The notes under the pieces: generated by a model
Database searches by the model: none
Seen by the model: only the letters and a program-made list of their open reading frames with translations
What the model was told of the DNA's origin: nothing
Shown: piece after piece, positions 1-64,000 of the stretch
Numbering within the stretch: position 1 is the first letter of the stretch
Layout: each line of letters begins with the position of its first letter
Position numbers and translations under genes: made by a program
Assembly: GCA_037355855.1 (NCBI GenBank)
Contig: CM074759.1
Coordinates: 5,022,001-5,086,000, forward strand
From: Pseudo-nitzschia pungens
Lineage: Eukaryota; Bacillariophyta; Bacillariophyceae; Bacillariales; Bacillariaceae
DNA: 64,000 nt
Direction: 5' to 3'

Positions 1-1
1 C

Positions 2-1189
2 CAATCCAAGGCCTTCTTCTACCAAGAACTAGAAGGCAATAACATCCTCTGCTATGCCAACCAATCGAACCCAGACAACTGGCGCATATACATACCAAGT
101 TCTCTTTCCAATGATACCATCAAATGGTACCATCTTCTGTTGAGTCATTGTGGATCCACCAGGTTATATCAAACTATCTCCGCAAGATTCTACATTGACA
201 ATCTATCCAATCTTTGCAAGACTTACATCTGCCCCGACAGCTGCATTAAGTACAAGAACCAGCACTCCAAGTATGGGAAGCTACCACCAAAAGAAGCTCC
301 ACTAGCCCCATTTAACGAGATACATGTGGACCTCATAGGCCCATGGAAGATCACAGCCCAGGGCAAGAACTATAACTTCAAAGCCCTAACCTGTATTGAT
401 CCAGTCACCAACCTACTGGAGATCATCCGAATCAGAGACAAGTCTTCGCAACACGTCTCAGACCAATTCAGGAACTGTTGGCTCTCAAGATACCCAAGAC
501 CTATCAGATGCATCCATGACAATGGTGGTGAATTCCTAGGAGCTGAATTCCAAACTACACTCAAGCAGTATGGGATTCAGTCCATTCCTACCACAGTGAA
601 GAATCCCCAGTCTAATGCCATCTGTGAAAGAGTCCATCACACCGTCGCTGATATTCTCAGAGTTTTAGTTCATGTAAATCCCCCTCAAGTCAACACCAGA
701 GCCAGTCAGCTCATGGACAATGCCCTGGCAACTTGCATGCATGCCTCTCGATGTGCTGTTAATGCTGCCTTACAAGCATCCCCAGGGTCCCTAGTATTCA
801 ACCGGGACATGCTGATTGATCTGCCACTAACATCCAACCTGTTAGCTTTGCAACAGCTCCGGCAACAAGGGATTAACAAGAATCTACTCAGAGATAATGC
901 CAAGCGTATCAACCACACCTTCCAAGTCAATGACAAAGTATGGATCCAGGAGCCAGATCCGGACAAGCTACAACCCAGGAAGCTTGGTCCCTTTCCAATC
1001 ACGCAAGTCAATACGAACGGAACCGTAAAGTTACAACGAGCTCCTTCGGTAGTAGAAACAGTGAATATTCGGAAGCTGACTCCATATCGGGAATCGAATC
1101 AGTCGGAGCCTTCGCCAACTGAATCCGCAGATATCGAATTAAGTCAATCAAATGACTCAGATTGTTCGATGAGTCACTGGTCGGCTTAA
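2..1189 (+). CDS. Gypsy-type retrotransposon pol, integrase end (5' partial)
   Basis: The frame is open from the first bases of the window, so this is the 3' part of a longer pol gene. An HHCC zinc finger is readable (WYHLLLSH, then CKTYICPDSC), followed by the DDE integrase core: Asp in VDLIGPW, Asp in IHDNGGEF and Glu in NAICERVHH, the last two about 35 residues apart as in retroviral-type integrases. A C-terminal segment (LGPFPITQVNTNGTVKL) corresponds to the end of the gypsy integrase and has a clear counterpart in the gag-pol at 57480-62021, although the two belong to different families. The catalytic residues are intact. No 3' LTR follows: LINE sequence starts almost directly after the stop, so the element's end was lost. 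Protease, RT and RNase H would lie outside the window. Confidence 0.9.
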   Translation, partial: QSKAFFYQELEGNNILCYANQSNPDNWRIYIPSSLSNDTIKWYHLLLSHCGSTRLYQTISARFYIDNLSNLCKTYICPDSCIKYKNQHSKYGKLPPKEAPLAPFNEIHVDLIGPWKITAQGKNYNFKALTCIDPVTNLLEIIRIRDKSSQHVSDQFRNCWLSRYPRPIRCIHDNGGEFLGAEFQTTLKQYGIQSIPTTVKNPQSNAICERVHHTVADILRVLVHVNPPQVNTRASQLMDNALATCMHASRCAVNAALQASPGSLVFNRDMLIDLPLTSNLLALQQLRQQGINKNLLRDNAKRINHTFQVNDKVWIQEPDPDKLQPRKLGPFPITQVNTNGTVKLQRAPSVVETVNIRKLTPYRESNQSEPSPTESADIELSQSNDSDCSMSHWSA

Positions 1190-1201
1190 CTGTGGGATTC
1201 G

Positions 1202-4109
1202 TTCAATCATGAGGCACTATGTAACATGCTGACAAAACCCTTGGGGTTTTATCTCCATGGATGGCAATGAGGACGCCCAGATTGCTCACATGAAGTCCCA
1301 GTCTCAGTCTTTTGGGACTCAACTCAAGGCTTCCAAGTGTGAGAAGAGGGCTTCCCTCTATACCTTCAAGTATTCTTTCATGAAGTCTGTTGAATACCCC
1401 ATGCCTGTCACCCAAATTGATGAGGGTACTTGGACAAAGATTCTTCACCCAGCCCTTGTTCCAGTGCTGGATAAAGCAGGGATGTCCCGAACATTTCCTA
1501 GACATGTATTCTTTGGTCCCTCCCTTTATCAAGGCTTTGGTTTCATCCATCCATATCTTCTCCAAGAGTTTAGCCATATTGCTACTCTCTTTCAGGAATC
1601 TGTTTGGTCCTCTCAAACTGGCAGGATTCTCAGGCTAACTGCTGAAGCTCTTAGGCTTGAACTTGGGTTCCCTCTTCATCTTGGTGTCACACCCTATCAT
1701 CCCTTTGCTTCATACGTTACTCCCTGCTGGTACCGGCACATGTGGAAGTTCTTTTCTGATCACCCTGTGAGCTTGGTTGAAGACTTCCCAGACCTTCCTC
1801 TGCTTCGTTCCAATGACTGTTATCTCATGCAAGCCTTTGTCAAAGCTGGCTTTAGAGGTGCTGACTTGTCCCTCTTGAATCACATTCGGATGTCCCTCAA
1901 GGCTGTGTCCCTTGCTGATATTTGTACCCCAGATGGGACAAGACTTGCTCCCATGGCTTTCCAGTTGACATCCTCCAACCACTTGAGAGATCATCTTGAC
2001 TGGCCGCGATGTCCTCCCCCTTGGCCTCCAGCAGCACAGCGCCTTTGGACCAAGGCTCTTCAGACCTGTTTTCTACCCCCCTGTCCACCCCCTGCAGCCA
2101 GGGCACTGGCTCCTTCCTTTCACCTTGGGCATTGGCTCTCTCCCCAGACAGCTTCTCGTTGGCCTTGGTTTTTGTCTCCATCTACCAATAGGATATTCTC
2201 CAAAACTTCTACTGGTTGGATTGTGGGCACCTCCCAATGCAGGGGCAGATACAGGTTCACTTCTGAAATCATTTATGATAAACCAGCCTGTGCTGATGTG
2301 CTTGTCTCCCCTGTGATCCGAGGCCAAGTTGTACGCGTGGTTGGGTCCTCAGCCTTTGTTTCTGAGCCCCCTGACATGGATCCTCTGGAGTACAATCCAT
2401 TTGAGTCCCTTCCAGCTTCTCCTGCTGATGCCTTTGATGCACTCCAAGAGTACTTCTCCACAAGTATTCCCTGCCTCAGGTTGGCTGTCAGGCCCTTGTT
2501 GCTGCCATTCAGAGCGGTACTGCCAGTGCTGTCTGTGATGGTTCATATGATCCGGATCTTCTCAGAAGAACTTCTGCCTTCATCCTGTCACCCAACACCT
2601 CGACAAAGACTACCTCTTTATTCCTCACTGGCTGTAATTTTGTGAGTGGATCCCCTGAGGATCAGTCATCCTACAGGAGTGAACTGGCAGGCATCATTGG
2701 GGTTCTCACCTGTTGCACTGCTCTGGTGAGCCTGTTTGATATTGCCTCTGGCTCTATCACCATTGCCCTTGATGGCAACACAGCTCTCAAACAGGCTCAG
2801 GGATCCTGGCCATTGGTTATTTCCCAGAAGTCTGTTGATTACATCTATGTCATCAGAAACATGCTTTCTGCCCTGCCAATCTCTGTGCACTTTCAGTGGG
2901 TTCAGGGCCATCAATCTGGATTCTTTCTTGATTGGTGGGCCCTTCGCAATCATCAGGTTGATGGCATGGCCAAGGCATTTCTCTCTGTCCATAGAGCTTC
3001 TGCCTATCACTATCCCAGACTTGTGTTTGAGCCCTGGGCATTTTCTCTCAATGGTTGCAAGTGCTCAAGGTTTGATCAGCAGGCTTTGCATGTTGCTATT
3101 TCTGGTCCTCCTCTTCTCCAATACTGGCAGACCCACCATGATATCCCCATTCCCCAACCTGTTTTGAGTTCCATCCATTGGTGTGTCCATCAGTCTGCCT
3201 TCAAACGCCTCCCTCCTGGCATGCAAAGGTGGTTCGTCAAGTTTGCTTCTGGCTGCATTGGTGTTGGCAACCAACTCCTTCACTACCAGCATCAGGATCA
3301 CTCCAGGTGCCCCTTGTGTGATGCAGACAACGAGAAGGTTTCTCATGTGCTCTCCTGCAAGGACCCTGGAGCTCTCACGCATAGTTTGTCTGCCTTCAAG
3401 GGACCCCTGCAGAAGAGGCTTGAAGTTGAGCAGACTGATCCATCATTGGTTGCTGCCATTGTGGATCTTCTCACCAGAGTTCGGAAGGGCCAGACCATTT
3501 ATCCCTCATCCAACTCCCCTGCACTAGCTTCTGCTGTCAGGGCACAGAGGACAATTGGTTGGCACAACTGGCTCCTTGGTAGGTGGTCTCCTTGCTGGTA
3601 TCAAATCCAGGCTGATTACTACTCCCACATTGGAAGCAAGCGCTCTCCCAGACGTTGGGCTACAGCTATCATCCATCAGTTCTTTCTTACCTCCTGGGAT
3701 CTTTGGACCTATAGGAATGAACGGCTCCATGGTCCTGGGGGCACCCTTGATGCTGAACAACACCAATCTCTTGATGCTTCCAGCATTTCCTCTGAATTGG
3801 CCATTGGTGCAGCTGGTGCCCTTCCCCAGTCACACTCCCTTTTACAAACCCCTTTCCAAGTCCTACAAGGCTACACCCTGACTGCCAAGCGGCAGTGGCT
3901 TGCAACCATCCACCTTGCCAGGAAGCAGTATGCCGCACCTGCACCCCCGGTGCAGCCATACCAACATGAGGCTGCTCTCCTACGTGCCTGGCTTACTGGA
4001 CCTTAGGGTTGATTCCACTTTGTACCTTGGTTTTGTCTTCTGTTCCTGCTTCTCATATTGTCCCATACCTTTTGATACTGGGTCTTCTCCCACTATCTTC
4101 CTTCCCACT
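1202..4109 (+). pseudogene. Non-LTR (LINE) retrotransposon fragment, copy A: RT thumb, RNase H, zinc finger
   Basis: This is the 3' half of a LINE ORF2, broken into two frames. Frame one (from about 1257) carries the post-catalytic RT region (MKS.YPMPV, PR.V.FGP, LLNHIRMSL); the palm with the YADD box is absent. Frame two, ending at 4006, is an RNase H: VCDGS (Asp), SELAGI (Glu), DGNTAL (Asp) and NHQVDG (His/Asp). It is followed by a CCHC finger, CPLCDADNEKVSHVLSC, typical of LINE C-termini. Compared with copy B at 15.5-20.2 kb, copy A lacks 10 bp near 2445, which moves RNase H out of frame. The 3' UTR matches copy B until about 4107, where another repeat replaces it. A short stretch before 1257 (HEALCNMLTKPLGFYL) is probably the preceding RT segment in yet another frame. 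Dead copy. Confidence 0.8.
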
Positions 4110-4755
4110 TGAGCTGATGGCGCTCAGCTCTATCGTATCGTGACAGTGCTTTGCTATCTCGTAGAATAACAGAGCTCTGTAGCTCCAGTACTGTATTTTA
4201 CGGAGTAGCATAGCGCACGGAGTGGTGTTAGCGCACGGAGTAGCGTTAGCGCTTAATTAGATCCAATCGTATGCTAGCGCGTGTGCTAACTTCAACTGTC
4301 TGGGTCAAGTATCCGGTCATAGTATCAATCCTACACCAATGACCCAACCCCGGCGGTAGCATAGTATCTTAGCATGGTAGCATGGTAGGTTAGCATCTCC
4401 AGTATCTCGTAGCATTAGCAACCCTAACCTTGTAGCACTCAGCTACACTGTATTAGTGCGGATGCTATACCCAGGGTATGTACAACTGGTACACATTGTA
4501 CGCAACAACCCTGGTATATACGGAGTTAGCACCCCATACCAAATAGAATAAGCCTGTTGCTAAGCCTGCTGCTAAGCCTGCTGCTAATCCTGTATGCTAA
4601 CCACTTAGCACACAGCTCCTCGCACTCAGCTCAGCTCAGCTCCTAGTAGTGGGGAGCTACCAGCAGGTGCTACTCACTGTAGCCCCAGTACATTCCCCTA
4701 CACAGGAACCCTAGCACCAAGGCCTGTAGCATCACCTTGAATATCAACATAGCAA
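4107..4755 (-). repeat. Dispersed repeat with terminal hairpin, copy 1
   Basis: Non-coding. It begins (plus-strand view) with an imperfect palindrome GAGCTGA...TCAGCTC at 4109-4128 and ends near an AATATC around 4745. Read on the minus strand it matches 14545-14835: the same hairpin end, the same TGTCTCGTA/CTATCTCGTA block and the same CCCCAGT...CCTACACAGGA block. In between it is rich in short TAGCAT / GCTAAGCCTGCTG repeats. It sits exactly where LINE copy A loses its 3' UTR, so it either inserted there or replaced that end. No ORF and no clear TSD. Confidence 0.5.
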
Positions 4756-4798
4756 AGCCTTGAACACAATCTTTACATCACCCTTCAAGGATTCATGT

Positions 4799-5097
4799 GC
4801 AAATTCCAAGGCAAATGCATTAGTACTAGTAGTAGTATGATTCACTGTGGCTAAGACGACGTCTTGTCATTTTGCATCTCTTCAGATACATATTTCATGA
4901 CCAATCCATCATAATCCACTGCAGCTAAGATGACGTCTTTGTCCTTTTGCGACTCTTTGGATGCATATTCCAAGGCGCATCCATAATTACTATTCACTGC
5001 AGCTAAGACAACGTCTTTCTAATTTTGCATCTCTTCAGATGATGCATATTTCAAGGCAAATGCATTAGTAGTATTCACTGTGGCTAAGACGACCTCA
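4799..5097. repeat. ~75-80 bp degenerate tandem repeat, four units
   Basis: Units start at about 4841, 4915, 4993 and 5073 and share TTCACTG(T/C)(G/A)GCTAAGA(C/T)GACGTCTT followed by a TTTTGCATCTCTTCAGAT-like block. The palindrome GACGTC is in most units. No coding potential. Confidence 0.6.
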
Positions 5098-5825
5098 TCC
5101 GCTTCGGCAACTAAACGGTATTGTTCTGTAGGTGTGTTGCAACAGGATTTGGGCAACCACTATGGTCCGAATCGAAACAAGAAGGTGTTGTCAAAAGAAT
5201 GAAAAAAATCTGTGTTTCCATACAGACTCCGGGAGTTTTTCTGATTTTTGAAAATGGGGGATATCAGCTGAGAAGAATTACGTACCGGTACGAGTAACCT
5301 TACTGTAATCTTAGTACCGGGTACAATTGCCTCGGTTTTGTGTTTGCGAAAGTTCTTCTTGGCGCGCATACAAACTTTTTCTTTTTGTTCTGAGATTTGT
5401 ACGGTAACCTTAACCTTACTCGCGACGCGATACAACCAAATCAGAGTGTTCCAACAGTAAGTTACGTAAGTTAAGGTTACCGTACCGTAGGTGCCATCGT
5501 GCTGGCTCTGAAATTTTGGCCGTCTCCAATGAAAATAATCGCGAGGCGATACAACCAAAACAGTGGCAACCGACCCATGGATTGATCGATCGAAGCACGA
5601 GCAAAGAAAGCATTACAAAGGAAAGTAATATTAAAACCTTACCGTACGGTTCGTAGTTTCTTCTCGAGATAGCGACGAGACAAAAATTCGTTCCCCAGAC
5701 GCCGACATCCGTATCACACAACAATAGTTTTGGGTCGTCGACACGGGGTGAAAGAACCGGCAAGCAACAACCAACAACAACCAACAATACAACAATCCAT
5801 CCATCCATCCATCTATCTTTCCACC
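5098..5825. other. Intergenic region upstream of the 200-aa gene
   Basis: Holds many short ACCTTAC / CGTACGGTA / TAACCTTA motifs (5280-5480 and 5630-5650), a feature shared with most host intergenic DNA in this window. The last 80 bases before the start are CA-rich (CCAACAACAACCAACAATAC, then CCATCCATCCATC), a plausible 5' UTR. No gene is supported. Confidence 0.4.
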
Positions 5826-6428
5826 ATGACCAGCACCAATCGATCCGTCGTTCACGTCGTCGAGGTCGATACGAGAAAGGGAGGAACGAGCTCGCATTGG
5901 CCGGGTTACAAAGAAACGGCGTGCGACGCGACCTATTGGAAAACGAACATCGTGGACAACCCGGGGGTCGAGCGCCTCGGGTGCCCGGTGGCCGACCTTT
6001 GCGGCTTTCGAGGCCTGGCTGTGTACGTCAAGAAATCGCTCTGCCGGCCCGGATTGGGTGCCTTCTGGAGGGAGGGAGGAGAAGCGGGCGTCTTTGACGC
6101 GATCCGCGGAAACAGCGGTCTGTTGGCCGAGAACAACGGAGCCGCGACGTTTCTGACGATGCAACCCGATACGGGCCTGGCCGATCGACTGGTGACGGGC
6201 AAGGCCTACGTCGTTTGTGACGAGGGTCGGTATTTGTTGTCGAGGGGACAGGTGTGGGGCGTGCAAGAGATGATCCATTGCGCCATGGACGCGTACGACA
6301 TGGACCCCGCGAGCATGCGACGCGGAGAAAAGCTCGTTCGTGGATGGGCCGCCAACTACAAAACCCGGGCGTGGACGCCACCCTCCGGCACGGGAGGCAT
6401 CGATATTTACTCTCCCAAGGCGGTGTAG
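5826..6428 (+). CDS. Conserved-looking protein of unknown function (200 aa)
   Basis: The start is the ATG in CCACCATGACC at 5826, a good eukaryotic context following a CA-rich leader; an upstream in-frame start at 5730 would only add low-complexity sequence. The protein is compact and has no signal peptide or membrane segment. Readable blocks are TACDATYWKTNIVDNPG, LADRLVTGKAYVVCDEG and LLSRGQVWGVQEMIHCAMD, ending in GWAANYKTRAWTPPSG. The even composition and high GC, without low-complexity runs, suggest a real host gene rather than a transposon ORF. It is a single exon. I do not recognise the family. The next gene downstream, 1.4 kb away, encodes a histone chaperone-like protein, but no functional link is implied. 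Confidence 0.7.
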   Translation: MTSTNRSVVHVVEVDTRKGGTSSHWPGYKETACDATYWKTNIVDNPGVERLGCPVADLCGFRGLAVYVKKSLCRPGLGAFWREGGEAGVFDAIRGNSGLLAENNGAATFLTMQPDTGLADRLVTGKAYVVCDEGRYLLSRGQVWGVQEMIHCAMDAYDMDPASMRRGEKLVRGWAANYKTRAWTPPSGTGGIDIYSPKAV

Positions 6429-7870
6429 TGAAAGCACGCGTTGGAACGGTTGTTCTTTCTCCGTGCGTGCAAATGTTAACAATGCTTCGAATCGTTCCCG
6501 ATGGTCACTTTTTTGTGTAGGAAAGTGGAGTGATTTGGATTTGGATTTCATTTTCATTCTTGCCGGAATCCGACTCCGATTCCGACTCCGATTCCGACTC
6601 CGATTCCGACTCCGAATAAACGCAAATGCAAATGCAAATGCAAATGCAAATCCAAATCGGATGGTTTTCTGACGTATTTTGTTTGGAACAAGGCAATACG
6701 TACCGTAATCCAGGTAGCCATACGGTAAACCTCACCCACTACTCTCAATCATCAAAAAGAAGGTTGTTGATGCCAAACGCAGCTAATGTGACGCCGCTCT
6801 CCATTTTTGATTTTGTTGAGAGAATTGAGAGAATACGAGTAACCTTAGCCTAACTTCGTAATTACTTGTACTGTAAAGTGTAAAGTTACTCCGTATTTTG
6901 ATGAGAATTGTGAAACGTGATCTGGAACGATCTGGAAGAAACAATGCTTCCGTACGCTACTTCCCTAGCGAAGTACACGGGTTCGTAGAGTACATACAGT
7001 AAGGTAATTACTGCAGAGAAAACATGAAATTCTTTTCGTACTAAGGTTTACCGTAAGATACGACACCTACCGTACAACTCCACTAATCTCACTCGTAAAA
7101 TTACCCCCCGAGGTCCAATAGTACTGTATTCAAAAAATACCGCAGCGTACGGATGTGATTGGTCCATCCGCCCGTCCGTCGGGCAGCAGGAATCTCAAAA
7201 TCTCAAAACATCAATCTCGATCTCGATCTCGATCTCGATCTCTATATCAAAATAATTGGCGCGAATTGCTTCCCTCCTCCTTTGATTTCGAACCGCTAGT
7301 CTTACGCTGTGATTGCAACGCTGACAACATCCTCGTTCCCGGAGGGAGGGGAGAGCTTGCTCGATCTCGGAGCGAACTCGGAAGGTAAGATTACCGTACG
7401 GTACAGTAATTACGGTAACCTTAATTACGGTACGACTACAAGTTTTCATTCCTACCGGTAAGTTTTACGTACCGAGAAGGCTGCGACGTCATGCGACGTA
7501 ACCTTACCGTACGATACGAGTAAGGTTAATTTACCGTACGGTACGAACTTTGCGCAATGCTTCGAACCGCAGTCCCCATCGCATTGTCGATTGCAACCAA
7601 ACCACGGAACGCAAAAACCAACGGTGTGACAAACCATCCCGTCCCGTCCCGTTCCATTTCAACAAAGGAAACAAACCAAAACAAAGAACAAGCACAAGCA
7701 CAAGCACCACCCGGCAGTTTCTTATCTAAACCGACCAAACAACGTTTGTTCCCGAGACACTGAACTCCGTTGCCGGTAATTATTGGTCCGTGACAATTAG
7801 TTCGCTTCTCCGTCATTCCATTCGATTTTAAAAATTCCATTCGATTCCATTCGATTCCATTCCATTCAAA
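6429..7870. other. Intergenic region with simple-sequence arrays
   Basis: 1.4 kb without a supportable gene. It contains a CCGACTCCGATT array (about 6568-6618), an AAATGC array (6624-6657), a CTCGAT array (7203-7243) and, just before the next gene, CATTCGATTC repeats (7816-7868). Between them are dense ACCTTA / CGTACGGTA motifs (6690-7110 and 7385-7545). Long ORFs crossing this stretch run through these arrays and are not credible. Confidence 0.6.
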
Positions 7871-9868
7871 ATGCCACTGAAACAACAGCAATCCATCCAA
7901 TCGACAACCCAAGCCACCGCGGAAGCATCGTCGCCATCGCCATCGCCATCGCCGTTCTCCCTGGCGTCGTGTTCCCCCAAGGAACTCCAGGAGGCCCTGG
8001 TCCGGGCGAGGGGCTCCAGCGAAGCCTCCCGCCTCCTGAAGGAAGCCTCTCGCCTCGTCGAGCACGATCGCGCCCAACTGGTGTCCCCGGACCCGAGCGC
8101 CAGCACGACAACGACAACGACAACGGCAACGGCAACCAAGGAGCGCCAGCGCGAGCAGCAACTCCTGGGAGAACCCCTGGCGGTCGAAGCCTTCGAGACG
8201 TCCATCCTGGCACCGCGCATGGGTCGGTTCGAGCTGCGAATCCACGAGCGAGGCCTGGTGGCAACCAAGAAGAACGATCCCTCGGTGCGGTTCGTTTTGT
8301 TGCGGATCCACGAGAACGATGAGAAGCACGGAGGCCGAAGCAAGGACTCCAATTCCAATTCCAATTCCAATTCCAATTCCAATTCCAATTCCATTCCCGG
8401 TACCGGCAGCTGCAGCCACGTCCTGGTGTTTCCCAAACCGGAAGACTGCAAGGCGATCCTCCACAACCGCCGCGCCGATCCCGAAGCCAAACCCAAGAAA
8501 ACCAGCGGCCGGCTGGTGGTCCTCCACCTGGTGTCGCCGCTCGCCATTCCCAAGCAGAAATCACCGACCACCAACGTCTGCTTTGTCCTGCCGGTCGATC
8601 CGAAAACCAAGCTGCCGGTGGGACCGCAGCGTTGCGTTGGTAGCAATGGCAATGGCAATGACAATAGGAGCAATAACAGCAATAGCAGCAATAGCAGCGG
8701 AGAACACACCGAGAACGATCCCACGGCTGCATGGGCGCGGGTCCTCCAAACAGCGCTGGGGGGAAGGCTGGCGCGGGTCCTCCCGGAAGACGACGCAACC
8801 CACGACAACAACGAAACCAACAACGAAACCAACAGCGAGAACGAGAACGAGCACAACGAGAAGACAACCGGCCGAGCCGCCGTGTTTTCCAGCCACCAGC
8901 CCCCCAACACGTCCACCACCACGGGGGGCATGCCCTTTGTCGGTTGCTACCTGGGGGTGAACGACGGGGTGGTCTATCCCCTGGCCGAGGGACTCTTGTT
9001 CTACAAGCCACCGAGGTTTCTTCCCTCCTCGACCCTCCACTCGATCGCCTGCGGCCGCGGCCACGGGGGAGACTCCTCGTCGCGGTACGTCGATCTGGTG
9101 GTCCGATGCAAGAAGGAGAGCAACACTGCTGCTGCTGCTGCTGCTGCTACTAAAAATACTACGAGCAATCGCAAAACGAAGAAACACACAAGCAAGGACG
9201 ACGATCACGAGAAGGACGGCGACGGTGACAGTGACAATGACGGTGACAATGACAATGGCAATGACAATGACGAGTCGCGACTGGAAACCGTCGAGTTTAC
9301 CAACATTCGGCGGGAAGAGACCGGGGTCTTGAACGCGTACATTCACAACGTTCTGATTCCTGCCATGACCAGGGATGCCAAGAAGGCGACCGCCAATCGA
9401 GACGGCGCGGAGGATTCGGACCGCAGCAACGGCTGTGAAAATGACGATGGCGATGACGATGGCGATGACGATGGCGATGGCGATGGCGATGACGAAGTGG
9501 TAGTGGAAGCCATCATCGACGACGACGACGATGCTACCGAAGACGAGCAAGGAAACTTTGATGGCAGCGACGACGACGACGACGACGACGATTACGTGGA
9601 AGCCGAAAGCGCCAACAAGGACAATGGCAGCAACGGGGAGGACACCGATGATGACAGCGACGATGACGACGAGATCGAGGAGGGATTGTACGGTGGCGAC
9701 GACGAGGGCGTTGCCGTGGTGGCCGACGACTTTGCCCGGGAATTGGCCAAGAGAAAGCACAACAACAACAACGACAACGACAGCGACAGCGACACTGCTA
9801 CCGAGAGCGAGGACGACGCGGAAAAGCCGCGGGCTTCCAAGCGGCTTCGTCGCCGTAGGGGGGCATGA
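7871..9868 (+). CDS. Rtt106-like histone chaperone (PH-like domain, acidic tail)
   Basis: 665 aa, ATG at 7871 after a CATTC-rich leader, single exon. Residues ~110-300 form a first globular part (FELRIHERGLVATKKNDPS; LVVLHLVSPLAIP). Residues ~356-510 contain FVGCYLGVNDGVVYPLAEG, LLFYKPPRFLPSSTLHSI, a RYVDLVVRCK strand and VEFTNIRREETGVLNAYI, the pattern of the Rtt106/Pob3-type PH-like domain that binds histone H3-H4. The last ~150 residues are almost continuous Asp/Glu tracts ending in a basic KRLRRRRGA, as in histone chaperones. Inferred role: nuclear nucleosome assembly. The domains are split by simple-sequence insertions: SN repeats (about 160-175), a run of Ala at 418-424 and DGDND repeats. 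The assignment rests on motif pattern, not on a search; an SSRP1-like origin is the main alternative. Confidence 0.72.
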   Translation: MPLKQQQSIQSTTQATAEASSPSPSPSPFSLASCSPKELQEALVRARGSSEASRLLKEASRLVEHDRAQLVSPDPSASTTTTTTTATATKERQREQQLLGEPLAVEAFETSILAPRMGRFELRIHERGLVATKKNDPSVRFVLLRIHENDEKHGGRSKDSNSNSNSNSNSNSNSIPGTGSCSHVLVFPKPEDCKAILHNRRADPEAKPKKTSGRLVVLHLVSPLAIPKQKSPTTNVCFVLPVDPKTKLPVGPQRCVGSNGNGNDNRSNNSNSSNSSGEHTENDPTAAWARVLQTALGGRLARVLPEDDATHDNNETNNETNSENENEHNEKTTGRAAVFSSHQPPNTSTTTGGMPFVGCYLGVNDGVVYPLAEGLLFYKPPRFLPSSTLHSIACGRGHGGDSSSRYVDLVVRCKKESNTAAAAAAATKNTTSNRKTKKHTSKDDDHEKDGDGDSDNDGDNDNGNDNDESRLETVEFTNIRREETGVLNAYIHNVLIPAMTRDAKKATANRDGAEDSDRSNGCENDDGDDDGDDDGDGDGDDEVVVEAIIDDDDDATEDEQGNFDGSDDDDDDDDYVEAESANKDNGSNGEDTDDDSDDDDEIEEGLYGGDDEGVAVVADDFARELAKRKHNNNNDNDSDSDTATESEDDAEKPRASKRLRRRRGA

Positions 9869-10973
9869 ACAAAACGAAAGGAAGAAAACGAAACGGAATG
9901 GAATGGAACTGTGATTGGACCATGACTGGGATCGGATCCAATCGGATCCAAAGCTCCAACCGGCGCCGGGTCCTTCCACCGGACCGGTGACACAGAACAC
10001 GGTGCCCCGCGTACGGCAGCGCAAGGCAAGGCAGGGGAACGCGAGGCATCGGATCGCGCGAGGTCCGAACCACCGTGCCGCCGATGGATGGATGGATGGA
10101 TTCGTTGCGAACCGCGGTGCCGCACCGGATTTTTGGGGAAGAGGGTCCGATCCGATCCCATCCCATCCCATCCCATCCCATCGAATCCGATTCGATTCGA
10201 TTCGATTCGATTCGATGGATCAATCAATTTCATTCCGCAACGAAACTCCAACCCTACCGAGAGGAGTTCCATCCGCCACTCCACTCCACTCCACTGCGAG
10301 TGCGATTGTGAGTGCGAGTGCGAGTGCGAGTGCGACTGCGATTGTGAGTATCGTATAATGCCGCGGATCGTACGTGCCAATCAGAAATCAATCCCTCGGA
10401 GAAACGTCCCTGCTTGCCGTCCCAAGAGAGAAAACAGGATAAATCATGGCAACTGCTTCAAGATTGAAATGTACTAGTACTAGTAGTACTACTGCAAGAA
10501 ATCGCAAGAAGACATATACTACCGTACTAATTGACGAATCCATTCTTGTGCCCAACGTGTGGTGCACCAGTATGTCTACAAGAGGAACAACTATGGTAGA
10601 ACTACGTGTACGTGTATCCAGTCTTGGTCATGCGAGACAAACAAAAAATAATACTTTTAATTCTTACGGAACTTCGGTTCGTATTCGTACTGTATTCGTA
10701 CTGTACGGTACGGTAAGAACCTTATTCGTACGGTATTCGTATTCGTATTCGTACAAGACTTGTCTCCGTCGAAAGGAACCACCAACAAGAAAGTGCAACA
10801 GAGAGTTTCGTGTTCGAACTGATGACCATTACAAGTATTTCACTTCCTCTCATAATTCGAATTTCAAAAACAACAACAAAGACTCGAGTAAAAGTACGAG
10901 TGCGAGTACGATTTCGACGAGTGCAAACCATTACAACATACTTACAACAACACCAACAACAACAACAAGGACA
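9869..10973. other. Intergenic region with GATTC and GAGTGC arrays
   Basis: 1.1 kb holding CGATCC/CCATC repeats (10140-10190), GATTC repeats (10188-10217), a TGCGAG array (10295-10343) and CGTATTCGTACGG motifs (10680-10755). An open frame continues upstream of the next gene as far as 10446, but that stretch reads through these motifs and is taken as leader. Confidence 0.5.
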
Positions 10974-12797
10974 ATGAATACCGCTGCCGCCGCCGATTCC
11001 GAAAATACGGAGTTCTTGGAATTCATTCGACAGCATGAGGATGATCTTGACGAGGACGATGAAGATCCTGTCGTGGTTATCGATTACCCCACATCAGATT
11101 CTTACGAGGATGACGAAGATTCTTACGAGGATGACGAAGATTCTTACGCATTGGAAGAGATGCAAAACGAGATAGACGTGCTCTTGGCTGCGGTGAATAA
11201 TGAGGGACGTGCCTTGGAATTTGCATCCGACGAGTTGCAAAAGGACAAAGAGGTGGTCTTGGCTGCAGTGAATAATGATGGACGTGCCTTGAAACATGCA
11301 TCCAAAGAGTTGCAAAACGACAAAGAGGTGGTCTTGGCCGCAGTGAATAAGGATGGATGGGCCTTGGAACTTGCATCCAAAGAGTTGCGAAACGACAAAG
11401 AGGTGGTCTTGGCCACAGTGAATAATTATGGAGCTGCCTTGTATTATGCATCCGAAGAGTGGCGAAACAACAAAGAGGTGGTCTTGGCTGCGGTGAATAA
11501 TGATGGACATGCCTTGAAATATGCATGCAAAGAGTTGCAAAACGACAAAGAGGTGGTCTTGGCCGCAGTGAATAAGGATGGATGGGCCTTGGAATTTGCA
11601 TCCAAAGAGTTGCGAAACGACAAAGAGGTGGTCTTGGCCGCAGTGAATAATTATGGAACTGCCTTGTATTATGCATCCGAAGAGTGGCGAAACAACAAAG
11701 AGGTGGTCTTGGCTGCGTTGAAGAATGATGGAGCTGCCTTGTATTATGCATCCGAGGAGTTCCAAAAGGACAAAGAGGTGGTTTTGGCCGCAGTGAATGC
11801 TCCTCGTAGAGGACTATATGCCTCCTTGAAATATGCACCTGAGGAGTTGCAAAACGACAAAGAGGTGGTCTTGGCTGCGGTGAATAATGAGGGACGTGCC
11901 TTGGAATATGCATCCAAAGAGTTGCAAAAGGACAAAGAGGTGGTCTTGGCCGCAGTGAATAATTATGGAAGGGCCTTGGAACATGCATCCGAAGGGTTGC
12001 AAAACGACAAAGAGGTGGTGTTAGCCGCAGTGAATAATGATAGACATGCCTTTCGATATGCATCCGAAGAGTTGCGAAACGACAAAGACGTGGGCTTGGC
12101 CGCAGTGAATGCTACTCGTGGAGGAATATATGCCTCCTTGAAATATGCACCCGAGGAGTTGCAAAACAACAAAGAGGTGGTCTTGGCTGCAGTGAATAAT
12201 GATGGACGTGCCTTGGAATATGCATCCGAGGAGTTGCAAAACGACAAAGAGGTGGTCTTGGCCGCAGTGAACAATTATGGAGCTGCCTTGTACTATGCAT
12301 CCGAAGAGTGGCGAAACAACAAAGAGGTGGTCTTGGCTGCGGTGAAGAATGAGGGATGTGCCTTGTATTATGCATCTTATGAGTGGCACAACGACAAAGA
12401 GGTGGTTTTGGCCGCAGTGAATGCTCCTCGTAGAGGACTATATGCCTCCTTGAAATATGCATCCGAGGAGTTGCAAAAGGACAAAGAGGTGGTCTTGGCT
12501 GCGGTGAATAATGAGGGATGTGCCTTGGAATATGCATCCAAAGAGTTGCAAAAGGACAAAGAGGTGGTCTTGGCCGCAGTTAATAATAATGGACGTGCCT
12601 TGGAATTCGCAAGTGAATCCTTAAAGTGCGATGTAGAGATTTTGCTCACGGCTCTGATACGGAATCCAGAAGCCATTGAGTTTGGGTCACAAGAATCCAT
12701 AGTTCATCTGGCAAAGTATTATCTCCAACAAAGGACGAGCAAGTCCGATTCCGAAGCGGACCAGAATGAGCCCTCGATAGAGTGTCATTTGGGGTGA
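10974..12797 (+). CDS. DUF4116 repeat protein (607 aa)
   Basis: About 20 tandem units of ~25 residues with the core DKEVVLAAVNNDGRALEYAS, the signature of DUF4116, a helical repeat found in protists and giant viruses. Most units are 75 bp; three are longer and share the insert NAPRRGLYASLKYAP or a close variant (around 11810, 12110 and 12430). The final unit (DVEILLTALIRNPEAIEFGS) is diverged and caps the array. The N-terminus (first ~60 residues) is acidic with a duplicated SYEDDED segment. The ATG at 10974 (GGACAATGAAT) is preferred because upstream in-frame sequence is simple-sequence-like. No signal peptide, no intron. Units differ mainly at the W/Y/H positions after NN.G. Function unknown; by analogy with ankyrin-type solenoids it could be a binding scaffold. 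Confidence 0.85.
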   Translation: MNTAAAADSENTEFLEFIRQHEDDLDEDDEDPVVVIDYPTSDSYEDDEDSYEDDEDSYALEEMQNEIDVLLAAVNNEGRALEFASDELQKDKEVVLAAVNNDGRALKHASKELQNDKEVVLAAVNKDGWALELASKELRNDKEVVLATVNNYGAALYYASEEWRNNKEVVLAAVNNDGHALKYACKELQNDKEVVLAAVNKDGWALEFASKELRNDKEVVLAAVNNYGTALYYASEEWRNNKEVVLAALKNDGAALYYASEEFQKDKEVVLAAVNAPRRGLYASLKYAPEELQNDKEVVLAAVNNEGRALEYASKELQKDKEVVLAAVNNYGRALEHASEGLQNDKEVVLAAVNNDRHAFRYASEELRNDKDVGLAAVNATRGGIYASLKYAPEELQNNKEVVLAAVNNDGRALEYASEELQNDKEVVLAAVNNYGAALYYASEEWRNNKEVVLAAVKNEGCALYYASYEWHNDKEVVLAAVNAPRRGLYASLKYASEELQKDKEVVLAAVNNEGCALEYASKELQKDKEVVLAAVNNNGRALEFASESLKCDVEILLTALIRNPEAIEFGSQESIVHLAKYYLQQRTSKSDSEADQNEPSIECHLG

Positions 12798-13254
12798 GTG
12801 AAGAATCTCAGTTGGGGCGCACCACAAGAGTTACTACAGAATTCGAAAGTAGAAATCATAAGAATCATCATCGTCATTCAGTATGCAAAGTACTCTCCTT
12901 TGAGACTTTTTGGCAGGAGTCATTGTGTGTAGTGTTCTGACAAAAATAATACTAGCACCAATGAAGCTTGCAACACATTATGATAATAATTGTAGGCAGG
13001 CTGGCGGGCACGGACACAGTATACGCAACCACTTCTTGGTTGTTCCATGGCCGCCCATGCCTATTGCAAGGCAGTGTCCCTTTCCACGCTGCGAAATGGC
13101 ACCGCCGGCTTCTCTCAGCATCACCGATCCATGGCGGTTGTTCCCTCGCGGTTCATTCCGGGCCGGGGAACACGCAAACGCGGCAAACGGTCGAGCAACG
13201 CGCCGCTTTCGATTCCGCTTCGCGGCGGCTCGGGCGGATCGCTCCGGTTCCGCG
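12798..13254. other. Intergenic region between convergent genes
   Basis: About 460 bases between the DUF4116 gene and the end of the minus-strand gene. No gene, array or clear signal is seen apart from AT-rich sequence at 12840-13000 that could hold both 3' ends. Confidence 0.4.
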
Positions 13255-14178
13255 TCACTTCTTGTTCCGCGTCGCGTCCCGGAGCTGCCGAAAGGATTCC
13301 ATCGTGTCGGAAGCGATCGACCTGCTGGCCCGGGACGTGGCTTCCCCCGCCGATCCCAGCGCCGCGCCCACGGCCCGCTCCCGAATGCCGCCCTCGATGG
13401 CCGTTACCAAAAAGGCGCTCGATGCCAGGCACGCCGGCCTGGCATCGGTCATCATCATGAGCGTCATGAATTCCAAAGCGTATTCCGCGTCGTCCCTGCG
13501 AAACGACAGGAGGACCGCGTTGCGCTCCCGAAACACCGCGTTCTCCAGGTAATCGGTGCCAAAGGTGCCAGCGATCCACTCCGCCGTTTCCCGGATTTGC
13601 GCCGGTTCCAACCGAAAGAGCTGCGGGCAATCCCTCAGCAGCGCGCTGCTCTTCCGGGTGGGCGACATCCACGGTTCCGTCTCGTTCGTTTCGTCGTTCC
13701 TCTCGTCGGCGGCAACCCCCAGCTCTTTCAGGATTCCGAGCGTGACCTCCCATCGCTGGCCCTCGATCCATTCGTTTGCATCGAAATCGTCGTCGTTCTT
13801 GCATTCCGATTCCGGTCGGAACTCCTCGGGAGACGCATCTCTGAGCGATAGATTCAGCACCGGCTTTTGCTGTTTTTCTTCCGACAGTTCCCAGGACAAC
13901 TTCTCGGACGCCTTGGCTACGAGATCGGCGTCGCGGTCGCCGTTGTTGCCATCGCGGCCGAAAGCGTCGGCGCTTCCCGCCGAAGCACGGTGGGCGGTGG
14001 AAGTTCCGCGCTGTTTGCGTTCGGGATTCGACGGGAACGCAGCGACGGCCGTTCGTTGTTGCTGCGGCAGCCTTGCATGAATTGTCCGCGGACGGAATCC
14101 ATGCACGCCGGACAATTGTCGGCAATTACCAAGGAGATTGAGGGATGCAGCGAAGGACAATAAAAGGGAGGCGAGCAT
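13255..14178 (-). CDS. Presequence-bearing protein, possibly organellar (307 aa)
   Basis: ATG at 14178. The N-terminus MLASLLLSFAASLNLLG is a convincing signal-peptide core followed by a basic, hydroxylated stretch, compatible with secretion or with the bipartite targeting used by diatom plastids. Residues ~130-260 contain WEVTLGILKELGV, LLRDCPQLFRLEPAQIRE and YLENAVFRERNAVLLSFR, then MTLMMMTDARPACLASSAF. The LLRDCPQLF block resembles one mTERF-type repeat, but a single match does not establish the family. The C-terminus is Ser/Arg rich. Two overlapping long frames (plus 12910-13851 and minus 13121-14125) lack a presequence and are Arg/Pro-rich, as expected of shadows in GC-rich DNA. Function unassigned. 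Confidence 0.65.
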   Translation of the reverse strand: MLASLLLSFAASLNLLGNCRQLSGVHGFRPRTIHARLPQQQRTAVAAFPSNPERKQRGTSTAHRASAGSADAFGRDGNNGDRDADLVAKASEKLSWELSEEKQQKPVLNLSLRDASPEEFRPESECKNDDDFDANEWIEGQRWEVTLGILKELGVAADERNDETNETEPWMSPTRKSSALLRDCPQLFRLEPAQIRETAEWIAGTFGTDYLENAVFRERNAVLLSFRRDDAEYALEFMTLMMMTDARPACLASSAFLVTAIEGGIRERAVGAALGSAGEATSRASRSIASDTMESFRQLRDATRNKK

Positions 14179-14544
14179 TCTTCGTTTCGTGTTCGAACTG
14201 CGAGTGCGAGTGCGAGTGCGAGTGCGCTTTGATCGTGTTTTCTCTTCCTTTCCTTGCCTTTCCTTGCCTTTCCTTTCCTTTCCTTGGGAGCGTGATACAG
14301 GTTCTGGGATCAGAGCTCGGAACTCAGCGTCAGATTCGATCCAAAAATACGTAGTAGTTCGAGTATTACGAACCTTACTCGTACAGGTAAAACCCCCTTC
14401 CTCATACCAGTACTCGTACGGTAAATCGTAATTAACTTACTTCCTCCATTCTGAAATCACTGACCACCTACTACAACCTACCATACCACGACATACTACG
14501 GTAGTAGTATCAATCAATTTTCAACCATTTTCAACCATTATTAT
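14179..14544. other. Intergenic region upstream of the minus-strand gene
   Basis: Contains a TGCGAG array (14195-14228) shared in kind with 10295-10343, a CTTTCCTTGC array (14238-14288) and ACCTTACTCGTAC motifs (14360-14430). It would include the promoter of the minus-strand gene ending at 13255. No gene. Confidence 0.4.
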
Positions 14545-14835
14545 TTATGAAGATATCCAAGATGGATGCTATGGACTGTGCTAAGACTCCTGTGTAGGGA
14601 ACTGCACTGGGGCTACAGACATCAGCCTCCAGTAACTATCTACAAGGTGCTAGGCTGTGTGCTAGCATACAGGCTTAGCATACAGGCTTAGCACATACAG
14701 GCTTGTTATTAATTATAAGAACCTACAGAGCTGTACACTCCTCCTGTATAGCGCTGTACAGTGCTAAGTGTTATTGTACGAGACAGCAAAGCAAGCTGTC
14801 ACACTGAGCTGAGCGCTTTGCTCAGCTCCCTCCAC
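14545..14835 (+). repeat. Dispersed repeat with terminal hairpin, copy 2
   Basis: Inverted relative of 4107-4755. The right end is GAGCTGAGCGCTTTGCTCAGCTC-like (14801-14823), an almost perfect hairpin; internal blocks CTCCTGTGTAGGG and CTGGGGCTACAG match copy 1 on the other strand. Shorter than copy 1 because copy 1 has extra TAGCAT/GCTAAG repeats. No ORF. Confidence 0.5.
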
Positions 14836-15515
14836 TTTCTATTCTTCTTTCACCTCTACTAAAATGAACACCTACTATTATGCCCTCCCCTTTTGATTGA
14901 TCGTCCCTCTCCTGTACCTCTAGGGGAGTATCTTGTAGTAACTAAGTGTATGCAATGGTAGCGCTTGAACAGTATCCTCTGTAGTCTCACTATTTGCCAG
15001 CACTTTGCGTGCTGCTGTTGTTACTATTATCACCTCTTATTGTCGACAGACAAATATCATTACACATTTTCAACCACCACCAGCCTTTTTGTGTTGAACT
15101 CTCCTCCTTAATCAACTCTTCATGTTGGCCAGATACTATAGGGAAGGTCAAGTGTATTATTCAACCTTTCATTGCTGGGACTCAAAGTCAGCTTATACTA
15201 GTAGTACTACCCTAGCTACTAGAAATGTGAATTTACCACTCAAGGTCCATGGAAGGAGGACCCATTACCACCAAACCAGCAGAAACCAGCCAGAAAAAGT
15301 ATACCAAGCAACCATTCCAAGGTCCAAGATGAGAACGACACTGATGTTACCATCTAACTATTGGGCCAGACAGATTCCAACAACTCCATTGAGAAATTCA
15401 TAAATATAAGATAAGTACTACTACAACAAAATTGACATGTAATGAAACGCCAGCAGTGTGTTGCATGAGCACCAATGTATCCCCCCTCAGAAATTCTGTG
15501 TCCCATCATACCTTC
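14836..15515. other. Non-coding repeat-poor stretch left of LINE copy B
   Basis: About 680 bases with only short, compositionally poor ORFs. It was contiguous with sequence right of 20208 before LINE copy B inserted. No recognisable gene. Confidence 0.4.
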
Positions 15516-15841
15516 TTTTGCCTTAGACAATTAATTAATATACATATTAAAATAACTTTACCACCAAAGTTGGAACTAAATTACTCAGTCTGTAACCAGC
15601 AGACTTTAACGTTGCCTCCAACAGAGAGTCAGGACCCCAAGTGGTAGAACGACAAATTTTTCAAACAAACCTTGAACAACAAGCAGGCAAAGAAACAATA
15701 ACAAGGCCCACAAAAGAGGGACTTGAGAGAAAGTGAAGTGGGAAGGAAGATAGTGGGAGAAGACCCCGTATCAAAAGGTATGGGACAATATGAGAAGCAG
15801 GGACAGAGGAGAAAACACCAAGTTACAAGGTGGAAGCAACC

Positions 15842-16720
15842 CTAAGATCCAGTAAGCCAAGCTCGCAGTAGAGCAGCCTCGTGTTGGTATGGCTGCACTG
15901 GCTGGACAGGTGCTGAAAATTGCTTCCTGGCAAGGTGGATGATTGCAAACCACTGCCTCTTGGCAGTGAGGTTGTAACCTTCTTGTACTAGGACTTGGAG
16001 AGGGGTTTGTAGAAGGAAGTGTGACTGGGGGGGTGCACCGGCTACACCAATGGCCAATTCAGAGGAAATGGAAGCATAAAGAGATTGGTGTTGTTCAGCC
16101 TCAAGTGTTCCCCCAGGACCATGGAGCCGTTCATTCCTATAAGTCCAGAGATCCCAGGAGGTAAGAAAGAACTGATGGATGATAGCTGTAGCCCAACGTC
16201 TGGGAGAGCGCTTGCTGCCAATTTGGGAGTAGTGGTCAGCTTGGATGTGATGCCAGCGAGGAGACCATCTACCAAGAAGCCAGTGGTGCCAACCAATGGT
16301 TCTCTGTGCCCTGACAGCAGAAGCAATTGCACAGGAATAGGAGGATGGATGAATGCTCTGGCCCTTCTGAACCCTGGTGAGAAGATCCACAATGGCAGCA
16401 ACCAAGGATGGATCAGTCTGCTCATCCTCAAGCCTCTTCTGCAGGGGACCCTTGAAGGCAGACACACTATGCGTGACAGCCCCAGGGTCCTTGCAGGAGA
16501 GCACATGAGAAACCTTCTCATTGTCTGCATCACACAATGGGCACCTGGAGTGATCCTGATACTGGTAGTGAAGTAGCTGGTTGCCAACACCAATGCAGCC
16601 AGAAGCAAACTTGACAAACCACCTTTGCATACCAGGAGGGAGACGCTTGAAAGCAGACTGATGGACACACCAATGGATGGAACTCAAAACAGGTTGGGGA
16701 ATGGGAATATCATAGTGGGT
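15842..16720 (-). pseudogene. LINE copy B, ORF2 3' portion (zinc finger end)
   Basis: Resumes at THYDIPIPQPVLSS, directly continuing the protein broken at 18456. It includes the CPLCDADNEKVSHVLSC finger and the C-terminal region (WDLWTYRNERLHGPGG), ending at the same position as copy A. The frame is open for ~290 residues. The residues before THYDIPI belong to the inserted element. Confidence 0.8.
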
Positions 16721-18434
16721 ACAATTTGCGCGAAGCGCATTTTGTCCGACGTTCCGATGTTCCAGTATTAAAAATACGTAGATTTCTACACACATTTACC
16801 ATGCAATATCTCGCTCCCTTTTACACCCCCAATCACAATACCAGGACCTACATGTATTAACCAAGACCTCCGCTCTTCGTTTCTGCTATCAGTTCAGTTG
16901 CTTGCTGCTTTGTTTTGGCTGCTTTGGTGCCTATTCACCATTGTCGTCGTCGATCGGATTCGGCAACAGCAGCAGCAGCAGCACCAAAACCGACACATAA
17001 TTTTCTACAGCACTTCCAGTACAGATTCTACCGTACAGCAAAACCGAACGTACATGTCTATTGCTTCGATCTGTTTCCCAGCTCCATTCCAAGGCCCTTA
17101 AGTATATCTTATACTTAATGTTCTACACTGTTTCCAAGCTGCTTAAGTGATTCTCACTTAATGTTCTACATTCTTCGAAGTTCCTTGCTGAGTCGTCATA
17201 AGTCTTTTCAAGTCGAAGTTCGCGAACAGCCCCTTCCACTGTAGGAATATTTCTACAAGAAATTCCAGCTGTCATCTGTTTTCAAGTCCATTGCCCTGCT
17301 GGACCATAAGTGTTTTCGCTTATGGTCCTACTGTTTTCTGACCCAAGCCCCAAAGCCACTAAGTACAGCTCACTTAAGGCTCCACCACCTACATAACCCT
17401 CTCAGGTGTACAGTATAAATGTCATCTGTTTTCAAGTCTACTGCCCTGATGGACCATAAGTGTTTCGCATATGGTCCTACTATTTTTTTACCCAAGCCCC
17501 AAAGCCGCTAAGTACAGTTTGCTTAAGGCTCCCCTACCTACATAACCCTCTCAGATGCACACTTCAACTGTCATCTGTTTTCAAGTCTACTGCCCTGATG
17601 GACCATAAGTGTTTTCGATTATGGACCTACTGTTTTTCTGACCCAAGCCCCAAAGCTGCTAAGTACATGTTACTTAACGCTTCACCACCAACATATACCC
17701 CTCCAATCCACAGTACAGCCAAGACCTGTTTTCAAGCCTACAGCCCTGATGGTCCATAAGTGTTATCACTTAGAGCCCCTGTTTCCAAGCTACTACAGGA
17801 GAGCAAGTTCAAGTTCGAACAGAAGGCCAGCTGTTACGAATTTGAATTTGGTAGTAGGCTCCACTGCCTCTACGTGTTTCTGGCTACTACTAAGTTCGAA
17901 CAGGAGGACAGCTGTTCCGAATTTGGTAGTAGGCTCTGTACTTTATGTACCATACAGTGGTAAGGAATGTGTTTGGGGATGACTACTCGCATTACTGATG
18001 CTGCACTCCAGCATTAAGAGAGGAGTTTTGCTTTTGTACGCTGACCACTAGCATTACAGATACTATGTATCTAGTCAGGGTTTTGCTTGTGTCAGCTGAC
18101 CACTAGCATTACTGATGCTTTACAGCAGCATTCAAGGGACAGTTTTGCTTGCGTCTTTCCCTTTCACGTTCTTGTCACCCGTCTCTTGTACAGTGTCTGT
18201 TGTGCTCTGGACTGGTTCATTTTTCCCCTGTTTCTTACCAAGGTTCGTTTGCAAAATAGTCGTCCTTACAACCTGGGGCATAATCCCCCATGGTTGAGGC
18301 GACGCGTCGTTCTACAACTTGGGGCCTAACCTCTCTTCGATTGAGGCGACGATAAAGTCTGGTTACAGACTGAGTAGCTTTTAACCACCTTCGGTGGATT
18401 TTCCTACTTAAATAAGTATATTAATATTAATATT
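16721..18434 (+). mobile_element. Non-autonomous retroelement sharing the LINE 3' tail
   Basis: Flanked by a ~21-bp direct repeat with one mismatch (16700-16720 and 18435-18455), both derived from the interrupted LINE. It ends on the right with (TTAATA)n at 18418-18434. Its last ~190 bases are homologous to the 3' UTR end of LINE copy B: ACTTGGGG, a GAGGCGACG block, TAAAGTCTGGTTACAGACTG, a TTCGGTGG stem and an AT tail. Within that tail the ACTTGGGG...GAGGCGACG block is duplicated (about 18255-18305 and 18308-18353). The 5' end starts with the small hairpin GCGCGAAGCGC. No protein-coding ORF and no convincing Pol III A/B boxes. It is best explained as a SINE-like parasite mobilised by the LINE enzyme. 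Confidence 0.78.
17265..17770. repeat. ~150-bp tandem repeat inside the SINE-like element
   Basis: About 3.5 units, beginning at TGTCATCTGTTTTCAAGTC (17271, 17420, 17569, degenerate at 17718). Each contains CCCTG(C/A)TGGACCATAAGTG and CCAAGCCCCAAAGC. No common reading frame across units. Confidence 0.7.
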
Positions 18435-18455
18435 AATGGGAATATCATGGTGGGT

Positions 18456-20193
18456 CTGCCAGTATTGGAGAAGAGGAGGGCCAGAGATAGCAACATGCAA
18501 AGCATCCTTGTCAAACTGAGAGCACTTGGAACCATTGAGGGAAAATTCCCAAGGCTCAAACACAAGTCTGGGGTAGTGATAGGGAGAAGCTTTATGGACA
18601 GAGAGAAAAAGCCTTGGCCAGGCCATCAACCTGATGATTGCAAAGGGCCCACCAGTCAAGAAAAAGGCCAGCTTGGTGACCCTGAACCCACTGGAATTGC
18701 ACAGAAATTGGCAGAGCAGAAATCATGTTTCTGATGGCATAGACATAATCAAAAGATTTCTGGGAACCAATGGCCAAGATCCCTGAGCCTGTTTGAGAGC
18801 GGTGTCACTATCAAGGGCAATGGTGATAGAGCCAGAGGCAATATCAAAGAGATTCACCAGAGCAGTGCAACAGGTGAGAACCCCAATGATGCCTGCCAGT
18901 TCACTCTGGTAAGAAGACTGCTCCTCAGGGGAACCACTAACAAAATTACAGCCAGTGAGGAACAATGAAGGGGTCTTGGTGGAGGTATTGGGTGACAGGA
19001 TGAAGGCAGAAGTTCCCCTAAGAAGAGCAGGATCAATGGAACCATCACAGACAGCGCTTGCAGCAGTGCCACTCTGTATGGCATCAGCCAGAGCCTGACA
19101 ACCACCCTGTCGAAGGGAATACTTGTGGAGAAGCACTCTTGGAGACTCACAGAGGGCATCAAAGGCATCCTCAGTAGAGGAGACTGGAAGAGACTCAAAT
19201 GGATTGTACTTCAGAGGATCCACTTCAGGATGGTCAAAGACAAAAATAGAGGAACCAACCACACTAATAACTTGGCCTCGGGTCACAAGAGAGGCAAGCA
19301 CATCTGCACAGGCTAGTTTATCAGGAAGGACTTCAGAGGTGAACCTGTATCTGCCCCTACCCTGGGAGGTGACCACCATCCAACCAGTAGAACATTTGGA
19401 GAATAATCTGTTGGTAGAGGGAGACAAAAACCAAGGCCAAAAAGAATCTGTCTGGGGAGAGACCCAATGCCCAAGGTGAAAAGATGGGCAAAGAGCTCTG
19501 ACTGAAGGGGGTGGACAGGGGGGAAGAAAGCATTTCTGAAGAGCCTTAGTCGTCCACAGGCGCTGTGCTGCTGGAGGCCAAGGTGGGAGGACATCTAGAC
19601 CAGTCAAGATGATCTCTCAAGTGGTTGGAATATTGCAACTGGAAAGCCACAGGAGAGAGCCTTTTCCTGTCTGGAGTACACAGATCAGCAAGAGAAACAG
19701 CCTTGAGGGACATCCGGATGAGATTCAAGAGGGACAAGTCAGCACCTCTGAAGCCAGCAGTGACAAAGGCTTGCATGAGGTAGCAGTCATTGGAATGAAG
19801 GAGGGGAAGGTCTGGGAAGTCTTCAAACAAGCTCACAGGGTGCATGGAAAAGAATTTCCACACATGCTTATACCAGCAGGGAGTGATGTATGAAGCAAAA
19901 AGATGATAGGGTGTGACACCAAGATGCAGAGGGATACCCAGTTCAAGCCTGAGAGCTTTGGCAGTGAGCCTGAGGATCCTGCCAGTTTGAGAGGACCGAA
20001 CAGATTCCTGAAAGAGAGTGGCAATATGGTTGAACTCTTGGAGAAGATATGGATGAATGCAACCAAAACCTTGATAAAGAGATGGACCAAAGAATACATG
20101 TCTGGTAAAGGTTTGGGACATCCCTGCTTTATTCAGCACTGGGACAAGGGCTGGGTGAAGAATCTTAGTCCAGGTACCCTCATCAAGTTGATT
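18456..20193 (-). pseudogene. LINE copy B, ORF2 5' portion (RT thumb and RNase H)
   Basis: Thumb region from 20193 down to about 19550 (KILHPALVPVLNKAGMSQTF), then a shift to the frame 19607-18723, which is intact through the RNase H start: AVCDGSIDPALLRG, then SELAGI and DSDTALKQ. It carries the 10 bp missing from copy A. A further shift near 18770 is needed to reach FQWVQGHQAGLF and HQVDGLAKAF. At least two frameshifts make it non-functional. Reading stops at the 16721-18434 insertion (THHDIPI). Confidence 0.8.
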
Positions 20194-20399
20194 TTTTGCC
20201 TTAGACAAGACTGGTTGTACATTAGATCTATTCATCAGAATCCTCACAACACACATTAATGGGAGGAGAACAACACAGAACAAAGTTGGTAAGTGCAAAG
20301 AAACAGAAACTGCACATTAGATCTGTTGCACATAAGAAACAGCTAAGAAACAGTAGCTGGTACTAGGCACTAGATTTGCCCCAGCAAAATAAGAAACAG

Positions 20400-20790
20400 A
20401 AGCTGGGAGGCACTAGTAGATCTGCCCCAGCAAAATCTTGGTGGCTTTCAAACGGTTCATCCAGTGGTTGGGGAAAGGCATCTTGGAATTGGATATCAGG
20501 AGTAGCTATCTCCAAGTTTGTCCCCAATCTTGGATTTCACTGCTTGATCCAATACACCCATCCATGGTCTGTTTGACATTGTGGGCCCTCCATTCAGCTT
20601 CACTGACAGCTCTAACAGTGTTAGTGTTTACAGGAGGAAGGGCTGTTTTGACAAGGATCCAGTGGCAGTCTCCTCCTCCAAAGTGATTGCAACATGGACC
20701 AAGAAGCCACCAGCCTAATTTTCCCCTACCATCAGAGAGATCAGGAACATAATGGAAAAAAAAGGTTTTTTGAAAAATGTCCATATACAC
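20400..20790 (-). pseudogene. Protein-like fragment, probably transposon-derived
   Basis: A 94-codon frame (20790-20506) reads VPDLSDGRGKLGWWLLGPC, then NHFGGGDCHWILVKT and AVSEAEWRAHNVKQTMDG, a composition too protein-like for random DNA. After a stop, coding-like sequence continues in another frame to about 20400 (SKMPFPNHWMNRLKATK). I do not recognise the family. Its position in repeat-rich DNA, the lack of a full frame and the frameshift point to a decayed mobile-element gene. Confidence 0.35.
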
Positions 20791-21492
20791 GAAGTGTGCA
20801 CGCCATTAATCTACTAGCAAATCCTTGGGGTAAACAGCCAACTCCAACAGCTAAGTATATTTTAAATAGTATGAAATGGCTGAGCAACCATACTACTAAT
20901 TTCATGGTCATTGTTGTCGTCAACATTTTTTTCCTCAACTGTTATGTCCTCAACAGTTTTGTCCTCAGCCATCATGATACTAGTTGAGGACAAAACTTGC
21001 TTTCTAACAAGCCATTCTTTGTAACTATTGCTGGATGCATAATTTAGAAGTGAGCACCACATCCGCGATGATTTGGGCACCACCACAGTGACGACTAGAT
21101 GATAGCGCCGGTGTAGCATACAGCAGTTCTGTAGTGTACGGAGTATCATATGGAGTAGCATATTATTCAAGAATGGTTTTGGTTGTGCATGTGTGCATGT
21201 ACCACAAAACTTCTACTTCTAAATATTTTCTACACAAACAAACAGTTATTAATATGGGGAACACACATACACAAAAATCATCACATACAGCAGTAGTAGT
21301 TATTTCGGAATGGAGGAAGTATTTACCATATGGTAGCAGATAAAAAGGGAAACATTCTTGTTCAGTGTTGTGTTATTGATGGGCATAGAGAAGCTTTCAA
21401 ACAGTCAGAAAGAACCTTTGTAATCGTGCTAGGTCATTGGTAATAGAGAACCTTCATTCAACTTGAGGTAGAAAAAGGGTTTCTTGTTTCTC
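20791..21492. other. Non-coding AT-rich stretch
   Basis: No gene supported. Contains short GTACGGAGTATCATATGGAG repeats near 21140 that resemble the TAGCAT-rich part of 4200-4400. Nothing else recognisable. Confidence 0.35.
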
Positions 21493-22033
21493 ATTACTAC
21501 ATAATTTTTATCAGCTGTCCCCTCCACAACTTAATATTGTGAAGTCAGGACTTTAGAGCATTTTGACCTTCATCTGGTGGTGGATTTTTCCACACGGCCT
21601 TCCAGAGCAGCTCCTAGGCAACTCCTGGAGGAGAAAGAATCTCTCCAGTACTAGTAGTACTAATTCTACATGATATTGTTCAAAATTACATTTTGGCTTC
21701 TACTCAATCAATCTTGACTTGATAACACCAGATAAACCAAATCTGGGCACAAGGGTTTGATGGACATAGGTGCTATGGCTACAAGTCTATTGCAACTGCT
21801 TTCAATCAATTCAATCACCATGGTCAGGAGGATTCGTAGCCTAATTTGTACATGAATTTGTATAAAATTAGTACCAGCCTTACTTTCTCTCTGGCAAATG
21901 AAGTCGTGTAGTAGTAGACTCCAGTCGAGAAACCTACCACCAGATGAAGGTCAAAATGCCCTAAACCCCCGAATAAACAACATTTGAAAGTCGTGGAAAG
22001 GACAGCTCATAAGAATTACATAGCACGTAATTC
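21493..22033. mobile_element. Foldback/MITE-like element, ~540 bp
   Basis: Long imperfect terminal inverted repeats of about 100 bases: the left arm has TTACTACATAATTTTTATC, AGCTGTCC and GCATTTTGACCTTCATCTGG; the right arm has the reverse complements (CCAGATGAAGGTCAAAATGC at 21944-21963, GGACAGCTCATAAGAATTAC at 22001-22020). No ORF. Confidence 0.55.
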
Positions 22034-22053
22034 TAGAGTGGGATATTTTTTTC

Positions 22054-22150
22054 TTACTACAGAATTCCTATCAGCTGTCCCCGGGTTTCAGTAGAAATTA
22101 GTAGTCAGGGACGTAGAACCGGGGGACAGCTGATAAGAATTTTGTAGTAA
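22054..22150. mobile_element. Small foldback element, 97 bp
   Basis: TTACTACAGAATTCCTATCA followed by GCTGTCCCC at the left is mirrored at the right by GGGGGACAGCTGATAAGAAT ending TTGTAGTAA, giving ~32-bp TIRs. The terminal motif is the same as in the 540-bp element just to the left, so the two belong to one family. Confidence 0.6.
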
Positions 22151-22308
22151 TTAATATAACGTGAACTTTTTCATGGCCGTCACAAACGATGACTCGTTGT
22201 TTTCATCATACCAGTACGTGTAGGAAGAAAGAATAAGTAATTTTTTTCTCCGTTTTCCCGTTTTTTTGTGTTTATTGTGTCATTCAAGCTCGATGATATT
22301 TTCAGATG
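22151..22308. other. Left flank of the giant transposon
   Basis: AT-rich DNA with no recognisable feature; it runs into the 11-bp target duplication GTTTATTTTAC at 22309-22319. Confidence 0.4.
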
Positions 22309-22319
22309 GTTTATTTTAC

Positions 22320-22425
22320 GGAGTTAAAACAGTATATAGTACATTACGATTTGAATTTTACTTTAGTTCGGTACAAAATTTGGCGACAAAAAAAGATTTA
22401 CATGCGATCGGACATTTACGACACC
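22320..22425 (+). repeat. Left terminal inverted repeat of the giant MULE
   Basis: Starts GGAGTTAAAACAGTATATAG. Positions 22328-22382 are identical to the reverse complement of 43440-43494; beyond that identity falls until GCGATCGGAC. The TSD precedes it directly. Confidence 0.95.
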
Positions 22426-22616
22426 ACTCCTCACTGTAATTACTTTCCAGCAATCACTTCTTAAGTGTTTCAACCGCTGTTTCATATCCATTATCCAGCA
22501 CGACCATTTATGTCTTTTCTCTTACTTTTTTGTCCACCTTCATTTTTTTCTTTGTTTTATGTATGTTGTCCTTTCACTGCATACCGGTAAAACAATTTTG
22601 ACATCGTTATTACACC

Positions 22617-23499
22617 ATGATGATGTCCTCCACCAATCCACCGTCACGCGGTAAGTAGAACTCCCCTTGCCTTATTTTTTCCCCTCTGTCAGTTCACCTC
22701 GTTTCTCATTCATGTTCCGCTAGTGTCGATATTTGTCCACTTGGAACGCTTGCGACGCGCTAAGACACAGTTTTTTTACATTTTACCGTATCGGGTGAAC
22801 TCGCCGTCCTCTGTTATTCAAATTTTGGGGACTACTGGGAATGCCTACACTGTTGTCATCTCCTCCTGCTCCATTATCTGTTCATGTCCCGACGTTCAAT
22901 GTGGAGCCTCTCCTGTTTACACTTGTAAACATGTCTTATTTTTGCTCACCGAGATTGGGTTTTCTCTCTCCCCCGGCGAATTCTCTCTCTCCATATTGAC
23001 AATCTTGAATCGCCTTTCAAAACACCATTCTCCGCGAATACTTGATACCGAAACCTCTACCATGTGCTTTTCCTTGCTTCGAAAGCCGTGTGTTTATTGT
23101 CAAAAACCGACAATGAACTGCGCTATGTTCCTTTGTAACCAGTGTTACTCCTCATTCCACCATCACCACATCGCCCTCCTGGATTCTGTCAATTGTCCTT
23201 TCTGTGGTAGCCTTTGGGCACCTATTTTTTCTGGTTGGGTCCACAATTATCGCAATCTATCCTCCGTTCTACTCTTTAATGGACACCGCCGACGTCCCCA
23301 ACGTTGTGCTGATTCTAGGAGAAACTTGCCTTCGATTAAGTCTTCTAAAGCGAGTACTGTAATTAAAGTTCAACACCAATTATATCCCGGAGAAGACCCC
23401 GTTAGACATCCCCAGCATACGTCCACAACAAAATGCCACATTGTACCACCATCGCCATTGAGGACTCTAAATGACGGTTTTCCTTTTTCGGACAAATAA
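22617..23499 (+). CDS. SWIM plus RING zinc-finger protein (spliced, 269 aa)
   Basis: join(22617..22650, 22724..23499). The downstream frame has no ATG near its start, but exon 1 (ATG ATG ATG at 22617, then SSTNPPSR) ends in CGCG|GTAAGTAG and splices in phase to TAG|TGTCG. In the spliced protein, residues 64-81 are a SWIM finger (C-S-C, 12 residues, C-K-H) followed by a hydrophobic helix (VLFLLTEIGFSL). Residues ~134-172 are a RING-like finger (CVYC ... CAMFLCNQC ... CPFC). SWIM fingers normally sit C-terminal to the MULE transposase core; here one is on a separate protein together with a RING, the arrangement of ZSWIM2-type ubiquitin ligases. The C-terminus is basic (RRRPQR). Inferred role: DNA/transposase partner or E3 ligase used by the element. 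Convergent with the 790-aa gene. Confidence 0.75.
22651..22723 (+). other. Intron in the SWIM-RING gene (73 bp)
   Basis: 5' site GTAAGTAG, 3' site GTTCCGCTAG, with a pyrimidine-rich stretch TTATTTTTTCCCCTCTGTC inside. The alternative acceptor CTGTCAG at 22692 gives the wrong phase. Splicing joins an ATG exon to an otherwise start-less frame. Confidence 0.65.
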
Positions 23500-23667
23500 A
23501 TTATTTCTACTATCGTGTTCATTTTCAATAATAAGACTATTTCGTTGTACCATCTTTATTGCTTTCCCTTATTTGGCCTTGTTATGGTTTTGGCGTATGG
23601 CGTCTTTCCTTTATGTTTACGCATCAATTTCTTTTTTTAAACAACGTCTTTGGCCTGTTTCGATTCT

Positions 23668-26040
23668 TCAGATATCTCCTTTAAATTTGATCGTCATTTC
23701 CCAATTTTTCGGAGAAGGGTGTGGAATATTGACTTTTGTGACAATGTTCAGAGTTTTTTTTTCGTTCGAATCAACGGTAACTTCACAATCCTGGGGATGG
23801 GAGTCGTTCACCGCGTCGTTCTGTTTTTCTAGGTCGGTAGAGTCGTCTCTCTTTCCATCTTCGCAACCGTTATTTGAGGTCCGCTTGTCCGTTCCTTGGT
23901 TGCCTTTCTTTTCTCCGTTGGGGTTGTTGATCGGGTTGCCTTGGTTTTCTCCGTTGTCTCCGTTCATCCGGTTGCCTCCGTTTTCTCCGTTGTTCGGGGG
24001 ATCCTTTTTGGCACCCGGGTTTTCATCTTCCGGTTCATCGTTCATCCGGTTGCCTCCGTTTTCTCCGTTGTTCGGGGGATCCTTTTTGGCACCCGGGTTT
24101 TCATCTTCCGGTTCATCGTTCATCCGGTTGCCTCCGTTTTCTCCATTGTTCGGGGGATCCTTTTTGGCACCCGGGTTTTCATCTTCCGGTTCATCATTGA
24201 TCGGGTTGTCTCCGTTTTCTCCGTTATTCGGGGGATCCTTTTTGGCAGCCGGGTTTTCATCTTCCGGTTCATCATTGATCGGGTTGCCTCCGTTCTCTCC
24301 GTTATTCGGGGGATCCTTTTTGGCAGCCGGGTTTTCATCTTCCGGTTCATCGTTGATCGGGTTGCCTCCGTTTTCTCCGTTATTCGGGGGATCCTTTTTG
24401 GCACCCGGGTTTTCATCTTCCGGTTCATCGTTGATCGGGTTGCCTCCGTTTTCTCCGTTGTTCGGGGGATCGTTTTTGGCAGCCGGGTTTTCATCTTCCG
24501 GTTCATCGATGATCGGGTTGCCTCCGTTTTCTCCGTTGTTCGGGGGATCGTTTTTGGCACCCGGGTTTTCATCTTCCGGTTCATCATTGATCGGGTTGCC
24601 TCCGTTTTCTCCGTTATTCGGGGGATCGTTTTTGGCACCCGGGTTTTCATCTTCCGGTTCATCATTGATCGGGTTGCCTCCGTTTTCTCCGTTATTCGGG
24701 GGATCGTTTTTGGCACCCGGGTTTTCATCTTCCGGTTCATCATTGATCGGGTTGCCTCCGTTTTCTCCGTTGTTCGGGGGATCGTTTTTGGCAGCCGGGT
24801 TTTCATCTTCCGGTTCATCATTGATCGGGTTGCCTCCGTTTTCTCCGTTATTCGGGGGATCGTTTTTGGCAGCCGGGTTTTCATCTTCCGGTTCATCGTT
24901 GATCGGGTTGCCTCCGTTTTCTCCGTTGTTTGAGGACGGCTTTGTGGTAGCCGCTTTGAACTCTTCTATCTTTTGATTTAAAGCAGCTTGTCTTTCGTAG
25001 TAATGATTGAATACATCATCCAAATGCTGTTTTTGTTGATCGAATTCAGACTTTCTTTGAAGATATATCCATTGTTCAGAATGGTTATCGAAATGCTCTT
25101 TTTGTCGATTCCATTCCAACTTTCTCTGATCCAATGTAAATTGTTCCGTCATCAATCGCATAAATTGCTTTTGCCTTTTTCTATTTTGCGACTGAAAGAA
25201 CTCGGTATGACGTTTATTCAGATCTACCTTTACCCGTAGTTTCTCCTTTTTTGGTCCTCTTTTCTTGTTTAGTTTGAAAACACAGTCAACCGCTGTTCCT
25301 TTTGTCCGAGCGACGCAGCAATTCTTACACATGACTCCGGAACATCCACAATCCTGTCTATCGCACAGTTCACATTTAATTTTTTTTTCTTTGCAACGTT
25401 CACATGAATTAGCAACACGGTCCTTGACTTTCGATTGACCGCCATCGTGGTCACGACCAAGAACAAACAAACACGGTTTCTCTGACATGCCGCATTGGAT
25501 TCTTTGACAACAATTCCAGCACATTGTTCCCTCGCAGGTAGTGCACAACTCGTCTTGGGGGCATAGGCGACAAAATATCGTTTTATCCTGACAATTGGTA
25601 CAATAGGAGCAGACCCTTTTTTTAAGAACGGAATAATTCTTGGGTGACGCTATCCTTTTTTCCGTTGACTCATATTGGGAGATAATTCTATTTTTTTCGG
25701 CGGAAGAAAGTGTGTAGTGACCTTCTTCGTTTTCGGATCCTTCCCTAGATGATCCTTCCTTAGGAGTGACTTCGTCGTCGTCGTCGTCGTCGTCGTCGTC
25801 CTTGTAATCCTCATCGTCGTCGTCGTCGTCGTCGTCCTTGTAATCCTCATCGCTTTCAACGTCCCCCTCGTAAGCGTCATATTTTGGTTTTTTCCTTCTT
25901 GATAGACGTCTTATCTGAGTGTCTGTCAATTTTCGCTTGGTCCCACCTTCTCCCACCCTTCTTTTTCGGGTTGGCTGGTGATCATCATTCTGGGTTGCAG
26001 AAGGAACTTCAAGGTTACGTACGTACGACTCGAATGACAT
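23668..26040 (-). CDS. Cys-rich, coiled-coil, repeat-bearing transposon protein (790 aa)
   Basis: ATG at 26040 (MSFESYVRNLEV). N-terminus (~1-110): a basic patch KRRVGEGGTKRK (possible nuclear localisation) and two long Asp tracts each introduced by DYKDDDD. Residues ~150-285 hold ~25 Cys in CxxC pairs (CSYCTNCQDKTIFCRLC; CERCKEKKIKCELCDRQDCG), probably several zinc-binding modules of the CXXC/PHD kind. Residues ~290-370 are Gln/Lys/Glu-rich and predicted coiled coil. Then come 12 full copies and one partial copy of a 26-residue unit (NNGENGGNPINDEPEDENP plus a variable [AG]AK[NK]DPP). The unique C-terminus contains TLNIVTKVNIPHPSPK. Family not recognised. Its place inside the MULE suggests a DNA- or chromatin-binding accessory factor. 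Confidence 0.8.
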   Translation of the reverse strand: MSFESYVRNLEVPSATQNDDHQPTRKRRVGEGGTKRKLTDTQIRRLSRRKKPKYDAYEGDVESDEDYKDDDDDDDDEDYKDDDDDDDDDEVTPKEGSSREGSENEEGHYTLSSAEKNRIISQYESTEKRIASPKNYSVLKKRVCSYCTNCQDKTIFCRLCPQDELCTTCEGTMCWNCCQRIQCGMSEKPCLFVLGRDHDGGQSKVKDRVANSCERCKEKKIKCELCDRQDCGCSGVMCKNCCVARTKGTAVDCVFKLNKKRGPKKEKLRVKVDLNKRHTEFFQSQNRKRQKQFMRLMTEQFTLDQRKLEWNRQKEHFDNHSEQWIYLQRKSEFDQQKQHLDDVFNHYYERQAALNQKIEEFKAATTKPSSNNGENGGNPINDEPEDENPAAKNDPPNNGENGGNPINDEPEDENPAAKNDPPNNGENGGNPINDEPEDENPGAKNDPPNNGENGGNPINDEPEDENPGAKNDPPNNGENGGNPINDEPEDENPGAKNDPPNNGENGGNPIIDEPEDENPAAKNDPPNNGENGGNPINDEPEDENPGAKKDPPNNGENGGNPINDEPEDENPAAKKDPPNNGENGGNPINDEPEDENPAAKKDPPNNGENGDNPINDEPEDENPGAKKDPPNNGENGGNRMNDEPEDENPGAKKDPPNNGENGGNRMNDEPEDENPGAKKDPPNNGENGGNRMNGDNGENQGNPINNPNGEKKGNQGTDKRTSNNGCEDGKRDDSTDLEKQNDAVNDSHPQDCEVTVDSNEKKTLNIVTKVNIPHPSPKNWEMTIKFKGDI
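23955..24945. repeat. 78-bp coding minisatellite in the 790-aa gene
   Basis: Twelve full units and one partial, differing by a few bases: GGATCC versus GGATCG, and GGCACCC versus GGCAGCC, which gives [AG]AK[KN]D. Because 78 is a multiple of three and no unit holds a stop in several frames, long open frames also appear on the plus strand and in a second minus frame; these are by-products. Confidence 0.9.
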
Positions 26041-26378
26041 GTTTGTATTTTGAATTCACGATGGTTACTTTTTACTTTTTCTTTCCATTAAAAAGTTTTG
26101 GCACTTTATATTTGTGTTCCTGCGTTTGTGTTATCCTTTCGTTGTTTTTGTTTGCTTCTTCGTGTTTGATGTCGTTGCATATTGTTCTCTAACACTTTTT
26201 CCGTCCGCCAAATTTTTTTTTTTTTTTTTTTTTGGTTTTATTAAAACCTGAAACTTTTTGAGAGTTAATTTAAACTGGTTGTCAGAGTGCGCGATAATCA
26301 GTGCGCGATAATGATATACAAGTGTAGGACTGCGCCTAACGCGACCTCGTATCATAACGTTTAGTTTCGAATATTTAC
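26041..26378. other. Intergenic region inside the giant MULE
   Basis: Promoter side of the 790-aa gene and of the broken gene to its right. It contains a T-homopolymer at 26213-26234 and a short direct repeat of GTGCGCGATAAT at 26286-26314. No gene. Confidence 0.4.
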
Positions 26379-26382
26379 ATGT

Positions 26383-26828
26383 TTGTATTGGTCGGTCGGT
26401 GATGCACCCAACTTAATTGACACGTGGATCCCAAAAAATCTCCGAGGTTACCCTGATCCGCAAATTGTCCCTGACATCTTGATTCATTCATTGTCTGGCA
26501 TGGGGGTAAGACCTTATGAGGGGACAAGCTGCATCCACAAATTGGTAGAGGAGTGGATCAATTTTTCCGGTGTTGTATTGGGGAACATTGAGTTTATGGA
26601 TGAAAATGAAGTTTCCTGCTGACAGTTTCGACCATTTGTGTATTGACAACTCTAACGACGGGTCTCGCCATTTAAATTACAATTGCGATGAAGAAAATGG
26701 TGTCCCAATTGTTCGATATTTCACAGACTTTTCTGACTTCGAAATTGATACTATCAGACTGACACGGGAAAACGACACATGTGTGCCCGAAAATAAATTA
26801 TGGTACATATATGCGGAGGATGATACGT
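26383..26828 (+). pseudogene. Left part of a gene split by the nested element
   Basis: Coding-like sequence in two frames: about 26383-26622 (DAPNLIDTWIPKNLRGYPDP, then VEEWINFSGVVLGNIEFMDE) and about 26600-26828 (FDHLCIDNSNDGSRHLNYN, then FEIDTIRLTRENDTC and LWYIYAEDDT). The frame switch at ~26612 is either a +1 shift or an unrecognised intron. The nested element begins straight after. The continuation at 32795 is in a third frame, so the gene was already decayed or has introns I cannot place. No family recognised. Confidence 0.5.
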
Positions 26829-27236
26829 CCGAAAACTGTTTCGCGACCCATCGCGACCAATCGCGACCCGATCGCGACCCAATCGCGACTTGTCTAAAAA
26901 AAATTCAACCCCAATTTTTTATTTCACAACCTCTTTTTTATTATTCTCAACTTTTTTCCATTATTCTCAACCACATTTCTCCCTTTTCTCAACTCCCCCA
27001 ACGGGTCGACGGAAATGTTCTGTTCTAGACCCTGACATTCAGTCCCTCTTCACACTTTCATTCCATTTTACACATTTGACACACTTGACTCAACACAACA
27101 AATAATTTTTAATCCAATTTACTTCAATCACACCAAAGTGTTACGTCGTGCACCTTTGTGAACTTTTTTTTTCAGTGGTGTCACATCACATACCGGTACC
27201 CCAGCTAAGAATCGCATCACAAAAACACACACCACC

Positions 27237-27821
27237 ATGCCGAAAGCTTCCTCCGACCCAAGGCACTTTGCCAATGAGCCCAGAATACCCAAGACATTCC
27301 ATTGTCGCAACTGCATTGCCTCTGGAAGAAGAAGAAAATCAAAATCCTTCAAGGGATACAAACAAGAATCGAGCCACTTTCACACCTACCGATATGTATC
27401 TCAAGGCCTCTCCAGGCATCTCTATTCCAACAGTGATTGCCGAACTTATTATGTTAAGAACGATCTTATGGATTTTATTTCTTCTGCGAAAGCCGAAGTC
27501 ACCCTCCCTTTGGTCCGACACACACCATCACAGTATGGACTGACAATGACACTAGGCAGCAAGCAGCAACACGTCGCTAATACAGGGGGGACAGCAAGCA
27601 GCAGCAACGCGTCGATAATACAGGGGGGGGACAGCAAGCAGCAGCAACGCGTCGATAATACAGGGGGGACAGGAAGCAGCAAGCAGCAACGCGTCGATAA
27701 TACAGGGGGGACAGCAAGCAGCATTGAACGCGTCGATAATACAGGGGGGACAGCAAGCAGCATTGAACGCGTCGAAAATACAGGGGGGGACAGGAAGCAG
27801 CAGCAACGATTGCGTCGATAA
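27237..27821 (+). CDS. Truncated zinc-finger ORF running into a minisatellite (194 aa)
   Basis: ATG at 27237 in CACCACCATGCCG. The first ~100 residues look like genuine protein: PRIPKTFHCRNC, then YVSQGLSRHLYSNSDCRTYY, a C-x2-C...H-x6-C arrangement like degenerate fingers at the N-termini of some transposases. From residue ~105 on the frame reads the ACAGCAAGCAGCAGCAACGC repeat array (SKQQQRVDNTGGT), so the original C-terminus is gone. Likely the amputated 5' end of the element's former transposase or another captured gene. Confidence 0.4.
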   Translation: MPKASSDPRHFANEPRIPKTFHCRNCIASGRRRKSKSFKGYKQESSHFHTYRYVSQGLSRHLYSNSDCRTYYVKNDLMDFISSAKAEVTLPLVRHTPSQYGLTMTLGSKQQHVANTGGTASSSNASIIQGGDSKQQQRVDNTGGTGSSKQQRVDNTGGTASSIERVDNTGGTASSIERVENTGGDRKQQQRLRR

Positions 27822-28195
27822 TACAGGGGGGGACAGCAAGCAGCAAGCAGCAACGATTGCGTCGATAATACAGGGGGGACAGCAAGCAGCAAGCAGCAAC
27901 GCGTCGAAAATACAGGGGGGACAGCAAGCAGAAACGCGTCGATAATACAGGGGGGGGGGACAGCAAGCAGCAGCAACGCGTCGATAATACAGGGGGGACA
28001 GCAAGCAGCAACGCGTCGATAATACAGGGGGGGACAGCAAGCAGCAAGCAGCAAGCAGCAGCAACGCGTCGATAATACAGGGGGGGGACTGCAAGCAGCA
28101 AGCAGCAGCAACGCGTCGACAACACAGGGGGGGGGACAGCAAGCAGCAGCAACGCGTCGACAACACAGGGGGGGGACAGCAAGCAGCAAGCAGAT
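27550..28195. repeat. G-rich minisatellite, block 1
   Basis: About 15 units of GCGTCGATAATACAGG + G(5-9) + ACAGCAAGCAGC(AGC)n, with length varying from ~36 to ~60 bases through the AGCAAGC repeat. Every unit has a run of at least six G. Confidence 0.9.
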
Positions 28196-28274
28196 AGAGG
28201 TGCTGAGTTAACGAGCCTTTCAATAAATTCGATTTTCAAGTACAAATTGTACAGGGATTTATGTAGGAAAAAAA

Positions 28275-28600
28275 AGACAGGGGGGACAGCAAGCAGCAGC
28301 AACGTCGATAATACAAGGGGGACAGCAAGCAGCAACGCGTCGACAATACAGGGGGGACAGCAAGCAGCAACGAACGCGTTGATAATACAAGGGGGGGGAC
28401 AGCAAGCAGCAACGAACGCGTCGAAAATACAGGGGGGGGGACAGCAAGCAGCAACCAACGCGTCGATAATACAGGGGGGGACAGCAAACAGCAACAACAA
28501 CGTTGATAATACAGGGGGGGGACAGCAAGCAGCAGCAACGCATCGATAATACATGGGGGGACAGCAAGCAGCAACGCATCGATAATACAGGGGGGATAAT
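28275..28600. repeat. G-rich minisatellite, block 2
   Basis: Eight more units of the same repeat (GTCGATAATACAGGGGGG-ACAGCAAGCAGCAAC), separated from block 1 by ~80 bases of unique sequence (28196-28274). Confidence 0.9.
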
Positions 28601-28614
28601 ACACGAGAATATTG

Positions 28615-29045
28615 TTAAAGAACTATTGCCGTCTTTTGATCGTATCGGTCGTTCCCCTCTTCAACAATCGTATCGGTCGTTCGTCGTTCCCCTCGTCGTC
28701 GTCGTCCTTGAAATCGTCATTGCTCTTCGTTTCGATCGTCGTCGTCGTCGTCCTTGAAATCGTCGTTGCTCTTCGTTTCGATCGTGTTTGTCGTCCTTGA
28801 AGTCGTCGTTGCTCTTCGCTTCGATCGTCTTCGTCGTTGCTCTTTGCTACGATCTGTGTGTGGTTGTACAAAATAAACAACGGGCGGTTAGTCGTCATCG
28901 TCGTCCCGGTCGTCGTCGTCGTCGTCCCGGTTGTCGTCGTCAGCTCGCTCGTCATCGTCGTCCCCCTCTTCTACGATCGTACCTTCGTCGTACCTTTTAG
29001 TGTCATCATCCCTCCCCGATCGTCTTCGTCGTCCTCTGCAGGTTC
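28615..29045. repeat. GTCGTC / GTTGCTCTTCG minisatellite, left copy
   Basis: Units of CGTCCTTGAAATCGTCGTTG followed by CTCTTCGTTTCGAT at about 28707, 28752, 28795 and 28810, ending in a TGTGTG-rich stretch and AAATAAACAA. Then come GTCGTCGTC blocks. The same unit appears in inverse orientation at 31975-32290. Confidence 0.7.
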
Positions 29046-29351
29046 GTTCGCGCGTCGTACTCGTAGATATCTGGGTAAGCCAGATGACTCAAGGTCTGCA
29101 GCCCACCCTACCTTGATAACAAAAGATAACAGGAAGGATTTCAAGAGTGATCAGTTCTTTACTTTCTTTGCCATTAGTCTCTCCAAGATGGTACCAGGCG
29201 CCTTGCTCTCACTTTAAACTGGTCCGGCCAGAAAATTCCAACACCGAAACGAAAATGAAAATTATGACACATCCTCCACGAGGGAGATGTGGGGCGGAAA
29301 ATCGAACAACAAAATTCACTGCGATGATGCACATAATGATGTACGCGATGA

Positions 29352-29555
29352 TGCACATAATGTACGTAGGTAACAGTACTGTTTGTACAGGCTGACTGGA
29401 AAAAATGACAGCAATGTACGTAGATTACAGTACTGTTTGTACAGGCTGACTGGAAAAAATGACAGCAATGTACGTAGATTACAGTACTGTTTGTACAGGC
29501 TGACTGGAAAAAATGACAGCAATGTACGTAGATTACAGTACTAAGTCTACAGTCT
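29352..29555. repeat. 54-bp tandem repeat, ~3.5 units
   Basis: Nearly identical units AATGTACGTAGATTACAGTA-CTGTTTGTACAGGCTGACTG-GAAAAAATGACAGC starting near 29359, 29413, 29467 and 29520. Confidence 0.9.
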
Positions 29556-29859
29556 TAGTAAAAGAAAAAATGACATGTCTGCATACATACCTAGTAGTAC
29601 GTATGTATGTATGCAGGGGATGTGTAGGTTTCCAGTACTGTGTATACTGTACGTAGGGTACTGGTAGAAATCTTTTGGTAGTAGCATTATAAGATAGAGA
29701 GAACACCATTAAAGCAGTAGTAGACAGTAATGGTGGTATCACTGGATGTGACTGATGTGGTGTTGTTGGTTCGAGTGCCATGGTGGAAATATATTTTGCC
29801 ACATCACGATGCGATAACAATATTTTTGCTGCGAAGCACATGTCAGAATAAGTGAGCTA

Positions 29860-31085
29860 TTCAGTTATTCAATGGTGACATCCATACTATTGGTGATTTT
29901 TGAATACTTCTTTTTGCATACTCTTGCCCATGCATAGGATGAGGAATATTCACACTGGAATCACACAACTATTGGCCAGATTCATTCAGATATGTGATTT
30001 GGTAATTTTTTCTAGTAAATTCTGCAGTAGTGGACCAAATATCAATTATTCAGTGGTGACACCCAAATTATAGGTGATTTTTGCATATTTCTTTTTGCAT
30101 ACTCTTGCCCATGCACAGGATGAGGAATATTCACACTGGAATCACAGAAATATTGGTCAGATTCATTCAGATATGTGATTTTACAGTATTTTCTAGTAAA
30201 TTCTGCAGTAGTGGACCAAATATTAATTATTCAGTGGTGACACCCAAATTATAGGTGATTTTAGAATACTTCTTTTTGCATACTCTTGCCCATGCATAGG
30301 ATGAGAAATATTCACACCGGAATCACACAAATATTGGATAGATTCATTCAGATATTTGATTTTACAGTATTTTCTACTAAATTTTCCAGTAGTGGACCAA
30401 ATATTAATTATTCAGTGGTGACACCCAAACTATTGGTGATTTTTGAATACTTCTTTTTGAATTCTCTTGCTCATGCATAGGATGAGGAATATTCACACCG
30501 GAATCACACAAATATTGGACAGATTCATTCAGATATTTGATTTGGTACTTTTTTCTAGTGAATTCCGCAGTAGTGGAACAAATATTAATTATTCAGTGGT
30601 GACACCCATACCATTGGTGATTTTTGAATACTTCTTTTTGCATACTCTTGCCCATGCACAGGATGAGGAATATTCACACTGGAATCACACAAATATTGGC
30701 CACATTCATTCAGATATGTGATTTGGTACTTTTTTCTAGTGAATTTTCCAGTAGTGGACCAAATATTAATTATTCAGTGGTGACACCCAAATTATAGGTG
30801 ATTTTTGAATACTTCTTTTTGCATACTCTTGACCATGCATAGGATGAGGAATATTCACACTGGAATCACACAAAGATTGGCCAGATTCATTCAGATATGT
30901 GATTTTACAGTATTTTCTAGTGAATTTTCCAGTAGTGGACCAAATATTAATTATTCAGTGGTGACACCCAAATTATAGGTGATTTTTGAATACTTCTTTT
31001 TGCATACTCTTGCCCATGCATAGGATGAGAAATATTCACATTGGAATCACACAAAGATTGGCCAGATTCATTCAGTTATTTGATT
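29860..31085. repeat. ~180-bp satellite, about seven units
   Basis: Each unit contains GATGAGGAATATTCACACTG, CATTCAGATATGTGATTT, CAGTAGTGGACCAAATATTA and TTGCATACTCTTGCCCATGC. Starts are near 29939, 30119, 30299, 30480, 30660, 30841 and 31024. The 180-bp spacing is conserved. Non-coding. Confidence 0.92.
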
Positions 31086-31439
31086 TGATGGTATATTCAC
31101 TGAGGTAGTAGTACTATTCTTGCTGCTTGTAGTAGTAGTACCACAGTTATACGCTGCTGCTACATACTACTGCATTGCGTAGGTAGTAGTACATAAGAGG
31201 CAGTCAAAAATTATGGCGCAGCGGGGCAGGCTCTCTGTGGTTTAGGTGGCGCGCGATATCACCATCAGCTTTCTACTGGTTTCTACTACTATTACTTCAG
31301 TACGGTACATACTACTAGTAGTAACTCTACTGCTATTATGTAGAAGAAATCAATTCTCAGCAAATAAATGCATGACAGAAAATGCATGTGTCGTAAATCT
31401 TACTTCACATAATTTTGGGTCGGAACGGAACAAGAAAGA

Positions 31440-31740
31440 CGGCAACTGAAATATAATGAGATGGAAATGGTAAGTGAACCACATCAAGGTTGGAGGAGGT
31501 ATTAATAATGGATTTTGATTCGTCTAACTGTGCATCATTGACTTGCCTGCTTGCTCCTGATAGGGAGGCGACCGCAACTGCTGATGAAATAGGAGGATGC
31601 AACGGCAAATGAAATATAATGCAACGGTGAGTGAAACACATCAAGATCTGGGGTATTGATAATGGATTTCAATTGTTCTAATTCTGCATTGAGTTGCCTG
31701 CTTGCTACTGATAGGGAAGAATCAACTTTAATTCGACGGG
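31440..31740. repeat. ~165-bp direct duplication
   Basis: GAAATATAATG...GTGA(A)C(A)CACATCAAG...GCATTGA(C/G)TTGCCTGCTTGCT...CTGATAGGGA occurs at 31449-31565 and 31612-31720 with moderate divergence. Confidence 0.6.
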
Positions 31741-31974
31741 GCAACTGAAAAATGATGTGAAAAATGATGCGAAAAATGATGCGACGGGGCAACTGACACA
31801 TCATATTGCGATCACAAGACAAATATGATGTGATCGCAACTGACAAAATGATGCGATTGCAACTGATGAAATATGATGCGATGTGAGGAGACCTTTACTG
31901 GCAGTACAGATACCGGTATGGATGAAATTATCACGATGACCATTATTTAAAAATCGTTTGAACCAAAATTTGTG

Positions 31975-32290
31975 TGGTGTGCATGAGGACGAAGACGATC
32001 GGAGCAAAGAGCAACGACAATTTGAAGGACGACGAAGACGATCGAAGCGAAGAGCAACAACGATTTCAGAGAGGACAACGAAGCCAATCGAAGCAAAGAG
32101 CAACGACAATTTCAGAGAGGACGACGATTTCAGGGAGGACGACGAAGAGGAAGGCAATTTGGAGCGAAGAGCAACGATGACTTCAGGGAGGACGAAGACG
32201 ATCGAAGCGAGACGCAACGACGACTTCAAGGAGGACGAAGACAAGGACAATCGAAACGAAGAGCGACGACGATTTCAAGGACGACCACTT
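31975..32290. repeat. GTCGTC / GTTGCTCTTCG minisatellite, inverted copy
   Basis: Reverse-complement units (AGCGAAGAGCAACGACGA, TTCAAGGACGACGAAGACGA) of the array at 28615-28860, followed at 32306-32350 by TTTGTGTGTGCGTGTG and AATAAACAATTA, again mirroring the left copy. The two arrays therefore form a large inverted repeat around the 180-bp satellite. Confidence 0.7.
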
Positions 32291-32794
32291 CTTCTAACGA
32301 ACCAAAATTTGTGTGTGCGTGTGTGAGAAAATTGAACAGAGAATAAACAATTATTAGAGTAATATCAATATTTATCAAAAGAAAGACTTATATTTTGCTT
32401 CATAGTGTTTCAAATTTTTTTTTCATGGGGGTCGCGATTCCTGGGCTTCGGGTAATAATTGTGATTTTTGTGATGAATTTCTTGAGGGGTGTGATGGGAA
32501 ATACTTTGTGTCGGGATGAGAAATCAATTTTTGGGAGTGAATTTCTGCAACAGTCTCATAATATATAATGATGGTAGGGTCGGTAATAATGAGTCAGATT
32601 GAAAAAAAATTTGGGTCGAGTTTGAATTTTATTTTTTTTTTTTTCGTAATTTTCGTAATTGAGGTAGTAACTGGGTCGCGATTGGGGTTGCGAATCGCGA
32701 GAGAGCTAGGAATCGAGCTACGTCAAAATGAGCCAGGAATAAATCGCGACCCCCCTAAATAAATTCTTGGGAGGGGTCGCGAAACAGTTTTCGG

Positions 32795-33632
32795 ACGTAA
32801 GGCGTTTCATCGTGTGCTTGAAAAAGTTACAATCAGTCGCCTTTATATAACTGAATCAGATGTATTGACAGCCCTTCCTATCATTTTGTCAGAAAATTTT
32901 CAGCCAACCTACTCAATTGGAAAAAGCGACCTGGTGACAGAAAGATGTCTGTCTGTTGGTGCTGTGGTTGTGTATCGTGACTACGTCTGGAACGTGAACA
33001 ATCGCAATTCTTTCACCAGTGTAGAACATTACGACCGGATCGAAGAAAAAATTCATCCGAAAACCATTAGCGCAACCAAGCCCGGTTTTTCTTTATTCTA
33101 TGATCTGACCGCTGTTCAACTTGGTTACAAGAGGGTAGCAAATGTTATACCCAGTCATACACACAAACCAAGTCATATGGTCGATATCGACGTCGAGTCC
33201 TTTACAAACGTATCTAGAATATCTCCGTTCTGGCCTCACATACGACGACAGTTATTAAGCATTACGACTGGAATTGGGTGGACAAATTTTTTCCCGACAA
33301 GCAGGGAAAAAATTGATAACAGTACTACGCTAGAAAGGGACGGAGATTTCTTCTCCTTGATACTGCCCAAAGCACGCGTGGAATGTTGGCATTGTAATCA
33401 AGATTACTGTGTTTGGGCGTTGAACGGAAAAAAAATTTTGTCAACGGTCTCGTCAGAACGTACAGGATCAATACAACAGAAGAAAGAGTTTGCGTGTCAT
33501 CTGGCGAATTATGCAATATTGGTATTTGGAGATGAGTGTGGGCAACCAAAACCCCCGCTATGTGTTGTAATGGCACTAGACAGGGAGTTTGGCGAGATAC
33601 CACGTAAGCGTAATCGGACACTTTATATTTAA
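32795..33632 (+). pseudogene. Right part of the gene split by the nested element
   Basis: An open frame of ~275 codons ending at 33632, without an ATG near its beginning (the first internal Met is ~130 codons in), consistent with loss of its 5' end to the nested insertion. Readable blocks: KVTISRLYITESDVLTALP, CLSVGAVVVYRDYVWNVNN, FYDLTAVQLGYKRVANVIP, CWHCNQDYCVWALNGKKIL. No signal peptide. Family not recognised. If the single ACGT is restored the frame extends upstream to ATGs at 26811/26820 rather than to the frame of the left part. Confidence 0.5.
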
Positions 33633-33654
33633 ATGTTTCTAGACCACTAAGTAA

Positions 33655-34035
33655 TCTAATTGATTCAAGTCTGATCCTGTGCAAGTTTTGATTCGCGAGT
33701 TAGTTTATCGTGAGTTATTTTTTAGTCCGATCCTGTGCAAGTTTTGATTCATGAGTTAGTTTATTGTCCGATCCTGTGCAAGTTTTGATTCATGAGTTAT
33801 TTTTTAGTCCGATCCTGTGCAAGTTTTGATTCATGAGTTATTTTTTAGTCCGATATTGTCCGATCCTGTGCAAGTTTTGATTCATGAGTTAGTTTATTGT
33901 CCGATCCTGTGCAAGTTTTGATTCATGAGTTAGTTTATTGTCCGATCCTGTGCAAGTTTTGATTCATGAGTTAGTTTATTGTCCGATCCTGTGCAAGTTT
34001 TGATTCGTGAGTTAGTTTATTGTCCGATCTTTTGC
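33655..34035. repeat. 41-bp tandem repeat, about nine units
   Basis: Units of GTCCGATCCTGTGCAAGTTT-TGATTCATGAGTTAGTTTATT, some shortened to TTATTTTTTA. Lies between the broken gene and the 168-aa gene. Non-coding; could supply 3'-end or promoter signals. Confidence 0.92.
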
Positions 34036-34131
34036 AGTCGCATGCAATTTTCTATTGTTGAATGATCTCATTATTTTAACTAATTGAGTATAAAATCAAC
34101 CAGTACTCTTATAACTCCATCACGGATAATT

Positions 34132-34638
34132 ATGCCGACGTTGCTTCCTTTTCCCGACAAGAAGAAGAGTCCGATAGTAAAGAGTCCGATAGTAAAGGTC
34201 GAGACAAAACAGATGGCGCATGATGCTGATTCTGATCAGAGAATTTACATAAACCAAACCTGGAATCAAGCTTTAGATACAGAGAGAATAAACTTGCAGA
34301 GAACTGAGATTGTTCAAAAGTGGAAGGATATATTTAACCGAAATCGATCTCCGATGGTAACAGTGACTAAATCAACTACAACCACTGTCAAGTCGCACGT
34401 TCGTAAGAGAAATTCCGTGGTGAAATCACATACCCGGAGAAGAACAAAAATCGCAAAAAAACAATCTTCGAACCTACGTCCATATATGGACCCAGCATCG
34501 TTTTCTGAAATTTTGAAAGTTCGTGACAATGACATAGCAACCGCCACCCAAAAATCTAGGAGAGACCCTTGTGTAATTGAATGTTCTATGAAATGGAAAA
34601 TATTTTGGGAACAGCAAAGGAGTAAAAAGAAAAAATGA
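34132..34638 (+). CDS. Basic protein of unknown function (168 aa) in the giant MULE
   Basis: First ATG of the frame is at 34132 (AATTATGCCGACG). The protein is Lys/Arg/Ser/Thr-rich: a duplicated SPIVK, TTTTVKSHVRKRNSVVKSHT, RRRTKIAKKQ and a C-terminal RSKKKK. It looks nuclear and DNA-binding by charge alone. No domain recognised. It converges with the transposase gene, whose stop lies ~170 bases away, and is within the MULE ends, so it counts as cargo or an accessory factor. Confidence 0.55.
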   Translation: MPTLLPFPDKKKSPIVKSPIVKVETKQMAHDADSDQRIYINQTWNQALDTERINLQRTEIVQKWKDIFNRNRSPMVTVTKSTTTTVKSHVRKRNSVVKSHTRRRTKIAKKQSSNLRPYMDPASFSEILKVRDNDIATATQKSRRDPCVIECSMKWKIFWEQQRSKKKK

Positions 34639-34809
34639 GTCATGAATGACGCAAGTCAACAAATAGATAGATTGTTATTCATTACCGTAAATTTTTTTGA
34701 AGTAACCGTAACCCCATTTCCTAAATAATTACAACTATTTTAAATTAGTAAATTTATTTCTTAGTTAAATGACGTTTACTTATGCATATATTTGTTGGTT
34801 AAAGGACGT

Positions 34810-37800
34810 TTACTTGTAATCGTACATTAGATCCATTTTTACTTTCTTTTTTCTCTGTGACCTTCGTAACCTCAGATCCAAAGACGATTCGTTAGATAAG
34901 TTTGGTACGGGTTTGATTCCCACTTCTGGTTGAGCACGGGATTTTTCAACCCGTTGTTTCTTCCTTTCGACGATTCCCACTTCTGGTTGAGCACGGGATT
35001 TTTCAACCCGTTGTTTCTTCCTTTCGACCATAATTTTTTTTTCCAATCCCTTCTTTCTTGTTCTTATCCTAGAATCTCCAGAATCTGTAAGTGGATTGTG
35101 AAATAACCAATCGTCCTCATCTTGGTCAGATTCGGATTCGATGCATTCTGTTTGCCTTCTCTTTCCAATTAGTTTTTCGTCTACTAAATTCGTCAAAGAT
35201 ACATCATCTGATTCGGAACAATCTGATTGCGTTGATTTTTCGGGTGTTTGTATTATCGGGTCATCGATTAAAACATCACCCTTAGCTTTGGATGCGTCCG
35301 GTTCTACTTCTGGTGTTTGGTTCGATTCTTCCCCGTCGCGGACCAACTGGACCGGCTCATTTGATTCTCCTTCAGAGTGACAATCATCCGGTGTTTGGTT
35401 CGATTCTTCCCCGTCGCATACCGATTGGACCGGTGGATTTGATTCTACTATGGATGAGTCCGCCTTTACTTCCGAACAATCTGATTGCGTGGATTTTTCG
35501 GGTGTTTGTATTATCGGGTCTTCGATTAAAACATCACCCTTAGCTTTGGATGCGTCCGGTTCTACTTCTGGTGTTTGCTTCGATTCTTCCCCGTCGCGGA
35601 CCAACTGGACCGGCTCATTTGATTCTCCTTCAGAGTGACAATCATCCGGTGTTTGGTTCGATTCTTCCCCGTCGCACACCGATTGGACCGGTGGATTTGA
35701 TTCTACTATGGATGAGTCCGCCTTTACTTCCGAACAATCTGATTGCGTGGATTTTTCGGGTGTTTGTATTATCGGGTCTTCGATTAAAACATCACCCTTA
35801 GCTTTGGATGCGTCCGGTTCTACTTCTGGTGTTTGCTTCGATTGGACCGGCGGATTTGATTCTCCTTCAGAGTGACAAGCTTCCGGATTTGTTTCTACTA
35901 TGGACGAGTCCGCCTTTACTTCCGGTGTTTGATTCCATTCTTCCCCGTCGCATACCGATTGGACCGGTGGATTTAATGCTCCTTCCGGGTGATAATTGTT
36001 AGCCTTGTTTTTCTTTTTAGCTGTTTTGTGTCCAATGTCATGACAGACCTTGTATTGAAACAATTCACGTTTTAACAGTGTGGCAAATTCCATAAAATTG
36101 TCACGGAAACTTCTTATTGATTTTTCATCCAAAGTATTCCAAGTATCCTCGCTCCCGAGGATCCAAAATGAAATGTCGCTTGCCGTTGTCCGTTTAGAAT
36201 CCGCTGATGGTTGTCCGTGAAAATCTATCGCCTCTATCAATTCGCTGCAATTATCTACAATAAAGTGGGCGTTGTGGCACAAATATATTCCGCAGCTGCA
36301 ACCGTCATGCTGACTGTCCAAACACTCAAATGCCTCTTTTAACGCGGGGTGGATCTTTCGACCTTGATCGTCATCCTCACGGTATTTTATGCCCGGATAA
36401 TGTTCGGAGAAATAAGACCGCAACATTTTCAGTTCGTAGTCATTGGGGGTATCATACGTTTCCTTTTGGGAGTCCAGAACTATCAAAGACAGTGTCTTAT
36501 CTTTCTCCACGTAAGCTAGGAATAGTCTCCAATGGGAATTGTCGCATTGTGGTATTACAAATATTCGTTTTTTGCTGATGTCTTCGAACGCAAAATCGAT
36601 CTTTAGTGCCTTCTTTCCGTCAAAATTTTGTTCATGTTTCATTTTAGAGTGTATTTCCAACTGTGTGAAAAATTGCGGTAAGAATACGTGGACTTCTTTC
36701 GGCGCCCCAATGGAAATCAGAAGACACCAAAAACCGACCACCACGTCATTCAACCAGTTGTCTCCCTCAAGCGTTTTATAGTCGTCATCGGTGAATTCAA
36801 GTGTTGCCCAGTATCGGTTCTCGTTAAATCTGGTCCGATTATACATAACCGAAAAATCGATCTCTTCCTCTTGGCACCAATCCATCTGTTCCTCTTGGTA
36901 CAAGCTTTTGAGAAGATACCATTTCTCCGCAAGGTTTTCTCTAATAAGCTTTTGACAAACAGGTAGTCCCATAATTGATGCAGAGAACAATCGAGTGCTA
37001 CTTTCCTTAGCTACCTCAGCCTTTGTTTTGTCATCAATCAATTTACATCTTCCGTGATTCACGCCGAAACATATGGCAGCCTCTTCAGAAATAGTCAAAG
37101 CTTCGACAGATCCAATTTCGAGAAGCGCTTTATTGAAAGCAATTATATCTTCTTTACTTCCTTCAAAGTACAAACGACAAAGAGTTTTGTCTTCTTCCGA
37201 AGTCTGTAAATGCGACGAATCGGAGAAATTACCTGATTCGAACCGATCCATATCGAAAATCAGAGATGTGCGTGTAGGTTCGATCGTAGAATACGCAATG
37301 AACACTTGTCTGCAACTCGACTTTTGGTTTTTCAGACTGATAGTAATGAAGACTCGGTTGTTGTCTGGATCAACCACTTGTAACTTTGGTAGATCGCCGT
37401 GACTAACCAAAATCTTTGTTTGATTACCGTAGAAAGATCCAGCCGGATTTTCTCTGAGATCGAGATCACAAAAGAAATCGGTATGATTAATTGTGACTAT
37501 CGCATTTCCCTCGGGATTTCTTTGTATGATTTTCATCGGTAAAGGTGTTGCATAAAATGAAGGTGTCAGCAACTGAATAACCGGTTTTTGTATCAATTCC
37601 TGTTTCGTAATCTCTTCTCTAGAACTGTGATCTCCGATTTGTTTAAAGAAATCGTTCGAGGCATCGATATAAGCCTGTTTAAAATTGATATTTTTAGCCC
37701 GTTGTATATATGGCCGTAAATCGATCGGAGTCTTCCCAACATACCCCAACTTTTTCTTCGGCGATTTCCAATCGACACTGCATTCACCCAGAAAAATTCG

Positions 37801-40800
37801 TTTTTCTGGGTTTAGCGGGTGAGCAATTTCCACTGTATTTTGATCACAGGGATACAAACGTTCGATAGAGCCATCTCTCTGTATTTGTATAGTTAGACAA
37901 CCAGTCACGTTATTTTTGTGTGTTATCTTGGCCTGGACTGGTGTCTCTTGGTCCCCATCCTTATGGTAGTACATGAATCTGTTTGAACTTTTTGTAAACA
38001 CTACAATGTTTGTGTTCGATGATTCTTCTTTGACATTACCCGTTGCCTTTTTCGGGTTGGCGAACAAACTACGCCTAATGGGATTCTTGAAGCAGGGCTC
38101 GCAATAAACCGAGAATTCGTCTCCATCCTTAGAATCGTTTCGAATTGGTAATGGTTCAAACAACACGTTGCAATGTAGGCATTTCCTATTCGGTGTTTCG
38201 GAGACAGTTTCAACACAATATCCACACAATCCACGGTCATTAGAACAAGAAAAATCACCAATTCCCCCGTGATAGAACCGGCGACAAAACTTGCACTTAG
38301 TCTTTGTATCATCAGGCCAAATTGTCATGTTTCCAAAGAAACAGAATGATTTTGCACAACACACTGTACTGTCATCTCCCAGACCACTTCTGTGGGCTAG
38401 GCTGTCCAGGTTGGAAGTCGGACAATTATCAGTCACGTATACTGATTTACGTTTTAAGCTTGTATCCATAATGCCACTGATGATGTCCTTCACAGAAATA
38501 TTTGTATTGCTTGATACTTTTTTTCTCGCCCGCTGGCTGTGCAAAATCGCTCTAGCTCTGATCAGATGATATTGTGGATGATTTACCAAATTTCGGGCCA
38601 TTTCCAGATAACTGCTTTTGGACTGATTGCTTTTGTATCTCAAGTCATGGACAAATAAAACAGCAAGTAGTTCCTTCGTAGTAAATTCAGACATCAAACC
38701 GGACTGGGACCGTAGTCTGACAAGGAGACTTCTTTCGTCGGTTTTTTTAACCAATTTTTTGTTTTCAGTATCCTTTTTTGTTATTGGTAGTTTTCTTTTT
38801 CGGCGTTGAGCAAGTTTGTTTATAGCCGGATTTTTTCTTTTTAAACTTGAACGTAAATCACCCTGATTTCCCAATATAGACACTTCCTCGAAAATATCTC
38901 TTTTTAATGTCCATGGGCTGATGTACCTTCGAAGCAGGATCGAAAGAGGGAGACTCATGCAATAAATATTCCGTGATATCTTTGTTTTTCCCTTGTCTGC
39001 GGCTGGAATCGATCTTTCAAAAATTTTGTCCATTACACATATTCCAGAATCGATGTCGTCAAATTTATCTGAAAGTGACAAAATGCCATCATCAGATAAC
39101 TGCCACTCAATTTTATTTTGTTTTTTCTTTAAAAATTTAAGAAGGAAGGAATCACGGAAATCACTGACTGATTTCTTACAAGAGTCTGGGCAATTCAAGT
39201 GATGGTATGTATGTATAAGCCCGACTCGTGGTAATAATAAGATCACCGACCACCATCTGTGACAATTAGATTCTGGCGATTTACAGAAGATTAAGAAGTA
39301 AATCTGGTTCGGACAGAATGTTTTACCGTCATGAATGAACGTGTAGGGTATCGAATAATCCACTTGGGGATTATTGCTGTCCGCCGACTGGTGAACAAAA
39401 AACTTGGGTCGGGATTGGTCCTTGGGAAACGCCTGTCGATTGAACAGAACGACAAAAGCGTTCATGAAACAGGGTAGAATTCTACCATTTTTGCACTCAA
39501 TTATATCACGAAACCATTCCACTTTGAAATTGAAATCCAACTCGTCACCAACATCCACCCTTTGTAAAAGCTTTTTCTCTAACTCGGATGATGTGAAGTG
39601 TTCTGCACACGATGACAACTTAGATACTACCTCTCGAAGTAATACACTAACATCCATATTTGAAACTCCCGAGAGAAATGTATTCGCGGAGGATAATCCA
39701 CCGGTGACATTGGATTCAACCTGCTGGTGAGAATCTTCGTCGTCACCTACCACCATCTTGGCATGTCGTTCTGGAGTAATTTCCCCCTCGTTTGCAGCTA
39801 TATTCAGCGCTGTAGTCAAAGCTGGACTACCCTGGATATCAGTTTCGGGGTCCAAAGCCGAAACTTGTGTTAACGGTACATCGTTTCCCTGGCTACATTC
39901 GGAGTTGGAACTGACACTGTCGTTGTTTCCTGGATCATTCACACACTCCTCATTTGTCTCAGTCTTCGCTAAATATGCCAGCCTTTCACAGACGCGTTTC
40001 TTCCGACCCCTATCGACACTTGGAATTTCACCGAGATAAGAACCCAAGGAGCGTGCCTCGTTAGGTGTGTCCGTCAACGGGCATCCAACCCCATAATTCT
40101 CGCTTGATCTTCCAAGGGTATAGACATAGGACGACAAATCCTGACCGATCAGTTTTTGCGCGAATCGGTCTACTATTTCTCCCAAAGAAAAAGAGAGGAT
40201 TTTGTGTTCCTGCAAGTTGAAGTTCCGCCCTTCATCTCCGAAATCAATTGTTCCATTGAGAGTATCAATTTCGTCTTCGTCCAATCCGTGCCCGAAGAAT
40301 TTCTTCCGACACGGAGAATATACATTTTTATCATCGCCATCACACAACTCTATCGGTGGCATATCTACGGGAAGGTTTTCTTCGTCCGGGGTGTACGGTT
40401 GCTGCTTCGCCAAATCGCTGATTCGGTAGATGATATAATCGCCGGGCACGATTTCAGATAATGGACAAAAATTCTCCGGTTCTGCACTATCATCACGTCC
40501 TGATGTGGTTCTCTTTTTACCATCAGTAACGAGGCTCATCTGATCTATTCCTTCCATCCCGAGATCACCATTCTCTTCCCGTTGATACTTCCTGTGAGTT
40601 GTGTCAATTTTTTTTTGCCTGGAAATAGTGAAAGGTTTGTTGATCTTTGCCAGTGGGGACAAAACACCGCCCTCTCTCTTACTAATTCGACGGTACCCCG
40701 GTCTAAATGGAAAGGCAGTTAATTCTCCGTTCGATGTGATACGCTTGCCCTTGGATTCCTTAGACTTGGAATACCTCGGAGGAGGACTAAGTTGGAGTGG

Positions 40801-43071
40801 CGCATGTAAATTCCTTGTGTCAACTGTCGTTGGTTCATATATTTCCAAGCAATTCTTTGCAGAAGAAAAGGGATCACCAAAACAATATTCGTTGTTTGAC
40901 CTCCGGATAAGGGTACGCGAGCAAGATGAAAGACTGGAAGAATGATAAACCAGGGACTCGATTATTCCCATTACAGGAATGGTAATAGGAAGGGGCCAAC
41001 AGGGATGCCCCCTCGCCACAGACAGTCCAATCCGAAAACACGGACAAATAGACTGTCTCATTTGTGTGAATTCCACGTGTAACTGACAAGTAGTTGAAAG
41101 ACATAAAGTCTCACGTGCACTCAATATGTCGTCTTCACATTGGGACAAAAAGGCGTTTCTCAGGTGATAACTTGTACGATGATTCCATTTCATCACATAA
41201 AGATGGGTGCATTCATCGCTATCGCGGCGAATTGTGATTCTGATACCATCCTTTCCATTGTGATTCGTAACGTAGCTTGGGGATCCATGTAGAGTGAAAT
41301 CGTTGTTACTCGCTTCCCGGCTGTTAAACAGATTGATTTGTTGACCAATAGACGACAAGATGGAAGAACCTTGGTCATTGTTTAATTTCTTCAAAAACTT
41401 GGAAACAGCCTCATTGTACATATTAACAAAGGCGACGTTCGTGGAGTGTGGGAGTTTATTACGTACGTCGTTGGCAAGTAGTTTTCCTGCGATAGTCTCT
41501 GCCAAATTGGTTCTCTTGAATCCCATTCTCAGCGTACGCTCTTCACGCCGCATTGGTGCTCTCTTGACATATCGAAAATTTGATGCATAGGCCGCTGCCT
41601 GACAAACACCAGTGTCTACCAACACTTGAGTAACATTATCGCCTCGATCAAACAGATCGTGCATATATTGCAAAAAATAGAATTGTTCCGCAAAAGTCTT
41701 CATGTTCAAAAAGAAAAGGTCCTCTTTGTAATTCTCCGAGTTACCGATAACCGTCCACAATTTTGGGTCATACCGGATTATGTACAAGATCAAACCGGCA
41801 CATTCCTTCCTACTTTGACCCTGGTTAAGATCTAGTATGTCGGAAAAAAGCGAGATCAAGTGACCGAAAAATGAGTCACTAGAAGTAGAGTCGGAAGCAC
41901 CAATTATATGACGGGTAAGTGTCTGATGACTCTGTAACACCCAAGCGTTATGTTTGTTTGTATTTTCGCTTTTTCCGTGGCGATAGTTCGTGAAAAGTTT
42001 CTTGTGTTTAACGCGTATGGATCGAATTAGATGTTGCAAGCATAGAGTTACCCGGAACGATACTTGGAACTGTTTGAAGAATGCATCGAACGTCGATATA
42101 AGTGGTCCCTGGTCGGTGACGAAAGCGTGTTGGTCAAGCTCGAGTCCATGCTTTATACAACACTGAACAACCCAAGCTAGCTGTGATTTATTTTCCCGGG
42201 GGATTATTGCCCATGCAAGAGGTAAGGTATCACCGAATATGGTTTTTGTCACCAACACAAAACAAACCCCATCATAGTTTTTCTCCTTGTAGTGGAAGCA
42301 ATCGCCAACGAAAACTGGTGTCGTCGTGGTTCCAAAATATCGTCGGTTTGCCATCGGTGTAGAAATGAAGGAACGATAAAAACGACAATTGTCGTCGGTC
42401 TGTAACATAACTGTTAGGTCTTTATTGGAGTCAGTTAATGCTTGCATCCAATTGACCATAGTTGAAAATTGTTGACGGGGTAAATGGTTCTGTACATGTT
42501 TGTAAACGGACAATTTTGCCCGCCTCATCAGAACTCCGGGTCTTGGAGATGCAGTCATAAACTCCGACTCTGCGAGCCATTTGAACATCATGGGGTTTTT
42601 CAAATACTTGCTGTCGGGATATAAAGACATATTGTCTTGAATGTATTTCTGGAAAGGTGGGAAATGAACAAGAATATTCTGGCGATCGAAAACGGGTAGG
42701 GGTTTGCGAGCTTGTTCATTCACCTTGTCCAGGTCGTCAATATTTTCAAAAGGTAGAAGGTACCATTTTGTTGTACCGGCATTTTCGCCGCTCATTAAGG
42801 GATCGACTTCTTGATGTGCGTGTTTACAAGAGACTACGATGTAAATACCAGTACATTTGCACATGAAACGTCTTGTATACCTGTCTTTGCGATAAGTTGT
42901 TTTTCCGGAGGTGACGATATGGAGCCCCCACCGGTTGAAACAGTAAGAGGCTAAATCCTCTGCTAAATGAGAGGTTGTAGAAGAGAAAGGAGGAGGTGCC
43001 CGACGGTAAGACTCGAGTGACATTGGATGCCACCTTCTAATAGACACCGTGCCATCGTTGATAGTCGTCAT
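34810..43071 (-). CDS. MULE transposase fused to Ulp1/SENP-type SUMO protease (2753 aa)
   Basis: Uninterrupted frame, ATG at 43071, 330 bases inside the right TIR. Residues ~44-86: Cys/His cluster with CKCTGIYIVVSCKH, a CxC-x8-CxH that itself fits a SWIM-like finger. Residues ~250-530: MULE DDE core with Asp257 (FVGDCFHY), Asp320 (FVTDQGP), the diagnostic CLQH (344-347) and a candidate Glu525 (TNLAETIAG). Residues ~1560-1670: Cys-rich block with CKFCRRFYH, CGYC, CLHC, CEPC, PHD/RING-like. Residues ~2110-2280: Ulp1 C48 peptidase with WLNDVVVGFW, His2180 (NSHWRL), Asp2200 (VLDSQ), Gln2254 and Cys2260 (CSCGIYLC), all catalytic positions kept. Residues ~2330-2640: ~2.5 copies of an 86-aa acidic repeat. 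Basic C-terminus (RRSQRKKKVK). MULE-Ulp1 associations are known in plants (Kaonashi-type elements). Confidence 0.9.
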   Translation of the reverse strand: MTTINDGTVSIRRWHPMSLESYRRAPPPFSSTTSHLAEDLASYCFNRWGLHIVTSGKTTYRKDRYTRRFMCKCTGIYIVVSCKHAHQEVDPLMSGENAGTTKWYLLPFENIDDLDKVNEQARKPLPVFDRQNILVHFPPFQKYIQDNMSLYPDSKYLKNPMMFKWLAESEFMTASPRPGVLMRRAKLSVYKHVQNHLPRQQFSTMVNWMQALTDSNKDLTVMLQTDDNCRFYRSFISTPMANRRYFGTTTTPVFVGDCFHYKEKNYDGVCFVLVTKTIFGDTLPLAWAIIPRENKSQLAWVVQCCIKHGLELDQHAFVTDQGPLISTFDAFFKQFQVSFRVTLCLQHLIRSIRVKHKKLFTNYRHGKSENTNKHNAWVLQSHQTLTRHIIGASDSTSSDSFFGHLISLFSDILDLNQGQSRKECAGLILYIIRYDPKLWTVIGNSENYKEDLFFLNMKTFAEQFYFLQYMHDLFDRGDNVTQVLVDTGVCQAAAYASNFRYVKRAPMRREERTLRMGFKRTNLAETIAGKLLANDVRNKLPHSTNVAFVNMYNEAVSKFLKKLNNDQGSSILSSIGQQINLFNSREASNNDFTLHGSPSYVTNHNGKDGIRITIRRDSDECTHLYVMKWNHRTSYHLRNAFLSQCEDDILSARETLCLSTTCQLHVEFTQMRQSICPCFRIGLSVARGHPCWPLPITIPVMGIIESLVYHSSSLSSCSRTLIRRSNNEYCFGDPFSSAKNCLEIYEPTTVDTRNLHAPLQLSPPPRYSKSKESKGKRITSNGELTAFPFRPGYRRISKREGGVLSPLAKINKPFTISRQKKIDTTHRKYQREENGDLGMEGIDQMSLVTDGKKRTTSGRDDSAEPENFCPLSEIVPGDYIIYRISDLAKQQPYTPDEENLPVDMPPIELCDGDDKNVYSPCRKKFFGHGLDEDEIDTLNGTIDFGDEGRNFNLQEHKILSFSLGEIVDRFAQKLIGQDLSSYVYTLGRSSENYGVGCPLTDTPNEARSLGSYLGEIPSVDRGRKKRVCERLAYLAKTETNEECVNDPGNNDSVSSNSECSQGNDVPLTQVSALDPETDIQGSPALTTALNIAANEGEITPERHAKMVVGDDEDSHQQVESNVTGGLSSANTFLSGVSNMDVSVLLREVVSKLSSCAEHFTSSELEKKLLQRVDVGDELDFNFKVEWFRDIIECKNGRILPCFMNAFVVLFNRQAFPKDQSRPKFFVHQSADSNNPQVDYSIPYTFIHDGKTFCPNQIYFLIFCKSPESNCHRWWSVILLLPRVGLIHTYHHLNCPDSCKKSVSDFRDSFLLKFLKKKQNKIEWQLSDDGILSLSDKFDDIDSGICVMDKIFERSIPAADKGKTKISRNIYCMSLPLSILLRRYISPWTLKRDIFEEVSILGNQGDLRSSLKRKNPAINKLAQRRKRKLPITKKDTENKKLVKKTDERSLLVRLRSQSGLMSEFTTKELLAVLFVHDLRYKSNQSKSSYLEMARNLVNHPQYHLIRARAILHSQRARKKVSSNTNISVKDIISGIMDTSLKRKSVYVTDNCPTSNLDSLAHRSGLGDDSTVCCAKSFCFFGNMTIWPDDTKTKCKFCRRFYHGGIGDFSCSNDRGLCGYCVETVSETPNRKCLHCNVLFEPLPIRNDSKDGDEFSVYCEPCFKNPIRRSLFANPKKATGNVKEESSNTNIVVFTKSSNRFMYYHKDGDQETPVQAKITHKNNVTGCLTIQIQRDGSIERLYPCDQNTVEIAHPLNPEKRIFLGECSVDWKSPKKKLGYVGKTPIDLRPYIQRAKNINFKQAYIDASNDFFKQIGDHSSREEITKQELIQKPVIQLLTPSFYATPLPMKIIQRNPEGNAIVTINHTDFFCDLDLRENPAGSFYGNQTKILVSHGDLPKLQVVDPDNNRVFITISLKNQKSSCRQVFIAYSTIEPTRTSLIFDMDRFESGNFSDSSHLQTSEEDKTLCRLYFEGSKEDIIAFNKALLEIGSVEALTISEEAAICFGVNHGRCKLIDDKTKAEVAKESSTRLFSASIMGLPVCQKLIRENLAEKWYLLKSLYQEEQMDWCQEEEIDFSVMYNRTRFNENRYWATLEFTDDDYKTLEGDNWLNDVVVGFWCLLISIGAPKEVHVFLPQFFTQLEIHSKMKHEQNFDGKKALKIDFAFEDISKKRIFVIPQCDNSHWRLFLAYVEKDKTLSLIVLDSQKETYDTPNDYELKMLRSYFSEHYPGIKYREDDDQGRKIHPALKEAFECLDSQHDGCSCGIYLCHNAHFIVDNCSELIEAIDFHGQPSADSKRTTASDISFWILGSEDTWNTLDEKSIRSFRDNFMEFATLLKRELFQYKVCHDIGHKTAKKKNKANNYHPEGALNPPVQSVCDGEEWNQTPEVKADSSIVETNPEACHSEGESNPPVQSKQTPEVEPDASKAKGDVLIEDPIIQTPEKSTQSDCSEVKADSSIVESNPPVQSVCDGEESNQTPDDCHSEGESNEPVQLVRDGEESKQTPEVEPDASKAKGDVLIEDPIIQTPEKSTQSDCSEVKADSSIVESNPPVQSVCDGEESNQTPDDCHSEGESNEPVQLVRDGEESNQTPEVEPDASKAKGDVLIDDPIIQTPEKSTQSDCSESDDVSLTNLVDEKLIGKRRQTECIESESDQDEDDWLFHNPLTDSGDSRIRTRKKGLEKKIMVERKKQRVEKSRAQPEVGIVERKKQRVEKSRAQPEVGIKPVPNLSNESSLDLRLRRSQRKKKVKMDLMYDYK
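35225..35900. repeat. 258-bp coding tandem repeat in the transposase-Ulp1 gene
   Basis: Two full units and a partial one: TTCGGGTGTTTGTATTATCG recurs at 35238, 35496 and 35754. Each unit encodes an 86-aa acidic block including GDVLI[ED]DPIIQTPEKSTQ. In phase with the gene. A smaller duplication of VERKKQRVEKSRAQPEVGI lies at about 34910-35030. Confidence 0.9.
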
Positions 43072-43396
43072 TACGGAATAAATGTGTTGTTGGAAAAAAA
43101 AAATTTTAAGTATAAAAAAGTTTAATTACGGGAAACCATTGAAATGTATAAAAATGCCGACATAAAGGGATAAAAAATACCGACGTAACGGAAGAAACTA
43201 AAAGTTAACGTGTACAAAAATTTATTATGATTCGGCGATACCTCAAAGTTTTTAGTTAGGAATCACACACGACATGGGTGGATATATGCCCAACTACCGA
43301 TGCAAAGTATAAAATGAATATAAGAGAACGGTGTTGTCTGATATCAAGTCAAAAGGATCACGGTTGAGACAGAAAAGTGTCGATATGAAGGAACAT
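43072..43396. promoter_or_regulatory. Probable promoter region of the transposase gene
   Basis: 325 bases between the ATG (minus strand) and the right TIR, AT-rich, with TATAAAAA-like stretches (TATAAAAAAG at 43111-43120, TATAAAAATG at 43147-43156). Position alone supports a promoter; no motif is diagnostic. Confidence 0.35.
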
Positions 43397-43502
43397 AGTA
43401 TCGTAAAAGTCCGATCGCTAGTTCAATATATTTAACCGTCAAATTTTGTACCGAACTAAAGTAAAATTCAAATCGTAATGTACTATATACTGTTATATCT
43501 CC
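43397..43502 (-). repeat. Right terminal inverted repeat of the giant MULE
   Basis: Reads GGAGATATAACAGTATATAG inward on the minus strand; two mismatches to the left end within the first eight bases, then 55 identical bases. The TSD follows directly at 43503-43513. Confidence 0.95.
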
Positions 43503-43513
43503 GTTTATTTTAC

Positions 43514-45181
43514 ACGGGTACCATTGATAGGTACATTGCCAAACTTTGCGAACCGTCCCCATTGTTTCAATCTGCCCTTTTTGTTTTCTCGGTCTTCTCA
43601 AACAGTGACGGAAAGACTTGGTGTTCGTGAAATTATTTACAGTAGTAAGTAAGGTTACTTCGTATTATGTAGTCGCAACTCGTACACTAAGCCTTACGGT
43701 ATTTTCCGAAGTCGTAACAACGATCCAAGAATAACCAGGACCTCGTACTGTGTGAGAACCACTCCGTTGCCCAAAAATGTAACAACAACTGCAGCAACTT
43801 CGATCTTTATAGTTACAGGTAAGCCCTCTCTTCGTAGTTTTTGTCGATCTTATCAAGATGCTGATTGGAAACGAAATAGAGTGAATCATGAAGCTGCAGC
43901 CACAACGTCGATTCCACCGACTCCCGAATATTTTCGAAAGACATCGATACAATACATCGCACGCAACGAATATCTTTCTTGATCGAGAGAAAAAGAAAAA
44001 AATACTGCCAACAGCCATGTCGGGGAACGATCGAAACAATTACAGCGCCGAAAAGAATGAATCCCTCTGTTGTTTGGTCTCGGTTTTTGGTTGTGCGCTC
44101 CATTCGACTGCGACTCTGTCTTGGTCGAGAAACAAAGAGCAGAGTCAGGTCGAACAGCGTTACAGCAAACTGATAAAATAACTGATGGAAACAACGACGG
44201 CACAAGATGATCATCGCTGTGCTGCACCGCGATGGGATTGAAGGAAAACAAAGAATTGCTCTTTTTTCGATGTCACATTGACTGTGACTCGATGAGGAAT
44301 CAAGTTCTTCGGCCTAATACAGGACAATGGATTCGCGGAAAAAGAATAATAGCACCGTGCTTCCCTAATAGATGAGATCAAGCGGGTACGATCAAATGAC
44401 AAAAAAATTGTTTTTGGTGTTGTTTTCACTGACCGCAAAAACCGAGGACGAGGATGACGGCGGCAGCGACGACGATGTCATGATCATCGAGTATTACTCC
44501 AAGACCAGGTGATCGACATTAAAGACAGTCGGACGAATAGCAAATTCGAGAAACGCTAGAGGCATCGTACTGCTGCACGTCTACCGCACGGAAAGAAAAA
44601 TACGAATCGCTCTGTCACTTACCAGGATGGGAACGTTCGAAATGATTTGCAGTAATGAAAGACTTAAATGCAGAGCTCTCATTCATCCTGTTGGAACCGA
44701 GACGACCGATCTGAAAACATAATTGGGAGGAGTGTCAGCGATTCCATTCAAATCTTTGGGCGTTTTTTCTCGGACACCAGAAACGAAGACCAATGCCATC
44801 AAATGTCACCACATGGTTTTGCGGTCGAATATCGGAACGTTGTCTAAGCGGGCAAGATTTTTAGTTCCACGAGTATCGGCGAATCCACCAACGCTCGGGC
44901 AAATCCTATGAAAAACTCGATCAATATTTTAGCAATGATTGAGTCAGCATTCACCCCAAAAAAATTCCCGAGGTTAAACACGTCGGAGTGATCCGTCGAT
45001 ATCTCAGTTTTGCGAAGGGAAGGATTGAAGGAATGACTTGGAAGAGAGCTGAAGATTTCCACGTGCCGAACAAGAGGAACATATATTGATCAATAGGAGC
45101 AATTTGCTGATTTTTCCTTACGCCAATGTCACATGATCCCCATATGAACTCACATAAACTAATTCTTTTATTTTTTTCACA
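43514..45181. other. Region between the giant MULE and the DUF285 gene
   Basis: 1.7 kb with only short overlapping ORFs on both strands (for example 43888-44181) that lack domain-like sequence. A GAGGATGACGGCGGCAGCGA stretch at 44449-44468 is coding-like over ~20 codons (SDDDVMIIEYYSK) but is closed by stops. At 45160-45182 a strong acceptor-like signal (TTTTATTTTTTTCACAG) suggests that a 5' UTR intron of the DUF285 gene ends here, so its promoter may lie several hundred bases upstream. Confidence 0.45.
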
Positions 45182-45209
45182 GATAAAATATTCCAATTTG
45201 ACCAACGCA

Positions 45210-48200
45210 ATGCGTTTCAAAGCAACCACTCTCACTGCAATCGCTGCCCTCGGTGTTGCGAAAATCGATGAAACTTACGGAGACGACCTTCTTGACAGAG
45301 ATCTATTGCCTACAAACTATCGACCCTTTTCAAAGCGGAATTCAGATATTCGGACTTCGCCATACCTCCGAGCTCTCCGTAACAGTCATCCAGAACCTGC
45401 GCTGAACGTGGATCATACACGGAAGCAAGATCTAAATGCCCATTACGATTATGGTATTCTTCGAAAACAGAACATCGAAAGGGATGACTCTATTGATGCA
45501 ACCCAAAGCGCCGAGAGAGACCCTCTTGGAGATCTATCACATACTGCAGACAAGGTAACTCATGGCAGATCTTTTCATCCCAAGGCAGGGTTGTCTGATG
45601 AATTTTCTAGGGTAGAGGAGAGATTGAGTTATTTTAACTACATCGAACACTTCGATGATCCACAAATATATTATACTGAAGACAACTTCGAAGAAGGCAA
45701 TGACAAAGCTTTTCATGATGATGGTGATCATAACAGTGACGGAGATGGTTTGAATTCGGTGATTGATCAGGAAATTCATCGGAGGGTTGAATCAAGTGAT
45801 TATTGTTTTTTCTACTGTTCTCCATACACACGACCTGTGGTCCAGGTGTCTGGTACCTCATTTCAGAATCTTATTTCTTCTTGTCTTACTGGAACTTGTC
45901 CATACCATGGTTTACCAATGAACTGTTGGAATACTTCACAAGTCACAAACATGGGGTACGCATTTGTAGACCAATCATCTTTCAATTCCGCTTTGCAATG
46001 CTGGGATACCTCAAGTGTTACAGCGATGTATGGTATGTTTAAAAGGGCCTCTCAGTTTAATCATTTTATTGGATCGTGGAATACAGAGAATGTTGAAAAC
46101 ATGAAATTCATGTTCTCCGAGGATTCCAGTTTTAACCAACCCATTGCTGATTGGAATGTTTCAAATGTTTCAATCATGGCATTCATGTTCAAGCACAGCT
46201 CCAATTTTAATCAACCAATTGGATCATGGGACACAAGAAATGTTGAAAGCTTGCGGAGTCTGTTTTACGGCGCATCTAGTTTCAATCAACCCATTGCTGA
46301 CTGGGATATCTCTAAGGTGACATCCTTCGAAAACACATTCCGTGTGGCTGGAAGTTTCAACCAACCAATTGGATTATGGAATACAGGAAATCTCCTACGC
46401 ACAAATAAAATGTTTACCGGAGCCCCAGTGTTCAATCAGCCTGTTGAAAATTGGGATGTTGCCAAGGTTACAAACATGAATAGGATGTTTGAGAATTCCA
46501 GTTTCAACCAACCCATTGCTGATTGGAATGTTTCAAAGGTAACAGACATGTCATCCATGTTCATTAACAGCTCCAATTTCAACCAACCAATTGGATCGTG
46601 GGACACAGGAAATGTTGAAGCCGTGCAGAGTATGTTCTACGATGCATCTAGTTTCGATCAACCCATTGCTGACTGGGATGTATCTAAGGTGACATCCATG
46701 CGAAATATGTTTAGGAAAGCCACCAGTTTCAACCAACCCATTGATCAGTGGGATGTGTCAAAGGCAACAGACATGAGTTACATGTTTTTCGATGCACAGG
46801 TCTTTAATCAGTGCCTTGGATCATGGCAACAGAAGACTCCATTATCTGTGGCAGTTCTTCTTATGCTCTTTGGTAGTTACTGCCCATATCCTAATGGTCC
46901 GGACGCTACTTTGGGACCATGGTGTCAGGGTAGTGAGCAGAGTTGCTTTGATAGCTTAGATTCAAGATCTCCATTCTTTCCTAGTACCAAGCCAAGTGAG
47001 ATTCCTAGTACCAAGCCAAGTGAGATTCCTAGTACCAAGCCAAGTGAGATTCCTAGTACCAAGCCCAGCTCAACACCTTCATACCAAACTGGAGCAACTT
47101 TTGATTGTGTTTCCTACTGTTCTCCATACACACGACCTGTGGTCCAGGTGTCTGGTACCTCATTTCAGAATCTTATTTCTTCTTGTCTTACTGGAACTTG
47201 TCCATACCATGGTTTACCAATGAACTGTTGGAATACTTCACAAGTCACAAACATGGGGTACGCATTTGTAGACCAATCATCTTTCAATTCCGCTTTGCAA
47301 TGCTGGGATACCTCAAGTGTTACAGCGATGTATGGTATGTTTAAAAGGGCCTCTCAGTTTAATCATTTTATTGGATCGTGGAATACAGAGAATGTTGAAA
47401 ACATGAAATTCATGTTCTCCGAGGATTCCAGTTTTAACCAACCCATTGCTGATTGGAATGTTTCAAATGTTTCAATCATGGCATTCATGTTCAAGCACAG
47501 CTCCAATTTTAATCAACCAATTGGATCATGGGACACAAGAAATGTTGAAAGCTTGCGGAGTCTGTTTTACGGCGCATCTAGTTTCAATCAACCCATTGCT
47601 GACTGGGATATCTCTAAGGTGACATCCTTCGAAAACACATTCCGTGTGGCTGGAAGTTTCAACCAACCAATTGGATTATGGAATACAGGAAATCTCCTAC
47701 GCACAAATAAAATGTTTACCGGAGCCCCAGTGTTCAATCAGCCTGTTGAAAATTGGGATGTTGCCAAGGTTACAAACATGAATAGGATGTTTGAGAATTC
47801 CAGTTTCAACCAACCCATTGCTGATTGGAATGTTTCAAAGGTAACAGACATGTCATCCATGTTCATTAACAGCTCCAATTTCAACCAACCAATTGGATCG
47901 TGGGACACAGGAAATGTTGAAGCCGTGCAGAGTATGTTCTACGATGCATCTAGTTTCGATCAACCCATTGCTGACTGGGATGTATCTAAGGTGACATCCA
48001 TGCGAAATATGTTTAGGAAAGCCACCAGTTTCAACCAACCCATTGATCAGTGGGATGTGTCAAAGGCAACAGACATGAGTTACATGTTTTTCGATGCACA
48101 GGTCTTTAATCAGTGCCTTGGATCATGGCAACAGAAGACTCCATTATCTGTGGCAGTTCTTCTTATGCTCTTTGGTAGTTACTGCCCATATCCTAATGGT

Positions 48201-51200
48201 CCGGACGCTACTTTGGGACCATGGTGTCAGGGTAGTGAGCAGAGTTGCTTTGATAGCTTAGATTCAAGATCTCCATTCTTTCCTAGTACCAAGCCAAGTG
48301 AGATTCCTAGTACCAAGCCAAGTGAGATTCCTAGTACCAAGCCAAGTGAGATTCCTAGTACCAAGCCCAGCTCAACACCTTCATACCAAACTGGAGCAAC
48401 TTTTGATTGTGTTTCCTACTGTTCTCCATACACACGACCTGTGGTCCAGGTGTCTGGTACCTCATTTCAGAATCTTATTTCTTCTTGTCTTACTGGAACT
48501 TGTCCATACCATGGTTTACCAATGAACTGTTGGAATACTTCACAAGTCACAAACATGGGGTACGCATTTGTAGACCAATCATCTTTCAATTCCGCTTTGC
48601 AATGCTGGGATACCTCAAGTGTTACAGCGATGTATGGTATGTTTAAAAGGGCCTCTCAGTTTAATCATTTTATTGGATCGTGGAATACAGAGAATGTTGA
48701 AAACATGAAATTCATGTTCTCCGAGGATTCCAGTTTTAACCAACCCATTGCTGATTGGAATGTTTCAAATGTTTCAATCATGGCATTCATGTTCAAGCAC
48801 AGCTCCAATTTTAATCAACCAATTGGATCATGGGACACAAGAAATGTTGAAAGCTTGCGGAGTCTGTTTTACGGCGCATCTAGTTTCAATCAACCCATTG
48901 CTGACTGGGATATCTCTAAGGTGACATCCTTCGAAAACACATTCCGTGTGGCTGGAAGTTTCAACCAACCAATTGGATTATGGAATACAGGAAATCTCCT
49001 ACGCACAAATAAAATGTTTACCGGAGCCCCAGTGTTCAATCAGCCTGTTGAAAATTGGGATGTTGCCAAGGTTACAAACATGAATAGGATGTTTGAGAAT
49101 TCCAGTTTCAACCAACCCATTGCTGATTGGAATGTTTCAAAGGTAACAGACATGTCATCCATGTTCATTAACAGCTCCAATTTCAACCAACCAATTGGAT
49201 CGTGGGACACAGGAAATGTTGAAGCCGTGCAGAGTATGTTCTACGATGCATCTAGTTTCGATCAACCCATTGCTGACTGGGATGTATCTAAGGTGACATC
49301 CATGCGAAATATGTTTAGGAAAGCCACCAGTTTCAACCAACCCATTGATCAGTGGGATGTGTCAAAGGCAACAGACATGAGTTACATGTTTTTCGATGCA
49401 CAGGTCTTTAATCAGTGCCTTGGATCATGGCAACAGAAGACTCCATTATCTGTGGCAGTTCTTCTTATGCTCTTTGGTAGTTACTGCCCATATCCTAATG
49501 GTCCGGACGCTACTTTGGGACCATGGTGTCAGGGTAGTGAGCAGAGTTGCTTTGATAGCTTAGATTCAAGATCTCCATTCTTTCCTAGTACCAAGCCAAG
49601 TGAGATTCCTAGTACCAAGCCAAGTGAGATTCCTAGTACCAAGCCAAGTGAGATTCCTAGTACCAAGCCCAGCTCAACACCTTCATACCAAACTGGAGCA
49701 ACTTTTGATTGTGTTTCCTACTGTTCTCCATACACACGACCTGTGGTCCAGGTGTCTGGTACCTCATTTCGGAATCTTATTTCTTCTTGTCTTACTGGAA
49801 CTTGTCCATACCATGGTTTACCAATGAACTGTTGGGATACCTCACAAGTCACAAACATGGGGTATGCATTTTATGGCAAAACATTTTTCAATTCCGCTTT
49901 GCAATGCTGGGACACCTCAAAGGTGACAAATATGGAACTTATGTTTGGTTTGACTCGTTTCAACCATCCTTTACCCTGGAATACATCAAGCGTGCAAGAC
50001 ATGAAGGGGACTTTTTTCCAAAGTTCTTACTTCAACCAACCCCTCAAGCATTGGGATGTTTCAAGCGTTACAAGAATGACTTCCATGTTTCATTCAGCAA
50101 CTCAATTCAATCAACCACTTAACAGTTGGAATGTTGGAAACGTCCGAAAACTGCCAGGAATGTTTCATTTTGCAGGTTCTTTCAACCAACCTCTTCATGG
50201 CTGGAATGTAGCGAAAGTTCGAAGCATGACGTCAATGTTCTCCAGCGCTGTTCAGTTCAGTCAATCAATCAATGACTGGAATGTGCACAATGTCAAGAGC
50301 ATGGTAGGCATGTTCCAAAAAGCATACAGTTTCAACCAGCCGCTCAGTAGCTGGGATTTGTCAAGTGTCACAACCACGGCATCAATGTTTGACAGGGCAA
50401 AGGCTTTCAATCAGCCACTAGATACTTGGAGTGTGACTGGTGTTCAAAAGATGGCAGGCATGTTTCGGGGTGCCTATTTTTTCAACCATCCCCTTTCTAG
50501 CTGGGACGTGTCAAGTGTCACTTCCATGACAAATATGTTTGCAGACATGTTTGCAAATATGCATGCCTTTAACCAAGATATAAATATGTGGAACGTGTCT
50601 GCTGTTCAGAGCATGGCTGGCATGTTCAAAAACAATTTTTACTTCAACACGTCACTAACGAACTGGAAACTTTCACAAGTTACAAGCATAACAAGGATGT
50701 TTTCCAATTGTAAGCATTTCAACCAGCCGCTGGGTGCCTGGGATGTATCCAACGTCAACACTATGGCAGGCGTTTTTTTCAATTCGTCTTCCTTTGATCA
50801 GCCGCTCGCAAGCTGGAATGTGGGGCGTGTCACCAGCATGACAGACATGTTTGCACATTCATCCTTTTTCAACCAGCCTATAGATGCTTGGTCCATGTCT
50901 GGTGTCAAAAAAACGGCTGGTATGTTCCGGAATACTGTTACCTTTAATCAGTCACTAGCCAACTGGGACGTGTCAAGTGTCACAAGCATGACAAACATGT
51001 TTCGTGGATCCATGAGCTTCGATCAGCCTCTTGATGGATGGAACGTGGCTTTTGTTCAGAAAATGGGGGGAATGTTTTGGGATAGCAGGTTTAATCAATG
51101 CCTCTCGACTTGGTCTACGAAAACTGCAGATACAGTCAAGGTGAAAAACATGTTTCGGAATAGTAATTGCTCTGACACAGCAGATCCCAACCCACTCACC

Positions 51201-51233
51201 GGATCGTGGTGCCAAAATTCTTGTGGTGGTTAG
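45210..51233 (+). CDS. Secreted BspA-type (DUF285) leucine-rich repeat protein, 2007 aa
   Basis: Start chosen at ATG 45210 (MRFKATTLTAIAALGVAKID), which gives a signal peptide; a frame-compatible ATG at 45126 lies before the probable splice acceptor at 45181-45182. Residues ~20-200 are a charged, low-complexity propeptide-like region. From ~202 on come four modules, each beginning YCSPYTRPVVQVSG and made of ~23-residue repeats of the form MF..ASSFNQPIADWDVSKVT (DUF285), with paired Cys caps (CLTGTCPYHGLPMNCW; QCLGSW...YCPYPNG). Modules 1-3 (434 aa each) appear identical; module 4 (1504-2007) is diverged and longer. Modules are joined by PSTKPSEIPSTKPSEI linkers, probably glycosylated and extended. 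No transmembrane segment; ends NSCGG. Inferred: extracellular or cell-wall adhesion or recognition protein. Confidence 0.93.
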   Translation: MRFKATTLTAIAALGVAKIDETYGDDLLDRDLLPTNYRPFSKRNSDIRTSPYLRALRNSHPEPALNVDHTRKQDLNAHYDYGILRKQNIERDDSIDATQSAERDPLGDLSHTADKVTHGRSFHPKAGLSDEFSRVEERLSYFNYIEHFDDPQIYYTEDNFEEGNDKAFHDDGDHNSDGDGLNSVIDQEIHRRVESSDYCFFYCSPYTRPVVQVSGTSFQNLISSCLTGTCPYHGLPMNCWNTSQVTNMGYAFVDQSSFNSALQCWDTSSVTAMYGMFKRASQFNHFIGSWNTENVENMKFMFSEDSSFNQPIADWNVSNVSIMAFMFKHSSNFNQPIGSWDTRNVESLRSLFYGASSFNQPIADWDISKVTSFENTFRVAGSFNQPIGLWNTGNLLRTNKMFTGAPVFNQPVENWDVAKVTNMNRMFENSSFNQPIADWNVSKVTDMSSMFINSSNFNQPIGSWDTGNVEAVQSMFYDASSFDQPIADWDVSKVTSMRNMFRKATSFNQPIDQWDVSKATDMSYMFFDAQVFNQCLGSWQQKTPLSVAVLLMLFGSYCPYPNGPDATLGPWCQGSEQSCFDSLDSRSPFFPSTKPSEIPSTKPSEIPSTKPSEIPSTKPSSTPSYQTGATFDCVSYCSPYTRPVVQVSGTSFQNLISSCLTGTCPYHGLPMNCWNTSQVTNMGYAFVDQSSFNSALQCWDTSSVTAMYGMFKRASQFNHFIGSWNTENVENMKFMFSEDSSFNQPIADWNVSNVSIMAFMFKHSSNFNQPIGSWDTRNVESLRSLFYGASSFNQPIADWDISKVTSFENTFRVAGSFNQPIGLWNTGNLLRTNKMFTGAPVFNQPVENWDVAKVTNMNRMFENSSFNQPIADWNVSKVTDMSSMFINSSNFNQPIGSWDTGNVEAVQSMFYDASSFDQPIADWDVSKVTSMRNMFRKATSFNQPIDQWDVSKATDMSYMFFDAQVFNQCLGSWQQKTPLSVAVLLMLFGSYCPYPNGPDATLGPWCQGSEQSCFDSLDSRSPFFPSTKPSEIPSTKPSEIPSTKPSEIPSTKPSSTPSYQTGATFDCVSYCSPYTRPVVQVSGTSFQNLISSCLTGTCPYHGLPMNCWNTSQVTNMGYAFVDQSSFNSALQCWDTSSVTAMYGMFKRASQFNHFIGSWNTENVENMKFMFSEDSSFNQPIADWNVSNVSIMAFMFKHSSNFNQPIGSWDTRNVESLRSLFYGASSFNQPIADWDISKVTSFENTFRVAGSFNQPIGLWNTGNLLRTNKMFTGAPVFNQPVENWDVAKVTNMNRMFENSSFNQPIADWNVSKVTDMSSMFINSSNFNQPIGSWDTGNVEAVQSMFYDASSFDQPIADWDVSKVTSMRNMFRKATSFNQPIDQWDVSKATDMSYMFFDAQVFNQCLGSWQQKTPLSVAVLLMLFGSYCPYPNGPDATLGPWCQGSEQSCFDSLDSRSPFFPSTKPSEIPSTKPSEIPSTKPSEIPSTKPSSTPSYQTGATFDCVSYCSPYTRPVVQVSGTSFRNLISSCLTGTCPYHGLPMNCWDTSQVTNMGYAFYGKTFFNSALQCWDTSKVTNMELMFGLTRFNHPLPWNTSSVQDMKGTFFQSSYFNQPLKHWDVSSVTRMTSMFHSATQFNQPLNSWNVGNVRKLPGMFHFAGSFNQPLHGWNVAKVRSMTSMFSSAVQFSQSINDWNVHNVKSMVGMFQKAYSFNQPLSSWDLSSVTTTASMFDRAKAFNQPLDTWSVTGVQKMAGMFRGAYFFNHPLSSWDVSSVTSMTNMFADMFANMHAFNQDINMWNVSAVQSMAGMFKNNFYFNTSLTNWKLSQVTSITRMFSNCKHFNQPLGAWDVSNVNTMAGVFFNSSSFDQPLASWNVGRVTSMTDMFAHSSFFNQPIDAWSMSGVKKTAGMFRNTVTFNQSLANWDVSSVTSMTNMFRGSMSFDQPLDGWNVAFVQKMGGMFWDSRFNQCLSTWSTKTADTVKVKNMFRNSNCSDTADPNPLTGSWCQNSCGG
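45812..49770 (+). repeat. Three 1302-bp tandem units within the DUF285 gene
   Basis: The marker CGACCTGTGGTCCAGG occurs at 45831, 47133, 48435 and 49737, exactly 1302 apart. Every stretch compared between units 1-3 is identical at the base level, and small frames on both strands repeat unchanged at the same offset. The match ends ~50 bases into module 4 (CAGAATC becomes CGGAATC). Confidence 0.93.
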
Positions 51234-51771
51234 TTGGCACTAAATGACGACCTTTGGAAAGTGCATCGATCCAAAGACCAAGCCTCCCTGCGTGGGTGGT
51301 GGGTCGCAACCTCGGAAACAACATCGCCGTCGCGCCCTTCAAAGGCCGTGATGCGATTGAAAATTGAAATCGGATCCTCCCCGATTTTGCTTGTGATTGC
51401 GATTGTAATTGTAATTGTAATTGTAATTGTAATTGTTAGCCCAACGATTTTCTGGATGGACGCGGTCGGCGCTGGACTGCTTGGGTTCGGATTCGGCTTT
51501 CGTCGGGAGGTCGCCACAACCATCCGATCCGATCCGATCCGATCTGTCCCGTGCTTTCCGCACGGTGCAAGAATTGTCTCCCTCATTTGACGCTCCGAAC
51601 AAGGCGAGGACGTTTCTCGGGCGACACATTCTCAAACCCGAACCCATTTCGAAGGTTCGGGAGCTTCGTTCAGAATGAATGCTCGGGGTCACGAAAGTCT
51701 AAAAGGATATTATTCATTTTCAGTACGAATAGTGACAATCGGTTGTTTCGTAGTAAGGCTTACGTGTAGTC
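51234..51771. other. Region downstream of the DUF285 gene
   Basis: Contains an ATTGTA array (51397-51437) and a CGATC array (51523-51545). Frames on both strands through 51230-51690 are open only by composition. No gene. Confidence 0.5.
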
Positions 51772-51776
51772 CGTGC

Positions 51777-51991
51777 TGTTAAAATGTAGCTGAAACTGGT
51801 TTAAGCTGATAGGTCCCAGGGCAAGCTTGGAGATATACAGCAAGAGCAAAGGCATGCAAACCGGTTGAGGTGCCGGTCTGTTCTATCGATAGTCTCGGAT
51901 TCACCACTACGGCCGATCAAACGAATCGACCAGATCTATTCTAACTACCTTTGGGGCTCAGTCAGTTAGATCTTAGGCTTGTAGTTCTACA
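51777..51991 (-). repeat. LTR (left) of the non-autonomous element
   Basis: Shares with 56580-56788 GTAGCTGAAACTGGTTTAAG, AAACCGGTTGAGGTGCCGGT and CTTTGGGGCTCAGTCAG. Ends GTAGTTCTACA, against GTAGTTAACA in the right copy. Confidence 0.9.
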
Positions 51992-52459
51992 GGGAGCTGC
52001 TCAGGGAGCAGGATGTAAGTATCAAGGTATTCAAATCAGAGTTAAACTAAAGATGTGAGGACAGCAAGCTTGTCGAGGATTCGACGTTGCTGTCTTGTTA
52101 GTGCTACCGGGTGTTCTGCTTGCTGTTCGTGTACAAATAGTACTGTATTTGGTTGTGTCTGTACAAGCAGTACTGGAACCCAGTAGAAAACTATTTCCGT
52201 GCATAATATGCGCATGGAAAATATGCAACGTGTGACTGGATTGAATCCAGTCATGAACCGTGTTACGGTTACAATTTAACACGCCCCATCTATGATTGCA
52301 GGAGCAAGAGGAACTTGCTCTGTATTCATGGACATAAGAACCGTAACACACAAGGAATGGAGGAGAGGATGGGCAATAGCGCAAGAATTGCGCCCCATGT
52401 TGGATGAAGGATGGCAATAGCGTATAGGGGAATACGCCCCATGTGGATGAGTAATTTCA

Positions 52460-52610
52460 CAGAGCGTTAGGTTACGCCCCATGTTGTTGTTGGAGCGTTA
52501 GGTTACGCCCCATGTTGTTGGAGCGTTAGGTTACGCCCCATGTTGTTGGAGCGTTAGGTTACGCCCCATGTTGTTGGAGCGTCAGGTTACGCCCCATGTT
52601 GTTGGGCAAT
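52460..52610. repeat. ~27-bp tandem repeat, five units
   Basis: TTGGAGCGTTAGGTTACGCC-CCATGTTG repeated with small differences (one unit GCGTCAGG). The shorter motif ACGCCCCAT/GCGCCCCAT also occurs scattered at 52280-52660 and 54300. Confidence 0.9.
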
Positions 52611-52799
52611 AACAGCTCACAGAGATTGGAGTTGCGCCCCATGTTGTGGACTGGATTGGGTCCAGGTATGAAAGGTGTCATGGTTACAATTTAATACGCC
52701 CCATCCATGATTGCAGGAGCACCAGGATGAGCGTGCTCTGGATTCATGGACATGGTTACTGTGACACACAAACATTGGTTGGATTGGGCAATCAATCGT

Positions 52800-54265
52800 A
52801 TTGAGCTGCAATCATACTGAGCCAGTCGAGCTATTGTTGCAATCGATCTTACGATCGTAGCAATCGATCGTATGTTAGCAATCGATTGTAGCAATCGAAC
52901 GTATTGTAGCATCGATCGTGGTGATTGATTGTATGGTAGCAATCGATCGTATCAAGCGAGCGTATTGTAGCAATCGATCGGGTTGCAGCGTTCGAGCGTA
53001 TTGTAGCAATCGAACGTATTGATCTTCGTAATTGATCGTATTGAGCTATGGTAGCAATCGATCGTATTGAGCTTCGATCGCATTGTATTGATCTTCGATC
53101 GCGTTGAGCTATCGTAGCAATCGATCGTACTAAGGTTCGATCGTGTTGAGCTTCAGTTGTGTTGAGTTATCGGAGCAAGCGATCGCATGATGAAGCTATC
53201 GGAGCATTCGAATCTCATTGGTCTTCGAGCTGGATCGTATCGAGCTATCGTGGCATCGATCGTATGGGTCGATCGTATTGAGCTGCAATCATACTGTGCT
53301 GATCGAGCCTTTGGAGCAATCGGTCGTAGCAATCGATCGCATTGTAGCAATCGATTGTATCAATGGATCGTATTGTAGCAATGGATCGTATTGTAGCGAT
53401 CGATCGTAGCAATCGATCGTAGCAGTCGATCGTAGCAATCGATTGTAGCAATCGATTGTAGCAATCGATCGTAGCAATCGATCATATTGATGTTGTATCG
53501 GATTGCAATCGATCGTATTGTAGCAATCGATCGTATCAGTCTTCGGTTGGATAGCAATCAATCTGAGCAAGCTTTGGCTGTATTAATCATATAATGAATG
53601 TGCTGCTGTTCTTCAGCGAGGTTATCTTCTGTAGTCGCCCCAGATAATTGAATGGGGAAGGACAGAAGCAATGGAAGTTGTATGAAAGCAAGTGTATTGA
53701 GCGTCGATTGGACTGATCGTCGATCGTATTGAGCTATCGTAGTAAGCGATCACATTGAGCTTGCGTAGCAATCGATCGTATGGAGCTATCGGAGCGATTG
53801 ATCGTATTGAGCTTCTTAGCAATTGCGGGGGGATCGTATGGACCAATTCTGTCGGATTGCAATCGATCATATTGTATCAATCGATCGTATTGGTCTTCTA
53901 TCGGATTGCAATCGACGATCGTATTGATCTTCAATCGTATTGAGCTGTCGTAGCTATCGATCGTATTGAGGCAATCGATCGTAGCAATCGATCGTATTGT
54001 ATCCATCGAACGTATTGTATCAATCAAACGTATTGTATCAACAAACGTATTGTAGTGATCATCAGAATGAGGCAAGCGAATATAGCAATCGAAGTAATCG
54101 TCGGATTGAGCCTTGATTGTACTGCTGGGCTATCGGAGTGAGCAGGTCAATCGATCTGATCAATGAATCGTATTGAGCCAGCGTAGCAATCGATCTTATA
54201 GAGCGTCCATCGTATTGATCTAAGGCGCCGGAGCGTCGATCGTATTGATCTAAGGCGCCGGTGCA
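52800..54265. repeat. CGATCG-rich degenerate array (1.4 kb)
   Basis: Dozens of imperfect units around GTAGCAATCGATCGTATTG, mixed with GAGCTATCG, TTGAGCTTCG and TGATCTTCG variants. Unit spacing varies (about 15-30 bases). ATCGATCG recurs throughout. No stable reading frame. Confidence 0.85.
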
Positions 54266-54465
54266 GCAAGTTAGTTGTGTTAAGCATTGGCGTGATAATC
54301 AAGGGACGCCCCATGCTAACAAGCAATAAGTGTTGTTGTGGATCATAGCGTTGTAGGTGTCTGTTGTTCAGTAAGAGGAGTGAGAGACGTCCCACGTGAA
54401 CAAGCAAATCCAGCAGCTGTTAACAAGGGGTGTAGTGTATCCAGCAGTTCTTCGGCAAAGTTATC

Positions 54466-55710
54466 TCATGACGTCGCCCCAGATAACCGAAGGGGAAAGA
54501 ACAGAGATGAAATACAGCAAGGAGTATCAAAAAGGTGGTACAACCACTGGATAATGGCATCACGGTGGCGGAGAGTGATGGTATACAATGCAGAGGGCAT
54601 CCTAGCCGGAATGGTATGCCACGCAGAGGGCATCCCAGCAGCCAAACCAAAAAGGAGCAGGGAATACAAATCAGACAGGAGTGCAGAGGCAGGGAGTGTA
54701 TGGGAAGACTCGAGAGCCTGGATTGTAGCATGTAGGAGTGATACAGGTGCCTGGGTTGGGACAGGAAGCAGCATCGGAGGGGCGGTTGTGGATGCGGGTG
54801 CCGGTGCTGGGTGTGGTGTTGGTGCGGGTGCCGGTGCTGGGTGTGGTATTGGTGTTGCAATGACCGGGTGTGCCGGTGAGGTGGGCGATGCAGTTGTAAG
54901 AGCTGCCGGTGCAGGTGTCGGTGCAGTTGTAAGAGCTGCCGATGCAGGTGTTGGGGCAGTTGTAGAAGCAGGCTCAGGTACAGGTGCAGGGACAGTAGTA
55001 AGGGCAGGAACAGTGGCAGGAGGAGGTGCACGAACTGAGGTACCAATTGGAATACGAGCCAGGATTGGTGTGGAAGCAGAAGCAGGGGCAGCTCGAACTG
55101 GAGGACGGGCCCGTACTGGTGTAACCTCTGCTCGAACTGGAGGACGGGCGAGGATTGTGGTATGAGCAGAAGCAGGTGCAGGGACCGTCGTTCGAACTGG
55201 AGAACCCTTTACGTGAACTGAAGGACGCTTTACTTGAACTGGAGGACGGGTCAGGATTGGTGTAGTAGCAGAAGCAGGTGCAGGAGCAGGTGCCGGAGCA
55301 TGTACGTGGTGTTGAGTAGGGACAATCAGTGGAGTAGGGAGTGTAGACGGGAGTGATGGGCGATATGCATCGCGAAAAGCAAGGAAGTCGTCGAGGTGAT
55401 AGTTGTTGATGTCTAGGGATGCCCGTAGGCCGACAGTGTTTTGAAGGTGTGTTATGTAGGCAGCAAGGGTATGGAGACGTAGGGCATGACCGGCGTTAAT
55501 GGGAACAAAGCGGCCGTGGTCCTCGTATTGGAGGCAGGAGATGAGCTCGTGGGATAAGAACCGAAATTCACCCCAGATGTTGTAGCCGACAAAGCGGAGT
55601 GCACCACAGATGGTATCCCCATGCTCGGTGTGGAGGTTAAGGAAGTTGCGAAGGATATGTGTAACATGGGGATCAAACGAGGGAAAGAAATCACCGTGGT
55701 CGTCGGACAT
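54466..55710 (-). CDS. Gag-like or captured ORF of the non-autonomous LTR element (414 aa)
   Basis: ATG at 55710 (CAGCACGATGTCCGAC). Residues 1-~130 look globular: FFPSFDPHVTHILRNFLNLH, GYNIWGEFRFLSHELISCL, and HALRLHTLAAYITHLQNTVG, with DDFLAFRDAYRPS, an arrangement that recalls N-terminal segments of diatom copia gag proteins. Residues ~130-330 are almost entirely Ala/Pro with Val/Thr (PAPAPAPAPASATTPI; ARPPVRAEVTPVRARPPVRA). Residues ~330-414 are hydrophobic (LLSDLYSLLLFGLAAGMPS) and end in FPLRLSGATS. No zinc knuckle. Probably the only protein of this element; the gag interpretation is tentative. Confidence 0.55.
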   Translation of the reverse strand: MSDDHGDFFPSFDPHVTHILRNFLNLHTEHGDTICGALRFVGYNIWGEFRFLSHELISCLQYEDHGRFVPINAGHALRLHTLAAYITHLQNTVGLRASLDINNYHLDDFLAFRDAYRPSLPSTLPTPLIVPTQHHVHAPAPAPAPASATTPILTRPPVQVKRPSVHVKGSPVRTTVPAPASAHTTILARPPVRAEVTPVRARPPVRAAPASASTPILARIPIGTSVRAPPPATVPALTTVPAPVPEPASTTAPTPASAALTTAPTPAPAALTTASPTSPAHPVIATPIPHPAPAPAPTPHPAPAPASTTAPPMLLPVPTQAPVSLLHATIQALESSHTLPASALLSDLYSLLLFGLAAGMPSAWHTIPARMPSALYTITLRHRDAIIQWLYHLFDTPCCISSLFFPLRLSGATS

Positions 55711-55904
55711 CGTGCTGGGATTGAATCTGGTGCGGGCATAGGATAAGATCCAGGAACAGGAAGTTTATATGCCTGGGGAAATACAGTTCTTTTTATTGAT
55801 CCAGGAGAGGAAGGTAATATGCCTGAAGGAATACAGTTGTTATTGCAGCTGTATTCGTGAACTCAGTGGAGGGTATATATTGCTGAGCGCTGTATTTGTT
55901 GAGG

Positions 55905-56145
55905 AACGTTGTTGTCGTTCGAAAGCGCCGTTGTTGTTCGAAAACGTCGTTGTCGTTCGAAAACGCCGTTGTCGTCCGAAAACACCGTTGTCGTTCGAAA
56001 ACCCCGTTAAAGCAGCAGTTGCTGGGCGCTGGAGGTTAAATATTGCTCAGCGCTTTGTCGTTCGTAAGCGCCGTCGCCGTTGTTGTCGCTTTGTCGTTCG
56101 AAAGCGCCGTCGCCGTTGTTGTCGTTCGAAAACAACGTTCGTGTG
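55905..56145. repeat. GTTCGAAAACG/CGCCGTTGTC tandem repeat
   Basis: Units of ~18 bases (GTCGTTCGAAAACGCCGTT) at 55914-56003 and, as a ~35-base unit (TCGTTCGAAAGCGCCGTCGC-CGTTGTTGTCGCTT), at 56057-56140. Lies upstream of the minus-strand ORF, in the presumed 5' UTR of the element. Confidence 0.8.
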
Positions 56146-56579
56146 GTGTGGATAAATCCGAGGAGGTGTATCCGGCAAAGGAACAGGATATATTTGCCTG
56201 GTGGATACAGAGGAAGATACAGCTGTATTCGGAGAATACAGATCTATCAGTGGGAGGTTATATGTTGTACTTGGGTCTCGTCGTGACTGGAGGAATAGGT
56301 GCAGCAGCAGCAGAAGAATTTCAAAAAATTCTTTCTCCGTCAGTTCTTGGAGTTTCGAGACGCCGTTTGTACCGTTGTATCTGAAATAACAAGGAGAATG
56401 ATAATACCTGGAACGGCCTTGCGACAGGGGGCTTGATGTTCCAGTATGGAATTAAAACTGAGAGCAGCGTCGATTTCGTCTTCGTCGTCGTCGTCGTTGT
56501 TCCTTGTTCCTTGTTAGTTCGTGTTGTTTGTAGATCTCCAGCCTTTGCAAGCTTAAAATAAGCTTGCGACTGTTAATCT

Positions 56580-56788
56580 GTTAAAATGTAGCTGAAACTG
56601 GTTTAAGCTGATAGATCCCAGGGCAAGCTTGGAGATATACAGCAAGAGCAAAGGCATGCAAACCGGTTGAGGTGCCGGTCTGTTCTATCGATAGTCTCGG
56701 ATTCACCACTACGACCGAACGAATCGATCAGATCTATTCTAACTACCTTTGGGGCTCAGTCAGTTAGATCTTAGGCTTGTAGTTAACA
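56580..56788 (-). repeat. LTR (right) of the non-autonomous element
   Basis: Begins TGTTAAAATG, ends GTAGTTAACA. It lacks four bases (TCAA-like) present in the left copy within GGCCGATCAAACGAATCG. Confidence 0.9.
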
Positions 56789-57083
56789 CGTGCCCAAACC
56801 GAAAACTCAAAGCTCCCGCTCGATGCTCAACAATCCACGAGGTATGCGATATTCTCTGTAGTGAACACCATCATAGTTTCTTTGGGTGAATTGCCGAGCC
56901 GTGACTATTATTTACTGTACTCTATTATTATTGATTTCACCAAGTGAACGTGAACTCGAACCGTACTGAGTAACTTGTGGCTTACCGTAAACTTACTGTA
57001 CCGGTGGGTATTTTTGTTGGATATGGTAACTTTACCGGTACTGTAAGACCTTACCGTATTTACTGTAAAGTAACTTCACCTTA

Positions 57084-57435
57084 TGTCGTATCTCTGGAAA
57101 CCAGAAGAAAACGACCGAAGATAGAAGATAGAAATAGATGTGTTGATAATTTCTGAATTAAAGAATTATGAATGAAATTAGATAAAAGATGAAATAGAAT
57201 GTTTCTCGTACAACGTCGTGTTGTTTTATCTTTGATTAAAACAAACAGACATAGAGAAGCTCGTAATGGTCTTGAAGAACATAAAGAACAGTTCTTCAAG
57301 GAACCTAAAAGGTCATAGAGAACCTGAGTCGGGGACATCAGTCATAGAGAACCTTGAAGTTGATAGAAACAGTGTTTGTTTCTTAAAATATAAATAGTTT
57401 GTTTCTTGTGTGTCGTAGTCTTGAGACATACGACA
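57084..57435 (-). repeat. 3' LTR of the gypsy element
   Basis: Identical to 62438-62789 except near 57380-57395 (TTAAAATATAAATAGTTTG versus TTAATTCATAAATAGATTG). Confidence 0.95.
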
Positions 57436-57479
57436 TTATCTTTCTTCTCGAGATAGATCTTGTTGAACTTGGAAAGATC

Positions 57480-60400
57480 TCATGGGGAATGATAAGGCTT
57501 GATACGTCTGAGATTAATCCGTTCAATGATATGCTCATTGCGAAGGAAAGATACAGTACCATTGGTGTGGACTTGAGTGATGGTAAATGGGCCAATTGCT
57601 CTGGAACCAAGCGCATCAGTCTTGTAGTTGAAGATCATGATCTGATCACCAATGTTGTAGTCATGGTGTTTACGACGCTTGTTTTCTCTGAGCGCATTCT
57701 GATCAATAACAGATTGGCGTTTGGATCTGAGGAGCTTGATATCAGTGATGATAGGAATTGGAAGAAACATATCACGATGGAAGGCAATAGCACCAGGTGA
57801 AACACCAAATGTTTTATGCACAGTGCATCTGACAGCAAATTGAGCAGAGGCAAAAACATTATCAATGAGGTCAATAGCTTGTTGCAAATCCTGAGGAGGA
57901 TTAGCATGAAGTTCAGTGCGCATGGCGGATTTCATAGTATCATGCACACGTTCCAAAACAGCATTCGCTTGAGGGTTTTTGACTGTGGTTGGAACAGGCT
58001 TGATATCAAGGTTAATAAGGTGAGATTGAAAATCAACATTGAGGTATTCAGAACCTTGATCAAAAATGCATCTGCTGGGTTTTGGATAGCGAGAAAGCCA
58101 TGCATCATTTAATGCATAGATGGACATTTTACCTGAGGGGTTCATCTGTGGAGCACGTTTGATTTCAAGGAGGTTAGTGCACATATCCATAATGGTGAAA
58201 CCATTAAATTCAACATTACCAATATTTGGGATATTGACATTCCAAGGGCCAATGGTGTCAATTGCAATAGTTTCCCAAGGGATGGAGAGTTCTTCACGAG
58301 TTGCAAGATGCCCATAAGAGATGTGGGTATTTTTGTGGCGTTGACAAGCGTCACAAGTCTTGCAATATTTAGCAACAGCATCCTTGAGCCCTGGAGAATA
58401 GATGTGGATGGATATAGTTCGTGTCAAACGTTCAGCGCCTGCATGACCAAGTACATGATGATACCAGTTGATGGTGTCTTGGACAAGCACATTTGGAAGG
58501 ACAATTTTGGTTTGGTTGTTTTTAGAATAAACCTTGAGTTCAGTACCAGCGAAATCTTTGGTAGAATAATGCTTGGTGTTCTGGATGGTGGAATCTGCTG
58601 CTTGAGCCTTGGCGAGAGCATCAAAACGCAGAGGATATGCAGGAAGATCTGCAGGGTAATTGATAAAAAGATCAGCAATGGAAAGATCGGAAGTGTCAAC
58701 CTTGGAGATTGGCTGAGTGTTTGGATCTTTGGAATCTTTGGAAGGAGAAACAGAAGGCAAACCCTGCTCCTCCTCCAAGGGAAGGCGCGAGAGGGCATCA
58801 GCTAGGATGTTGTCTTTGCCTTGGATGAACTTGAAAACAGGACTGAAATCTTCAAGGAGCATGCGCCAGGTCATAATTCTGTTGGATTGAAGATTTTGAC
58901 GAGTGAGGTTTTCATGGTCAGTGTAAACAATAATAATTGCACCCCAAAGAATAGTCCGGTATTCTTTGAAGACTTCCACAATGCAAAGCATTTCTTTGTC
59001 AATGGTTGGATATTTGAGCTGAGTGGAAGTGAGTTTCCTGGAGAAGCATGCAACAATTTTACCATTTTGAATAATCACAGCACCAAGTTGATAATCGGAG
59101 GCATCAGTGTAGATATCATAAGGGAGATTAGGATCAGGATATGTGAGGAGAATTTCCTCAGCAATCATGGTTTTGGCAGCTTTGAAGGCAGCAAGCAATT
59201 CAGGAGTTGGCTTGACCGGTCCACGTGCCTTGCCAGACAGGGCAGTGAGAGGAGCCAAAATCTCAGCGCGCTTGCGCCAATGAGCCCGATAGAAATTAAT
59301 CATGCCAATGAAGGAACGCAGATCAGTGGTGCTTTGTGGGAAAGCAAGTTTCAAAATGGGAGCAATCTTGTTTGGATTTGGAAGAATGCCAGTGGTGGTG
59401 ATGATGTGTCCAAGCCAAGGAGCGCGTTGTTGGAACCAGTGGCATTTGGCAGGCTTAACAGAGAAGTTGTTGGCTTGCAGGATGGACAAAACAGTGGAGA
59501 CAGTTTTGCAGTGAGATTGAAAGTCAGGCGAGAAGATGCCAATGTCATCAATATAGACTTCAACACTGTTGAGGTTGATAAAAAGGGATTCCATACAGCC
59601 TTGCGCCCAGCTTGGAGAGTTGAGGAAGCCCATTGGAAGTCTGAGCAATCTGAATTTGCCAAAAGGAGTGACAAGCACACAGAGCCAAGTGGAAGGCTCA
59701 TCCAATTTGAAGGTATGGAATTGCATGCTGACATCAATAAGAGTGACATATTTGAACCCACGGCGTCGATGGAAAATATCTTGGATCTTGGGCAATGGAT
59801 AGTGGAGCTTTTTAGTGACTTTGTTAAGCTCACGAAAATCAGAAATGATTCTGCAGGATCCATCTGGCTTTGGGACAACAAACGTTGGCATACCCCATTC
59901 AGTTGCATAACATCTTTCAAGAATTCCAAGTTTCACTTGGCGAAGGAGTTCAGTTTTAACAGCATCTTGTTGATGGATAGGAATACTGTAGGGTTGTTTG
60001 ATATGATATGGTTTTGCACCCGGTTGGAGTTCAATGTGGAATTCCTTGTGGGGGAAAATTCCAAGTTCTCTGTGAGAGAGACCTTCAAACAGAGGATGGT
60101 GTTTGGAGAGAATCTGAAGCAACTGGGATTGTTGGTCAGTGGAAAGATGGGTTTGGTTGGAAACCAGTTCTTGCAAATCAGTTTTCTCATATTTGGTTGC
60201 ACTATCAACGTAGGATTGAGAGGTTTGCGCGATGTAGGCTTCAGCAATGGAGTAGGGTTCATTGCTAATGATTTTCTGAACCAAGGGTTGATTGGTGAAA
60301 TAGGATCTTGGATGGAAGGGCATATCCTTATCAAACCAAGAAACAAGAGAGGCTTCAAAATCCATTTTGATGGCAAGATTCTTCATAGTGGCACGCCCGA

Positions 60401-62021
60401 TGATCAAATCGTAGTACATGTTGTCAACCACAAAACAAGTCAAGTGTTTGACGCGCCTGGAATAAGAGAGTTCTGGAAACATAATGTCAGTAAGATAAAC
60501 ATATTCAGCACATTTAAACTTGCCATTGGGAGTATCCAATCCAATTGGAGATTCAAGAACATGGATGGGAATGTTTGAGGGGATCTGCTTTTTGGAGATC
60601 AATTCAAACGTGGAGCCACTATCAAAGAGGGTTTTGAAATAAAATTTGCCGGAGATATCGTTGATGGATTTGCATGTAGTCAATGTAGTGGGAGCCAAAT
60701 CAGTGCAAGGTTTGGAAATCAAAGGTTCAAATGGTTCAGGATTTGGATCTGGTGGAGCTGGAGATAGAACAATGGAAGGATCATCTGGATCAGCAGGGGC
60801 TGTAAACACTTCAGCAAGAGGTGTATCATCAGCAGTGGATGGTGGAATTGGAAAGCGTTGGAGGTCCTGATGATAATAGGCGTCATCAATTTCAGCATTG
60901 ACATGAAAGAGGTCAACCCAAACGTCTTCGGGTGGAGAAATAAAGGTGCAAACATGACCATCACCAGAAGAAGGTGGATTGCTGGGACCAGTTGTCACTG
61001 AAGAAGGGCGAGAGCTGTTTGCAGAGCCTGTTGCTGCGTTTGCATCAGCTGAAGACCGATTGTTGTTGTTGTTATTGGAAGGACCACGACGCTTGCCATT
61101 AGGATTGTCAATATTTTTGAAACATTGCCCCCAATTATGATTGCTACCAGGATGAATAGGACATGGGTCTGTATCTTTGATTCTGTTGTTAGAGTTGGCG
61201 GCAGAATTCTGTGAGGAATTGTTGTTGTTTGAACGCCGAGCGTTGTTGTTGTTGTTGTTGTTGTTGTTGCCAGAACGACGGTTGCTGTTGTTCCGATTTT
61301 TGCTAGTTTGTCTGTTGGAGGACTTGTTGGAATTGTTGTTGCTGCTGTTGTTATTGTTCCTACGATTGGCCTTGGTACAATAACGTTCCATTCTTGTGAT
61401 AATATCAGCAAGAGTATCATCATAGGGTGAATGATGATCTTCATAGGTGTCTTTCCAATCGGAAGGCATGGAATCATAGATGAGGCTTTTAAAATCATCC
61501 TCAGGAATGATGGCATCTGCAGCAATGGTTGGAGCACCAGGTAACAAGGGAAGCACCACATTGTTATGGTAAGTGACCAAGGAAACAAAACTGGAAACAG
61601 TCATGGAAGCAGTCTTTTTGATCTGAGAAAGGAATCGTTTGTGGTTTCGATAGACGTCGTCGTTGTTAGAAAACTTGAACCGAATGAAGGCACGAACATC
61701 GTCGTCAAAATGAGGCACCGTTTCAGTGTGTCCAATGATGTTGGTTCTCCACCAAGTCTTATCAGAATAGTTTCGTAGAATGTCTGGGAACTTGGCATAT
61801 AGTTTTGGACCTGTTGTCCAACCCATAGCATGACGCGCTTTGGTGAATTCATAAATAGAATGAAGCAATTGTAAGAGAGTGGACGTTGTAGTGATAAAGG
61901 ATACCTTTATCTTAGTTGTTTCAGTCTCAGTTTCAGTGGTTATAACACGTTTGTACTCAGCCTTTTCAAGTTCTTCTGGTTCGAAGTCGAACTTAAATGG
62001 AAGAGGTGTAACAGAAGACAT
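57480..62021 (-). CDS. Gypsy gag-pol polyprotein (1513 aa, intact)
   Basis: ATG at 62021. Gag: residues ~1-330, with an Asn-rich stretch and a zinc-knuckle variant CPIHPGSNHNWGQC (C-x2-H-x4-H-x4-C). Aspartic protease near residue 465 (LFDSGST). Reverse transcriptase ~700-880 with LIDVSMQF, LPMGFLNSP and the YIDD box near 824. RNase H near 970 (YTDASDYQLGAVI ... DKEMLCIVEVFKEYR ... YTDHENL ... ADALSRL). Integrase: HHCC finger (HHVLGH ... CKTCDAC) and catalytic Asp1255 (IAIDTIGPW), Asp1321 (FDQGSEYL), Glu1357 (AVLERVHD), a canonical D-35-E. The C-terminus has IGPFTITQVHTNGTVSFL. Gag and pol are one frame with no shift signal. All catalytic residues are present, so the protein may be active. Confidence 0.96.
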   Translation of the reverse strand: MSSVTPLPFKFDFEPEELEKAEYKRVITTETETETTKIKVSFITTTSTLLQLLHSIYEFTKARHAMGWTTGPKLYAKFPDILRNYSDKTWWRTNIIGHTETVPHFDDDVRAFIRFKFSNNDDVYRNHKRFLSQIKKTASMTVSSFVSLVTYHNNVVLPLLPGAPTIAADAIIPEDDFKSLIYDSMPSDWKDTYEDHHSPYDDTLADIITRMERYCTKANRRNNNNSSNNNSNKSSNRQTSKNRNNSNRRSGNNNNNNNNNARRSNNNNSSQNSAANSNNRIKDTDPCPIHPGSNHNWGQCFKNIDNPNGKRRGPSNNNNNNRSSADANAATGSANSSRPSSVTTGPSNPPSSGDGHVCTFISPPEDVWVDLFHVNAEIDDAYYHQDLQRFPIPPSTADDTPLAEVFTAPADPDDPSIVLSPAPPDPNPEPFEPLISKPCTDLAPTTLTTCKSINDISGKFYFKTLFDSGSTFELISKKQIPSNIPIHVLESPIGLDTPNGKFKCAEYVYLTDIMFPELSYSRRVKHLTCFVVDNMYYDLIIGRATMKNLAIKMDFEASLVSWFDKDMPFHPRSYFTNQPLVQKIISNEPYSIAEAYIAQTSQSYVDSATKYEKTDLQELVSNQTHLSTDQQSQLLQILSKHHPLFEGLSHRELGIFPHKEFHIELQPGAKPYHIKQPYSIPIHQQDAVKTELLRQVKLGILERCYATEWGMPTFVVPKPDGSCRIISDFRELNKVTKKLHYPLPKIQDIFHRRRGFKYVTLIDVSMQFHTFKLDEPSTWLCVLVTPFGKFRLLRLPMGFLNSPSWAQGCMESLFINLNSVEVYIDDIGIFSPDFQSHCKTVSTVLSILQANNFSVKPAKCHWFQQRAPWLGHIITTTGILPNPNKIAPILKLAFPQSTTDLRSFIGMINFYRAHWRKRAEILAPLTALSGKARGPVKPTPELLAAFKAAKTMIAEEILLTYPDPNLPYDIYTDASDYQLGAVIIQNGKIVACFSRKLTSTQLKYPTIDKEMLCIVEVFKEYRTILWGAIIIVYTDHENLTRQNLQSNRIMTWRMLLEDFSPVFKFIQGKDNILADALSRLPLEEEQGLPSVSPSKDSKDPNTQPISKVDTSDLSIADLFINYPADLPAYPLRFDALAKAQAADSTIQNTKHYSTKDFAGTELKVYSKNNQTKIVLPNVLVQDTINWYHHVLGHAGAERLTRTISIHIYSPGLKDAVAKYCKTCDACQRHKNTHISYGHLATREELSIPWETIAIDTIGPWNVNIPNIGNVEFNGFTIMDMCTNLLEIKRAPQMNPSGKMSIYALNDAWLSRYPKPSRCIFDQGSEYLNVDFQSHLINLDIKPVPTTVKNPQANAVLERVHDTMKSAMRTELHANPPQDLQQAIDLIDNVFASAQFAVRCTVHKTFGVSPGAIAFHRDMFLPIPIITDIKLLRSKRQSVIDQNALRENKRRKHHDYNIGDQIMIFNYKTDALGSRAIGPFTITQVHTNGTVSFLRNEHIIERINLRRIKPYHSP

Positions 62022-62437
62022 GGTTGTTGCTGGGTATGTGTAGGTATATATGTGTTGGTATATATATATATATGTGAGAAGGTATTGGTGGATACCTTAG
62101 ACAACTTGTAGTTAAGGGAAGTAGTTGTCGAGTGTTGTCGGAGAACCTTAAGCTTGTTTGCTTAAGTATAAAAAATAAACTTAAAAATAAATGACCGAAG
62201 GTATGAGTGACCGAAGGTATGAATGACCGAAGGTATGAATGATCGAAGGTTGGTATGATGTTGGTAACCTTAACCTTGGAAGGTATGGTATGGTACGTGT
62301 TGAGGTACCGTAAGGTTAAATGGTATGAGTAGGTTAAGTGGTATGGTAGGTTAATTATCCGGATGAAGATAGGTTAAGAATTATAATCAATTCAAAGAAT
62401 TGACAATGGTGGTCGTATTAATCGACTGTAATTACAG

Positions 62438-62789
62438 TGTCGTATCTCTGGAAACCAGAAGAAAACGACCGAAGATAGAAGATAGAAATAGATGTGTTGA
62501 TAATTTCTGAATTAAAGAATTATGAATGAAATTAGATAAAAGATGAAATAGAATGTTTCTCGTACAACGTCGTGTTGTTTTATCTTTGATTAAAACAAAC
62601 AGACATAGAGAAGCTCGTAATGGTCTTGAAGAACATAAAGAACAGTTCTTCAAGGAACCTAAAAGGTCATAGAGAACCTGAGTCGGGGACATCAGTCATA
62701 GAGAACCTTGAAGTTGATAGAAACAGTGTTTGTTTCTTAATTCATAAATAGATTGTTTCTTGTGTGTCGTAGTCTTGAGACATACGACA
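62438..62789 (-). repeat. 5' LTR of the gypsy element
   Basis: Ends TGTCGTAT / ATACGACA. It would carry the element's promoter; no TATA box is singled out. Confidence 0.95.
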
Positions 62790-62794
62790 CCTTA

Positions 62795-63172
62795 CTTCGT
62801 ACGAAGCCAACAACGATCAGGTAACCTCAGTGTAACTTATGTAATACCGGTACGTAATTACTCGTACTCGGAACGGTAAACCTTACTACCAATTGAACAA
62901 AACGTGACTAAACCAGAATATTCCTCACGGGAATAACGGAGTTGAAGAGAAATTAGCATATCTTTAGAAAGATGTGAATGGAGAGATTACTTGTGCAGCA
63001 AGCACGAGAAACAATGAATAAATACATAACCATAATTTTAGAACCTTCCTTAATTTAAGACCTACCCAGTCACTTTTCTACCTTATCACGTAGTATTATC
63101 GGTGGTTATGAGCCCAAGTACAAGCCCTTAACGAACCTCACTACAGCTCAGACAGCCCTTATCAACAAGCGA
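62795..63172. other. Region between the gypsy element and the gag-like ORF
   Basis: Holds ACCTCAGTGTAAC / CGTACTCGG motifs typical of host intergenic DNA, then AT-rich sequence. It probably includes the 5' LTR or leader of the element beginning at 63173, but with no second LTR in view this cannot be shown. Confidence 0.35.
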
Positions 63173-64000
63173 ATGGACCCCGCAGAGGCACTACAACCCA
63201 CTCCATCGTCGCCCAAACAGACACAAGAAATAACTGACCTTTCAAGGGAACCGTCCCTTCTAACAAACCTTAATCCCTTTACATACCACTACGAAGAAGA
63301 AGTCATTTTTGAAGAAAACCGAAGACCCGTCCGAAAGATGACTGAGGAGGATACTACCAGCCCCAATGCCACGAAGTACACGCTCAATGGAATCGAGATC
63401 GAAATTGCTCCGAAGGCAACTAAGAAAACTTCCAACTCAGCCTTTTACACCAAAGCCTACCGCGCAGGACTCAGTGAAAGCGACAAGATGGACTTGCTGA
63501 AACGCATCGAATCCAAACAACAACAACCTTTCCACTCGATCACCATCTCAAAGAATGATCCGGAGAAACTCACCAACACTCACTTGATCAGTAAACTTCT
63601 CGATGAGAACCGACGTAACCTAGCCAAGTACGACCTAGTAGATGTATTCGACATTATTCTTCCCGAAGACAACGCGTTCAGTGAAGACCCCGGAAACTTA
63701 CAATACGGACGACTAAAGACCGACAAGACCGGTCAACCCATTAAGTACGACCTGTTCCAGAATTACCTACAGGTAACCCCTGAGCAAGTCGCCAGATCCT
63801 CACGCTACTACGCTGAGTTCATCCCATCCAAGCATCTAATGCAGGAGAATCTAACCTGGTCCTTTGCCTACTACGAAAAGAACGTCGAAAAGGAACTCTA
63901 CAGCACCGTGCACTCGAAGTGGATGGAATACACCCCATCTGAACAAGGAGGCCCACTCTTCCTTAAACTCCTTTTGGATGAGGTGAGTACCACCGGAGAA
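63173..64000 (+). CDS. Gag-like protein of an LTR retrotransposon (3' partial)
   Basis: Open from ATG 63173 (GCGAATGGACCC) to the end of the window, 276 codons without a stop. Blocks readable: KYTLNGIEIEIAPKA, FYTKAYRAGLSESDKMDLL, THLISKLLDENRRNLAKYD, DVFDIILPEDNAF, PSKHLMQENLTWSFAYYEKN and, near the cut, YTPSEQGGPLFLKLLLDE. The QGGP-x-x-L-K motif after a helix is typical of copia-type gag proteins in algae. It begins with a disordered Pro/Ser-rich leader. Pol would lie beyond the window. The family call is tentative. Confidence 0.65.
   Translation, partial: MDPAEALQPTPSSPKQTQEITDLSREPSLLTNLNPFTYHYEEEVIFEENRRPVRKMTEEDTTSPNATKYTLNGIEIEIAPKATKKTSNSAFYTKAYRAGLSESDKMDLLKRIESKQQQPFHSITISKNDPEKLTNTHLISKLLDENRRNLAKYDLVDVFDIILPEDNAFSEDPGNLQYGRLKTDKTGQPIKYDLFQNYLQVTPEQVARSSRYYAEFIPSKHLMQENLTWSFAYYEKNVEKELYSTVHSKWMEYTPSEQGGPLFLKLLLDEVSTTGE

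Follow-up and report, generated by a model that had tools for sequence, protein, structure and literature searches.

A probable autonomous five-gene giant Mutator-like transposon in a diatom genome, enlarged by a nested TA-flanked insertion

Target-site duplications in the Mutator-like element (MULE) superfamily measure 8–11 bp, and the classification of Dupeyron et al. (2019) includes a diatom group, group 37 or 'MULE-Diatoms', with one open reading frame (ORF), a SWIM module and terminal inverted repeats (TIRs) of 123–124 bp (PMC6446971). Table 1 of that work lists the SWIM module for many MULE transposase groups, gives one or two ORFs per group where a number is stated, and names no C48 domain (PMC6446971). 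The VANDAL elements of Arabidopsis carry three genes, VANA, VANB and VANC; VANC motifs lie in the noncoding tandem repeats of VANDAL21, VANC proteins carry tandem peptide motifs, and VANC evolves faster than the VANDAL transposase (PMC5735166). VANDAL TIRs are 46–174 bp long and the target-site duplication is 9 bp (Table 1 of PMC6446971), and some VANDAL-related VANC genes carry Ulp1 (PMC13317346). ULP1-bearing MULEs of plants include Kaonashi (KIU) of Arabidopsis and families of melon, rice and grapevine (PMC2528002, PMC13317346, PMC6117577). Grapevine MULEs with TIRs and those lacking them can both carry ULP, which lies downstream of the transposase ORF and may point either way; that study infers that plant MULEs either gained ULP independently several times or often lost it (PMC2528002). 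Giant algal DNA transposons have been described in the red alga Chondrus crispus, whose En/Spm (CACTA) elements span 16–20 kb with 4–5 ORFs (Kojima 2013, as cited in PMC6431247).

The locus described here lies in a 64,000-nucleotide stretch of diatom DNA (the window) and is very probably an autonomous giant five-gene MULE of approximately 15.2 kb, which has reached 21.2 kb through a later, unrelated, TA-duplicating insertion into its third gene. It resembles the MULE superfamily, and group 37 in particular, in its long TIRs, its 10–11-bp duplications (within the 8–11-bp range) and its diatom host, but differs from the tabulated MULE groups in carrying five genes on 15 kb, a SWIM-like motif in a separate gene and a fusion of the transposase to a C48 domain. 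It resembles VANDAL in its multi-gene organization, its motif-bearing noncoding array and ZnR, an accessory protein that changes fast and contains peptide repeats in tandem, whereas its motif is a different one, its array lies between ORF3 and ORF4 and is only putatively read, and its host is a diatom; no relationship to VANC was detected at the sequence level, and none of the accessory ORFs scanned matched VANC/DUF1985 in Pfam. A C48/ULP domain within the element is common to this locus and the ULP1-bearing plant MULEs. In the plant elements, as far as the accounts cited above describe them, the captured sequence occupies a downstream or antisense gene, whereas here the C48 domain is C-terminal in a single 2,753-residue DDE frame accompanied by four further genes; moreover, KI-MULEs lack TIRs, in contrast to the clear 105-bp TIRs of this element. 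The Chondrus giants are likewise enlarged algal cut-and-paste DNA transposons with several ORFs, but belong to another superfamily, the present element having 10–11-bp duplications and Mutator-type ends and core. En/Spm (CACTA) elements make a short duplication of 2–3 bp; neither this nor CACTA-type ends were found here, where the duplications are 10–11 bp and the element ends start with GGAG, GGAC or GGAT.

The element occupies positions 22320–43502 of the window (21,183 bp, duplications excluded), flanked by an 11-bp target-site duplication, GTTTATTTTAC, read in the sequence at 22309–22319 on the left and 43503–43513 on the right. The left TIR (22320–22424, + strand) and the right TIR (43398–43502, − strand) are each 105 bp long; 89 of the 105 positions are identical between them, and the longest unbroken stretch of identity, at element positions 9–63, is exactly 55 bp. 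The best of 20,000 random 105-bp pairs drawn from the window reached 48 matches. With up to three mismatches allowed, a 54-bp TIR core was found at two places in the window, whereas 100 shuffles gave no occurrence. The initial annotation had reported identical 11-bp sequences flanking both ends and TIRs of about 105 bp with 55 identical bases, both of which hold; its ends were exact, except that its end position, 43513, took in the right duplication, the element itself stopping at 43502. To the right of the element, the window contains a 2,035-residue ORF with DUF285 repeats in 14 stretches (45126–51233) and a 1,513-residue retrotransposon pol-like ORF with reverse transcriptase, RNase H and integrase-type domains (57480–62021). 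Bacterial-type promoters and terminators were sought at the right end of the element and none was found, a result that is uninformative for a eukaryote.

The host assembly comprises 66.9 Mb in 28 contigs, and the algal host proposed from the sequence can be specified as a diatom: 11 of 11 matches to the silicon-transporter family PF03842 lie over the family cut-off. A 1,696-residue open frame at C3:7803825–7808126 has several silicon-transporter matches in tandem. The matching tool scores best candidates only, and match counts per gene rest on those. With the 121-bp left end as query, 40 genome matches were scored, the two ends of one element being counted separately. The window subfamily comprises six elements with these ends, namely the window copy and those at C11:1184581–1200159, C7:3734722–3743626, C3:5525652–5540901, C3:1845344–1861011 and C6:3224296–3239405, whose 10-bp duplications are, in that order, GAACGTGAAT, GTTTTGCGAC, CGCCCTCACC, ACCGTAGTAC and TAACCTTATG. 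The C7 copy is internally deleted to 8.9 kb and lacks the sequence corresponding to window positions 33326–39634, and the right end of the C6 copy differs by a small gap. Four relatives with both ends form two further subfamilies; their duplications, from flanks read by eye, are TTTTCGTTCT (C10), TAAGAGAAAC (C12), GAATTCGAATA (C11b) and CATTGTGAATC (C2b). All ten two-ended elements have perfect duplications of 10 or 11 bp, in ten different sequences. Two elements of about 1 kb have related ends, one with a perfect 10-bp duplication, TTTCGTGAAC, and the other with a duplication matching at 9 of 10 positions. The closest pair, C11 and C3b, differs by four synonymous and two nonsynonymous changes over 2,794 codons of the large gene. 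The initial annotation had viewed the locus as a mobile MULE-type element, probably forming a family of its own, and this view is supported; the check that it proposed, a search for further copies that differ in their duplications but share the gene set, was positive, yielding the six copies and four relatives, and near-identical copies are present in the host genome.

Several copies are damaged: those on C7 and C11b are internally deleted, and C2b is broken and reaches 36.5 kb owing to large extra frames, which look retroelement-like by eye. The right end of C2b, together with 14 letters of its outer flank (C2:5195361), recurs at C8:2614003, which may reflect a duplication that included the element's edge. 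A more distant group in the host (C1, C7 and C8) has about 1,000 N-terminal residues in common with the large protein, at 35–38% identity; in the stretches examined, these relatives showed one shared terminal repeat end (GGAGCCTGG...) and no partner end. A further diverged transposase relative lies at C1:118001–128000.

The large protein is encoded by gene 5 (34810–43071, − strand) as a transposase–SUMO-protease fusion of 2,753 residues in one uninterrupted frame, which is open in five of the six subfamily copies, at 2,753–2,795 residues. Its DDE transposase core, residues 257–525 (41497–42303, − strand), contains D257, D320, C344xxH347 and E525, all invariant in the five proteins aligned and all present in the relative P0004. 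The D-D-CxxH-E arrangement is the signature of the MULE DDE core, and with these residues the MULE transposase core recognized in the initial annotation stands, with a sub-threshold match to the Pfam MULE profile. For the window protein this match scores 15.7 bits against a cut-off of 27.6 and spans 90 of the 99 profile positions; all six transposases scanned matched the profile, each below the cut-off (E = 0.0015–0.08). Because AlphaFold modelled the core with low reliability (pLDDT 39), the assignment of an RNase-H fold rests on the motifs.

A profile search with the core among 5.8 billion proteins returned two relatives at E ≤ 0.001, P0004 and P0005. The latter, from Pseudo-nitzschia multiseries by its source name, is a partial relative that keeps D257 only, the stretch with the other signature residues being absent from that predicted protein. 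No classical MULE transposase was among the relatives at this threshold; this absence is weak evidence because the search depends on 5-letter words in common with the query and limits its scoring to proteins of 0.55–1.75 times the query length. The sub-threshold Pfam scores of all six transposases, together with a search that recovered two relatives, one of them from P. multiseries, and no classical MULE, would suit a core belonging to a separate superfamily, Mutator-like in duplications and ends yet outside the MULEs. We consider this unlikely, since the length of the duplications, the length of the ends and the D-D-CxxH-E signature all fit MULE, the profile match covers nearly the whole MULE model, and the silence of the search is weakened by its word and length limits.

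The C48/Ulp1 protease domain occupies residues 2105–2275 (36247–36759, − strand) and exceeds the Pfam cut-off (E = 7.6e-6), with further matches to SENP5 (E = 1.7e-4) and yeast Ulp1 (E = 9.3e-4). A search with residues 1–2400 found a sole relative, the 2,152-residue metagenome protein P0001, at 45% over 40% of the query; its domain order is also MULE followed by C48, with the C48 match 0.1 bit under the cut-off. Among viral contigs, 40 pattern matches were obtained, none of them a relative. Residues 1184–1380, which by eye had resembled a second, dead Ulp1-like domain, were rejected as such, as profile comparison with the C48 region gave a probability of 0.3% (E = 0.19). Distant MULE-like ORFs at C1:3180001– and C7:3380001– (1,739 and 1,955 residues) have no match to the C48 part, and beside each lies a separate small ORF beginning with or containing IPICEGGHW, which we take to resemble the C48 His-Trp motif. 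Because these small ORFs adjoin distant ORFs that show no C48 match, fused and split transposase/C48 forms may coexist.

Four further genes precede the fusion gene. Gene 1 (+ strand) has two exons, at 22620–22650 (ATG ... G/GTAAGT) and 22724–23499, and encodes a SWIM/RING-like protein of 268 residues in all; its intron is conserved, with both splice sites (GTAAGT at the donor) and the start kept in C10 and C2b, and the C2b gene contains a stop. The protein has a CxCx13CxH arrangement followed by Cys/His pairs, which we take to be a SWIM pattern and a RING-like region, respectively; a Pfam scan gave no match. Of the 17 genome matches listed for gene 1, some fall in the ten elements and others in remnants, decayed or partial, on C1, C12 and C3; the remaining two are relatives at 35%, and one of these, on C8, has a 38% transposase about 6 kb away. 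A 35% gene-1 relative is located at C2:2245623. Gene 2 (23668–26040, − strand) encodes ZnR, a 790-residue protein with two Cys-rich modules and 26-residue tandem repeats, the number of which varies, as does the protein length, from 720 to 894 residues, across the six subfamily copies. Its 15 listed genome matches fall in the ten elements (C6 twice), in a decayed C12 remnant (two matches) and, weakly, on C6 and C4. Gene 3 (ORF3, + strand) is cut in the window by the nested element into a 5′ part (26600–26825) and a 3′ part beyond it (32798–33632), and is open at 352 residues in four other copies; in C12 and C2b it contains a stop. Gene 4 (ORF4; 34132–34638, + strand) encodes 168 residues. Pfam scans of ORF3 and ORF4 found no known domain, and the AlphaFold model of ORF3 was too poor to use (pLDDT 35). 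Among the best-scored candidates, ORF3 had 11 genome matches, all inside the ten elements, and ORF4 had 9, all inside elements; ORF3 also has two metagenome relatives at 36–37%.

Matches to the five genes are collinear and in the same orientation in C10, C12, C11b and C2b, in a comparison that omitted ZnR matches starting past residue 380 with identity below 70% (the repeat region). Identity to these four relatives is 65–73% for gene 1, 45–56% for the ZnR N terminus, 65–72% for ORF3 and 62–68% for ORF4; the large protein is 57% identical end to end in C10 and C12, and 40–79% (C11b) and 37–78% (C2b) identical piecewise. Between subfamilies, dN/dS is 0.15–0.27 for the transposase, 0.21 for ORF3 (one pair), 0.21–0.43 for ORF4 and 0.22–0.44 for ZnR, whose synonymous sites are saturated at this distance (dS 1.4–3.3). 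ZnR also has the highest between-subfamily dN, 0.61–0.74 versus 0.11–0.40 for the others. Within subfamilies, dN/dS scatters from 0 to 0.88 on few changes (0.14–0.63 for the transposase, up to 0.88 for ORF3), with a value of 1.48, again on few changes, for ZnR of C10–C12; for gene 1 it rests on 0–3 changes. As judged from these codon comparisons, the four genes tested, transposase, ZnR, ORF3 and ORF4, show purifying selection between subfamilies.

This conservation bears on the origin of the gene set. Host gene capture is frequent in MULEs (PMC6431247, PMC6446971), and plant MULEs and CACTA elements have gained ULP-like sequence repeatedly (PMC2528002), in line with a Pack-MULE-like composite, that is, an ordinary small MULE that took up host genes without a role in transposition. 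Such a composite is very unlikely here: three subfamilies keep the five genes, their order and their orientation although end-to-end divergence of the large protein reaches 43%, the four genes tested are under purifying selection between subfamilies, ORF3 and ORF4 have no genome match outside the elements among the best-scored candidates, and ORF3 has its distant metagenome relatives.

The proposed autonomous five-gene MULE is interrupted in the window by a nested element of 5,972 bp (26826–32797), which is not part of it. The nested element has its own inverted ends (CGTCCGAAAAC...) and is flanked by a duplicated TA at 26824–26825 and 32798–32799. Aligned to the window, all five other subfamily copies run from 22320 to 26825 and resume at 32798; in the four copies found by a letter-by-letter check of the empty site, the sequence reads GATGATAAGGCG, the fifth copy, C6, not having been recovered by exact search. 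At least 41 genome matches, this one included, were obtained for the left end of the nested element. Since the five other copies lack 26826–32797, full-length copies are 15.1–15.7 kb in size, and the window copy corresponds to a 15.2-kb element with a 5,972-bp passenger. ORFs within 26826–32797 are outside the MULE gene set. The initial annotation's giant, multi-gene element is retained in the form of five genes on about 15 kb, but its size of 21.2 kb is not. That the whole 21.2 kb forms one transposon family, with the other copies as deletion derivatives, is ruled out for practical purposes: this unit does own the ends and the target duplication, but the block is missing from every other copy at the same base pair, has TA-flanked inverted ends, an empty site and a genome-wide left end of its own, and cuts an ORF that is open in four other copies. 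The nested element, with inverted ends CGTCCGAAAACTGTTTCGCGACC, is rich in tandem arrays (181 bp × 6.8, 42 bp and 54 bp).

A 41-bp tandem array between ORF3 and ORF4 (33711–34036) contains eight copies of the motif GTCCGATC in the window element and 10–11 copies in the four other subfamily members that retain it. Throughout the five retaining copies, GTCCGATC is confined to the array and to one occurrence per end; the window as a whole has 11 occurrences, 10 of them inside the element. The inner part of the ends is otherwise diverged, and the motif sits in its longest conserved island. C2b likewise has a 41-bp array period, whereas the arrays of C10, C12 and C11b are degenerate, with a period of 42 bp. 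The C10 array has three copies of GTCCGATC and three of GTCTGATC, with one end carrying each form and one further GTCCGATC elsewhere in the element. The C2b array has no GTCCGATC and contains ACCGATC units instead, one end carrying GTCCGATC and the other GTCCGGTC. Outside the window subfamily, the link between array and ends is weak. As a measure of chance, 302 of 5,000 shuffled repeat units (6%) and 115 of 2,009 real 41-bp windows contained an 8-mer also present in both ends; when only the inner part of the ends was considered, the counts were 2 of 5,000 and 7 of 2,009, respectively. Since the inner part was singled out only once the result was known, the sharing of GTCCGATC between array and ends is no more than suggestive.

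A mechanism can be proposed in which the accessory proteins have putative roles. Within the large protein, the N-terminal ~1,000 residues would bind the ends, cut the element out and re-insert it. The C48 domain may strip SUMO or a SUMO-like tag off host or transposon proteins, which would favour transposition or escape from silencing, and the SWIM/RING-like protein of gene 1 would supply the SWIM module in trans. A DNA-binding accessory protein, most likely ZnR with its Cys-rich modules and repeats, would recognize GTCCGATC in the ends and in the array. This cut-and-paste MULE lineage carries a multi-gene toolkit, of which a VANDAL-like anti-silencing system may be part. In its fullest form, the proposal is a clade of five-gene giant MULEs in the diatom lineage, with a SUMO-pathway toolkit of its own (the fused protease and a RING-like partner acting in trans) and an independently evolved, sequence-specific function, VANDAL-like, in anti-silencing or end pairing, for which ZnR would read GTCCGATC in the two ends and the 41-bp array; we offer this tentatively, and consider it less likely than not as a whole.

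The C48 domain by itself is not new in MULEs, because ULP is frequent in MULEs of plants, both those that have TIRs and those that lack them, and was probably gained several times. Among the literature matches listed, as judged by titles and the opening lines of abstracts, none combined five genes on 15 kb with a C48–DDE fusion in a single frame; the element may nevertheless be catalogued in Repbase. The transposition efficacy of DNA elements is said to fall above about 6 kb of cargo (PMC6431247), yet five genes on 15 kb are maintained in this lineage, in nearly identical copies. C48 domains are now seen in MULEs of plants and of a diatom, setting old inheritance against repeated gain as the explanation for their distribution. 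If the motif array works as proposed, the element would be an independent algal counterpart to the multi-gene anti-silencing of Arabidopsis VANDAL elements.
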